From Sistotremastrum niveocremeum HHB9708 (taxonomy: Eukaryota; Basidiomycota; Agaricomycetes; Sistotremastrales; Sistotremastraceae): DNA of 64,000 nucleotides. Below are positions 1 to 64,000 of this stretch, in pieces. Below the pieces are notes generated by a model. It saw nothing but the letters and a program-made list of their open reading frames with translations, did no database searches and was not told the DNA's origin. The stretch covers positions 394,552 through 458,551 of the forward strand of contig KV419399.1 of the NCBI GenBank assembly GCA_001630475.1, read 5' to 3'. Numbering within the stretch: the stretch's first letter is position 1; each line of letters starts with the position of its first letter. Made by a program: the position numbers and the translations under genes.

Positions 1-3000
1 AGATCATGACGTACATGTCGGTAGCAATATACCCAGGACAAATGGCATTTACTTGAATTCCTTCTTTCGCCCATTCATTGCTGAACGCCTTCGTCAGTTG
101 ACCCAAGGCTCCTTTCGCTGCTGCGTATGCAGGTACAGTTAAGCCACCTTGGAAAGTTAGAAGTGAACAGAAGTTGATGATTTTACCGCTATGCCGTGGC
201 AGCATGTGACGAGCGGCGGCTTGCGATAGAAGAAAGATCGATTTTAGATTGGTTTGAATCACCTGGATCGAGATGCAGGTAAGTAAGAGGATCAACGACG
301 ACGTAGAGATGGAAAATAAAGTAAGGAAGGGTGCAAAGATTCAAAAAAAGAGGAAGAAAGTGAAGCGAAATGAAACGTTGAACGCCAGAGCAGAGATTCG
401 GAGATCAAGAATGTCCATTTCAGACCCGAGGAACGTTCGTGATGCTTTGATAGAATACGAGAGTACCGTCGCGCGCGCCACGCTAATAGACAGAGGGCGA
501 GACCAAGAAAAAGCCGTCCTTCTAGCACCAGTTACCAGTCATGGGGGCAGAGTACCAAACATGACGTTCGTCCGTCGATAGATAAAGACTTTGTGGCTCA
601 AGATTCGTGACGACATCGCGGGTAAGGAGGCAAGTTCGAGTGTCGAGACAGGGCACGAGACTGTTTCGCTGGCCCAATGTTGGATTGACCCTCCCGGCGC
701 CTAGATGAAAGCCCTATTCGCCCTTTTGCTGTGCATAACTGATAAAGAGGATGGTCACGCGGATTTTTGTGCAAACGTGCGACGTAGGGTTCTAGTACGA
801 GACGGATGTCCCCTTGTCACGAGGTCACGACAGTGTCAATTCATAAAGTTTTGCTCGCCGGAAGGCCTTTGAGTAAGCCAGATCATGAGAACACGGAGCG
901 GAGATGGAACGAGAGCCCTGTCACACGAGAGGTGTACACTTAAAGTCGATTGGCACCATGATAGAAGTTGAGGAAGTAGAAAGGGGACGTTTCAGATTTG
1001 AGATCTTGTGAATCCGATTCGGATGAACAGGCCCGCAAGCCAAAACAAATTGCAACGATTGAAAGATCTCATTCATATTGACAGGTGAGGTGCGAAAACA
1101 TTGCCTTCTGTCCCTGGATAGTTGTTAGCCATGTGCGAATTGAATGAACGCACTTACTTTTCGCATTTCCGTCGATCATGAGAGCCGAGGCCACGGCGCC
1201 AACAACCACTTGTCTATCGCAGACAAATCATCTTTCACCGAATGAGGAACTCTCATGCCTCGGAGAAGACACAATAGTCATCAATGTGGCGTCTCCGTGC
1301 GCCGATATCTTCAAGCTCCCCCGAAAAGATATGATCAAATCTGGCGAACGGCTTGGAAATACTCCGCATATATTCTACAGCGTGTGAAACACTTTCGCCG
1401 AGAAGACAGATTGTGCGACTATTGAGAAAAGCGGCGGGACGAAGGGCCGATGAATGAGCACAGTCAATGGTATCAGGATGCCACCGAAGGACGTCGGCGG
1501 TAAACGAGGTCGACGCCAGGCACCTTTTCATTCAATTTCGAATGACACACCACAGCAAGCAAGTGAGCGTCCCAAACCGAAGCCAGTGTCGTGATTTCCA
1601 AGCAGACAGGGAGAATCCGGGATGTAAAACGAGGCGTCGGACCAAAATGGGGTTGGTAGCACCAGAAATTTAGATGAATGAACCGATATGCCGGGAAGCA
1701 AAGAGTGGTAGCTACGCAGCGAGGTAATCTGTATGCTATAGAAAATTTTCTTCTTTTGAATGCGCAGGTAGAAGGGGTGAGCAATACTGTCGGTGAGTCA
1801 TCTATGACGGACTGTGCGAGGCCGAGAAGTACCAATGATGAAGAGACAGGTACGGAAAAGATGGACTTTTTGGAACTACGAGACCACGAGACACTGTGCG
1901 GAAGAACAGAAGATAGGAAGAGAGTAGGGTCCGAAGCAATCTTGGCCAGCGACGGCGGACCATTCCCCATATGCACTGAAGATCATTGCAAGAGGTAATG
2001 AGCCCCTTCAGGTACGATGCTTGTTCTACGATTCGAGAGGAAGAACGACGACTAAACCCTTGACAAAGATAACGCATGAGTCGTTCGATGAAGAAAATTC
2101 TGGGTTGATCCGTAGTGAGGAGAACGTACCAGGAGAAGCGGAACCCTGCCCAGGGTCCCCAAGTCGAAAATAAATTGCCCATCGTCTGTGGTGTGTACAG
2201 AGCGGACATATGCTTGACGTCGTAGTAAAGAGTAGGCATGGCACGTCAGGCGCTTTGCCAGAGTAGGCGATATGAGGCAGCGGTGAGGGCTCGATGTGAG
2301 AGTCAATGGAAGCTCTGACATCGCGCTAATGGAAATGCCTTTTTTGGCGTCGGGATGCCGTAATGTGGGAATAAGATGACGTCAGATTCGGAGCCCGACG
2401 AAGTGTAAAGTCAAAAACGTGGGCTGCCTCTGAGGTGAACGGCGATTTCTGGAAAAAATAGAAGACGGCGAGCGTCGGGATGTCAGGGATACGCATATCT
2501 AGGATAACGACGGTGCATCGCGGGGCAAGCATGCGAAAATGCTCGTTGAAGCTCGAGGCCGAATGAGATATCGCCCAGGGATGAAGAAGAGAAGCACTAG
2601 TCGGGAGATGTGATGAAGCTAGATAGACAAGTTCAAGAACGTCCGTGTTCATGGATAGAAATTTCAATAAGAAGGAACGGATAACTTACGAATGGACCCG
2701 GCAACCCTAGTCATCGAAGCTTATTATGCAAGGGTTACCGAGGGCATGATCGCACAAAAGGTCCACTGTGTTGCTATATAACTGATTATCAGACATTTAG
2801 TTGCCGAGCTAAGGGATCAATGGCTATACCTCGCAATAGTCTTGTTGATATATTTGGCGACTTAGTGGAATTGCGGTCTAAAAGGGGATCAACATGCCGT
2901 CGAACCCGATGGACCAACGGTAGCAGTGCCGCCACAAACCTGAGATAGAGCGCAGCAGCGCTCATAGTGGCTCAGTCAAAGACGGGAACAAAAGACGGCC

Positions 3001-4804
3001 GAAGGGGTTTGTTGCTACGGGAAAGCGTAACTCGCTGTGCCGGAAAGGACCTCAAGATAGATCTAGCAAACTAGGCCGAAATAAGTATCGTCTGTCTCGG
3101 GATCTTTGACAAATGGTCTGGGGTCATTTACCTAGATCTCATCTCGACTCGACGCGCATACATCCAAAAGGATTTGCCAAGTGCGCCTTTGGCAAGGACT
3201 GATAAGAGGGCACTAACAAATCGCGCTACAAGAGCGGGGTGATCGGCGAGACGAGAGAGATGATCCCACGAGCGTGAGGCGAGCCTGGCACGATGCAGAG
3301 GGCTATGCAGTTTGAAGATAGCGCTGTAAAATGGTCATGAGTCTCGTTGAATGCTTAGAATATACCCAAAGCGACGTTTGGAAAAACGATGAAGTAGAGA
3401 AGCGGCTCGCGCATGCGAGGGCACAGGAGAGGGAATAAACGCAAAAGAGTCGAAGTCTAGATCATCAACCAAGGGTTTGCACCGGAGGACGATAGCCGAT
3501 TCACAGAGATGTTACTAGCATGAGATAGCAGGCACGGAGAAGGAAGGGCTTCGCGTGGCTGAAGGCGCTCAAAGGCGATGGAGTGATCGATGACATTATT
3601 GATCGAGTATTGGCGTTAGGCTGAATCGAACGGACAAATCCCGGGAGCTATTGAGAACAGCATGGGGATAAATGGCATACCGGTGTACCCACTAACGCTA
3701 GCGTGGTGCAACAAAGTAGACATGTTGCCAGAGATTGTGGCGGCCGTGTCGAGCGACATAGTGCGCCGTACATAAAATCGAGTTTGTCGCTAAAGTCTGC
3801 CGACCAAGCGTGATCATATGATAGGATGAGAACTGGTCAAGAGAAAAGCAGGGTCCAGTTATCAACTAAAGAGGTTAGGTCCAACTGGGCAGCGAGAACG
3901 ACGAGATGCTGCGGCGCTTGCGGAGGAGAAAATGACACTGGGAAGGTTGCCTGGAAGCCCGGAAAGTGCCTTAATTTGTTTTGTTCCTTTTCGGCGAGAG
4001 TTCAGAATCGTCAAGACTTGCAATTGAAGCCATTTGACAGGGCCGAGGAGCTCAGGAAACGTCGACCCCGCCATCCCACGTGCTTGGAGTACGTAAGCCG
4101 TCGCTAGCATCGGAAGTTCGGAAACGGATGTAGCCAGGGTCAGAGCTCGGCGATAAGCAGGCAGTTCGGGTGTAGCCGGGAGTTGAACACAAAGCGGTTG
4201 AACGAGAAACAAAGAACGACGGAAAAAGGGAATAGGAAAAAGAATAAAAGAAGATGGCGAAAGAAACGAAGCGAAAAAAGGGATAGAGAAAGAGAAGAAG
4301 GAGCAGTACACTCACGTCGTCCCAGTCCTGTTCTGAAAACTCTTCAGCCTTGGCACGTCTTTGTATGCCGGCGCAATTGACGAGAATGTCGATGGAACCC
4401 ATGCGAGCTAGGGCAGCTGGGACGAGAGCCTTGACGTCCTCTGAAGATCCAAGATCGCACGGTAGGACGTGGACGTCGGGGGCCGGGCTGGAAGGGTTCT
4501 GGAGCGACGCATGTATTTCACGTAAAGAATGGGAGATGAAAGACGGTGGCTCGATTGGCTGGTCTTGGGGGGGAGGGCGAACTGCGAGGCAAATTGTAGC
4601 GCCAGATTGAGCGAGCGCTTTCGCGCATGCAGCGCCGATCCCTGGATACATGCGTCAGTGGGCGAATTTGGGGGGCTAGACGACGAGGAGCGTGCCTCTA
4701 GTGGCGCCAGTAATCAAGACAGTTTTGCCAGCGAGGTCAAAGAGGGCGGGGGCGGGGACGGCGGGCGTGGACGTGTAGTCGTCGCTGGCGGTGACGGCGA
4801 GCAT
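1..4804 (-). CDS. Short-chain dehydrogenase/reductase (SDR), 2-deoxy-D-gluconate 3-dehydrogenase-like; C-terminus off window
   Basis: An NAD(P)-dependent oxidoreductase of the classical SDR family, probably cytosolic and acting on a sugar acid or polyol. Three coding exons are visible: 4804-4696, 4641-4316 and 262 running off the left edge. The cofactor motif TGATRGIG is split by intron 1. The NCAG motif follows in exon 2. The catalytic Ser and Tyr-x-x-x-Lys lie in exon 3 (SLLTFQGG, then YAAAK), followed by a CPGYIATDM block typical of KduD-like SDRs. Exon 2 ends at WDD and exon 3 resumes at VIQTNL, exactly as in an uninterrupted SDR, both in phase 0. Two oddities: intron 1 (4642-4695) starts with GC, and intron 2 is 4,053 nt. 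The start at 4804 was chosen because family similarity begins soon after it; an in-frame upstream ATG at 4927 would add 41 residues. Substrate specificity is not provable here. Confidence 0.85.
263..4315 (-). other. 4,053-nt intron, probable insertion inside the SDR gene
   Basis: The segment is bounded by a GTGAGT donor (just below 4316) and a CAG acceptor (263-265). Other introns placed in this window are mostly 43-90 nt, so almost all of it is probably inserted DNA. It holds several minus-strand open frames (about 2667-2326, 2239-1802 and 1976-1473), none with a recognisable domain. A purine-rich stretch on the plus strand (about 4195-4305) lies next to the donor. I found no terminal inverted repeats, poly-A tail or target duplication that I would defend. 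It could be a decayed mobile element, a nested decayed gene or an assembly join. Confidence 0.6.
4642..4695 (-). other. GC-AG intron in the SDR gene
   Basis: On the minus strand exon 1 ends ...ACTAGAG and the next bases are GCACGC. The intron ends TATCCAG. Joining AGAG to GGATCGGC restores TGATRGIGAA, the invariant SDR cofactor loop, so the border is fixed by the protein. The length (54 nt) matches ordinary introns here. GC donors are a known minority class. Confidence 0.75.
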
Positions 4805-5136
4805 TGAGAGTGTAATCTTATCGCCGCCATCTCCGAGGCGAGGTGCGGGTCGGCCGGGCCGGAGAGAGTTCCGGGATGCGAGATGCAGATCTGCGGGTCG
4901 GGACTCGGAGGTCAGGGGGGATGCCAAGTTGTGGAGTTCCGGATGTTCGTTTGTTTACTAGGCCGTTTCCGGATTAGGACGGAAGTCGGGCCGTTCTAGC
5001 TCATGTCCGGAGACGCGAACACTCCTCCTTCATTTCATTCTCCAATTTCAAAAATAATATTCCAAGTCAAGTGACCGTTATAAAATGCACACCTCATCGC
5101 CCTCAGCTCCCCATCCCCTCCTCGTCGCTCACCGTC
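4805..5136. promoter_or_regulatory. Divergent promoter between SDR and zinc dehydrogenase, three TCCGGA sites
   Basis: The 332-bp gap separates two head-to-head dehydrogenase genes. It holds three copies of the palindrome TCCGGA (4938-4943, 4958-4963, 5006-5011). The first two sit in identical TTCCGGAT contexts 20 bp apart. A TATA-like TTATAAAAT lies near 5078, about 60 bp before the plus-strand ATG. CGG-containing palindromes are typical targets of fungal Zn2Cys6 regulators, so coordinate control is plausible but inferred. Confidence 0.45.
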
Positions 5137-6568
5137 ATGTCCAGTGCCCTCCCCCTCCACACCTCCGCCGTCCTCCACGGTGCCCAGGACATCCAGCTCG
5201 AGGCCCGCACCTCCTGGCCTCCCGCCCCAGGTGAAGCCCAGGTCGCCGTCATGTCGACGGGTCTCTGTGGCTCAGACCGTGCGTAATATCTGCTATACCA
5301 TCTCCTCGTCGTTGACAGCGTCGTCCAGTCCATTATTATCAGCACGCTCGCAACGGGGACTTTGTCGTCCGCGCCCCGCTCGTGCTAGGTCATGAGGGTG
5401 CTGGCATCATCACTGCTCTCGGACCTCCTCTGCCTCACTCACCGTCGTCCAACTCCCCTCTCGACGCCTCGCATCCCCTGAACCGTCCCCTCCGCGTCGG
5501 TGACCGTGTCGCTCTCGAGGCCGGCATCATGTGTCGCTCCTGCTCGTTCTGTCTCTCAGGCAGATACAACCTCTGCTCGAAAATGCGCTTCTGCTCGTCC
5601 GCCAAAACGTTCCCGCACTCCGACGGAACTCTGCAATCAAAAATGAACCACCCCATTGCACTTCTCCATCCGTAAGTCCTGATAATTTCTCCGTTACCCC
5701 ACACTTGCTTATTTCCCGCTCTCTTTCTTTCTGGATCTCGCCTACCTCCTCAGCCTTCCCCAAAACCTCTCCTTCCATCTGGGATCTCTAGCAGAGCCCC
5801 TTTCCGTGATCTTGCACGCCACCCGACGCGCCGCACTCCCGCGTGCCTCGACGATTGCCATTTTCGGTGCCGGTACTATCGGCCTGCTCGCTGCTTCCCT
5901 CGTCCGTAGCCAGCCATTTTCAGCATCGCGGATCCTCATGCTCGACATCAACCAAGCACGTCTGGATTATGCCCGCAATAACGGATTCGTCGACGACACC
6001 TTCTGTCTCCCCTTAGCCAGGCGCGAAGAAGCGAAGGAGTGGTCAGCCGAGGAGAAGATCCAGCGTGCGCGAGCCAACATTGGCAAAGCGTTTGCACATT
6101 TCGGGTACTCCGAGGGAGAAGGCGTCGACTGCGTCTACGAATGCACGGGTGCCGAACCCTGCATTCAAATGGGAATTTTCGCGTCAAGACCTGGTGGCCG
6201 TCTCCTCGTCATCGGGATGGGATCGTCGAACGTCAACCTTCCGTTGCTGTCTGCAGCTACACGGGAAGTCGACATTGTGGGCGTCTTCCGATACGTGGAC
6301 ACGTATCCTGAGGCATTACAGCTCCTGTCGGAGAATGAAGAGTGCGTACCCCTCCTTTGTTTTCGGACCCCCGTCTCTCACATACTGACCACTGTCGATC
6401 TACAGTCTGCGCATGAAAGCTGAGAAGCTGGTGACTCATCAGTTCCCATTGAGCAGAACGACGGAAGCGTTCGAGCTGCTCGGAAGGGGAAGAGGACCAC
6501 AAGGAGAAGTCGTTCTCAAGGTGATGGTGGGTCCCGCCGGGGTGGGTGAGCGCGATGTGGTCGAGTGA
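5137..6568 (+). CDS. Zinc-dependent medium-chain dehydrogenase, sorbitol/xylitol/L-arabinitol dehydrogenase type
   Basis: Oxidises a polyol to the ketose with NAD(P), using a catalytic zinc. Four exons (5137-5278, 5329-5671, 5754-6341, 6406-6568) give 411 residues, normal for the family or slightly long because of a Ser/Pro-rich insert around residue 95. The zinc site begins at GLCGSD, with GHEGAG after the SDLHYY-type segment restored by splicing intron 1. The structural-zinc cysteines are in CRSCSFCLSGRYNLC. The Rossmann motif is GAGTIGLLAA (about residue 190). The ATG at 5137 follows a TATA-like box and starts directly before the family similarity. It is divergent from the SDR gene, which suggests a shared sugar-alcohol or sugar-acid route. 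The exact substrate is not determined. Confidence 0.9.
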
Positions 6569-9500
6569 TTTTCCCGTTCCCCTCTCGCCTTGTCCCGCGC
6601 ATCATGATTGTCACACTTTCGGCATCCTCCCTCTCCATTCTCTCATTCATCAGCAAGCCATTCCTCTCCGCCCGCCTTGCCTTGCCACCTCGCTCATCTC
6701 ACTTTACACGCCACGTTGCCATTTCGATCTCCCCCTGAATTGCCCGACTCCATGAGCGACTTTTCTAGGCGCGGGTGGTAATTCCATTCGACTGTATTAC
6801 CATTATTCCATACCCTCCGACTTGCTCCCGTGATACACTAGTCTCACTCATCTTCATGATCTTGTATTTAAACCCACTCTGTACTCGCTTTCTTGAGAGT
6901 TGTTGTCACGATATATTAGCTGCATCTTTATCAACTCCCTCATAATTTTTCTGTTCGTTTGTCATCTTTTCGACCTGAGCAAGATTTGAAAGACATGCAC
7001 AGGATCTAAGCTCGCAAGGCGCTTAACATTAAAAAATGATAAGCCGTGAACCGGGATACGATACCCGGGCCGAGAGACGCGCAGGATCAATATATTCCAA
7101 GATTTCGTTCCGAATAAACCGAATGGATATGAGCACGCTTTTATCTAAACGATCGAATAGCCTGATATATTCTTAATCCTGGAGTCAGTTGACTTTTCGT
7201 CCTCGTGCCTGCGTGGAACGGACGGATGAGATCCACATCTCCACCAGCGCGCCGGGGAAGAGGAGGTGGGGTAATCAGAGATTATCAAAAGACCAAATCT
7301 CGCGGGCCTTTGCAGGAATGCCGGCAATCCGTCATTGACGTCGGTTTCGGCACTATATTTTCGCAACCTCGGCATCTCTGCAACTCCTCGTTCTGTACCT
7401 TCCTGCCAAGCTGCGAGTCGTTCCCATGAATGCACGTTTTTATCGCATATATTCCTTCAGTTTGAAACCACGAAAAAGGATATCGTAAGCATGCGCTATT
7501 CGGTCTTTCCATGCCGCCCTTTGAGGGCATAGACGCTCTTTACGGAATTTTCCCTGTAAATCAGGGATTGGGTATTTTGAGAGCTGACTCCCAATAAAGC
7601 AAATGCCGAAGCACTTCCCGAAAAGGCCCGATCCAATCATCAAACCTACACATGTCGACAAACATTACTCGCACCGTGAGAGATGTAATTGACCCTTGAA
7701 AGGTGCGTGCACCTTTACGCTAGTCCTCGGTACACCGACTGTGTTGAAACTCGTCAATCACATTTGTTGCACGACATATGACTTCATTTCAACCACCCTG
7801 CCAAGAAGGCATCCATCGTAAGTCGTTATAGCAGTACTCCAAATATGGGTATTGAACCCCTAGCCCGCTCTGGTGCCATATCCTGGATATCCTGAGTCGT
7901 GAATGGCCGACTTAGCCGTATCGCTAAGTTTTGAATGACAGGGTGAGCTGAGGAGGGAGGTACGCCACATGCCACACAGCCACTTATGGCATCGATCTCA
8001 CGAGGTTCGTCCCGTGTCCCCCTCCTTACATCGCCTGGACAAGTCCATCATACGCCCTAGCATTCAGTCGGGCTGCATGTTCGTCTCCTATGAAAAGCGC
8101 TTGGACTACCCTGTTTCGGAACGTGATAGTTTCGGACGTTTTCTAACATAAATCATGATCATTGACATTCACAGCATACACTGTCTCGTAACCCATCGTT
8201 TCGGTCTTTACGCCACGCCAACATGTACCCTAGGACTTGTGACCTTTACTCTTCTATCTTAGCTGTTCTCGGTTTGTTGGGACTTCACCGTTTCGCCACC
8301 TAGGTTCCCAACTGCATGCATCGAACCTCTTTCTGACGCCGAATGATAGACGCTCGTCACAGCGTATCGAATCCCAATCAGCTTCCTTCATCCATCCGAT
8401 CTTTCGTTCAACAAGACGCAATCCAGACTCTTGTTGTCACCGTACGCCGTGATGCGCTTCCTTTCTTTGGCTAACTCTCGCACAAAACCGAAGGTTAGTA
8501 TGACAAACGCCTCAAGCCTCCTTTCAGCCACCCTGATTATCCCGAGCAAGACGGAAGCAGAGATCTTCAATGACGGCGAGCCGCGGGAAATTTGTCACGT
8601 AGCTTCTCTTTGTGGTAGGTCTCCCTGTCATGTCCTATAGACGCCTTCTTACTATCTGCTAGAACCATATTTATGCGTGTGACCGCTTACCCTGAAGGAG
8701 TGCATCTGAGACGTCAAAGGTTCTCACAGTAGCCTCGATAGACGCGTGAGACTCAGCGTGCCTTTCCTTTCGCGCGGTGAAACAACGGGAATCAACTCTG
8801 CATCGTTACTCACCATATATGGGTCCTGCAAGGAACGCGGGGTAAGGGCACAAATGATCGAAGACACCCTCACAAAACCACGTTTACCCGCCGGCGTTTC
8901 TGTCTTTGTCTTGTTCAGACGACAGTATGACGCTTGGCTGAATAAATGCAGACGTGGGGGACATAGATGGGGAGTCCAGCACATCGTCCAGCACGAGATG
9001 TGATCGGTTCGGATGCTGTTTATGGAAGCGTATACAGAGCTATTTCTGCCAGAGGTCCGCGGCCGGACTAAAAATCCACCCGTCGAAACGTGACGAGTTT
9101 TCCGATTCTCTGAATTTGAGCTGCCACGCTGCACCATCGAGACGTCTTCCCATCTCTGGACAGGCACAAACACCCACTAAAGACCCGAAACTAGCCAGAA
9201 CCATTACGGTCAACAGTCGGAACGCTGGCTCCCATCGCACGATGATCTAGTCCTAGACCTCAGAAGTGGGCGTGACAGGAGTATGTATTCTCACGACGAG
9301 CCGCCGGTCCCCTGGCCTCAGATCACTAATTGCAAAGTTGCGGAGAAAGGCTGAAATCGTAAGTGAACCCTTCGCGGGAACTGCCAGTCCCTTGAGGATC
9401 GGAATCACCCAGGAACAGAAGCCTGTACCAAGAGAGTAATGAGTTTAGCTCGTAGCTCTCTAATCAGAGTGGAGTGTTTGTATACAGGAAGAGCCTTAAC

Positions 9501-12500
9501 TCTTTTCACTGGAATCATGCCGAGAATTCACTGCTTAGAATGCTTTAGACGAGGCTGTGAAGGTTCCCAGTCTTCTCCGTCGGGATTTTGGAAAAGAGAT
9601 TATACGGGATACCAACAATCTGATCTTTGTTTGATGAGATTGGTCACAGGCTACAATAGCCAGCGATGGTACGCACAACTTTTAAAAGACCCGCGAGGTC
9701 GAGAAGGCAGGAAAACATTTCCAAGAGAAAATATCAACCTCAAAAGGGAATAGAGCGTGCACTCGCAGGAGACTTACCTGCGAAAGATGCGTCAGTACCC
9801 TTCGTCAGTAGCTAAGCGGGAGAAGAGAGGTCACGAAAATCTGAGTTGAATCAGCTAAGCCAATCTCTCGGTAGAAGATCGTAAGCAAATACTCACAGGA
9901 GAGAGAGGGCTCCTAAATATTGATCCCGAACGGGTAAGAGCAAGAACCAATCCGAACGCACTACAGTAACTATGATGAGGTCGGGCAAGAGCTTCTATGA
10001 CTTAAGACGCCTAAAGGAATCAAATTTGAACATCCAGAGAATCTCCGAGATGACGTCGTTGAGCGTACTGGCAAGTCTATATGTGAAGAAGAAAGAAGCC
10101 TCCGGCTACAAACAAACATACAAAACAAAGCAAACGCAAAGGCACACACCAGTCGATCTCGAGTGTTTTGACCAAGGCATCGCGATTCCGCATGACTATC
10201 ATATGCGCCACATTGAACAAGACATCTTTGGGTCTTTGCTGAATGAAATCTTGAGCAATCTAGCGTAATTTGTCCGGTCGAATGAGATCGAAGCCCAGAT
10301 CCCGAAAGCCTCTCCAGGAACACGCATATACATATGGGTGCCCGTTCTTCCCGTTGATGCTCGTGGCAGGAGTATGCGTTCTGCATGACTGCGGGTAATA
10401 TGATGGTTTGTCGGAGTCCACAAGTCGAGAGCCAGATCAACAGCGACAGCGAGGCGAACATTGATTTCCCTACTTCTAGAACCGTGGGTCGTGCTTCCCA
10501 GGAGCCCGCCCACTTTGGTTTCTGTGTGATCATGGAGGTATGTCGGTGCTGTACGATCGATCGTAAGATTTGGAATCGCTCCCCCGCAAACGCATATGTA
10601 CATACGCTGTGTGTGCTGAAAGCTCTGTCAAAAGTTATACGCGACGCATATGACTGGGAGCACGATCGAAACGACAGGAGACTGCTGTTCATACTCGATC
10701 TTTCGCTAGGTGGCTGATTCCCATGAGAATGCCTGCTCAAGTAAGCGCTGAATTTCGAAGGATACCCCCTGGATATGGCTAATCTCTGCTTCGAGCAGAT
10801 TAGAACATGCACGAGGCCGATTGAGTCGTTCTTAATCGAGATTCAGGGATTCGAAGCCAGATCACAAACAGGGAGTAGCCAGTAACCCTATATGTCCAGT
10901 CAAATATCACAAGTCATAACTCTTCAACCGACAAACGTTCCCGAAATTTTCAAGGCTCGTGAGACACTGTAACAGGCGTTCAAAACCCATGTGCAACACA
11001 ATGTCCGAGGGATCCTGGAGTCTGCGGTCATTGCCACATTCAGAATGAACCCTATGTTTCTGAAGGAGTAAAACGTTCCGACGAAGCCGAAGATGGTCCC
11101 TGGCAGGAGTAAGATGCAACCCTCGACATGCTTCTCGGGCGACATCTCGTTCGATCGTCACCCCAGATATAAGGAGCCGAGTCGTATTTGCCATGCATGA
11201 AAAAATCGCTCGAGGACGATTCTGAATGAGGAACGATTGTGGCATTTCATAGGGGCAACTCTCGAGATTGTCAGGCCTAGGTCAACGATTCAAAGCTCTC
11301 TGAAACTTCGGAATGCGTGCTCGACCGCCACAAACAGAAGCTGCCTTCGCAAATCAGCCAGAAGCCCTCTGTGTTTTGCATGGGAAGAACACAGCGAATA
11401 GGAGGTTGGACTGTTATAGACAAGAGTTGGAACCACTTTGTTTGGTACTCAAATCATGAGCTGCTAGCTGATTTTCGCATCACTCAGTCCGGTAGAACGG
11501 CGCCCTCCTATGCTTAGCGAGGATGTGCCCCAAAATCCATGCCTGTTTGTGCGAGTAAGGCCACATAGAAGTTTGATGAAGGGAAAAAGCCAAAAGATGA
11601 CGAACACGTTCCAAGGCACCTCATTGGGAAAGGAAACCGCCACCAGTCTGGTGCTGAGAGGAGACCGACGCAGAAGCTGCTCCGGCGTGCCCCGGATTTG
11701 GAAAAACAACACGTGAATTGTCTAACTAAATTTGGGTGTCGGCTTCGGGCTCCGGAAGCTTAAATAATCTGCTTCCGACTTCCAAAGCACACTCTTTCAG
11801 TTCGTCTAATACATGGATGGTCCCTGTACTTTATATTGTCCCTCATGCTCCTGAGCGATAAAAGCTCACGGATCTACCTAGGAGGCCTTTTTTCACACGA
11901 TTATCTCGTCGGCTCCGTCCTCGCTAGCGATTGGCGTACCAGGACCCATGGGTTGCAAAGACCGCCGGTTCGGATGCTGTAATTTGTACGAAAAAATTGG
12001 GATATGATCGAAGCCTGTCGATAGGAGGCTGTAAGTGCGGTAGGCGACGATTATTGCAGAGAGCCTGCGGATAAGGTGGGAAAAGACCCGGTTGCGGCCT
12101 GGATATTGACAGAAGGTGTTTCCAGACAATGAACACATTAGCGCCTTGCCTCTCCAAAGTAGGAACCTCTATGAGTTGATCAGGAACCGGAAAACCAACG
12201 TCTAAACCCCTGAACGCGATGCAGAGCCCTCGTTTTGGATGTTCGCCTAGCGAGCCTCCCCTATCCCGGACGATCCCGCATTCCTGAGACAGAGGCGTAG
12301 GAATCATAGCCAAAGGCAAAGCCGAAGAACGGCAGTACGTAACTACCACAGATCTGCACGAAAATCGATCGCTAATCAGTGGCAAAATGACCAATAAACT
12401 TGCTGCGTACCATTTTGTCCAGAAATTCCTTTGGTCGGCTGATCTGCATCTCTACTCTTCTGCTCGCTATCTCAGTTCGTGCCGGTCAGGGATCTAGGGA

Positions 12501-13385
12501 AGCCGTCCGTGCAGAAGCACCCAACGACCCGCGCTCCGTACTCCGTACGCCGGGGCTTCGTTGTCATTTTTGTCTAGACCAGATAAACTTTGTCCTCTCA
12601 GATCCGCCACCTCGCTTCCCAAGGTCCACGCGATCGTGCCGCGATCATAGTGATACATAATAGACGCCACGCGGAGTAGATGTCGGACGGAACATTACCT
12701 GCCTGGGTTGGCCAGGCACTGTCGGCGGAAAGTGATGACATAGATGACGGTCTAGAAGACTGGGAGGCTGAGCGGATGATAAAAGAGGCATAGAGTGAGT
12801 CAAAGCGTCGGAACAAGGTACTTTTTATGGAGGCTCTACGACAGCTGCTCAGGCAGATATTCGTGTTGGTTGGACAGGCTTGAGAAAAGTTCAGAGGCCA
12901 GCGACAGTTGACCTAGGGTTCCCTTCTATCGATCGATCGCTCAGTAAGACGAGAACTTGGGCACCGGCGGAGAAAAGAACAGATAAACACTGCATGGTAT
13001 GTTCGGACCATGGAGGCGAAAAAACAATGTAAGCATTTGATCGTTGGAGTGAATAGCGCCCGTGTGACTGCTCCTGCAGGGATATTCCCCATTCAAGCTA
13101 AGATTCCACATGGTAACGTAAAGATATTCTCAGAAATTTTGTGGGCCACATGAACATAAAGAGAGGACCCACGACATTTTTTCAGTTGCATTTACTAGGT
13201 TGCACTTGATGAAAGGGCGCACAGTCCAGGCGTGGCATCCAGATGAACCGCAAAAGTGCGTCAGGGATGACAGGCCCCTGAATTCAGGCTCCGCTCGCAA
13301 CTTGCCTTTTTGGATTGGGTACGTGTAACTTGATTTCCACGTCCCAAGCCAGGCTCCTCTTCTCTCAAATCAACCCTTATGCACC
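6569..13385. other. Gene-poor stretch, nothing recognised
   Basis: About 6.8 kb without a gene that I can support. Open frames occur (minus 9240-9040, 66 codons with a signal-peptide-like start; minus 10812-9970, 280 codons; minus 12394-11924, 156 codons). None shows a domain, plausible splicing to a neighbour or family similarity. No tandem repeat or transposon end was found by eye. It is most simply read as intergenic or decayed sequence. Confidence 0.5.
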
Positions 13386-14275
13386 ATGGCCAGCAAGAGA
13401 GCCAAAGGTGGTCATAGCAATCCGGGAGACGAGAAGTTGGTTGAGGAGGTCGCTCCCACGACGACAACGGTGGTCGCGTCAACACAAAAACACGATCCTA
13501 TCAAGGTGAACAATGCCAGTCTGACCGACCTTAAAAATGCTTGTGACGACTCTATCAAGAAGGTGCGTTGTACAGGGCGGCATCCATGTGGCACGTTGCT
13601 AACTGCGGTCTGCTAATAGTTCCTGGGACGTCCCGGCAATTTTCAGCAGAATCACATCCATACGGATGTACGCCTTGCGCTGGGATACGCATCTGTCGTC
13701 ACCTCTTTTGCCACCGCGGCGTATGGATACAAAGTGGAGTTCGAAAAGTCGAAACCGCTCGTGACCGCTGGTGTCGTCCTGTAAGTCATTCGAGCGAATT
13801 GCGCTGCGACCTGAGGTACTGACGACGGGACCCTTCCTTTGTTACGTAAACTTCTAGGTACTTTCTTTTGACGTTTATTCAAACGGTGTACGCGTATTTT
13901 ATTGAGGGGAAGATTGTTTTCGTTGGGAAACGCAAGACGTTTGCGAAACGAGTATGTCCTTTACGATAACAAGACGCGTCTTGCTAATTATCGTTGCAGA
14001 TTGAAACTGAACGCCTGACCGTATCATCCAAAACCATTCCTTCCACACCTTCATCCCCACCACAATACGCTGTGGAACTCAGCTATCTGCAAACCGCGAA
14101 CGGCGGAAAAGCTCTCATCAAGCGAAACTACTCGCATGCGCAGAAGGGATACAACAGCTTCTTCGATGGCGAAGGAAATATGGATATTGAAAAATTCGAG
14201 GAGTGGGCTGGTCAACTCCTGGAGAAAGTCCAGGCTGACCCTCCTGCGTCCGCCGAACCCACGAAAACCCGCTGA
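13386..14275 (+). CDS. SPC2: Signal peptidase complex subunit 2
   Basis: A non-catalytic subunit of the ER signal peptidase that supports cleavage near the translocon. Four exons (13386-13562, 13620-13780, 13858-13951, 14000-14275) encode 235 residues, close to the usual 180-230. The features are a charged cytosolic N-terminus with VNNASLTDLKNACDD, then LALGYASVVTSF and TAGVVLYFLLTFIQTVYAYF as a membrane hairpin, then IVFVGKRK and a cytosolic C-terminal domain containing AVELSYLQ. This domain order is diagnostic for the SPC25/SPCS2 family. The introns are 57, 77 and 48 nt. It is a housekeeping gene and marks the left edge of the dense conserved block. Confidence 0.92.
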
Positions 14276-14774
14276 ATTTGGCTCATCGTGCCTTGTCGCT
14301 TTCCTCGCTTTCTTAGGTCATAGGTTTGCATCTACCCGGATACCTCACTCCATTTTCACTATACCGTTCCCTCGTGCATCTTTCCGCAATTTCATCTTTT
14401 CATTGAATCATTCTCGTTCTGCAGAAGAAACATTCCCATCATTCCTTTGTCTCCCATGTTTTGTCCCTGTCATGTTCCCAGCCAAGTTCACGTTTCACCA
14501 ATGATAATATTTGTACCATTTTCTGCTTCGTTCATGGAGATGCTATCGGGTCAAACCGTAGGACTGTACGGGTTCGTATAACGCACAACACCCTCAACGG
14601 AGACGGACGTGCTATAACGGGTGGTGTTTGCCGTTTGAGCGGGTTCCATACCCAAATGGCTCGGACGTCCTGCAAACTGGAGCAGCAGTCCGGCCAAGTA
14701 GTTGAAGATGCTGACAGCCCGTTCTCAGGTCGACTCCCAATTCCTAACCACCTGCATAGCTGACCCATCTCAGC
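14276..14774. other. SPC2 3' region and F-box promoter
   Basis: About 500 bp of intergenic DNA. A pyrimidine-rich tract follows the SPC2 stop. No ORF or repeat is supportable here. Confidence 0.4.
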
Positions 14775-16441
14775 ATGGCTTCATTCCAAACATTGCCGGA
14801 TGAATTGACACTCTTAGTCTTAAGAGGTCTTCTGTTAGAAGATGTGCTGAACGTATCGAGGGTGAGTTTCTGGCCTTCAGATATTCAGAGGTACTGACAT
14901 CAGTCCAGACATGCCGGTACTTGCGCTACATTACGCACTCTTACCCAGACGTCTGGAAGAATACAGAGGATGCACGTCACATCCCGCTCCTACTAGGGCA
15001 GACACTGTCAACTGTTCCGACAGTCCTCCTGCCTAAGCTCGTCGCCCGCTCCGTATCAATCTCCCAAACTCTCAGTAAACCTTTCCTCGACCCACGACGA
15101 TGCACCCGTCTCGAGATCGAAGCTCAAACGAGCTCTGAAGACCGAGCTCATGATTATTGGTGGAGATTGACTCCGAAGCAGATCTACAGCCTTCCCGGAG
15201 GACGAATCGTGCTTTGTAGATGGGACTGCAAGGTTGAATTTTATGGAGCTGAGAAAGGAGAGTTTGTTGGTCGAATTGAGTTACCGGAGAGTATCTCGAT
15301 GCATTGGGAGAGTTTTGACTGTGGACGCACGATGAAATTCGCATCTCTGTGCTCCAGGATCGTGGATGAAAAGTTGGAATTGAGGTATGTATCTTTCTTC
15401 TGCAGGAGAGGCGTGGCTAATGTGCTGTTTAGTATTCTGACCTATGATATCGACTTCATTCCCAACATCGAACCCGAAGAGGGCTTCGTCATGAAACTCT
15501 CGGTACCTTCGACAATCATTCTTCCATCTATCTATACGCCAACATACTTCCCCGGATCTATATTGCTGAGAGGTTCCATGGTGTTGATACAAGCCGACGA
15601 TCACATACTGGTCGTCAACATGGACCGCCGAACAGGCGTTATGTTCATGTCTGATCAGCCGCCTGAAGAACATGCTTTCTTCTTTGATCACGACTTCAAG
15701 GTCAGCATTGGATTTCAGTGTTCTAAACTGCAGTCTTGACACGAAATACAGGATGCACATATTCTCAAAGCCGAGTTTCACCCTTCTCTAGCGCAACTCA
15801 TCATCATCGAGAAAGAACCGAATGAGTTCAACACCCGTTATGCTATCAAAACCCTTGATCTCTCACCTATCCTCCTGGACGTACCGCCCTACGCCGCCCT
15901 TCCCCAGGCGCCTGCTTTCACAAGCGCAAAGTCGAGGGTTACTTGGACATCCCTCCCCCTCAATCCCAAAAAAGTCTACGAACTCCCCACAAAGCCGCAC
16001 GTGACATACGTTCGCTACTCAGTCTCGAACTCGGACTGGGTATCAGATATCCTCCTCCCAGGTTCCCAATATCTCTGTCTCTCATTATCAGATTGGACGA
16101 GTATCACTCGGAAATCGAGACCGGTCCCCGTTAAGCATTTTTTGCCGGGTGATAATCCCGAATACGGGACGTCGCAGCTTAGACACCGGCTGATGGTTCT
16201 GAACCTCACGGGCATGGCGAGGTCGTTTGCATCGGTTTATCTTGGTGATAGCTTCGGTCATTCTGGGGTCGATGGGAAGGCCGTGAGGGGAGAAGGGATG
16301 TCTTGTGAAGTTCATCATACGGAACTCAAGTTTCCTGACGAGAGTGATGATAGGTTGAGTTGGAAGATTTCCATGTTTGACGATGTGTATGGATTAGGAC
16401 TCGCGATGAGCAGGAAGGGCGTTTATGTGCTCCGGTTCTAG
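14775..16441 (+). CDS. F-box protein A
   Basis: A likely substrate receptor of an SCF ubiquitin ligase. Four exons (14775-14861, 14909-15384, 15433-15700, 15752-16441) give 506 residues. The F-box is at the extreme N-terminus (LPDELTLLVLRGLLLEDVL, then SRTCRYLRYI), with intron 1 inside it after codon 29. The rest is a basidiomycete-type C-terminal region, probably beta-rich, with a GGRIV-type motif and a final VYGLGLAMSRKGVYVLRF. A paralog with the same exon plan lies inverted at 20363-22004. The substrate is unknown. Confidence 0.85.
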
Positions 16442-16603
16442 TCTGCTTGGATACACCTAGATATCTGTAGAGCATTCGAAGGCTTCCGGAGTAACTGGGA
16501 GCTCCCCCGACGTGCATGTGCGTTTAGATGATAATAGCATTAAAGCATTAGAAAGAGTACACAATGGTCCAGAGCGATGCATAAGAATAGCGACGACAGA
16601 GTC

Positions 16604-17421
16604 TCAATCAATGAGATATTTCCGCCTGAAGAAGGACCGCAAATGTAATATCTGCCATGCGCCGAGACAGAGGAGAATGAAGATCGTCAGGAGACCAAAG
16701 TTTTGCACTCGTTTATTAGTAGAATCTGGTTCCCAAAATGAGATGAGGGTAGCATAAATGAGACAACAGAACGTACTGTTCGTGTCTGAGAAGCGCTGTT
16801 CTCGAGTCTTCAAGTATCCAAGTTCTTCGACAATCTCTGATACAAGACCTTCAAGCTTCCTCATTTCGGTTTCAAGCCCTGATAATGACTCCTGGTTGGC
16901 AATTGCGCTGGAGAGATAATCATGTCAGTCGGAAATACAGCAACGGAACTCGACGAGCGTACTTGTAGTCCACGGCTTCGGCACCGATATCAATATCAAG
17001 GTCAATAACATGCGAATATTCAACGTTCGCTTGAGCATCTATGTGCACGTATTAGCTTTGTCATTTGAATAGCGCAGCCTGACTGACTGTGATATAATGT
17101 GTTGCTCAAGCAAACTCCCACTTCGCCTTCCGCGTGGCTCGTAACGGCAAACCGTGCCTCTCCCTTAATATCTTTCTTGCTCAGATACACATTTTTCTTC
17201 GGACTCGAGTCGATAATCTCAATATCCACTCGTTGATTGTGTCCGGGTCCAATATTCGCAGTCACGATGACGAGTGCGTTGTCGTGCACAGGGTTCCATA
17301 TGCATTTGTATTTCCCCTCTTTCGTAGATGGAAGGACGAATTTGATGGCGCATATTTGGAGAGGAAGAAGGAGCAAGAAGACCAGAAATATTGGAGACGG
17401 TCGTAAAGTTGGTCGTGGCAT
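16604..17421 (-). CDS. ERV25: p24/GOLD family COPII cargo receptor, ERV25-like
   Basis: A type I membrane protein cycling between ER and Golgi that helps load cargo into COPII vesicles. Four exons (17421-17088, 17038-16963, 16907-16777, 16725-16604) encode 220 residues, the normal p24 size. There is a signal peptide (FLVFLLLLPLQICAI), a GOLD domain (Cys in YKCIW and EVGVCLS), a coiled-coil (MRKLEGLVSEIVEEL), a transmembrane helix (FGLLTIFILLCLGAWQILHL) and a short tail RSFFRRKYLID. The tail has the di-aromatic and dibasic signals expected for coat binding. The start at 17421 is preferred over the in-frame ATG at 17466 because it puts the signal peptide near the N-terminus. The delta (ERV25) assignment is less certain than the family. 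Confidence 0.9.
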
Positions 17422-17468
17422 AGCAGAATGTGGAATTTCAACTCCGCCAGTCTTTGCCAACGACAACG
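17422..17468. promoter_or_regulatory. 47-bp head-to-head gap between p24 and SRRM1-like genes
   Basis: The two start codons are only 47 bp apart on opposite strands, so each 5' UTR must overlap the other gene or the promoter must be bidirectional. If the p24 gene used its upstream ATG (17466), the two starts would be 2 bp apart. No TATA box is visible. Confidence 0.6.
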
Positions 17469-19584
17469 ATGGATGCCGGTTTCTTCAAAGGTGGCTCTTT
17501 ACAGGCAATCGTCTTAGCTGGTACTTACTGAGAGTACTAGGAACATCGACTGATCAGGACAAGCGGTTTTCGGACAAGGAAGCCAAGCTTTTGAAAAGTC
17601 TCAAGTTTCCGCCTGAATATGACACAAGAGTGAGTCGCTCGCGTGCGTCATGAGGCCCAGTCTGATGTGGCTTTCTTGAATAGGTTGACATGCGCAAGGT
17701 TAAGGTCGAAGTCATGCGTCCTTGGATTGCGAAAAAGGTTGTTGAGCTCGTCGGTTTCGAGGACGAAGTTGTCATCGAATATGCGGTTGGTTTACTTGAG
17801 GACAAAGACAAACCCGTCAGTCAACCTTTCTTCACTGTGCTACTGCTCTAATGTTTCTATAACAGATTCCAGACCCTCGACTGATTCAAATAAATCTACA
17901 AGGTTTCTTGACCACAAACACAGCCGCATTTATGAAGGCGCTTTGGTCTCTTCTCATCGAAGCACAAAATAATCCAGCAGGCATTCCTCAAACTTTCATT
18001 GAACAACAAAAAGAAGATTTGAAAAAGGCCCAAGCGAATCGGGGTCCCCAGGATCAAAGACGCGAAAGGCTCGATGAAGTCAGAGAAAGAGAACGACGTG
18101 AACGCAATGATGCCAGAGGCGATGGAGGAGGCGGCCGAGGATTCCGTGGCGGGAGAGGGGGCGGGCGTGGTGGATACAGCAGTCGTTTCGATGACCGTGG
18201 CGACCGCGGCGGGATGGACGACAGAGGTGGCGGTGGAAGAGGTCGAGGTCGAGATGCTGGCTGGGGCGCCAGAGGTGGCGGCGTAAGTGCTTTCATACGT
18301 ATGGAGACTCATAGCTGACTTTGTGGCCAACAGAGACCCCGTCAACCTTCTCGCTCTCCACCCCCAGCACGTCGCAGACCTTCCCCGCCGAGTAGGATAC
18401 AGTCATCGAGGTCGCGATCCCGTACTCCATCGTATTCACCGAACCGTGCCCGTTCGCGCTCTCGATCTCGACCTCGTTCACCAGGTCTGCCTCGTCGACG
18501 GCGGCGGTCACCATCGTATGACGACCATGTCCCAGGCCGTCGTGGATCTCCGCCTGCCCAACGCAGACGCTTCTCGAGGTCACCACCTCCGAAACCTTCT
18601 CAATCCAAGAAACATCGCATTCGATCTCCTTCACCACGTTCGAGGTCCCGAACTCCTCCACGTGCGCATGGTCGCCGTTCACCACCACCTCGAAACTACG
18701 GTCGAAGAAGTCCTTCCAGAAGCCGAAGTGACTCGAGAAGTCGATCGCCAGATGGCCCGCCGCCGCCGAAACGAAAAGGGGGAAGAAGAGGAAGCCCTTC
18801 TCTATCTCCACCTCGTCGTCGGTCTGACTCTGGTTCTCGTTCCCGCTCGCATTCCAGGTCACGATCACGTACTCCTCCCATGCGATCGGAGCGAGATGGA
18901 CGGATAAGATCGTCTTCGAGAAGTCTTGATTCGGATCGGAGGAGGCGCGACGAACGCGAAGGAAGGAGGCCTAGCCCGCCGTACAGACCGCGTAGCAGAA
19001 GCCGGAGCAGGACTGTCAGTTCTGCTGAGGACCGTGATCGAGAAAGAGAGGGCGACTCAGGAAAAAGAAAGGGTAAAGGCAAAGAGAAGGACTCAGATAG
19101 GGATGTCGAGATGTCGCCACCCACCAGACCCTCTGCGCCGTCGACTCAAACAGAGAAAGAATCCGAAGCTGAAGCTGCTCCCCCGGTATCTGAGTTGAAA
19201 ATCAAGGGATCTGCCTCTGTCCCTGCCAAGAGTGGTGGTGGAAATAAGCGTCGTTCTCTAGCGGAGATACTTGGTGATGAAGACGTCAGTTATCTTTTCT
19301 TCTCTATCTGGCAAACACTGACTCGACTTTTCTCTTTTTGCGTCGTCCGTCTGCACCTCTTCCCTTCTTCCTCCCCCGGCACCATACACGATTGTCTGCC
19401 TTGGCATCTGTGATTCTTGTTCTCATCGTACTTTCAATTCTTGAAATTCCTTCCCATTCTTCACTGATATTGATTGCTTCAGCCTTTGAAAACAGAACGT
19501 GAATTGAAGGAAGCAGCCCTGCGATCGAAGCTTGTCCGATCAAAAGTTCGAAAGAACAGTCTGGCAAAGGACGGCACGGACTGA
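17469..19584 (+). CDS. SRRM1: PWI-domain, RS-rich splicing coactivator, SRRM1/SRm160-like
   Basis: A nuclear pre-mRNA splicing coactivator that binds RNA through its PWI domain and links SR proteins to the spliceosome. Six exons (17469-17490, 17541-17629, 17684-17815, 17866-18282, 18334-19284, 19483-19584) encode 570 residues. MDAGFFKGTSTDQDKRFS at the N-terminus and the PWI core (RPWIAKKVVELVGFEDEVVI, then the LTTNTAAFMKALWSLL segment) match the animal protein closely. A Gly/Arg-rich RGG segment follows (about residues 190-235), then a long RS/SP-rich domain. The first exon is 22 nt, which restores FFKG-TSTDQD. The last intron (198 nt) is unusually long for this window. It is divergent from the p24 gene with a 47-bp gap. 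Confidence 0.93.
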
Positions 19585-20362
19585 AAAGCGAAACGTCGAG
19601 TAAACCAACACTCGCTCGATATCAAACAATACACACGATATCTCTTTCATTTTGTTTTCTCTTTATCTCGCTCATGAGGTCGCTTCCAGGCAGATGACCG
19701 ACGACCATTGAGTCATTGACAGAGATCCTTGTCCCGATTTAAATTCAAAGAAAATGACTTATTTAAGCCTAGCGGGCGTAGCGATATTCTATAACCCGTG
19801 GTGTAGTTGCCTTCTCTTGCTGATGTACAGATTGATGTGACTGATAACCGAGTTTTTGTCCAAAATGTAGAAAATGCATGTCCATAAAAATGGAGATACT
19901 TGATATTCTTTGTTCAGTCTTGAACATTCCATGGTCTTTAGGTCAAGGTTTCCGCGGGTTGACTGCTGAATCGGAAGCCTGTGACCTCTGGCTCAGTCGT
20001 CTGTTCGCTCTCCTCATTCTTTCATGTGATGAATCCGTAAATTCATCAATCATCAATATCTATCGAGATACTTATTAATGGGAAATTTTGAACTGAATGT
20101 CTCCCAGTTTCACTATCGCTTGGGATTTGGAGACGGACACATTTTATCAAGACACGAAGTTCAGATAAATCACGATATCGATTGGCGAATGTACTGTAGT
20201 CTCCGCCCATACTCAACATTTTCGGTGGAGAGACGCAGTGCACTTTGGGCATATTGTTGCACTATCATGTCGACAGACAAGATCGAGCGAATCTCGAAAA
20301 CCATTCCGAGAAAGTATAGCAAATCGATATCAGGTCCCGGAATAGGGTCCTCCGCGCAGACA
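19585..20362. other. Convergent intergenic gap
   Basis: 778 bp between the convergent SRRM1-like gene and F-box gene B. It presumably holds both 3' UTRs. Nothing else was seen. Confidence 0.4.
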
Positions 20363-22004
20363 CTAGAACTGAAACACAGCAATATCTACATTGTACTGTT
20401 TCATCGCAATAGCCACTCCATAGACGGGGTCGAACGCCATAAGTCTCCACCAGTTATCGTCGGGAGATTCTCCTTGGAACTCCTCTGGGAAGCGGATCAT
20501 TGTCTCCCAGCGTTCACAAACAGTATGTGTTTCGTCAACTCGGGACGGGCTATTAGGTTCATTCGACATATCGCGCGATCCGCTCCTAAGGCGAAAGGAC
20601 ACAATAGAACGGCGAGCCTGCGTGGAATACATGACACGATGCCCCACGCACCCCTGATGGGATACGACGGCCTGGAGGTGCTTAACTTCCAAAGGCATTG
20701 AATGTGGTGATATTATCTTCCATGTTCTGGTTGACAGACATAGATATTGATCGTCGGCAAGAAGAAAATCGTATACCCACTCTTCATGTCGATGGGAGTA
20801 TCTCAGTTTTCTCATTTCCGGCTTGGCTGATAATCCGCACATTCTCTTCCAAACGAGAGAAACCCGGGTCCATGATATAACCGTGTCATGAGATGGAGAC
20901 GCAAGACCGGCAGCAGTCGAAGCGGGATTTTCGTCAAAAAGAATCGATGGGAGATCTAAGATCACGACGTGATATGCAGTACTGAATTGATCCCATGTCA
21001 CCTGTGTTGCGATGAGCTGATTTTGGAGCACCCGATGAAAACCGACTGCGATGAAGTCCGTGAGCTGCGGTTTCTACTTTTCCGTCAGCCGCTGAAACAA
21101 ATCGGAAATGATACAGTAACATACGTTTTCGACATCAGAACCATGCTCGGACTTCAAAATGACCCCTGTTCCCAGACCCACATTGATGACAAGAATGAGA
21201 TAATAAGAGTCAACAAGAACCAGAGGACCTTCGAGATGGACTGCATGGGGTACAGTAGTGGAGACTGAGTATATCTCTGGAAGATCGAAAGCTGCATCGT
21301 TGGAGACCCTCATACTGAATTGTCCGACCGCAACAGGTCGAAATTCAATGATATAAGTCTGTAAACTACCGAGAATATTGAGCGGACGTTTCACATGAAA
21401 ACAATGGAGACATACCGCAAACAAATGCCAGGACCCTCTCGTGATGAGATCACGCCAAGCTTCAATGTGCAATCGTCAATCGACCCCCATCCGATGAGAA
21501 CGTGGGACGGTATCCCAACAGATCCGACCAGTTTGCCGCTTTCAACTGTATAAAAGTCGATCATATCAACCGACGCATGCCAAATGATCTGTCCCCCAGG
21601 AAGGACATTCAGAAGCTTTGGATAAGGTGCTCGTCGCTCGCCGCGACGTGCTCTCTGGAGAACAGTGGATCGGAGGGGTTCAATGACAGCATGAGATAGC
21701 GAACGAGATATGCATAGAGCACGATTGGCAAGCTGAGGTAGCAAATTCTGCGAAACAGTCGACAGGTTGAAACCGTAAGGTAGAGGAATGTGATCCGCAT
21801 TCTCCGTATTTGTCCAGGCGTTCCGATAAGAGCTAATGAGACCACGCAGGAAACATGATGTCTAGATTACTGTATCATGAGTCTTTCTAGACTGATCAAA
21901 CTGAAGCGAATAGTCACCCTCGAAAGACTCAGGATGTCTTCCAATAGCAGGCCTTTCAAAATCAAAAGATTCAGCTCGTCTGGTAATTTTTCGAAGGCAG
22001 CCAT
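20363..22004 (-). CDS. F-box protein B, inverted paralog of A
   Basis: A likely SCF substrate receptor. Four exons (22004-21918, 21861-21416, 21365-21125, 21064-20363) give 491 residues. The N-terminus LPDELNLLILKGLLLEDIL is nearly the same as in protein A. Exon 1 is again 29 codons and the second exon has a GGQI motif in the matching place. The C-terminus ends YNVDIAVFQF after DPVYGVAIAM, matching A. The ATG at 22004 was chosen by alignment with A; an in-frame ATG lies at 22112. The two paralogs point toward each other around the p24 and SRRM1 genes. Confidence 0.82.
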
Positions 22005-22448
22005 CACAAAGTGTTCGAACTTGTGAACAGCGCCGGAACAGGAGGCTTTTGTATCCGCGAATAGCACGGCTTGATCGTGCGCTGCACTATCAACGACGAA
22101 TGCTATAGTCAAAGCTGGGTTCTGAGTTCGAAATGATTGTAGGAAATTAGCGCGGTAGGAAAGTCTATGGTAGACAGTTATTGATTCGCGGCTAGTAGTA
22201 CTAGAGAAGGACTATATTATGCTATTTAGTGATCAATGCAACTCGATATGACGTACATAGCTATACCGTAGCTTATACGTCACTTTGGCAGGATAAAGTT
22301 GAGATTTATTCCGCGGGATGATGTCTTCCAGGTGCTCAGCACTCCGTTTCAATCTCGACAGCTTCAGGAGAACATGCCACTGAGGAGGTCAGAGGTGTGC
22401 ATACGCGATGGCGTGGCTCTGCCTTCACCCTAGCGAATACATACTAGT
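22005..22448. other. Intergenic gap between F-box genes B and C
   Basis: 444 bp upstream of F-box gene B. No ORF, repeat or clear TATA box is supportable. Confidence 0.35.
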
Positions 22449-24180
22449 TTATATGCCGATCAATGACCCTGTCTTGACTTCAGTCACCGTATCCACCAGA
22501 GAGGCAAAGACAGCAGCGTCAGGCTCGGCCCAGCCTTCAGTGATTCTGAGCTCTCGGAGCGGATGACCATGTTCTTTTCGGAAAGCGAGGAAGCCCCTCA
22601 CGCGCGCAGTACTGAAGTATGTCCCAGAACAATCCAGGATCTCGAGGCGAGGGCACACAATGTGAGGTGTTTCTTCCAATGCAAGCAACAATCTCTCGAA
22701 TTCCGTTTCGTCTGTGCAGACGCGAATATGTTTGATGGACGGCCAGGAGGTGAGTGCCTGAATGAGATCCTGGATGTGCGGTAGAGCGGGTATACGAAGA
22801 CTGAGGAGCTGTAGGGGAGTTGCGTACGAAGCCAGTGTAACGAGGAATTTGACTCCTGCTGCCGTGGGTTCCAGAGCCTCATACGAGATGGGCATTGACC
22901 CACCACATTCTCGAAACACCGTGTAAAGCAGGTGAGAAGCTTTCCCAGTGATTGATAATCCATGAGCCGTGGACATCTGAGCGCCAACAAAATCGCCAAC
23001 ATGGAAGTCGACCCGGTTATCTTCCTTGACTCCCAGCGATGCCCGAGCGCTAGACGGAATGGTAAGATGATCGAGGAAAAGGCCCATCTCTGAAACATAG
23101 AACCACTTTGCAGACAAATTTCGTAGGTTGTGAAGAGCCACGTTGGGAAGATTGTCTGGGACGTCCGGCTCGACGGCCATGATGGTATTCTCGATCTCCA
23201 ATGTTTCCAACATCGGGAACTTGTCGAGCAATGGAAGCAGTTTGGCAAGCTCCATGGACTCCGCTCGCACGAATAATTTCACTAGACGCTCCGCGGAGAC
23301 ACCAGGTATATCTCCCAGCGCACCAACGAAACGGAGTTCGCGGAGAAGTGGCGTGTTCAACTCACACTCTACCACACGAGAAGGGTTATGACTGATGATG
23401 CTGAGCGTCAGCAAAGAACCCAAAGACTTCTGTCCGATACACGATGTAAGGAACTCGTGTAGAGATCTACTTCCCGCCCAGACCACAAATAGCCTGGCAA
23501 TGCGTGGTGCAAGGAGACGTAAAGTGTCCCCTGCCTGATTCATTTTCTGACCCTCCGGATCAAGGTTTGGCATGCAAAACAGAATTGTCAACGGGAGTGT
23601 TCCACTTCGATCGCGGAGAAGACGGAAGAAGTTAGGATTCGAAGGCAGAGCTATTGAAGTCCATAAAGAGGGACAACTGACGGCTAGCTTGCGCCACCTC
23701 CAACATCTAGTGGAATGATCAATTTCATGAGATGTTGATTGCAGACAGGACACCAACAGAGAATAGGCAGGAGGCAATCTGAAAATGTTGGCCTTAGACA
23801 CCGCAGTGACGATATCCTCGTGGTCATTGCAATATTTCAGGATCTCAAGGATGAGCTCGTCTGATAGGCCATTTATCGGGGCGCAGTTATTGCGTTGTCG
23901 TTTCATGAATAAGGCAAGTCTCCCCTCCATCTCCGAGAAACCTTGGGAAGCTGAGGTTAGACAATTTATATAACGAGCGCGACACTTACTTTGCTCAACA
24001 TTGTTCAGAACTCTCGAGGATCGACGATGCGTGATCAATTGCTGCTCACTGGGTAGAGAATGGCATTAATAGTACGTCTTGAATCAAGCCAGGCACTACT
24101 GACACCTCTTCCGCTACCTTCTGTTCAAAGGCATCACAGATCTCCTTGCCAGACAATCCTCCATGTGGGCCAGACATCAT
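22449..24180 (-). CDS. F-box protein C, leucine-rich-repeat type
   Basis: A probable SCF substrate receptor from a different subfamily than A and B. The N-terminus starts MSGPHGGLSGKEI, and two small upstream exons join to the main frame through GTCAGT and GTAAGT donors. The F-box is INGLSDELILEILKYC, followed by WRWRKLAVSCPSLWTSI, the usual basidiomycete F-box continuation. The remainder is Leu-rich with irregular LRR-like units (for example LLRELRFVGAL and MLETLEIENTI). The frame is open for most of its length. A possible extra intron around 23715-23815, between the F-box and the WRKLA motif, could not be settled. Two adjacent in-frame ATGs (24180 and 24177) exist. Confidence 0.78.
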
Positions 24181-24563
24181 GCCAGTCCGGGCGAGAAGAC
24201 GCGTCGGTGTTGCTTTTGCAGGGAGTTCAAACGTCGTGAAACTGTAGCTGGGTATCCCGAATCACAAAAGACGCGTGAGTGACTGGAACGGGAGACTTCA
24301 GAGCTCTAGGAGTGCGAATTGCAAACGACGGGCAGGTGGCCCGGTATTTGCTGGTTGCTCCAGCCGAAGTCCGATTCCGATGAGGCCAAAGCCTTCCGCT
24401 TAAATCCGAACTCGTACGACTCATAGGGTCGGAAAAGGGTAATGGAGGAAAACCACTCGGAAGCAGGTGTATCAGGAATTACGACGAATGAAGCGGTAGC
24501 TTAATAAAGGCCCAAGAAAACAAAGCAGAGAGAAAGAAAGAAAGAGCGTGAAAAATATATAGC
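24181..24563. other. Intergenic gap
   Basis: 383 bp between the transporter stop and the F-box C start. It contains a GAAAGAAAGAAAGAG purine repeat near 24530. No gene. Confidence 0.35.
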
Positions 24564-26963
24564 TCAAGTCGTCGGCGCAGGTAGAGTCGATCTACGCTGC
24601 AGTTGTCTCGACAGCAAGAACGCCAGCACCCCAGATGCAATCGCAGATACACCTCCGATTCTGTTCATGACTCCGTGAGTCACCCTCGGAGTTTGCACGC
24701 AGAAGCATCAACTGACCTATAAATTATGCCCAGACTATCACTCCTCGTGCCACCAGGTCCTACTCTCACATTCAGAGCATGTAATGCTCCAGGCGATGAT
24801 CCTGGTACTTCAGCGCCTGGATCTTCTAAGCCTTTGCCGGGCTCGAGAATGGCGAAGACAAGAGACGAAATTCCGCTATCGAGACGTCAGGCAACTTAGA
24901 GGGACTATAATATAATGCAACTTACGTCATGACGAATTGAGGGATGACAACAAAGACGTTGTGGATCCCCTGACAAGCACAGTCAGTACCGGCGAAGGAC
25001 GATCACGATAAACAAAAAGGAGACATACAAGTACGACGCCAGCCTTATGCACATCACCATCATCCAAACCTGATCGTTCAGATATTCTACTCTCTCTACT
25101 CCGACTCCTTGAATCATTTGATCCTCTCTCTGCGGATCTTCTTCGTATTGGGGAGACTTGTCGTGAAGTTTCATCTGGGTAGCCCTCGGAGCTGCTGTTT
25201 TGTAAAAGGGCTTGAGTTTCGGGTTCATTTGGCACGGGAACTGCAGCGGGATTATCATGGATAACTTGGCCAATCTAAGAGGAATGGGGGACGTGTATTG
25301 TGAGTAAGGTGAATTAAGGTGAAGGAAGAAGAAGAAGTACCAATGCGAAAGGCGCCCATTGTGTAATGGCGAAAGAGAATCCGGTCAGGGCGACAACTAC
25401 GGTTGCTTCCTGCCAAGTTCTCACGAAACTGCTCTATGATCAATCCGCTGCTTCAGATTCACGATGAGACTCGGTGACTTACAATGTATAAGCCATGCAG
25501 ATGCCGAATAAGAACTGACTGACAGCCCAGAGTGTCGCGATATGGATTTTCGGCTTATACCTAAAGTCGGCAATGAATTCGCGGACGACAAGGATGGCTA
25601 GAGATTGAATCTCACCAAGCAGCCGTTTGAGGTTCCTCGGGGTCTGACTCAGATATGAACCAAGGCGCGATGATGCTCGTCGTCATCGCCAACAGACTAT
25701 TAAAGAACATCGCACGAGCACCACGCAGATTTGCCGCATCGTCGATCTCATCCGACACGTCACGGATGACTTTGGCCATGCTGTGTTCAGCGCGATAAAA
25801 ATCGCCAACATAGACAGACGAAAGGAAGAGGATGGGAAACCAAGCGAGCCATGAGCTGGATTATCAGAGAAGTTAACTCCAGAGGTTAGGAGATGATGAA
25901 AGGTACGAACAAGAATTGGATGATGCACTGTTAAGAGTTCAAATCACGGAATACACTTTCCAAGATGGAGTGACTAACAATTCTTCGGATGATTGGATGA
26001 AGAGTAACGACTCCAGTCCAAAGATCGGCGAATACTTTGAGAACACTTCTGCTTCCTTCAGAAGTTGGTTCTTGTCTACTACAAGTTCAATGATTATTCA
26101 GATGATGTCAAAAGGTACGTGCAATAGTCGTTTCTCGCGCACCGCGATGACTGTGATCGCGTGGGTTGCCGCAAGGATGAAGGACGTCAACACCGAAAAT
26201 ATTTGAAGCTGCGTTTTCCCGAAGACTGATAGAAAAGGGAGTTGCGCTAAAGAGATGCCGCCACTTGATCTCATGAGTTTGATAACTTTTGGGCTTCAGT
26301 GTTCAGACTCACATAAAGAAACCCAGCACGTGGCCTATACCAATCATCCTGCTCGCCCACGCGTTTCCGAGGTCTTGCAGTCCAGAAGGCAGGGTATCAA
26401 CGATCAGCGCGCGATCCATAGCTTGCACGGCATTGATTGAGAAGTCTATTAAGTAAATGGATATTGTAGCGAGGATAATCGTGAGCACATCATTCTGAAA
26501 GACGAATAAGAGGTAATTCGTCGAATTTCACTAATAAATACTCACAGCATGCGAGAGAGGTGAGGTGAAAATATTCGAAAAGTGTCTGGTGAAGCCCAAT
26601 AGCATCATGCCGAAGACGCAAACCAGGGTCCCAGCAACAATGAAGGGTCTCCGACGACCCCAACGTAATGTAGATCGGTCAGCGAGAGAACCAACTAGCG
26701 GCTGCATAATGAGACCAGATAGCGGTCCGGCGATGAATACCAAAGACATCAGGGACTTTGTCAGTCCTAAAGAAATGAGGTACGGGGAAGCTAACGCGTA
26801 ATGGTGTTCAGAATATTCAAGTGAGAATATCTGCATTTCACGCACCATATGACATTTCGACAGACCATACAATTTGAAGACCTAGCACTCCCGTCGTCAG
26901 AAGTGGTATTCGAGACCATTTTGGTCCAATGATATGCGACGAGCCAGAAAAAGTGGCAGACAT
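24564..26963 (-). CDS. MFS sugar transporter, SLC45 / fungal sucrose transporter type (GPH)
   Basis: A proton-coupled sugar (sucrose or maltose-like) uptake carrier of the plasma membrane or vacuole. Thirteen exons with 12 introns of about 47-66 nt give 583 residues. Family marks are LGLQIVWSVEMSYASPYL in helix 1, GPLSGLIMQPLVGSLADRS then RWGRRRPFI after helix 2, and MDRALIVDTLP after the fourth helices. A long hydrophilic C-terminal Ser/Arg loop (SRQVSPIRRRSAERGS) precedes the last helices. Exon 6 is only 17 nt (25927-25911). Intron 4 (26122-26076) must begin with GC to keep the frame; otherwise a frameshift would have to be assumed. The full model sums to an exact number of codons. The 3' splice site of intron 3 has two in-frame options 6 nt apart. 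The substrate is inferred. Confidence 0.88.
26076..26122 (-). other. Probable GC-AG intron in the transporter
   Basis: The exon ends ...CGACTATT and the intron begins GCACGT, ending GTAGTAG. The nearby GT (GTACCT) would give phase 0 and an immediate stop or a frame unlike any transporter. The GC site restores REKRLLQEP followed by the next helix in frame. It is similar to the other GC donor in this window (GCACGC at 4695). Confidence 0.6.
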
Positions 26964-27234
26964 GATGAGTCGTCGCGCCAGGAATTTCGAAGGCGTCAAT
27001 CGGGTTCAAGATCGAGTGCTAGCGGCATCCGAGAAAGCCGAAATTAAACGTCCGACGTTGCCGATGACACGAGAAGCCGAGCTCGGCTACAGCGAAGTCT
27101 TCGACCCCTATCTCTGCATCTGCTATCATGCATCTCGCTTCTGATCAGTGAATGTTACAAGATCAATATACTGCACTCATTAAAGGCAAAAATACAGAGC
27201 ATGTCAAGTCGTCAATAAACCCATGAAAAATAAA

Positions 27235-28126
27235 CTAGCCCGCTCTCGAAGGATCCCATTGCACCTCAGTGACACCCAACGCATACTCTCTAAACTCAGG
27301 TACTGGGTCTTGTGAGCTCGAAGAACCATCGCCGCTAGCATCACGGGATGAGCTGGGTTTTCTGGGTGGCTCCGGCATGGCCACAAGCACTGCGACCTGC
27401 AGATGTTCTTGTTTCTCGGCGACGTGAGACCGTTCGTCCTTCTTTGGTTTCGGTCGAACCACGGGGAGAACTGGTTCTGGTGGCGTAGTACCTGGATAGT
27501 GGTAGGGGAGTCGTAATACGAAGTTGATAATACGATCAAAGAGAGTATTCGATCGAGCGATGTCTTGCTCAATTTCATGAGCAGTGTCGAGTGAAGTCTC
27601 GGAAGAGTGAACGATGCCCGCAGATAGAGGCTGGGAACAAGCGTGGTATTATTAGACACGATATAGTCACACCAGGGGAGAGCGGACACACCATTATTTG
27701 CTTCCAGTCATCGGCACTGTCACTGTTCTCAATGTGCAATTCCCATAATTTGGGAATTTTATCGTTGAGCTTCTTCTCTCGAACCGCGTCCAAGGCCGCT
27801 CTTCGTGCTCTCCGTCTTCGCTCCGTATAATGTCTCCACAGCATGCCACAAAGCATAAAGAGGACAAACAGAGACAGAAAGGCGATCAGGAAACCAAATA
27901 ATAAAGAAGTTGAGCTGTGGGCTTCGGCTGCAAAATCATTGCCATCATCGTTACCGCCTGGTGGTGGAGGCGCGGTGGGTGTCGAGGATGAAGGCGAAGT
28001 GGTGAAAGCGGGTGAACCATCTGACGACGGAACAAAAGTTGGTAAGCTTAAAGGTCCTGTACTCGCAAAAGGCGTTGATTGAGCACCTCCGGAGCTCGAC
28101 GACGCGATCGGCGAGACAGAACTCAT
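27235..28126 (-). CDS. Single-pass membrane protein with Ser/Pro-rich ectodomain
   Basis: Two exons (28126-27692, 27630-27235) encode 276 residues. The N-terminal ~75 residues are Ser/Thr/Pro-rich (SSSSGGAQSTPF, TSPSSSTPTAPPPPGG), probably O-glycosylated outside the cell. A single helix follows (LLFGFLIAFLSLFVLFMLCG) with a strong stop-transfer RRRRARRAALD, then a cytosolic tail ending EVQWDPSRAG. This is the layout of fungal SKG6/wall-stress-sensor-like proteins, but I recognise no signature domain. An in-frame ATG at 28246 would add 40 residues with a hydrophobic stretch that could act as a signal peptide. It lies upstream of the transporter on the same strand. Confidence 0.7.
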
Positions 28127-30707
28127 AGTGGCGGACCCAAACTCGGAGGACAACAGTGAGTTGAGAGCCACGATGCTCAGAGGGCAGTGTAGGAGTCGTA
28201 GAAGAGGTCGTGGTAGTTGTCGTGAACTGCGGAGAACACAGAGCACAACTTGAGATGTGAACCGCGAGCTAAGACGCTTATTCTCTCATGGCCGCCCCAT
28301 CGGCATCCTAAACTCACACAGGAACAATCTGCTCTGCCGAGATCTCCTTATTCGGAAACGGCGGCCGTGGAAGCGTTCGATCGCCGAAAGAACCAATCCG
28401 GGCGCTTGGGTTGCCGATGAAAATCAATTCATGGGCTTCTAATTGGCTCGCTTAGAGTGGTCATGATCGCTGATCCGGCAATCGCCCGGACGTCCGCACG
28501 TCTGTTTTCGCGAACACAACGGAGTCAACAATGAGGGCCTTGATCATGATTATCCGCAAGTCTTCGTATCGCAGACAAAGTTGGGCCTTCAATCTGCATC
28601 AATATTTCAACACGCTTTAGCTGGTCAAAAAAACAATAGGACGAGCCGGAAATATGTCGAGCCACGGTCTCATCATGCTCAAGGATTTTTCCAAGCGTGT
28701 ACTTTGTCATCTCACGAAGCACTATATCCTTTTCACGGTCATATATACATATTCTCATCATGACATCGATTAGATACTTCCGATACCGAGCGCCGAGAAG
28801 ATATACCTATCTGGTCCAGGCGTCTATGTCGAGTTATCTGATACACTTCTGATTGAGAAGAAATTGAGTACTGAATTGCTACCGGGCTCACTCATCGGAC
28901 ATTCGTGTCTTCTATCGGCCGATTGAAACTGGCCGCAATCGCGTTGTGAGTCGAGACTGTGAGACTTGAACCGATGTTTGGGAACAAACTATTCGTTCCT
29001 CGGGCCGTACTGTCGAAGGTGCCAGTGGCAAGACACAACGCTCGAGAGAGGACGCAACAAATATTTTTCAGGCCTTATATCGCATCATATGAAGTGTTTG
29101 GTCATCTCGGAGAATAGCCCTGTCAACAAACCATGTTCGCGACCTGCCGAGTCTGGCCTTCGAATGTTCGGCACCATGTCAATGGGGGTCCTGATCACAT
29201 ATGTAAGTGAAGACAACGCTGATACTGAACAGTACCTTCTCACTGACCGAAATCCATCAGCGATCTCTTGGCAGCTGTAGTGTGCGCGAGGAAGAGAGTC
29301 GTGCGAATCTGCGACCGAGTTCAACTTCGACGAGGAATGACAAGAATAAATTATCACCTATAGGAGGTTATAAGATGCGACAAGAATTATTCCTCCGCTA
29401 TTTCCTGCCTCGTCAAGAAAGTTGAAGCCATGTGCTTTCGGCCGATGCTCGAGACCGATAGTCTCTTGGTTCTGTAGTGTTTTTCCAAAGCCAGGCTCCT
29501 TGTTTAGGCTTGGAAGATTTACGAATCAGGGAGGATACTACGTTGCGCTAGTATGTTAGCGAAATAATCATGGTCGCGAATTGTGTGGAGTCCATGTTGC
29601 CATTGCAACCTTCTCCGAGTTCTCCCAGGCTGATTCTGTGCTGGGTAGTAGCACAAGTGAATCAGGAAAGTCACCACTCTGAGTTTGAAAGCGCATAAGA
29701 GACATTTTACCTAAGATTCTTTGCCCAGCGTCGTCAACACTGAGTAAGTAGCCCTCATTCTGGTCGACAAAGAATATTGCTAGGATTTTGTATAATGGAA
29801 GCTCGGTTAGGGTCCACAAATGTGAAAACCATCTGGCAAACATTGTAGAGTAGAGATCGAAATTTATAATTTAAAAGTAGATAAGGAGGACTCACAGTAC
29901 ACTTGCAGGTAAATCACTACAGTACCTTCGGATGGAGGAAGCGGCAAGGGAAGCGGCTTCCAGAGCCCGGTCGGAGAAGCCAAGCAAACCGAAGTGCGGC
30001 TTTCGGCCCCTCCAATGCCACGTGTTGGCACCGGGATGGCTCCTTCCGTCTACCGTCGCCATAGTTAATCGTCGCTGTTTTCATGAACTTTCATCGAAAT
30101 CTCATCTCTCCTGATGACCACCTCTGGTGATTCTGTTCGCATGCTGTATCTGGGACAAAACACAATATTCCACTTACTTAGTACTCTTACACGAAGCTTT
30201 GGATCGCAGCTTGGATTGAAACCTAATTGTCGGAGGCAACCTTGCAACCAATTTCTGGTCTATAGCAATTCTGGTTCCATGCCTGCACCTTGGCTGCCCC
30301 GAATTCAACCCTCTCACTCGTCCGGAACAGCCTCACCGGCCCAATCATCGACCGCTGCACATCCTGGTCCAACAGAATCATGGAACCTGGCGCTTTATTC
30401 AACGCCGGGAAACAATGGCTAGAATAAAAAATATTTCGGGGGGCAACCTGCTATCATATATGACATCCCCATATATCTTGATAGTCTGAAAGACGCACAC
30501 AACAATGTTCGAAGAGCGAGGAAGGGGGTTGGCATCCGAGTAATAATTACCCGGATGACACCTGAAGGCCTGCAGCCGAGCCGACGGTCCCTCGGGCGCG
30601 TGTCCACAGGACTGCGTCAGTTGCACGTTTTCGTTACGGCTGGTAGCTAAGAGACAGATTAAAGGCATCATTCTTCCAACACTTAACCTCGAACTTCAAC
30701 CTCGAAT
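28127..30707. other. Gene-poor stretch with unresolved minus-strand open frames
   Basis: About 2.6 kb. Minus-strand frames at 29843-29568 (91 codons, contains FFVDQNEGYLLSVDDAG), 29357-29085 and 28761-28525 (78 codons) could be pieces of a decayed or heavily spliced gene. I could not join them with convincing splice sites. A plus-strand frame at 30114-30422 (102 codons, Ser/Pro-rich C-terminal half) is equally unsupported. Confidence 0.35.
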
Positions 30708-31269
30708 ATGACAGACAAACGCTCCTCTCATCGCAAAATTCGTGAGCTTTCTGAATATTTCTAAATTTGCACGGGTCTTATCACTAGGACATATATGCAC
30801 AGAGACCGGCTATGGTGGCAACGGCAGCCACGCAGGACGTGGCGGACGTGGCGGAGATGTCGATTCCCATAATGGCGCTCGGAATATATCGGACGTCCAT
30901 AACCGTATTGAGCCGTGTGAGTTGCTGTGATTCTGACGTCGGCCCTATCTCATCGTCCGTATAGCACCTGGGACCAGCCACACCTACATCACCAACAACG
31001 CTCAAAACGTCACCGTGACAGTCGTTCAAGACAGCAGCAGGAGGAGGAGACCGAGAAGAAGGCTCTTCTGGAGAGGGAACGGCCGGAGAGATATTCATGA
31101 TCAGATCAGACGCTTCCTCAGAGAGGATCGCATGCGGAGAAGGCAGTACGAGCGGAACCGAGGAATAAACTTAAAGCGACCGCGCAAAAAGATATGCAAG
31201 TGCGGAAGGAGATATAGACGTCGAAAGAAGCGCAAACGGTGCCAAAGAAAACAGGAAACCCAATTATGA
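30708..31269 (+). CDS. Small Gly-rich / Arg-rich protein, family unknown
   Basis: I do not recognise this gene. Three exons (30708-30741, 30803-30916, 30965-31269) with standard donors and acceptors give 150 residues with all phases consistent. The N-terminus is MTDKRSSHRK. Exon 2 carries a Gly/His segment (GYGGNGSHAGRGGRGGD). Exon 3 starts with TSHTYITNNAQNVTVTVVQD and then becomes extremely basic: RRRRPRRR, DRMRRRQYERN and a Cys/Arg cluster CKCGRRYRRRKKRKRC. The charge suggests nucleic-acid binding or a nuclear or nucleolar location; this is inference only. No neighbour gives a clue. Confidence 0.55.
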
Positions 31270-34163
31270 CAGCACTTTTCATGTTTGTAAGTTTGGTGTT
31301 ATCTTTCCTCGATTTCAATAACTCATATCATCACAAAGCATGCTACGCCACTTTGGCTTTCCTAAGCCAAGCATGGGAAACCGTCCTCGTTCCGTTCCGG
31401 CGATCACAAGGTCGAAATGACGTTCAAGTTGCCATGAGTTGTGCCGTCATAGGAGGGAGGAGGAGGGAGAAGGCGGATGCACAGAGAAGTCGGAGGTGGA
31501 CTGGAGATGAGACTACCACTAGACAGACTGCAGGCCAACAGCGAAGCGCCGCGCTAGGGTCCGAGGGCGATAGAATCCGATAGGCTCCTAGATAGGCAGT
31601 TTGTCGATCTCAGGCCTGGTGTCGAATCAATGATCATCTACTTCTTTGACGAAGCTGCATTGAGGCCTAACGTCGCGTTACCCACAACACAAGGTGGCTC
31701 GCATTGGACTTTCTTGATCGTGGTCTTCGTGGTTGTTGTTCTTAAGCGCCTGTGAAGCTAAACTGAACCCTACAGTAGCTCTGGAAATCGTGCGGCTTCG
31801 ATTCGGCTCGAATCAATTGAGTCGAACACTGATATGAAAGAATGTTGTGTTGTGCACGTTGTCGACATCTTGATCGAGGTCAAACCAGTTATAGCATGTC
31901 ATAAACGCCCGGTTTTCGAAGACACATGGTCACAGTATTACCGTTGAGGGGAATGCTATAAAGAGAAATATCAGCGATATGATCAATAACCACGGTAAAA
32001 CTAGCCATACACTTCAAGAGGAGTCAAATCACCTTAGTAAGTCGGGAGATAGTCTTGAGAATGCCACTGAGGATCCAAGAGGATGCGTGGAGACTGAATT
32101 GAAAAAGACCAAAGCCATATGAGTGCTGGGTAACAGAGCAGGACATGCTTGCGCAGGGGGATCCATTGCCAATAGCAACCGGAATAAGATGGTACCACAA
32201 CAGGCGGTTTGAACCGTGACTCCCAGCGAGCAGCTAGGATCGTCAAGGACGGCGTCCCAGTAGAAGGCGCCGGCGAGCTTCATTTCGTGTCAGTGGTGAT
32301 CGGGAAAGGAAGTGGAGTGTGCGATGACTGACCCTGTTCCACCGCGCTACGAAGACGACGCTGCAGCTGCAAGGAAGAGCACTGGTTAGGTGGTCGAGCT
32401 TGAGGTGAGCTTGAGAGTGATTTCATCTTCGGACCGACAACCGCATTAATGATAGGTCGTAATATCGAGACGAGGACCGTGGCATCAGAACACCGTGAAA
32501 TAGCATCGCGGAGCAAAGAAAGGAGGTTGAGTCTCATAGTGGGAAGGAGCCAGTGGGTGAGTCCTGGAAGGCGTCAGCCACAATGGAAATCCGGATTTCA
32601 AGAACTTGAAGACGTACAAAAATCGACGATGAGTTGCCTCTCACAGGCGTAAAACACAGACTACATCTTCTTCTCTCTGACGGTTGTGTTGCAGGTCTTG
32701 ACCGCTGGCAAGCTTTTGATGGGGTTCGGCATCGGTAGCATTGAATGTGCCGCGGTGATTTCAGCCGGGTATATTGTTTGGCGGTCGCTGCGTTCGCCCC
32801 AAGTGTCATCTGAATACTTTTGAGCTCTGCGGCCAGACTGACCGTCGTCATAGATTACATCGCGTACGACAAGGAAGGTTACGAGACTGTCGACAACGTC
32901 CAGAGCAATCCGCCAAACGAAAATGTGAGTCGAGTGATCGACGGCGACTTCGAGGAGAAGGTCTCCTGACATTCTTTATCGCATCGCATCTGCTGGGAAA
33001 TAACTCTTGTCGGTTGGATGCGTTGGAGAGTGTGAGGAGTGTCACCGGGCTTCTGGCACTGGATGTCTTATGACGGCGATAGCAGACTCGTGCCTTTGTC
33101 CTGGGAAATCCGTTCCTGCTGCTATAGTTCGCCAGTAAGATATAGCTCAGCATTGGATGGGAAGCCACGAAACATTGAACTCTCCAATGACAAGAGTCGT
33201 CTCCCGGGAACGGGACCCATAATCACGCCAGGCCTGCGCGGACTCGAGCTATGGTGTCGCTGCGTCTTGATGGTCGTCTCGAGCGTCATAAACTTCCTTG
33301 GAACATAAGGCGGTGCTTGGTTCTCTGCTTATTGGCCAGGATTTCGCCCATAACTCGAAGAAGCGCCCTCTCGTCAGACTGAGGTGGCGGAGGTGGCGGG
33401 GACGAAGGTGAAGCGCTGGCCCTTTCGTTGTTGAAAACCCGACGTTGACCTTGTCAGGGGCGCTCACGTCCTTGCGCCAGTCTTCAGCTTCCATGACCTT
33501 TGATCCTTCTTACTCAGTTGCGGATATGAGTTTTGGAGACTGAGATTAAACCTGCAGGCCCCGACGCTCGGCTCGAGATTCCGTCTGTCACCAGTACTGC
33601 AGGAATCTCTCCTATCAAACTTGAACTACTGGCCACAGCTCTGGAAATTTCCGCCGTATGTATCGAGGGAACGTCAATAACGACATGGACGACGCTCTAG
33701 GAAGCGGATCATAGGACGACGTATCCTGGGCAGACCGCTCTTCAGCTCATGCTGAGACTAGTACTGAGGCCATAGGGGACTCGGCGCTCTCTGGAAAGAG
33801 ACTATATGACATTTGGTGAAAATTTCGACAACAGCATCTTCCAGTGTTCAAGATTCGAAGGTCGTCTTGCTGGCTAACAGTGGGTTTCAACGGCTTCAAG
33901 CACTGCACACACTCATAACCTCCCGTCTCGCGCGCTCAAAGACTATCGACTCTTCGCTCGCTTAGCCTCATTATGGTCGAGAAGCTGGCAGCATTGATGC
34001 CTCCAGTCTGCCAGCAGTATGACGCTGGTAATCCAGATCACTTGTCCCAGATACTCGTCGACCTTGGACCATTTGTTTCTGCTGGCATTTAGCCCATCTC
34101 ATGCCTCTCAAACCGTATAATTAAGGCTGTCCAACGTTTCTCTTTCGCGCACCGCTTGACGAC
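31270..34163. other. Gene-poor stretch, possible unresolved minus-strand exons
   Basis: About 2.9 kb. The minus strand holds a frame with SASPSSPPPPPPQSDERALL (about 33430-33320) and frames at 32972-32661, 32537-32280 and 32283-32029. These look partly protein-like but have no recognised domain, and I could not build one consistent spliced gene. Confidence 0.35.
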
Positions 34164-35052
34164 ATGTCTGGCTATCCATTCCCCATTGCTTCCCCACAAG
34201 ACTCTGATCCCCGCCGCAGTACGTCTCTACAGCGGCATCATTGTCGGCAGTGATACCCTAATTGCGATATTGTGCCCCATTTTCTGTACCAGCTGGCGCT
34301 CATCAGTTCAGCACTACTCAGAGCACCCATTCTGAATTGGAAAATTGGGACGGTGAGATTTCTGCCCCTTTTACTATGATGAGTACGCTCATCATAAAAT
34401 ATAGGTCGCCATTACGTCGGAGGCAGCCTCCAAGGTGGGGGTGCAGCAGTCGGATTCCAGGCAGGACGACATCCGAACGGTGCCTTCCAATCTGCTTTCA
34501 GTGGTCCCCCTCCCCCTCCCGAGGAGAATCAAGCGCATGCCGGTCCCTCCAAGCATGTGAGCCTATTTCATTCAATCCCGGAAATAAATCTAATTGGCAT
34601 CGACTTATTCTCCAGGGCAAGACGCAAGCACCGAAGCCGAGGACTCAGTCACAAAAGGACGCTGAGAAACGAAATAAGAAGAAGCGGAAGAGTGTCTCTG
34701 CTAAGCTAAACAGAGCTCTCGAGGAAGCTAGAATAGAGCGGGTCCCCCGAGGCCAACCAGATATGATACGCTCGGCAGCTCGTGTGATCCGGTAAGTGTA
34801 TCAACTTGAATGCGATCGATGGAGTCATTGATAATCGTGTGGAGAAAAACTACGGCAGAGTGTCAATTGTTAAGACGCATTATGCGGAAATTGCAGACTG
34901 ACCCAAGATCAATCAATTCACCTGCCTACCACCTGGCCCTGGCCTTCCCTCACGACTTACAGATTGCATGTGCGAACATTGACAAAGAGGACGAAGAGGA
35001 CGAAGGGAACGAGGAGGAGAAGGATGAGGAGTCCGATCAGGACCTTTGGTAA
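34164..35052 (+). CDS. Helix-loop-helix-like family protein 1 (acidic tail)
   Basis: Not a named gene. Five exons (34164-34218, 34293-34352, 34405-34556, 34616-34791, 34845-35052) encode 216 residues. The N-terminal half is low-complexity (MSGYPFPIASPQDSDPRR, then Gly/Pro-rich). Residues ~100-150 hold a basic run EKRNKKKRKSVSAKLNRALE, a short Pro-containing loop and a second helix QPDMIRSAARVI. Intron 4 (phase 2) falls exactly at its end. The C-terminus is strongly acidic (DKEDEEDEGNEEEKDEESD). The arrangement resembles a divergent bHLH protein with an acidic activation-like tail. Three relatives lie at 47.5, 51.0 and 61.2 kb. DNA binding is inferred, not shown. Confidence 0.65.
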
Positions 35053-37330
35053 GGCCCACTGCCTTCTTGAGATTATATGCGCATTCGCTTATTCCATGAT
35101 TTCTAGGGCCGACGATATGATTGATTGAAAAGCCTGCCACTGGATCAGTACTTCGCTCTGAACAAGCTGGTACATAATCTCATATGCATTGTTATACTGA
35201 TTTGTGAACGATTATCCTGACCATTGCGTCCAAATGTACATGTAAAAACGTAGCTTTTGACTGAATTGATTGATTCTGTCCTTCTCTGTTTAAGACTGAT
35301 ATACGACGCTGAAACTTATTGCCACTCGATAGCTGACTTTCGGCAAGACTTTCGGTTCACAAGCGAAGCGAAACACCTGTTTGTTCTTGTTGTGGCATCC
35401 GAATTTCACCTCCTGGCCTTAATGCTTTACCGGCTTGGACACCTACAAATGTGAATGGAACCTCGAGGACGTTCGATGTGCGAGTGTTTGAGGCCGCATG
35501 AAGCCTGCATGAAAGCTAGAAGATTCTGAATCAAACAGAAACTCATCGTCGGTCGCGCTCACTCAATCCGCCGTCTCGTTATCGGTTGCCTAGCTCGACA
35601 TTGAATCAGGAATAGTTCATGGATGGACTACTTCGTCTCTCTCAAAAACCTCGTCTATGTTCCGCTCCATCGATACGGATTACTTGATGTGGATTAGCGC
35701 AATCCACGAAAAATTTCCACGCAGCGTCTAAAGGAATAGGGTTATCTGGCAACCGGTTTTAGACTCGTAGCGCAGGGCCCTAATAAAATTAGCCGCAGAC
35801 CGCTCTCCGTCCTGGCTACAATGCGACAAACTTCTGTGACGTCTACTCCGTCTTCTGGTACCAGTACGAAGGAACCCCGTCAGCTCTCCGCCTTATCTCA
35901 TTGCTTTCAGCTTCACCCACTCCGAGGTCCGGAAACCCTGGAACTCTCCCGTAACGCTACAAAGACGACGTCGCACTGGTTTCAAACATAACCAGAATGC
36001 ACGTGCTCATTCGTCATTAATGGGAAGACATGTACCCTCATCTGTGGTCTTATCGTGCTGGAACACTATGCGACATTTTAAGTTGCGTCTATTTATTGCT
36101 CGTGACCGACCCCTGGTGACACCCTGATGATCGAAATTGATCGACTTCTAAGGCGATCTAACTTGATGCGTCGTAGCTTCGATTGCTTGAGACTTTACCG
36201 AATGTCTAAGTATACCTATATTTGGAATTCCTTATCATCAGGCGTCGTGTCACTGGCAACTGCTGGTACTATTACTTTCGTGGGCCAAATTTGCAATTCT
36301 TTCCCTGTGCTTATGGGCGATCTTGAGGCCGCTGGATCCGAGACTAACGCGTGGTCGGTGATGAAACATTTACGATTAAGATAAGTGGCGTCATCCTCCA
36401 TGCGATAAGTAGAAGCACTTTTCAGACTATGAGGTCGTAGCGTAGCTTATACATAAATTCAGCTCACTTGTCTACTTGCAAATTTTCAAATCGTTGGTTC
36501 TAGAGATAAGCAGAAGCTTCGTTGACCGTCTTCCCCTCCTCTTGCTCAGCTTGCTGAGTAGAGGGGGTTTTGTCGAAAGATGATCGTGCAGGGTCTCTTG
36601 CAAATCGCCTTTTATGGAGTCATTTTCTCACACTGGCCTCTGCGTACACCCCGTTTGGTGATTTATTCGTACGGTCTCCCGAAGTTTGGCCGACCGAGAC
36701 AGTCGTATTTGTGCTTTATTTGGCCTCACTGTTTCTTCCCGCATCTTTCTACTTCGTGTCCTCGCTCGCTGAACAGGATTCGCTTCTATCTTATATTAAG
36801 TACCTCGACGATTGGGGTTATGTCTTTGTTGCTACATTAGAATATATTTCTGAGTCCAACGTTGTTGCTTGCTTCGTCAGTTGTCCAATAAATTTTGAGC
36901 CTAATGAAATGAGACAGATGTGGTTGATAGGGATTGTATTATACAAAATTTGATTGCTAGACTCGCGACTTACGATGACAAAAATTTATGTGCCCGAAAA
37001 TTCAGAGAGGAGGGGACTTAGGCGCGCAAGCACCGCTACCATCCAATTTATGTGGATATTTCAGGACATTTTTTGAGAGGTGATCAAATATATGCAATAC
37101 ATTACACCAATGAGGTTCTTAAGAAAAGAAAATCAAGTTTAAAGACGTTGCAAACAATGACGTGGTCAGAGTTGGGATGTCGAGTCGATCGTGGTACCGA
37201 TGACGTAGGGTCGTTGTATGCGGTTCACAAGAAAGATCTGCCAGTCGCCGCCCTCACGAACAACGTTATCGCCCCCACTTTCTTGTTCACAACCCTCACC
37301 AAGAATTTGAATTACCCTGAAATTTAGCAG
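35053..37330. other. Gene-poor stretch
   Basis: About 2.3 kb that looks more AT-rich by eye than its surroundings from about 36.1 kb. Open frames at 36127-36384 and 37052-37327 (plus) have no supporting features. No repeat was identified. Confidence 0.4.
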
Positions 37331-38680
37331 ATGTCAAGCCAGACCATAGCACCAAATTCCGGGATTTCAGACTGCTGCGTATGTCGACGATCGACGTCGT
37401 CGTGAGGTTACATGGGCTCGACTCTCTCGACTGACACTCGCTTTTTTCTTGTTAGCTTTCAGGACACCTCCATGTAGGAAACCCGATTGGTCAAGAAGAG
37501 ACTCTCGGCGGAATGACCACCTACACTACTGGGGACGTAAAGTAAGAGCTCTTGGATATCAGATCATGAGTATATTTTAAGATCGATCTGAAGGAATAAG
37601 AACAAGAGCATCCTGTTCATTACAGATATCTTCGGCTACCACCTCACGGTATGTCTTCTAGACCAGGGCAACGCACTAGCATCTGACATTGACTGAGATA
37701 GAACACTCGACTCCTTGCCGATGAATACGCAAAGGCCGGTTTCTACGTATATGTTCCTGACCTGTTTGACGGAGACTACGTCCCGGTAAGTCAGATGAGC
37801 GTATCCTGTCATTCGGGTCGGAGTCTTGATTAAGCCTTGACAAATTCTGTCCATTTGAAATTCTCAGGAGTACGTGCTGGATGTGGTTGCGCCCAAGGAC
37901 ACGGCTCCCCCAAAAAGCTTCACCGAGAAAGCGTGAGCGGCATAGACAGACATTCAGAAGCAGGAGTGGCTCACTGATCAGAACAGACTGAGCACCGCAA
38001 AGGCACCTTTCGATCTCGGCCCATGGGTCGTCAAACACAGAGAAGCAGTCTCCCTCCCGTTGATTAAGAACGCGGTGGAGGCAATTAGAGCAGACCCTGC
38101 GACGGGGAAGTTGGGGTGCGTGCTCTTGTCCTGAACTAAGCCTCTTGCGGATTGAAATGACCTGGTTGTTCCGAATAGCGCCGTGGGATTCTGTTGGGGA
38201 GGTCGATATGCGATTCTTCTCGCGCACGCCGGGAGCCAAGTCGAGTGAGTGTGTGGCACAATGCTCCCCAGTTTCACCGGTTGCGACGACGACGACGAGA
38301 AACTGACCAGAGCGATTATTTTCGTAGTGCTGCTGTGGCCCACCACCCGTCTTTTCTTGGACTACCGGATGACGTCGAACCGGTTGCAAAGCCGCTTGCG
38401 GTTACGGTTGGCGATAAAGACAGGTTCGCAGGCTGAATTTTATATCCTGACCCGAGCATGTGGGAGACTGATGATATATTACAGCATGCTCGATCAGAAA
38501 GGCGTTGCGCAGCTGAAAGAAATATTGACGAGCAAAGCTGGAGTCCCGAGCGAGGTGACGGTGTATCCTGGTGCTCATCATGGGTTCACGGTTCGCGGAG
38601 ATCTGAACAACGAGACTGAGAGGGAACAGAAGGAGCAGGCAGCAGAGCAGACTATCGCTTGGATGCGGAAGTACCTGTAA
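37331..38680 (+). CDS. Dienelactone hydrolase family protein
   Basis: An alpha/beta-hydrolase of the dienelactone hydrolase (AIM2-like) family that hydrolyses lactones or related esters in aromatic-compound breakdown, probably cytosolic. Nine exons give 274 residues, close to the family norm of ~245-270. Seen directly: ILFITDIFGYH early, YVYVPDLFDGD, the nucleophile Cys in VGFCWGGRYA, the acid Asp in TVGDKD and the His in GAHHGF. The Cys-Asp-His triad is complete. The introns are 52-83 nt and every phase agrees. The start at 37331 gives SGISDCC followed by the family's G-x-P-x-G loop. No regulatory motif was recognised. The true substrate is unknown. Confidence 0.92.
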
Positions 38681-39059
38681 CTGGTTACTTTGGTAGCGAC
38701 TTGCAAATTGAAGAGTAGAGACGAGAGCAACTCCGACGCGCGACCCTTGCTTGCGCTAATGGCACTCAACCTAGAGACCAGCGACCGATGGGCATCCAAA
38801 TGCGACACATCCCTCAGTTGCTTCAGTACACTGACACACTGGCTGTGTAGAGGGGCCGCCCTGTCTCTCAGAGCCCGTTATCTCTGCTCTTCTGCGACTC
38901 GCGACTCCTTAAAATCCTACGGTGTTCAAGCTGGTCCTTGCCGACGGTCTGCTAAGCAGGATTTTCTTCTAAAGAGCTTCGCTGCTCCTATTCTATTCTG
39001 TCTCTCTTTTCTAGTCTCTCTTTTACGTCGCTCAGCTAGACTGCACGCTTGAGCTTGTC
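38681..39059. other. Promoter region of the membrane protein gene
   Basis: 379 bp. A CT-rich strand from about 38980 to 39045 lies just before the ATG, a common fungal promoter feature. No gene. Confidence 0.4.
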
Positions 39060-40653
39060 ATGTCCGGCATCGTCTTTGTCGACGATATGGATTCATCTAT
39101 TCACTTTGATCACAATTGGGGCTCGATGTCCAACAACAACAATGCCTTCAAGAAGACACTGCATGGAACCACGGTCCACAATGCGCAGATGACATATACC
39201 TTTAACGGTGCGTCCACTATCCAAGTCTTTCTGATCCACCACTGACTATCAATCAGGGACGGTAAATCATCCCATTCCAGCGCATGACCACATCTGACCA
39301 CAGCTATAGTCGATTGGAGTCTTTGGAGCAATTGTTCCAGGTGTCCCGGCCAATACCTCCCTCGCAGTCTTCCAGGTCGACAACCTTCCCCCTTCCCAGC
39401 TCTTCCAGCCACCCGACGTCACCTCCGGTCTCTTCAAGCATCCATTCTTCGGGTCTCCTTTGAAGAACAACGGACCACACACGCTCACGGTCACAGCGAA
39501 GGTCCAGAACCAACCCCTCTTTCTCGACTTCCTCGCCGTCGGCGGTGGGAGTTCCAACGATAACCGAGAGAGTGATGGTGGATCCTCAGATGGTGACAGC
39601 GACTCCGGGGACGGGGACGACGGAGATGGCGGAGGTGGGGGGAATAATGGCAACGGAGGACACGGCAATGGAAATGGGAATGGGAACAGCAACAGCGGGA
39701 ACGGTAATAATGGAAACAGTGGAAACGGGAACGGTGGCGGGAACGGCAATGGCAATGGGAACTCGAACAACGGTGGAAATGGCAATAGCGGCGGCGGCAA
39801 CAGCAGCTCCAGTGGGACGAGCAGTGGCAGTGGGAGCGGAGGAAGTCACAACACAGCGCAGAGCGGCAGCCTTGGCAATTCAACAACTTCTTCGACGACT
39901 TCATCACTACCCCTATCCAACACTGCCACCTCTTCGACCGGGACACTATCGTTTCTTCCCTCCCCAACTGCCACCGGAAATGTGGGGATCGCCCCACAAA
40001 ATCCTGCATCGAGTCTGCTTCCGCTCAAACCCGCTCAACCTGCTATTATTGCAGCCAGCGTGGTTGGGACTGTTTTTGGCCTTGCTTGTATCGTTTTCCT
40101 CGTGTGGTTTCTTCGTAGAAGGCGGATGAAACGTGATAAGCAGGACAAGAATCGACAACAGGGTGAGCATCCTCTCTACTGAGCTAATTTGGTTTCCTGA
40201 TATTGTACATACGCAGCCGATCGAGAAGATTATGCGTCAGGTACGCCGGCTGTCGGGGCTACGATTGTCAAATACTTACATGCCGGGAAAGACACGAAAT
40301 CGCCAATGTCTAAAACGGCATCGTCTTCCGAAGAGTTCTCATCCTTCATGCCTTCACTTCCCTCCCGTATATCGATGATTCCATACTCGTTGTATCCTTT
40401 GACGCCTCGTACCGGCCGAACGCAAGTCCTCGACTGGAATGGACGGCCGAAAGGGCTTCCTACAGTTGTTTATGACCCTCCTGCTGGTAGGCAAAATCGA
40501 AGCACGACGGACGCCTCTCTTGATATATGGGTTTCGGGCCCTATCTCGCCTGGAAAGAGTTTCAGCGTCAGTCTACCACGAACACGAACCCACAGTTCCG
40601 CGTTCTCGAATACGACTTCTCAGCTACCACCACCACCTCCTGAGAAACTATAA
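39060..40653 (+). CDS. Single-pass membrane protein with lectin-like ectodomain and Asn/Gly repeat stalk
   Basis: An Agaricomycete cell-surface protein of unknown role. Four exons (39060-39207, 39257-39261, 39310-40162, 40217-40653) give 480 residues. The N-terminal ~150 residues form a beta-sandwich-like ectodomain: IVFVDDMDSSIHF, then a TYTFNGTSIGVFG strand pair typical of this family. A stalk of about 75 residues made of Gly, Asn and Ser repeats follows (about 39600-39850), then Ser/Thr-rich sequence. One transmembrane helix (AIIAASVVGTVFGLACIVFL) is followed by RRRRMKRDKQ and a cytosolic Ser/Pro tail. No signal peptide is evident. Exon 2 is only 5 nt. A probable relative lies at 42582-43728. 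Confidence 0.85.
39257..39261 (+). other. 5-nt microexon (GGACG)
   Basis: Exon 1 ends AAC-G, the microexon GGACG lies between AATCAG and GTAAAT, and exon 3 opens TCGATTGGA after CTATAG. Joining them reads N-G-T-S-I-G-V-F-G, the conserved strand motif of the family. Joining exon 1 straight to exon 3 breaks the frame. The flanking introns are 49 and 48 nt, both normal here. Confidence 0.8.
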
Positions 40654-42581
40654 CCCCTTCATAGACATCGCATTCTTTCACCCTCCGCACTATCCCAAAA
40701 TCGCGGAGGGGAATTTGCACTGCTCCATTTGTGTCATATCCCGTTATCTATCTCACCCTGATCAGAATTGGTCATGGATGTATGACATTCTTTGATTCTC
40801 TTTCGCCTTCGGTTTTCTATACATATGTTTTTCTCTCTCATTTCAACTTTATTTAGCACTCCCCTCTATCTTACTCTCTTAATCTGCATCCATTCACCTG
40901 ATCGATACACCGCTACGACGGCGTCGACACCGAACATATTCCCCTCTTTCTTGCTGACATCCTGTCTTTTACTCATACCACTTGTCTCACCATTTGTATA
41001 CTTTCTTCAATAATTGTAGCTCTGTAACAACCTTCTTCGTTTTATCGTCGACGAATATAAAATGCGATCAATCAGATCTGCTGAGTGCCGAATTCAAGCC
41101 GAATTACACCAAAGCCGCTGCTTGTCTTTGTTTGGGCTAGTCCATCAACACAGCCACCAGGCTCCCTTTGACCAATTGATCTGCCAAGTAGCTCAGCTAC
41201 TCTTGAAGAATATCCGTTCTCAATTTTGCTCCCTGGATGTAAATGTCTCTTGAGGTTCAACACCCTTCAAAGATAGATCTTTTTCAATTCGGCACCGACA
41301 TGGATGTCGTCTCCTCCGTGTAATATTGGCCCTTTCCTCGCCTTGCATAAAGCGGCCTCTGTCTCTGAAACTCGACGTCAGATCTCCGCAACCGGATACA
41401 TGGGCGATGTTCCGTGCACTGTCAATGATCTATGAACGATGACTATGCTCAAGCATTTACTTGGACCGCATCGGCCACGGCCTTCTTGTAAGAGCTCGAT
41501 ATACCAATATGACGCATGAAAATATCTTTTCTTTTGCACCGCTGCTGACTCCGTATCTCAAAATCTCAGGATATCGTTGGCTCCGCATTGTCGATCCCGA
41601 TGCGTCCAGGCGTCCTCGGCACAATTTTGAACTCGGGTCCTTGAAGGGTTGAAATTTGAAATCTATGCTGTTCGAGATCTATAGATCTGTCCTAGGCTCA
41701 GGCCAAGATCTACATGACTGTGAGTCTTCCAATGCTGTCTGTTTCAGTATTCCGGTAATCTAACGATCATTTTTTCCACATGTCATTCGGCCGGTTTGAT
41801 GGCAAACAGATGCCCTCAATCCCCTTCTCCTGCGCTGGTAAGTATACTCTTCCGTGGACGTGATGACTTGTTTGTGGATCGAATTTTCTGGACGAAGAAG
41901 AAGCTGCGAGTCTTGCTCGCTACCTCAGCGTACATTTTTCTTGTGATTTCTTTGCTATATTACTGTACTGCGTCCTGATCCAGTACATGAGTACAATCTG
42001 TGGATCATTCTCCTATATCTTGCCTGTACAGAGCGAGGGAACTATTTATCTATATATTTATCAAGCACGTGTTGCGCACCGTGACGCTTTGATCTTGCCT
42101 ATGGCCATCATGATGATCAGAGTTTTGATGCCCAACGGCTCTACGGCTTTCTCACTGCAGCGGCTGCACCCCTTGCACATCTAATTTCATCTCTCATAGG
42201 ACACCGTCAGACAAGACCCAGAAAAGCCACTTATTCAAGTTGAAATAACCCAGCGCTCCGTGGTCATCCCATCTTCTGAACATCTTAACAGCCTGATCGC
42301 TCTATTCTTGGCTCCTTGGCTATTTGAAACGGCGCTCAAGTTAGCCATGTCATCATCAGGGAGCTGTGCACGTTGATCTTGGATCTCTGATCGTCTCGGA
42401 TGATATATGAGGTCGAAGCTTGTCTGTCCTGGATGGTTGACTTTGATACTGCCACCTCCCGCCTTCACAACGCCACCTTCAACGTTCACGTCGAACCTCC
42501 CTGGTTCTGTACGTGACTTTAGGCTTTAGACTTCGCCAGCAGATCTTCGCATCTGTAGTCTTTGGGAGCGAATTGGAAAGG
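40654..42581. other. Intergenic stretch
   Basis: About 1.9 kb. It starts with a pyrimidine-rich 3' region (40.7-41.0 kb). A plus-strand frame at 41796-41978 ends in a hydrophobic segment (LLATSAYIFLVISLLYY) and could be an upstream exon of the next gene, but no splice path was convincing. Confidence 0.4.
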
Positions 42582-43728
42582 ATGACGACAGCGACGAATT
42601 ATACGACTGTCTCGATTCCATCTTCGTCGAGCGATATCGTGTATACTCCTGGTCAATGGAGTCAAAACGGGACTTCTATGTGCTCCACGAGTCAAGGAGC
42701 GACTGCTTCTCTGAACTTCACCGGTAGGTTCCATTTTTTGCATTCTCCAGCACAGTTTCTAAAGCTCAATAGGCCTGTCCTTTTCTCTCTCTGGCAGCGT
42801 CACACTTCCCCAATCAGCACTCCCTCAAATTCCAGACGATAACCAATCACTCCTCGTGGCTACTATATCATTCGACAATAATACCTTGCATAAAATCGCC
42901 TTCAATGCCTCTCTCGGTCCTGCAAGCGTTACGCAGTCTCCATTATTTGCAATGCCACAGTTCGCCGCAACTGATGGACCGCATGTCGTCACGTTCACGA
43001 ATGATTTTGACGGAGTCGTGACGTGTCTGGATCAAATCAATACCACATCCGTTCTTTCATCATCCCCATCCTCGTCTAACTCTACCACGGACTTCGCCAC
43101 CCCTTTGCCGCCAGTGGCGAGTTCCAAGAATGGATCGAAGACAAAGGTTGCTATCGCAGCTTCCTTATCGGCTTTCATTGTCGTCCTGCTGGTGGCCATG
43201 ATCTTACTGCTCATCAAAGCGCGGAAATATCGACGAGGGAAGTTGATAAGCGCATCAGATGAATCCGTCCCCGAAATTGAACCGTATCGTAAGTCCTTTC
43301 GCTCCAGATCAACAAACAAGTAATCTGAGGCATGCCTAGAACCATCGCCAACCAAATCTTCTATCGCCCGCCGTCTCTCATATTTCCGTCGTACCTTAGG
43401 AACCGACAACGCTAATTCACGACCTAACGGAGGTCGTGGACCTAGTACTCAAGGCACAAGCACCGTCGCAGCAAGCTCGATTCTTCCCAGCGTTATAATG
43501 GCTCCCAGCACGATATCGTATCTACCAAGTAGCCGCGGGGCACCGACCACGATCGGCAGACCAGGAAGTCAATATCTTGGAACTGCATCGGAGAGAATCA
43601 CTGTTAGCGAGTTGAGGAGAGATCCCGTTGAAGGCCTGTGTACCTTGGTGAGTCTGGATTGGTATTTTCACGCGGAAAATCGTCGGTTTATTAAATTTTT
43701 GATCCCGTAGACGCTCGCTAATCCATGA
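42582..43728 (+). CDS. Single-pass membrane protein with lectin-like ectodomain, second copy
   Basis: Four exons (42582-42723, 42773-43288, 43340-43647, 43711-43728) give 327 residues. The ectodomain has SSDIVYTPGQWSQNGTSM and SLNFTGLSFSLSGSVTLP, matching the strand-Gly-Thr-strand layout of the 39060-40653 protein with only weak identity. It carries several N-glycosylation sites, a Ser-rich stalk, one helix (VAIAASLSAFIVVLLVAMIL), a basic stop-transfer (KARKYRRGK) and a cytosolic Ser/Thr tail. The model lacks a signal peptide and probably lacks its true N-terminus; the first exon may lie upstream. The last exon codes for only TLANP. The role is unknown. Confidence 0.7.
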
Positions 43729-44906
43729 GTCGAGATTCGGGGGCTCAGACTCCAAGTCGACAATCATCAAGACTGATTTCAACATTCGGTATATTGGCGT
43801 ATCACACTTCATCGCATCGCAGTAATGAGGGCGATTTACATCAAGATGGAAAGATAGATGCCGCAGCGTCGGCGCTTGTCGGCCGTGGTTCGAAAAAGGG
43901 AGATTGATGAGTCAAAAGTCAATCGATCGGACGTCTAAGCCTGTCTGAGCTTGTTTTGGAGTTGATGACCCATGGCTCGGAGGGGACTGGATTATGATCG
44001 GGACAGTCATGGGTGTATCTAACCTAACCCTGCTTTCTGATGCACAAGCCGCTGTGCCCGTATCTAGGTTCTCGTCGGTGTTCCGACGGAGAATAAGGTG
44101 TATCGGTTGGTGGGGATGGGAATTTGGATGCCATGTCGTACGACCTTGGGTTTGCGTTTGACCTTGACGTCTTTCTAGTGTGCCCAATATTTGTGAAACG
44201 GCGGAAGGAGCTTGGTAGTGTTACGGAATGTATATATTTAGTACATTAATGGAGTCTATAATGCAAAGAATCGTTCGACTTGAGAAAAGGTCCCGGCCGA
44301 GTTTGATCAGAAGAAGGTCGCGAGTCGCCGAGCTCGTGGCAACAGCCTCGATGTCCTCGCCTCGGTCACTCCGAACGACCTGGATTCACGGAAAGTCCAA
44401 TGCACGAAACGGATGGACTGGATACGATAAGGATGGAACGTTCATGAAGATGTGGGGATATTGGGTCAGTCAGACTGATGGGGCGTGGTCATCATTGATG
44501 AGATGAGAGTCGCTGTTCCCTGAGTCAGTCACGGCGACGGCGGTTACCAACCAACAGCGAATAGACGAACACGTTTCAAGCATCGATGAACATTCGTCGC
44601 TGTTATGTTATGCAGGAGAGTCATCGATGGCAACAAAGCAACCGCGCTCTCTTAAAATCTCGAGGTATGATACCTCGACCCCCAAAGTCCCCGTTTCTGC
44701 CACTCACTTGCAGGCGCTCGTCCAGCTGAGCTCCCCCCGCCCCAACGAAAGTTAAGACTTAGTCTTAACAAGACAAGACCCGAGTGTGCCCTTAGACTCG
44801 CCTCGCCCTTTGACTTAATCTCGGACGTGTCCCTGAGTCCCCAAAGCCTTTACCCTCTTCATTTTCTCAGACAACACTCGCCCCACGGCCGTTTAATCCC
44901 GACATA
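43729..44906. other. Intergenic stretch upstream of malic enzyme
   Basis: About 1.2 kb without a supportable gene. It contains a perfect 19-bp inverted repeat described separately and a C-rich run (CTCCCCCCGCCCC) just before it. Confidence 0.45.
44751..44769. promoter_or_regulatory. Perfect inverted repeat GTTAAGACT-T-AGTCTTAAC
   Basis: Two 9-bp arms are exactly reverse-complementary around a single T. The repeat lies 138 bp upstream of the malic enzyme ATG. It has no T-run or long stem that would suggest a terminator, so a dimeric transcription-factor site is the simplest reading. Confidence 0.5.
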
Positions 44907-47101
<2,195 letters not shown>

Positions 47102-47491
47102 TCCTCGACCCGATTTGAGCAGCATCGGCGTTTATTTTATTGTTGGCCTGCCTTATGATCTGTTCGTCCGGCTGTGTTCTCCCCTTCCTGTCCTCGAATG
47201 TACATCCTTTGTCTTGCACACTTTGTTCTATTATAATTCAAATGAAACCGTAAAAGAACTCAGTCTTTCTATCTATGGCGGGGGACATACTTGTACAAAC
47301 CAAGTATTGTATTGGTTAAAGATCAGCTAACTGTATCGTTCTTGTTCCGATAATTCATTTCGATCACTGATTCCTCCCGCTGCCCCTGACGATGGGATCT
47401 CTCATTCCAGTATCGTTTCTGCTCTCCATCACGGTCAGTATAATCGGAACTCACAATTCGAGGTTGTGAATGGAGAGGAAGACGAGATCGC
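47102..47491. other. Convergent intergenic gap
   Basis: 390 bp between the convergent malic enzyme and helix-loop-helix-like gene 2. Nothing seen beyond presumed 3' UTRs. Confidence 0.35.
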
Positions 47492-48485
47492 CTAAACGCC
47501 CCGATCAGCGTTGAGTGTGGTTACATTGGAGTATTGCTCAGCTGCTGCGTCAGCTTCTAATCGTTCTGATTCAAGTTGTGCAATTTGTGCATCTAGTTTT
47601 TTGATCCGGATCTCCATTAAATCTGTTTCTTCGGATTCCATCCTGGGAGGAGTAAAGTATGGTAAGATAGGTCGTTGATATTGACTGACCTGATCAGATC
47701 AGCAGCGTGAGACGCAATATCAGCCCTGCTGGGAGGAGGAACTCGAGGGTATCCGCCGATCTCTGCAAGGGCCCTGCGTATAGATTCGAAGCTACCACCT
47801 AATTTTGCTTTGGCTTTTTTCGCACTTCTCAGTTGGCTATCACGTCTATCTGCTGCTTCCTGAAGCGTCGACTTGGTGGAACTTAGCCTATTTTCTTCCC
47901 AATCAGGATCCGGGAAGTTAGCATAGACGCTTGGAGTTGAGGGGGGATGAGGGGGGTTAGCCGTATTGACGGACTCAGCGAAGTGATGTTGATCTCGCTT
48001 CCCCTGATCAGCTTCACCATGGCTTATCTGAGCTACAGATAGGTGGATGAGTAATTCCCATGGGTGATGAGTATTGTGAGACTCACCGGACTCATATAGT
48101 GAGTGAGGAAGTTCCAAAGAGGGCTGCCGAATCAGGTTTCGAATGGACGACGAAGGATCGGTGTATGCATCATGTGCAGGATCTTTCAGTGTTTGAGGAT
48201 TTTACGCGCAATGACAGCCCGCGAAGGCAGCAACGGAACACTCACCGGCGACAGGGGCCGTACTTGAAGGTGAAACCGGGGAAGATAGAAATAGTTGTTC
48301 AGGCCCAGGGCCTGTGGAAGCCTGACGAATCGGACTTTGGGACGTATACGCTACGCTTGTGATTAGCCCGTTACAATTGATGGCATCGCGAAAATATCCC
48401 CTTACAGGACGTATCCTCGTCCAGATCGCGTCGTCTCTTGTTCGAGCCCTGGACACCTGGTACAGGCCAAAGACTTGGGTCCCAT
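47492..48485 (-). CDS. Helix-loop-helix-like family protein 2 (leucine-zipper-like tail)
   Basis: Not a named gene. Five exons (48485-48406, 48355-48246, 48182-48087, 48032-47690, 47642-47492) give 259 residues. The N-terminal 155 residues are low-complexity and Pro/Ser-rich. Residues ~157-210 contain a basic helix (SAKKAKAKLGGSFESIRRAL), a Pro-rich loop (GGYPRVPPPSR) and a second helix (ADIASHAADLIR). Intron 4 (phase 2) splits AGG at its end. The last exon is a coiled coil with heptad Leu/Ile (MEIRIKKLDAQIAQLESERL). The plan is that of a divergent bHLH-zip protein. The first exon is the least certain; its phase differs from the other members. Confidence 0.65.
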
Positions 48486-48857
48486 AGAACAACTGTGAAA
48501 TATTATAGGGCTTCTATGAATAGGAGCAGAATCCTATCACCATATAGCAGACCTTGGATGCCGTTCAAACTTCGGCTTCGTGGTCTCATCAAATGCTCGG
48601 CGTAGTCTTCATCCATGGAGCTCGGAAGACTCTCGCAATCCAATACCTGTCAGTCCGCTTGAATCTTTCGGGCCTTCAAATAAAGACAAAAGGTAATTGC
48701 CTTAGAGATCAGCCCAATCTCATCATCATGGGTCAAGACAACATCGGCGTCCGAACACTACCGTTCAATTGAACCAATCCTCAGCATTTTTTGGGGGAAT
48801 GATGACCTTGTCTTCAGCTCACGTTCAAGTAGTGATCCATAACTTCGTCATATATAG
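48486..48857. other. Intergenic gap
   Basis: 372 bp between two minus-strand genes. No ORF or motif is supportable. Confidence 0.3.
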
Positions 48858-50055
48858 TCAGGCGCTGATTGCTCTGTTGATATGTGTGAGCTCATAGATA
48901 ACAAGAGTTTTGCTCCTCACTTCCTCTGCATGCGGAAAAGTGTCGATTGCGATGGACCGCCCGTTATCGTCGTTGTCCTGATCTGGGTTTTTTGGCAGAG
49001 TGTGTGGACCGGCACCACCCTTGAGTCTTCGCAACGGGGAAGCCTTCCGTTCTTTGATCCGCCACCCCTTGAGAAACACAGTCTGATCGCGATCGGAAAA
49101 TATGGAGTCTTCGTTCCAGGGGACCTCCTGTCGAGGAGGCCGTGCTCGAAGACTGTCTGGTCCTGACTTACTGCTCGCTGCGTGCTCAAACAATCTTTCG
49201 TTGGACAGCGAGATATCCGCGATCCCCTGGACCTGCATACCCACTCCGAATTGAGAGTAATTGCTGTCAAATGTGCCCACCTCCCACTCTCGTGTGTTGG
49301 AACATCCAGTGATGAAAACTAGATCCGAAAGGGAGATATAGTCTCTCATTATCTCATGAATCACCTTCTTCCACAGCTCGAGATTGCAGACGATATATTC
49401 CGCTAGGGCACAAGAATATCTTGCGGTCATGTCATATTTTATCCAGTCTCGAGCCCGCAATGCCGCGCTGTGGTAGCGTGACCTCGAGAAGGAGAAACTC
49501 GCCCCGAGTTGAAGAAGACTGGCGGGCCTAGGAGCAGAGTTCAATCATGTCATTGACGTATCTCGAACTATTTACTAACAACAAGCTACTTACGCTGAAG
49601 CTGAAGCTGCAGCTGCTCGACTTCGGTGAGTTCTCCCAGTGAAAAGTTTTGGGCCGGACTCCGATTGAATCGAGAGCAACAAATTTGTGCTCCAGTCCAT
49701 GCCTGCTTCGAACGGCTGGAAGGGTTGGAAGCCATCAGGAGGACTATGGGCGTCCCTCTGGTTCTCAGGAGCATCTTTCGACAGCATGACATTGAATAGC
49801 CTGATAAATCGGCCATCGCCGCTGTCAAAGCTTTCAGGGAAGGTAAGAGATAGTCCACAGAGAGAATCCTTACTCTATATAACCCAAATCCCCGGGAACC
49901 AGGACGTACGTATTGGGACTGGGTGTCCATGAAGGGAACCCGTGTCCATGATACAAGAGGTGTTGTGCAAATATTTGAGCAGGCCCAGCAGGCCCTTCGA
50001 GTCCCGTCGAAATGAAGACTCTGTCATCTACTAGTGTCAGTGCTTGTGAGCTCAT
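48858..50055 (-). CDS. Uncharacterised Agaricomycetes-specific family protein
   Basis: I recognise the family but it has no known function. It is expanded in mushroom genomes. Three exons (50055-49874, 49830-49594, 49527-48858) give 362 residues. Family marks are GPAGPAQIFAQHLLYHGHGFP near residue 25, WTPSPNT then VPGDLGYI, FNVML, PPDGFQPF, ARDWIKYDM, LVFITGCSNTREWEVGTF and GGAGPHTLP late in the protein. The end after EEVRSKTLVIYELTHINRA does not match the family's usual leucine-rich last segment (a LLDYILE-like motif), so the C-terminus may be truncated or a last exon missed. Intron 1 is only 43 nt. It sits between two helix-loop-helix-like genes on the same strand. Confidence 0.75.
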
Positions 50056-51040
50056 GGGAGACCGAAAGCTGGGGTCTGGCAGTGCAGATGTGGGTGAGTG
50101 CATTTGACATATATACCAGCAGTGCACGCACCCAGCGTCTGTAGCAGCCCCGCTTTTGCGCGCTTCAGAATTCATTGGTGTTGACAAGAGGCTAATAAGG
50201 CTATGGACCTATGGTGTCGCCCTGTAGGAGTCTTGGTGTGATGTGGGATCCGGAGGTGCTTTGGCTTGTCGCTTTAATCGCAGGTACGGGATGCGTCGAA
50301 GTCCGGGATCAAGGACAGCCCCAGTAATATGGAGGGTATTCTAGTTGTAAAAATACACCGAACATGGTACAGAACGGGATAGTACCTGCTTATGTAACTC
50401 CTCAGGCTTCGGCACTCTTCCGACTGGCGGTCAGAACCTAACTTCACAGCTTCATCCACGATTCACGGCCTCTGATCGGGATCTCCTCCAGACTTTCCAC
50501 TCCCCTCTGCTTACAATATCGTAGAGTGTAGCAACCTGAATGCCTTTGATAGCCTATCGATCAGGCATCCATTGACAATTCTGCGTTTGTCGGCAGCTTC
50601 CGCGCTCCGAAAATCGTCCTCCGAGTGCAGCCAAAGTTGGCCAAAGTGCAGCCAGGAGTGCAGCGGTGGAATCCTCGCTAACTGAACTTTTTTGCTGATA
50701 GTAGTATTTTCGCCTCGGTTCTGTTCTCGGTGTTCTGACTTGGCTTACACAATACATCCTCTTACTAGATACATTCAAGAAGGAGTCAGTTGATAATTTC
50801 TCACAGGCTCTCAAGGAACCTGCCATACGTATATAATATACAAACATCGGCTAGCCTCAACTTTCCTTTTACATATGCCGATCATGATTCATGACTCCAG
50901 ATATATAATTTGCTCCCGATACACGTCCCAGTTGACCCAAGCTTCGCGATGGATTCTTGGCTGTGTGGCCAAGGCGCATCCGGTAAATCCCATGAGTTAT
51001 CGAGCTCAATTGATCCTACTCCTATCGTGGTCCGTCGATT
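50056..51040. other. Intergenic stretch
   Basis: About 1 kb. A short imperfect repeat of GTGCAGCCAAAG-like units lies near 50615-50660. No gene. Confidence 0.35.
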
Positions 51041-51867
51041 TCACGGCAAGCCTAATCTATCTCGTAAGGCTCGACTCTCACGCCGTGCGGTGCAAAGTTC
51101 CGCGTGGAGTTCTCTGAGTAGATGAATGGAGTGGAGTGAGTAGACTGATTGAGTCAGGTGAACAGGCTTACTCGAAAATATCCGCGGTAAAAGTCAGCAC
51201 ATCAGCTTGAGTCCTTGGAGTCTTCGGGTATCTTCTGATGAGTACACCCATGAGTCGTTTCCATGCATCAGTCAACTTCTTCTTCGCTTTACGCTCTGAT
51301 TCAATCTGGGCAGAACTACGATGGGTGTTTATTGAGGGCGAAGGGGCCACTTCCGCTGCTGAATAGATCGTGGCAAGTCGAGAACTGTGCGGCATATGAT
51401 CGTTTGGTTCAAAGAATGCCTGGATCTGAGCGCCAGAGCCTCCCGGAATAGGATCATAGTGTTCGCTGGGATGATCGTCATAACCTGGATGCACGGTCGG
51501 CAGACTCAGTGGATAGACTGGACGACTATGAGTGATGCTCTTAGGAGACAGATAGTATGGGTTCTCTTACAGGTCGGGTTCATTTCCGGGCGCCAGTCTC
51601 CCGGGTGTGGTGAACGCCGATGAGGATAGACTGATGGTGGCATCGCATTTCCAGCAGCGGAAGGATACCCTACGTAGATGCCTCAGAATACACATATTGA
51701 AAGGAATGAGCGATACCTACGCTCATCAGGGTCGAAACTTGGGGCAGTTCTTCTGCTTTCAGGATTTTCTGGGGTTTGAGATCCGTAGGGCGGATCTGAA
51801 AAGTCATCATGAGCAAGCACAGTACTCCACACAGTTGGAGAATGAGTGAACTAAGAGGATAATTCAT
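51041..51867 (-). CDS. Helix-loop-helix-like family protein 3 (shortest member)
   Basis: Not a named gene. The best model has five exons (51867-51852, 51795-51721, 51669-51571, 51484-51172, 51113-51041) and 191 residues with intron phases 1,1,1,2. Residues ~126-170 give the clearest helix-loop-helix reading of the family: ESERKAKKKLTDAWKRLMGV, loop RRYPKTPRT, then QADVLTFTADIFEELHAEL. Intron 4 (phase 2) falls at the end of helix 2. The tail (ARRESRALRDRLGLP) is a short amphipathic helix. Exon 1 (16 nt, donor GTTCAC) is the weakest part; the real start may be elsewhere upstream. No canonical E-R-R basic DNA-contact triplet is present. Confidence 0.6.
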
Positions 51868-54800
51868 GGCGGGCACGATAGACACCAGTCTGAGGAGCGA
51901 TAGAACCTATGATTTCAAAGTTCAATGGTTTTGCAACGAGTTGGTCATCGATGGATGTTTATACGTGAACCGTCGGCCGCATTCTTCCACTGGTGTGTAC
52001 CACGCTCTGGGGTAAGAAAGGGAGTCAGCATTGAAACAGTGCCTCAAGCTGCCCACAGGTACCCAAACGGACGTACACGCTGGACAGCGGCTGGAGATAT
52101 TCGATTTCTCGACACCTGGAGTCAGATAGGCACCCACGTCACCCAAGGTCACTCACTGGAAAATAGGAGCAGTGAGATATATCGGCTGCAGTGCTTGATA
52201 GCATCTGGTGACATTGTAGAATTTCAGTGCATTTGTATGCGATTTTTTCCGGAAATCGACAATACTTTGGGTTGTGCGATCGCCTGCCATCATATCGACA
52301 AATCAGTCTGGCCGAAGGCGTCCTTAAGTATCATGCGCTTCAAACCCGCGCGATTCGCGCCGGAATCCTATCTTAAATAAAATTGCACAGTTTTTGTCAG
52401 AATTGGCGGCACAGGCACATTTCCCAGTACGCACCCAGCCTTCTTCAGAGCGCCGCCGCCGCCGTCGACACTCTCTGCACCATAGCTGAGGCTTATTGAG
52501 ACATTTTCGCGGAGTAATATACATGTGAAGCTGTTCCCACCGGCACACCTCCCTTGCACTTATGTTGTTTGACACCGTCCCGCGCCTTATTCCAGGAAAT
52601 GAAATCTCGTTGATGGCTCGTACCTCCGAACACGGCATTGTCAAACCCCGTTGATCTGAACCAATAGGGACATGGCTACAGCCTGTCTCGAGACTGAGAC
52701 AAGTTGAGGAAAGGTGGCAGGCATGTTATTGTCGGTTTGTTCAATATGCACCAGACACGGTGGCCGTGTGTATCGTGACTCTAGGGTTGTCGAATCGGTG
52801 ATGACTGTGTGTTGAGCCTCGCTTCAGGATTACTGAGATCTAAACCAGGAATAAGATGGACGATAGCGGGAAGAGATTGAAACTAACTGAGCGCGGCGAT
52901 ACAAAGATCGAATGGGATGATCACCTGTACAGGAGAGCATTTCCGCTCTTCTCGCGCTCCTTGCTTTGCATGTCTATCATGTCTGTCCTCTCGGCCTTGT
53001 CATTGATGCGGATCCTCGATGCAGAAAGGCGAACGATAGGCCCGGGCTCTGGTGTCGCGCAAAGGAATCTGAGCACCTGAGCTACAGCCGGCGTCATGTG
53101 TGGTCAGCTTTGCGTTTGTAGCTCATTCAGGAGCAAAACTAATAGCTTCACCTCACAATCTCACTAGGTCTTGGAAGAAGACTCGCAAGTCGTAGGGCCT
53201 CAAAGCTCTTGGAAACAATGGAAAGCGACAGGGAGTGTCAATCCATGGCCATAGTCAAAGCTTGGAGCATGGTTCCCGCCCCGACGTGGCGACCTTGACA
53301 TCTTCAGGAACCAGATTTCCGACCAGGAACTGGGGGAGTGTCGTTGCACCTGATCAATGACCCGGTCCAACGACCACCCTGCGATAACCAACGCTGAAGC
53401 TCAGACTATCTAAGGCTGTTTCTCGAAATATACTGGAAATCGAGCTCACATATCTCAGTAAGTCTGGAGCACGCCCGCATCTGAATCCTGAGCTCAAAAA
53501 CTGACCTTTCGTGCAATAGAAAATATGAGACGTCAAGCTACTAGAGGGGCCACGCGATTAATTCGGACGCGTTTGACTCAAGACCATCTGTGTAGTGCGC
53601 ACCTGAAGTTGCAGCGTTAAGCTGTGATATTTAATTGAGAGCGACTTGCCTTCGTTGTGGGTCACTTAAATCAACTTCGGGATCGACACGGCGACGCCGA
53701 GAGCCATCATCCTCGATCAAATGATCGAGTGCGATCGGATGCTCTAGCCTAAATCATATCCGGTCTTCCTCCTTTGACTCTTAACCTCAGCCCTCAAACC
53801 GTTTGAACCAGTAGACGGGCGCACAAGAGTCGGGCTCCTCTAAGTCAAGTCATGCTATGGACGAGTAGCAAGAGCAGTGCATCCTTATCGTTGACGGCAG
53901 TCAGCAGATCTCGAGAAAAGCGGGCTCGAGTCGTTTCCCCAGCGGCCCTGCGTTATCGCTCTGTGTTCTCGGCTGTGCGTGGCAGACCACTCTTCGTATC
54001 AGCTGCAATCTAACAATCCAGAACAGTAGCCTTGTTGTCACTAGTTTATTTTCAGCATGATTGCGGTGTGATCCGAGTCTCGTTGTCGTTGCACACCCTC
54101 GTTGACACATGATTCCAGCTTCAAGAAAAAGCAGAAGACCCACCTCCATATATAACCACCTTTACTTGTCTGAAATAACGAGTAATCGTGCTCGGACCAC
54201 AAGTGTCAGTCTTTGAGCGAGGCTGTTTGCGCAGGGCTCGTTCGAGCCGAGGGCCCCATCACCACCTTCAATCAATCCGAAGCTTTGATACAGATCCTGT
54301 AGGCCTATCCACCACCGTGATGTTATCCATCCCCGTTCGGAGGTCGTGGGCCAGTGCTTGACGGAGACATGAAGAGGTACGTAAACCGGAGCGCCTTGTC
54401 TCATATAAACTAATTAGTACCATGAATCAAAGAGCAATCTTGCGCTAGTACAGAGGAGGCTCGGCGAGCATCTCTCGGGGACCCTGTCAATAACCATCAT
54501 GGAACTCATCTACCGAATCCGACCGTTCGACTATGCATCCACAACGACACCTCATTATGTATCCCTGATCTCACACCTCGTCGGTGTCATAGATAAGGCA
54601 GGAGTCAGAGGAGTCGATCAAATGGAGTTCAAATCGGCCAATTTCCTCCCCATTACTGTCTTGCATATTCCAGCAAGGTAGCGGCTTGACTGTTATGAAC
54701 GAATGGAAGGAACAGTCGCAACATTCGAAGTCGCGTTGGCAGCTCCAGTCCCGGTGCAGTCCTTCCCGTTGAATTAATCTGACAGTGGTTAATTGATACC

Positions 54801-56416
54801 AGATCCGCTCTCACAGTGCTCGCTATTATAAGAAGCATCTCAGTCGCCGTGACCCTCACCGACCCAATTCATGCCCTTGGAGGATACAACTCAAGTTCGT
54901 TCGTATGACGAGGCGTTTCATAGGACTTGCGGCTATTTCACATAAACTGTGCTATCCTGTCGTGTCTACCTACCAGTATCGAATCAGGGAACCAAGACCG
55001 CTTCCCCTGGGATCTTCTGGTCTCCTGTCAGCTTGATAGTGTCGTAGCTGATAACTTCCGTCTTCATATGGCACGCATGAATGTTAGTTCTGTCGAAGAA
55101 CCACCGGCCAGGATTGGACCTACCAAACACATCCATAATCACTCCGTTCCCTTTGCTCCCATCAGACGCCATGTACATCATCGATATAAATCTTGTACCG
55201 AGACTAGTGGACACAATTGGCCAGGAATCAAAGTCAGATATATATCATAGTCTTCAGCTATCTCAATGGGCGGCGACGGTGTAGTGAATGTCTCAAGCAA
55301 GAAATTCGTAGGCCTAGGCAGCAATATGGGGAAGCCCAAGTTGAAAAAATATTCTGAACCAAATATCTGCAAACAACGAGGCTGTACTTCAACCACCAAC
55401 CCCAGCCTCGACATTGCAGCAAATTGTTAGCTCTATGCAAGCGTACCTCTAGCCTTAGGTTACAGTGCTGATACATCGTATTTCGCCCTTTTTGTCGAAT
55501 CGCGGATGCCTCAGTGAACGCGCTATGAATTCAACGAAAGGGACCGCGGCGGTTGATGCGAGATCTGGTCTGTCCGTTTACTGTAGGTTCAAAGACCCGT
55601 GTCTCATATCTTCGACCCTTGGCTAATAAATCTTCATAGCACCTTCATATTATGATCGTGGCACTCGATGCTGCTCGGATTTATTGCCGTCACTTCCGCA
55701 AGCCAACTGCATGTGCTTTCCGTCCATCAATTCGTCAAGGGGTGGTATGAGCCAAGCAGATAGAATCCCGTGCACGCCTTGCATCACATGTGCATTTCAT
55801 TTACGATTGACTCATGCACGGGATTCTTTGAGCCCGGTTTGGCCTGCTATGGCACCAATCACTGATCGCTAGCACATGGCATTGACATAGGCGTCAGATG
55901 TAGTCAACAGCCAAGCATCTTCACTTACCACCCTCATTCGCGGCCGCGAGTCAGGGGCAGGATGAGTCGCATCAGCCCCGCCGTTGAAAGTCAGATGCCA
56001 CATGATCAGGATGCATCGACTCTTACCCAAGACGTTTATCGTACTCCATTCGCGCTTTCATTTCGCTTGAGAGCAAGATCAGTCTTCTTTTCGGGCGCTT
56101 TCGTATGCCTGAAATGGCACCCTCGAAAAAGCTACTACAGCGTATATTGATTTCCATCCTACACAACAAATCTTTGGTGAGGTCATCATGTAATGTGAGA
56201 AGGCCTCTTGCTGATTTTGCTCGTAGCGCCTCCGGTATTCATTCAATGAAGTTGAACACCTGAGCTGTCAGAATGCGAATACTTTACGTTTACTCGTCGG
56301 TCATGAAGTCTGCGGGGAAGCTCCACGCGTACCAGCACCCGAAAATATATGCTCTCAGCATATAAATACAGGACGTTGACCTTCAGCTTTGGCATCCACC
56401 GCCGTGTTCAATCCTT
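51868..56416. other. Gene-poor stretch
   Basis: About 4.5 kb. Short frames occur, such as plus 52856-53080 and 54499-54681, and two minus frames at 55414-55178 and 55214-54984 (the latter with DVFGRSNPGRWFFDRTN). They look faintly protein-like but show no domain and no clean splice join. No transposon ends or repeats were found. Confidence 0.4.
56361..56368 (+). promoter_or_regulatory. TATA box (TATAAATA) of the GH25 gene
   Basis: A canonical TATAAATA sits 49 bp before the ATG at 56417, leaving room for a very short 5' UTR. Strong TATA boxes suit inducible secreted enzymes. Confidence 0.6.
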
Positions 56417-57465
56417 ATGAATCTCATCCTTTCAATTCTCGTCGCAATCACTTCGCTCTCCTCCGTCTGCAGCTATCCTCTGGAGAAACGTGCCAACCCC
56501 AAAGGTATCGACGTTTCCAGCAACCAAGGGCCTGTCAACTGGTCCAAGGTTAAATCCAATGGAATCTCGTCCGCGATTCCCCTGCTGCTCGCTATCGATC
56601 CGCTGATGCCAACTCCAGTTTTGCCTATGTGAAGGCGACGGAAGGTACATCTTACACGAACCCCGACTTCGCGCAACAATACGTCGGAGCATATGATCAA
56701 AAGATCATTCGAGGTGCATATCACTTCGCGCGCCCTGGGTCTTCGAGTGGCGCAGCTCAAGCCAAGTATTTCACCGATCACGGAGGAAAGTGGTCCGCTG
56801 ACGGACTAACTCTTCCCGGGGCCGTAGACCTTGAAGGTATGATCATGTTTATTTGTGATCTCCGGCGCGTTGCTGATTTACGACTTAGCCGGGTGTTCGG
56901 GACTGAGCCATGCTGCTATGGTATCTTGGATCAAGAGCTTCAGCGATGAATATCACTCGATCACGAAGAGGTAATACCGTCAACCATGGCTGTTTAGTAT
57001 GACGATCTTACTCGACTCTGTAGATATCCTGGTGCGTTATTCGAGAGTTGATTCTAATGCACTCAAATTGATATCTCCGATAGTCATTTATACGACCACC
57101 TCCTGGTGGCAGGAATGTACCGGAAACACCAAAGAGTTCGCCTCTACTAGTCCTCTCTGGCTTGCTCATTGGGCTTCGTCTGCTGGAACGCTCCCGGCCG
57201 GTTGGACGTAGGTCTGCTCTCCAGTTGTGTTTAGATAAACCAATGACGAAGTCACATCTAGCTTTTACACGTTCTGGCAGGTATGGCCATGAGTCTCAGT
57301 ATAATATTAACCGCCCCTTACGCAACCTTTTGTAGTACGCGGACAGCGGCCCTAATCCAGGCGATCAGGACGTCTTCAATGGCAGTTTGACGCAACTCAA
57401 GAAGTAAGTCATTTCCTCCTCGAATATTGCGCAGCTGATTATTCTACAGGCTTGCTACCTCCTGA
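56417..57465 (+). CDS. Secreted GH25 lysozyme (muramidase)
   Basis: Cleaves the MurNAc-GlcNAc bond of bacterial peptidoglycan, for defence or feeding on bacteria. Eight exons (56417-56568, 56619-56836, 56889-56970, 57024-57031, 57084-57207, 57262-57280, 57336-57403, 57450-57465) give 228 residues. The signal peptide MNLILSILVAITSLSSVCS is followed by a KR kexin site. GIDVSSNQG and AYVKATEGTSY match the family start, GAVDLE carries catalytic acid residues, and TSWWQECTG and TFWQYADSG follow. Exon 4 is only 8 nt (57024-57031) and restores KRYPVIYTTTSWW; exon 6 is 19 nt. Such bacterial-type muramidases are often gained by transfer in fungi, but the seven introns show long residence here. Confidence 0.92.
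57024..57031 (+). other. 8-nt microexon (ATATCCTG) in the GH25 gene
   Basis: Flanked by CTGTAG and GTGCGT. With it, AAG-AG|A-TAT-CCT-G|TC-ATT reads K-R-Y-P-V-I, the expected GH25 strand before YTTTSWW. Without it the frame is lost. The neighbouring introns are 53 and 52 nt. Confidence 0.78.
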
Positions 57466-58997
57466 ATGAATTGGCCGATGCGAGCGTACTAAGTTACCTT
57501 TGGCCCTTTGGGTGCTGTTTACAATGTATCCTATGGACTTGATGTTGAAGATTTGATTGCATATGTCACTTCATTGCTGTCCTAGAGTATTTAGTACACT
57601 GCTGAATTTTGTCACTTAGTTTTTCTTCTATGTTAACGGAGGTGCTTGATCGATATCGAGAACTGATCAAGCCGCAAGCCGCTCGGCGTTATCCGTTCTC
57701 GATGATCTTCAGTTTCAAGAGTCCGTTTGTTGACATTCTGTGCGGCTCAGCAACGATATAGTTTGCTTATATTGGAGCGATTCACGGCCGTTGATGACAG
57801 CGCTAGCTCTAGAGAGCAGGATGTTTAGACCGAGGAGTCTGAATCAGAGGAACGTCAGGCGTGCTTCCGCCGCGGCTCAATTCAAGTTCGGACTCGGAGC
57901 AGGTGGAATGAACTACGCGAGGCACACGTGCAGAGGATGGCCTGTGCACGACTTCAGAGTATATAAGCCTCGCTCCAACACTCTCTTTTCCTTACCACTC
58001 TGGCCTTTTGGCTTAGATCAAGTGTAGTATCTGTTCTTAAAAGCATAATAGCTTTTATCTGGGCACCGCCCAGTTATGTCTATTATCTAATTTTTGTCGC
58101 CCCGTCTTTCGAGCTCTGCTTGCAACTCGGAGGACAAGATGACCTTGCTACTGCACTACCGGCTTGCGTCGTCAGGGGAACCCCTCGCTTTTCTCTTTGG
58201 GTTTTGGGTTGGATTGTCATGAGACTTTCTGATTCTCTGCATCAAACTGAATTGTGTTCTTTTTCGGCGTAACACACTTTTTGTGAGCCGTATTAGCCTA
58301 TTAGGCTTAAGCTTTGTCATTAGTGCCAAGTAAGTTAGTTTAGACAAATGTACATCCTGGAGTCAATATTATGCTTGATGTATTGAGTTTAACGCTCTCC
58401 CATCGATATTAGGTGCCTCTGTTCTCGTGCCTCGATCTCAATGATATAGTGCTGACTAACTGTCGAAGGAAGGAGCCTTGTGAGCTGAAAACTAACTTGC
58501 TGAAGTGACGGTGGGATGCAGCAGATCTCGATACGTACACTGGCTGTCGGGGAATTCATTCTTAATGAAATTGCTTATGTGAGCACGCGCCACTGGCGGG
58601 CTGACCATCTCACACATCCGGCAATCCCGTCCAAGACAAAATATATACATTTGTAGGTCCAAGGCAGTCGATTTCCTTCACTGAAGGCATCGAGTCGGCG
58701 ATCGATAGAAGGTATCTGATAAAAAACTTGAGCCTGTTTCTCACCAGGCGCAAACCAGGCGGGTTTTTGGGATCCGCCCTTTCGAAAGGAAGATAAAAGT
58801 CGGTCATGTAATCAGCTCCGAATCGGATACATGACATACCAGGTGACTTTCAAGGACTTTCCATTCAGCAATGAACCGGTACCGATTTCCCTACACCAAC
58901 GAAACTCAAGCTACTCACAACACCCGATATAATCCCTTCCTCAGAACCATCCCTTTCAACATACTATCGTGCCTATTCATACTTTCAGACAAATACG
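57466..58997. other. Intergenic stretch
   Basis: About 1.5 kb. A minus frame at 58837-58610 (75 codons, begins MSCIRFGADYMTDFYLPFER) reads protein-like and faces the DUF1857 gene, but no family or continuing exon was found. Confidence 0.35.
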
Positions 58998-59512
58998 ATG
59001 GTTTATACGTTCGCTGTCTCTCTCCCCATCCCGCCTGAGCTCTCGAAGCTTCAAGTTTGGAGGGGGATCACACTGAAAGCTCGTCAGCCAAAACTCTTCA
59101 ATCCTCGAATCACGCGAGCGAGAGTTTTGTCCGAACAATGGAGTGGGTTGGTGCGAGAGATAGAGATCAATGGGATCCGCGAGACTGAGATAGTCGAATT
59201 TTTTGAGCCATGTCTGGTGGGCCGCTCGATGCTGTCTCGAAACACGACTGTCATCAATTAATTCCCGCCCTCACCCTATAGCAAATTTTCAGGAAAAACA
59301 GTGGAACAGTCATCCACTATATGATCAGTGATTCAATGATTGGAACTCCCCCAATAATGACTTTCGTATTTATGTGTCGATTTCCGGGAGTAGTTGAGGG
59401 TTCAGTAGAAGAAACTGCGAAGGGCGAACAAGCGAAAGGCCTTGCAGTTTCATTACCTGCGACGTTGGATAAAATCAGGAATCTGGTTCGAGACGGTGTA
59501 ATCAAATCGTGA
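58998..59512 (+). CDS. DUF1857 family protein (SRPBCC/START-like fold)
   Basis: A small soluble protein, predicted to hold a hydrophobic ligand in a helix-grip cavity; its role is unknown. Two exons (58998-59216, 59282-59512) give 149 residues, the family norm. The start YTFAVSLPIPPELSKLQVWR is the typical N-terminus (VWRGI, then KARQP, FNP). Exon 2 begins QIFRKNSGTVIHYM and includes FMCRFPGVVEGS. The acceptor CTATAG (not the nearby TTTTCAG) was chosen because it keeps the GTVIHYM frame. It lies next to, but convergent with, the HAD phosphatase. Confidence 0.87.
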
Positions 59513-59623
59513 AGACTCAGGCTCACGTATGATGTCCTCTCTACGCAAGAGCTGCTTTTCTATCTCTATGACGTACCGGATCTATGTTCTATAAACTTCA
59601 TTCGACGTAAATCAATGTAGCTC

Positions 59624-60727
59624 TTAAACGCGTCCTGATTCTAATGCTTCAGCCACTGTCTTCTCTCCGTCGACTACCGCTTTGACCAGACCCAAAGCAC
59701 CGGTGAAGTCTTCAAAGAGAACGTGCTTGATTCCTTCTCTTCGGCAGTAAGCTGCCAGGTCGTTTTCGCCGCCAGGTTTCTGCTTGACGAAAAGAAGATC
59801 GGCATGGCGAGCAGCTGACATGTCTGACACTCCGTCGCCGAAGAAAAAGAGCGTTGGTGGTGACGGGAGTTCCCGGTACGGTAATATTGCTTGCGATTTG
59901 TCGTGACCGAAGCCGCTGGATTTGATCGATGAGCATCTTATTTTATACTGAATTTAAAAACCGAAAAACCTTGAAGGATGTCTATATTGAATACTCCATT
60001 TTCCGTCTTGTTCGATTTTGACGTCGTTGGATATTATATCAATTTTCGCGGCTTCTTCCTCTCCGATTAGATTAGATAAGATTGCGCGAATAAGGGGTGC
60101 CATTCCACTATGGAAACTGAGTATATTCAGTCGGTCATTTCCTTGACTTGACACTGACCTGGAAACGATCACGACTGGGATATCGTTGGCCTTACACCAA
60201 TTATAGAAATCTTTGAAGCCAGGGTCCAACGATATTTCTGTGTAAATGCCTGAGTGCGAGAAAAGCGAATAGCATGGTATTTACTGACGCGTTTTCAATA
60301 CGGCTTTACACTCTTCGAAATCATGGTTTTCCGCGACACTGGCCAACATCTCTCGGAAGGCATCTCTTTGGGATAGCGGTTACTGAGGCCTCCGCCAAAG
60401 AGCTGAGCAGAATTGAATTCACCTGAATGTGACATGTCCGGCTAATATCTCGAGATTATCAGCTCTTCGTTTTTCAGGCCCGAATCCCAGTGTATCGGTC
60501 AGATCTGAAAATCACTTCAATCTTACACATGTACAGGTCTGATAAGTTGAAGAGTTTACAATCGTTGGTATCTCTGTTCGTGATAGTGCCATCCCTGTCA
60601 TCCGGCGTTATTTTTTGCTTGGGCTAGATCATGCCACGAACCAATCCGACAACGCGATGAACTTCTTGTTGAGATGAAGCGGAGGATATGGGAGGGTGCT
60701 CTCTGGTATCTCTGAAGTCGAGCTCAT
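59624..60727 (-). CDS. HAD-superfamily phosphatase (PHOSPHO/MtnX-like)
   Basis: A magnesium-dependent phosphatase of the HAD class I group, probably acting on a small phosphate ester. Seven exons (60727-60642, 60594-60560, 60504-60423, 60365-60289, 60237-60159, 60107-59970, 59915-59624) give 262 residues. Catalytic motif I, LSDWDGTITNRDTND, is restored only when the 47-nt intron 1 is removed inside it. Motif II is VIVSSGM. The substrate-region motif is GFGHDKSQAI. Motif IV is FFFGDGVSDMSAARHADLLF. The C-terminus ends VAEALESGRV as in fungal relatives. The start gives MSSTSEIPESTLPYPPLHLN and then KKFIALSD. It is a well-conserved fungal protein. Confidence 0.9.
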
Positions 60728-61165
60728 CGAACTTGTCGGTAGTTCGATGGATCCAGAAAGTCAAGCTGTGGCCGACTTTTAGTGATCTTTCCGAAATGCC
60801 GATTCAATCCATCAGTGACGTAATCATCAAGAAGCTCGGATATATCGGACATTCTTTTCCATTGATTTACTATTTAAGCCAAGATTTAAGCCTGCTCAGT
60901 AATTCTTGCACCAGTCTCAAAGTTGGTCCGGAGCGTAAGGTCGTTCTACTAATGTACTTCTCTTCTCTACATGGATAGGTCTCGCAGCATTTTATTATCT
61001 CATCAACGTGCCAGTGATAGTTGGTCTCAAGATCAAATTGGAAGATAATATTCAAGATATGGCATATTGACATCCGTATGTATCGAATGGGCAGACAAGA
61101 AAGCGTCAATGAGTATATAGGCGCATATCAGCGCGGTATTGAAGATTACAAGAAGCATCAGATGC
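60728..61165. other. Promoter region of the HAD gene and 3' region of HLH-like gene 4
   Basis: 438 bp. No gene or clear motif. Confidence 0.3.
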
Positions 61166-62353
61166 TCAGCATCGGTCAGAAGCCATCAGTTTTCCCAATA
61201 AAATTGACTCCCTCTCGGCTCGCGCTTGGGCTATCGCCTCGAGAAGCCTAGCTTTTTCTGTCAATCTACTGTCCAGCTGCATATAAAGCTCGATGATTCG
61301 GTCTCTCAATTTCACTTGCTGATCAAGATCACTGCACAAGGATATTCAGGTCTTGATTCGGGTGGTGTTGAAATACGAGCGACTTACACAAGGGTTTCCG
61401 TCGCGAGATTCAAGCGATCGGCCATAAATTCTGGGACGGCGCACTCGCCTTCAAGGATTTTTTCCAGTCCCGTATCCAGTAGGTTGAAAGCAAAAGTCTT
61501 CCTATCCTTGCAGTTTACTTCAGCCTGAACCTGTTTAGGATTGCGGCGCGGTTTCTCGGTATTCTCAGGCTTTTCTTCGTCGAAAATTCGTCTTTTCTTG
61601 TTAGGATGTTGGTCGCGAAGTTTCGGCTGAGAAGTGGCGGTATGAGCGGCAGCTGTCTTATGTTCGGTGGAAGAGATGTATGCAACGTTTGGGAGAGATC
61701 CCCGTGGATAGTTTGGCCCCTGAAAGGCAAGAGAAAGGGATGTATCAGAAGTCCCTCCATTGTATCCAGCATGATGGTGGAGGATGTCTTCCGGAAGCCG
61801 AGCGAACTGAGCGACGATGGGAGGGGAAAGGTTTGGAGCGTGAGAAGGGTTTGAACCTGCGGTCAAACGCATTGAATGCTCTGTAGTGTTTGGAAAAGTA
61901 TTATGAACACGGAGTGGCGAGAGGACACGAAACACACATACCCACAACACTCATTGCCTGAGGATATGCATCTTTCGTGGTCAAAGCCGGGACCCGTTCA
62001 TCATGCTGATTGAATACCAACGGAGGAAACGTGGATATGACTCGAGGTGGAGGAGGAACGAAATCAAAACCAGGATTTCCTGTTCCCGCCAACGTATGGA
62101 AAGTATTATTCATAGATGCATCTGATTAAGAATCATCAATTGATGCCAGACAAAGAAGAGGTGGCATCTATACCGTTGATAGCAGGCCGAAAAGCAGTCT
62201 CGTCGGTGACGACGGAAGTGTGCAGATTGTGAGACGTAGCGTAACCTGATGTTGTATGGATTAGTATAAAAGGTTTCCGTAACAGGACAAAGAATATTCC
62301 CTACTTTTTTTCTTTGCACCGGTGCCAGGCCCTTGATAGTTCGGTCCACTCAT
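61166..62353 (-). CDS. Helix-loop-helix-like family protein 4 (long coiled-coil tail)
   Basis: Not a named gene. Five exons (62353-62305, 62245-62174, 62121-61942, 61880-61388, 61331-61166) encode 319 residues with phases 1,1,1,2. The start MSGPNYQGPGTGAKKK resembles member 1. The middle is Pro/Ser-rich with a nuclear-localisation-like KKRRIF and a basic run KPRRNPKQ. Residues ~228-266 hold KTFAFNLLDTGLEKIL, a short loop and ADRLNLATETLVDL, at the same place relative to the phase-2 fourth intron. The tail is a long coiled coil (RIIELYMQLDSRLTEKARLL). The helix-loop-helix likeness is weakest here, but the gene plan supports common origin. Confidence 0.62.
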
Positions 62354-64000
62354 CACGGGGGGAGGGGGGGTTATCTTCGGTAGGCCAAAAAGCAACGACG
62401 GTGAGGTAGACCCAGAGAGGCTCGTGATGTGGGGAAACGCAGTGCCATAATATATGCATCGTAGCGTGCCAAGAGGGATGGGGGTTGGCCATCTAGTCGG
62501 GTGAACATGGCGTCAGAATATGGCTGGATGCAAAATAAAGCCATACCATCATTGCTCAAGATCAAGGCAGATTGCACGGCATGCCTTCGGCAAGGCGTTG
62601 AAGCCATGCACGATAGAACGAAATAGGCAATCATATGAGTTGATCTTCCTTTGAATATGTTGCAAGATACTCATGCGACCATACTCTTTGTGAGGGAGAT
62701 AGGAGATATATCCGACTTCAGCACATCAGTCCATAGATGATATGTTGTGGCTAGCACTTACGACACACGCGACGGCTGAGCGAATTCCTTGAGATTTTAG
62801 TTGAACTAACCGCATTACTTGGAGAATAGAGGGGACAGGGTGTTCGGAGCTAAAGGCACGCCGCTAACGAAGAATGATGAAAACCTCAGGAGGAAATTCT
62901 GAGCCCAGGAATATATTGCATGTCGCTTATCCAGGACGTGATCGGACAAGCGTCGATCGGTTGACATCCTGGATCTTCTATAGTGTCAACGGGAGCGTCG
63001 GGGAGAGACTTAGAGGGCGGCGTGACGGATCGGACAAGTGATTGGCGGGAATATGCCAGCAGACGATGAACGAATGGCGACGGGCCTCGATGAAAAGGTT
63101 GTCAGGTGGAGCCGAATGAGACGGGTTGGCTTGAGCGATCGTCTGAAGAGAAAACAGGGTCTAAATAAGAGGAAGCGAGGCGACCGGCCTGCGGCTGTTC
63201 ACCTGTGTTCAGACTGGCGTATATTCGAGGTTGGGATGAGGCCATAACGGATGGGACGGGCTTGGATGATGGCGAAAGACGGAGCCTAAAGTCGATATCA
63301 TGAAGAGTCATGTGAGGCGATCAATTGGTCAGACGATATCTGGCTGGTGGATGCACTATGAGGCCAGTCGGCAGATATTGTAACCAAGAGCTGGGGGAAA
63401 ACAAAGTTCTGGGGTTGGTTTAGTGGTATTTGCTCAGTAGCCGGGGGCGCTAATGGGTTAATGAAGGTCACCTCCCAACATTCATGCCAGTGCGAACATA
63501 TGCCTCCTTCCTCACATTCTGGCTCTCGTAGCCCTCAGCATGCATTCAAGCGAGTGTTCGTAGGCCGAGTGTTGAAGGAGGCAACAAGATTCTTAGAGAT
63601 AGGGTACCGTGATCCAGATAGACCCTTTTTTCGCCAGAATTCAGAATAAAAAACAGACAAGCCATGATTGACTGTTGGCTATCAGTCGAGGGCCTTGTGG
63701 GTGCCAGTAATTCGCTTTTGAGGACAGTGACTGATAGAGACTAGACCTCGACGTCCAGGACGTCGCGCTCCAAAATATTCCTTTTCAATGACTGGCATTC
63801 CCTGCCTCTGCGACATAGAATCAGTTCCCAGGAAAAAGGAACATCGCCGCATTCAATCACTCGGGTGGTCATGTGGAGACGCTTCTTCAGGAATCTTCCG
63901 ATGAGTGAGTCTGCATCTCAATGTGCCGTCTCCATAAATCTGAATCTTTGGACGAAGGCTAAAGTTGTAAACCGCCTCTGCGTATATACGAGAGGACCGA
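62354..64000. other. Gene-poor right edge
   Basis: About 1.6 kb. Short frames only (for example minus 63311-63102, 69 codons, and plus 63461-63649). There is no domain or motif that I can support. An exon of a gene outside the window could lie here unseen. Confidence 0.35.

What the first reader, a model, noticed from the sequence alone, without database searches (positions are those of the whole stretch)
34164..62353. Four diverged paralogs of an undescribed helix-loop-helix-like gene family, interleaved with other genes
Genes at 34164-35052 (+), 47492-48485 (-), 51041-51867 (-) and 61166-62353 (-) share a five-exon plan, a low-complexity N-terminus, a basic-helix/loop/helix segment, a phase-1 second intron, a phase-2 fourth intron at the end of helix 2, and a tail that is acidic in one and amphipathic or coiled-coil in three. 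Sequence identity is so low that single searches may miss the kinship. The pattern fits a rapidly diversifying local family of dimerising regulators, perhaps pairing with each other.
Basis: partly seen in the sequence, partly recalled or inferred. Interest (0 to 1): 0.82.

Follow-up and report, generated by a model that had tools for sequence, protein, structure and literature searches.

The report
Fast-diverging fungal bHLH-zipper gene cluster
Four hard-to-recognise neighbouring genes of a fungus belong to a local group of at least seven, and a genome-wide set of at least sixteen, bHLH-zipper regulator genes that all lack an arginine which most proteins of this kind use to hold their usual DNA site.

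Summary
The window is Sistotremastrum niveocremeum. A profile of ten members outside the window ranks the four genes' domain exons 1-4 of 1426 window ORFs (28.1, 25.6, 16.2, 14.8 bits; next 5.0). They are bHLH-leucine-zipper proteins: a profile of the seven cluster genes finds only Max (8) and USF2 (1) in the PDB, a reversed control of 14 members finds no bHLH, and AlphaFold gives helix-loop-long helix for g4 and helix-loop-helix for g1. The set is larger than reported: seven genes in about 44 kb (three beyond the window), at least 16 in the genome. All sixteen lack the basic-region arginine (position 12 is Cys, Ser, Ala or Asn); 15 of 16 models have a phase-2 intron at one column of helix 2. 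The SREBP-like gene of this genome (Tyr12) shares that intron place and phase, hinting at an SREBP-like origin; the tree does not settle this. Hits outside the species were S. suecicum and two metagenome proteins. Most likely: dimerising transcription factors with altered DNA specificity. Partners and target DNA are inferred.

The parts
34164..35128 (+). g1 (SISNIDRAFT_482937): exons 34164-34218, 34293-34352, 34405-34556, 34616-34791, 34845-35048, 35107-35125 plus stop; intron phases 1,1,0,2,2; acidic C-terminal tail
   Evidence: Exact mapping of deposited protein P0014; blind model agrees for exons 1-4 but takes a later acceptor for exon 5
34616..34791 (+). g1 domain exon: basic region, helix 1, loop, helix 2 up to the phase-2 intron
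   Evidence: 14.8 bits in leave-window-out profile; AF2 helices 100-129 and 136-166 of P0014
47492..48616 (-). g2 (SISNIDRAFT_482942): exons 48553-48616, 48406-48492, 48246-48350, 48087-48182, 47690-48032, 47492-47642 (with stop); phases 1,1,1,1,2
   Evidence: Exact mapping of P0001
47690..48032 (-). g2 domain exon (basic region, helix 1, loop, helix 2); zipper follows in 47492-47642
   Evidence: 28.1 bits in leave-window-out profile
   Evidence: Hand model and exact mapping of P0010
51172..51517 (-). g3 domain exon
   Evidence: 25.6 bits in leave-window-out profile
61166..62353 (-). g4 (SISNIDRAFT_451059, deposited partial): exons 62305-62353, 62174-62245, 61942-62121, 61388-61880, 61166-61331; phases 1,1,1,2
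   Evidence: Hand model and blind model agree; the junction of the last two exons matches P0013
61388..61880 (-). g4 domain exon; helix 2 plus zipper (63 residues) continues in 61166-61331
   Evidence: 16.2 bits in leave-window-out profile; AF2 helices 112-140 and 150-212 of P0013

Best explanation
The four genes are members of a lineage-restricted, fast-diverging set of bHLH-leucine-zipper genes. Shown by computation: kinship of the four, a basic segment continuous with helix 1, a loop, a helix 2 that runs into a zipper in most members, a shared intron, and absence of the arginine at bHLH position 12 in all sixteen members found. Inferred: the proteins dimerise (with themselves, each other, or the fungus's ordinary bHLH-Zips) through helix 1, helix 2 and the zipper, and the dimer lays its basic segments in the major groove as Max or SREBP dimers do. 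Because a Glu9-Arg12 salt bridge cannot form, binding is expected to move away from the plain E-box, by analogy with the Arg-to-Tyr change of SREBPs. The low-complexity N-terminus would carry regulatory or activation segments. Members with few basic residues (g4, g5) may act mainly as partners that modulate others. The set probably arose from an SREBP-like bHLH-Zip gene and spread by tandem and dispersed duplication.
For: Kinship: leave-window-out ranking 1-4 of 1426 ORFs, and leave-one-out tests of 14 members against 1000 shuffles each. Kind: PDB profile of 14 members, nine best of 29 rows all Max, best E 2.1e-4; profile of the seven cluster genes, 9 of 9 rows Max or USF2, best E 0.0041; reversed control, 0 of 8 rows bHLH. 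The C1 member passes PF00010 with 25 bits, cut-off 20.7. AF2: g4 helices 112-140 and 150-212, 97 residues at pLDDT 90 or more; g1 helices 100-129 and 136-166. Register: Glu9 in 14 of 16, Lys/Arg13 in 15 of 16, Leu/Ile/Val23 in 15 of 16, Leu/Ile/Val/Met27 in 15 of 16, Arg12 in 0 of 16; of seven ordinary bHLHs of this genome compared there, Arg12 in 6 and Tyr12 in 1. Phase-2 intron at one helix-2 column in 15 of 16 models (columns read by eye on the alignment); same place and phase in the SREBP-like gene L017. Stronger conservation of the domain in two dispersed members: C1 gene 69/70 against 101/129 before it, C28 gene 48/50 against 75/100.
Against: Pfam PF00010 detects none of the four window genes even at E 1, and only 3 of 14 members at E 1. 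With the four window genes alone the Max hit is weak, E 0.17. The reversed control reached E 0.0039 with a designed coiled coil, so E-values of that size are not proof in themselves. hhalign to five ordinary bHLHs: probability 43.5, P 2.4e-4. The tree of 24 domains puts the three ordinary bHLHs beside g2, g3, g6 and the C79, C1 and C30 genes in a weakly supported fork (82/81), so it does not show the sixteen to be one clade. Several links that found members were weak (E 0.013 to 0.17). Foldseek of the g4 model found no bHLH structure, which says little for a lone pair of helices. Positions 1-13 hold only 5, 4 and 3 basic residues in g1, g3 and g4, so DNA binding of these is not assured. The L017 intron uses a weak donor that my predictor did not call. 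No expression or binding data.
Confidence: 0.82

Rival explanations
1. HLH-only modulators: the window genes dimerise with ordinary bHLH-Zip factors and keep them off DNA (Id-like action), having lost DNA binding.
For: Arg12 missing in 16 of 16; only 5, 4, 3, 3 and 4 basic residues at positions 1-13 in g1, g3, g4, g5 and g6. [quoted passage not shown] its region may be counted over a longer stretch than mine.
Against: Glu9 in 14 of 16, Lys/Arg13 in 15 of 16 and Lys/Arg15 in 16 of 16 are kept; SREBPs without Arg12 do bind DNA (PMC6329520, passages).
Confidence: 0.25
2. Ordinary E-box-binding bHLH-Zip factors that are merely diverged in sequence, with no change of specificity.
For: PDB neighbours are Max and USF2, which are E-box binders (recalled).
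Against: Arg12 absent in 16 of 16, and position 5 is Gln 9, Arg 6, Ala 1, never His; Glu-13 and Arg-16 in plant numbering are described as essential for the E-box (PMC4312455, passages).
Confidence: 0.12
3. A mating-type or self-recognition locus whose diverged bHLH paralogs pair in allowed combinations, as homeodomain pairs do at fungal MAT loci.
For: Tandem diverged paralogs with zippers; in g4 the basic-HLH-zipper half differs more from S. suecicum (92/103 identical) than the part before it (106/108); one dispersed member on contig C13 lies about 4 kb from an STE3-like receptor.
Against: STE3 matches lie on C13 and C35, Homeobox_KN matches above cut-off on C69 and C14, none at E 1 on C6 (the typical homeobox PF00046 was not searched); g4 is 94% identical between the species; no population data.
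Confidence: 0.07
4. Decaying duplicates without function.
For: Very low identity among paralogs; no S. suecicum relative of g2 at E 10, and none of g1 or g3 among the eight hits.
Against: Open frames across five to eight exons with GT-AG introns, the same intron in 15 of 16 models, relatives of g4 and g7 kept in S. suecicum.
Confidence: 0.06

Closest known systems
Max / USF bHLH-leucine-zipper proteins
   Same: Basic segment, helix 1, loop, helix 2 and zipper in the same order and register; the only PDB proteins matched by the cluster profile at E 10
   Different: Arg12 replaced by Cys, Ser, Ala or Asn in 16 of 16, position 5 never His, no Pro at position 28; below Pfam recognition in the window genes
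Fungal SREBP-like bHLH-Zip (L017 in this genome, Tyr at position 12)
   Same: Arg12 absent while Glu9 is kept; phase-2 intron after the same helix-2 residue; Tyr to Cys or to Ser is one base change (genetic code)
   Different: Position 12 is small, not Tyr; His5 not kept; loop of 5-12 residues by the count instead of the long L017 loop; deposited members are only 121-293 residues, some partial
Id-type HLH proteins
   Same: Some members (g4, g5) have a weak basic segment
   Different: Glu9 and Lys/Arg13 kept in most members, and a zipper follows helix 2, which Id proteins lack (recalled)
bHLH genes of other mushrooms, e.g. 12 in Sanghuangporus baumii (PMC11855202, passages)
   Same: About a dozen Pfam-recognised bHLH genes, like the 11 loci above the PF00010 cut-off here other than the C1 member
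   Different: Sixteen further divergent members with their own signature were found here (one of them, on C1, above that cut-off)

Membership tests
bHLH-Zip superfamily | Two helices joined by a loop | tested here: met
   AF2 of g4 and g1; g2 and g3 only by alignment to the family and to Max
bHLH-Zip superfamily | Basic segment continuous with helix 1, in the Glu9 to Leu23 register | tested here: met
   Glu9 14/16, Lys/Arg13 15/16, Leu/Ile/Val23 15/16; helix 112-140 of P0013 covers it
bHLH-Zip superfamily | Zipper continuous with helix 2 | tested here: met
   g4: one helix 150-212; g2, g3, g5, g6 by sequence only; g1 short (136-166); the C16 member stops before it
bHLH-Zip superfamily | Recognised by the curated Pfam HLH profile PF00010 | tested here: inconclusive
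   0 of 4 window genes at E 1; 3 of 14 members at E 1, one of them shown above cut-off. A limit of detection rather than a structural definition
bHLH-Zip superfamily | Dimerisation and DNA binding | not testable with these tools
   Needs protein work or complex prediction
Canonical E-box-binding bHLH | Glu9 together with Arg12 | tested here: not met
   Arg12 in 0 of 16 members; 6 of 7 ordinary bHLHs of the genome compared have it
SREBP | Tyr at position 12 | tested here: not met
   Position 12: Cys 6, Ser 5, Ala 4, Asn 1
SREBP | Transmembrane segments after the bHLH-Zip | not tested
   No prediction run; by eye the short tails of the window genes show no long hydrophobic stretch
Mating-type locus | Linkage to homeodomain or STE3 genes | tested here: not met
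   No PF05920 or PF02076 match at E 1 on C6; PF00046 not searched

The most novel reading that the evidence does not exclude
An SREBP-like bHLH-Zip gene that had already lost the Glu9-Arg12 salt bridge seeded a lineage-specific expansion of at least 16 genes, more than doubling the fungus's bHLH set, with a seven-gene cluster that forms a closed network of heterodimers with new, non-E-box DNA specificities and a diversifying dimer interface.
Probability: 0.3. Interest if true: 0.72.

Novelty: new variant of a known kind. Interest (0 to 1): 0.52.

Why it matters
Transcription-factor sets that expand within a small lineage and drift below Pfam recognition are easily filed as orphan genes. This one keeps a clear fold and an intron mark, so it shows how a bHLH-Zip can be remodelled, and it offers a natural series of position-12 variants (Cys, Ser, Ala, Asn, beside Tyr and Arg in the same genome) for testing how that residue sets DNA specificity. 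The seven-gene cluster is a compact system for testing whether duplicated zippers evolve private pairings.

Tried and rejected
Pfam on the four full models: no HLH hit. Foldseek and VIA-align of the g4 model: one vimentin chain, no information; no bHLH structure was listed. phmmer of P0013 alone against the PDB: no hit at E 1. Mating-type linkage: none on C6. Pattern search for the basic motif: 10 matches, 7 known members plus 3 others, against 3 for the backward control; the three extra ones do not extend into the domain. Two weak matches beyond g7 (L041:9445-9789, 8.3 bits, E 0.42; L045:3007-3135, 6.4 bits, E 1.6) were not accepted as members. A tree of 24 domains did not resolve whether the cluster is one clade (one group in 8% of 200 bootstrap trees) nor whether the sixteen exclude the three ordinary bHLHs; the RCK-type subfamily was one group in 93%. 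My blind gene predictor gave doubtful 5' ends for g3, g7 and the C30 gene, wrong last exons for g3, and a later g1 exon-5 acceptor than the deposited model. Papers: the listings of searches show no title or abstract on this family; passages only were read of PMC11855202, PMC4312455 and PMC6329520; the other papers were seen as listings.
Full report
WHAT THE WINDOW IS. A database search with g2 returned one protein, its own deposited form, SISNIDRAFT_482942 of Sistotremastrum niveocremeum HHB9708. The genus is filed under the order Sistotremastrales, Agaricomycetes (this species is not among the 14 names listed there). The window is contig C6:394552-458551 of a 34.7-Mb genome that could be searched.

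THE OBSERVATION. I rebuilt the four genes by hand, with a blind splice-and-coding predictor, and by mapping the deposited proteins back by exact translation. All four genes are in the database. Hand and deposited models agree on the end of the domain exon and the start of the next exon in 4 of 4. The blind predictor agrees on the domain-exon donor in 4 of 4; it differs in the exon-5 acceptor of g1, and in the domain-exon start and the last exons of g3.

KINSHIP. Identity between the four domains is 18-30%, and own-genome searches with the g2 or the g3 domain piece found only their own exons. Chaining from g1 led to contig C16 (E 0.17), from there to C13 and C6:472 kb (E 4.1e-4 and 0.14), and on to C1 (PF00010 search), C30 (E 0.013), C79 (E 0.13), C28 and three places on C39 (E 7.1e-4 or better). 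Some of these links are weak alone. The joint tests are not: a profile of the ten members outside the window, run against all 1426 window ORFs of 30 residues or more, puts the four genes first to fourth at 28.1, 25.6, 16.2 and 14.8 bits, with the fifth ORF at 5.0; and in leave-one-out tests each of 14 members scored above all 1000 shuffles of itself.

A LARGER CLUSTER. Profile scans of neighbouring 10-kb stretches found two more genes just beyond the window: g5, C6:462435-463927, and g6, C6:467085-468319, both on the minus strand. With the C6:472-kb gene (g7) this makes seven members in about 44 kb. In window 1-34000, in C6:374552-394551 and in the fetched stretch from g7 to C6:498551 nothing scored above 8.3 bits. 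The genome total is 16, a lower bound. A pattern search for the basic motif recovered seven known members and no convincing new one.

WHAT KIND OF PROTEIN. A profile of 14 domains matched 29 distinct PDB sequences at E 10; the nine best are Max (1r05_A, E 2.1e-4), USF2 (E 0.13) and Cbf1 (E 0.29) follow among unrelated rows from E 0.03 on. The seven cluster genes alone matched nine sequences at E 10, eight Max and one USF2. The four window genes alone gave Max first but weakly (E 0.17). The 14 rows reversed gave eight hits, none a bHLH, the best a designed coiled coil at E 0.0039: E-values near 0.004 can come from coiled-coil composition, but the pointing to Max depends on the true order of the letters. 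PF00010 recognises the C1 member above its cut-off and 3 of 14 at E 1, and none of the four window genes. AlphaFold2 on alignments of 17 database proteins gave for g4 (the deposited partial protein) two helices, 112-140 and 150-212, with 97 residues at pLDDT 90 or more, and for g1 helices 100-129 and 136-166 with weaker tail helices. g2 and g3 were not folded. Foldseek was uninformative.

THE SIGNATURE. In the bHLH register position 9 is Glu in 14 of 16 (Ala in g2, Asp in the C1 gene), position 13 Lys or Arg in 15 of 16, position 15 Lys or Arg in 16 of 16, position 23 Leu, Ile or Val in 15 of 16. Position 12 is Cys 6, Ser 5, Ala 4, Asn 1 and never Arg, while of seven ordinary bHLHs of this genome compared there six have Arg and one, L017, has Tyr. 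Position 5 is Gln 9, Arg 6, Ala 1. Tyr at this place is described as the hallmark of SREBPs, where it prevents a salt bridge with the conserved Glu and allows a non-palindromic site (PMC6329520, passages); Glu-13 and Arg-16 of plant bHLHs are described as essential for the E-box (PMC4312455, passages). Equating those plant positions with 9 and 12 is my own step.

INTRONS AND ORIGIN. With phases left free, a phase-2 intron falls at the same helix-2 column in 15 of 16 models (columns compared by eye on the alignment); the C16 gene stops before it. Six members (C13, three on C39, C28, C79) have a 21-base micro-exon next, one heptad of zipper, then another phase-2 intron; the deposited proteins contain these residues in five of the six, that of C28 does not. 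In L017 the splice that I found to keep the zipper in frame is also phase 2 after the same helix-2 residue, with a weak donor. In L018 and L019 the donor lies earlier in helix 2, and in L014 and L022 helix 2 is unbroken. With the missing Arg12 this suggests an SREBP-like ancestor. The tree does not settle it: the three ordinary bHLHs fall beside g2, g3, g6 and the C79, C1 and C30 genes in a weak fork, so that the sixteen are not shown to be one clade.

DISTRIBUTION AND RATE. Searches with two family profiles returned 8 proteins each at E 10: S. niveocremeum, S. suecicum and two metagenome proteins. S. suecicum has relatives of g4 (P0016), g7 (P0017; both list a contig of 87,637 bases), the C1 gene (P0012) and the C28 gene (P0006). 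None of g1, g2 or g3 was among the hits; incomplete annotation could explain this, and of the three only g2 was searched alone. From the basic segment on, identity is 69/70 (C1) and 48/50 (C28) against 101/129 and 75/100 before it, but in g4 it is 92/103 against 106/108: the dimer half of g4 changed more than the rest. This is one gene pair. The search needs shared 5-residue words, so distant relatives in other fungi are not excluded.

HOW IT MOST LIKELY WORKS. By analogy with Max and SREBP, two chains pair through HLH and zipper, and the basic helices enter the major groove. Loss of the Glu9-Arg12 bridge makes a shifted specificity likely. Dimerisation, DNA targets and roles are inferred. Of ten ORFs scanned between the family members three have a Pfam match above cut-off (malic enzyme, GH25, AtaL); they suggest no common pathway.

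VERDICT. A true and somewhat surprising expansion of divergent bHLH-Zip genes in one lineage; a new variant of a known kind. The listings of searches showed no title or abstract on it in the held library. UniRef names for two members here and one in S. suecicum already say 'BHLH domain'.

Noticed in passing
window 57992-58180 (+): U2 spliceosomal RNA gene, 120.3 bits, between g3 and g4.
   Followed up: no
window 58875-59258 (+): AtaL-family domain (Pfam PF08982, 46.6 bits).
   Followed up: no
window 39310-40179 (+) and 42763-43320 (+): Long ORFs of neighbouring genes that look by eye like membrane or secreted proteins with low-complexity parts; the first has a weak match to an ErbB1 transmembrane model (21.2 bits, cut-off 27.1), the second none.
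   Followed up: no
window 48861-50023 (-): ORFs of a gene between g2 and g3 without a Pfam match.
   Followed up: no
G000:C13:527520-528595 and C13:532282: A dispersed family member lies about 4 kb from an STE3-like pheromone receptor; further STE3 matches lie at C13:610-627 kb.
   Followed up: partly
G000:C39:81.8, 119.2 and 121.7 kb: A second group of three members, of the RCK-type subfamily, within 40 kb.
   Followed up: partly
L041:9445-9789 (-), about 4.6 kb beyond g7: Possible degenerate further member, 8.3 bits, E 0.42.
   Followed up: partly
L034, L035, L036, L037, L038, L032: Micro-exon of 21 bases, one heptad of the zipper, flanked by two phase-2 introns, in six members; missing from the deposited C28 protein.
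   Followed up: partly
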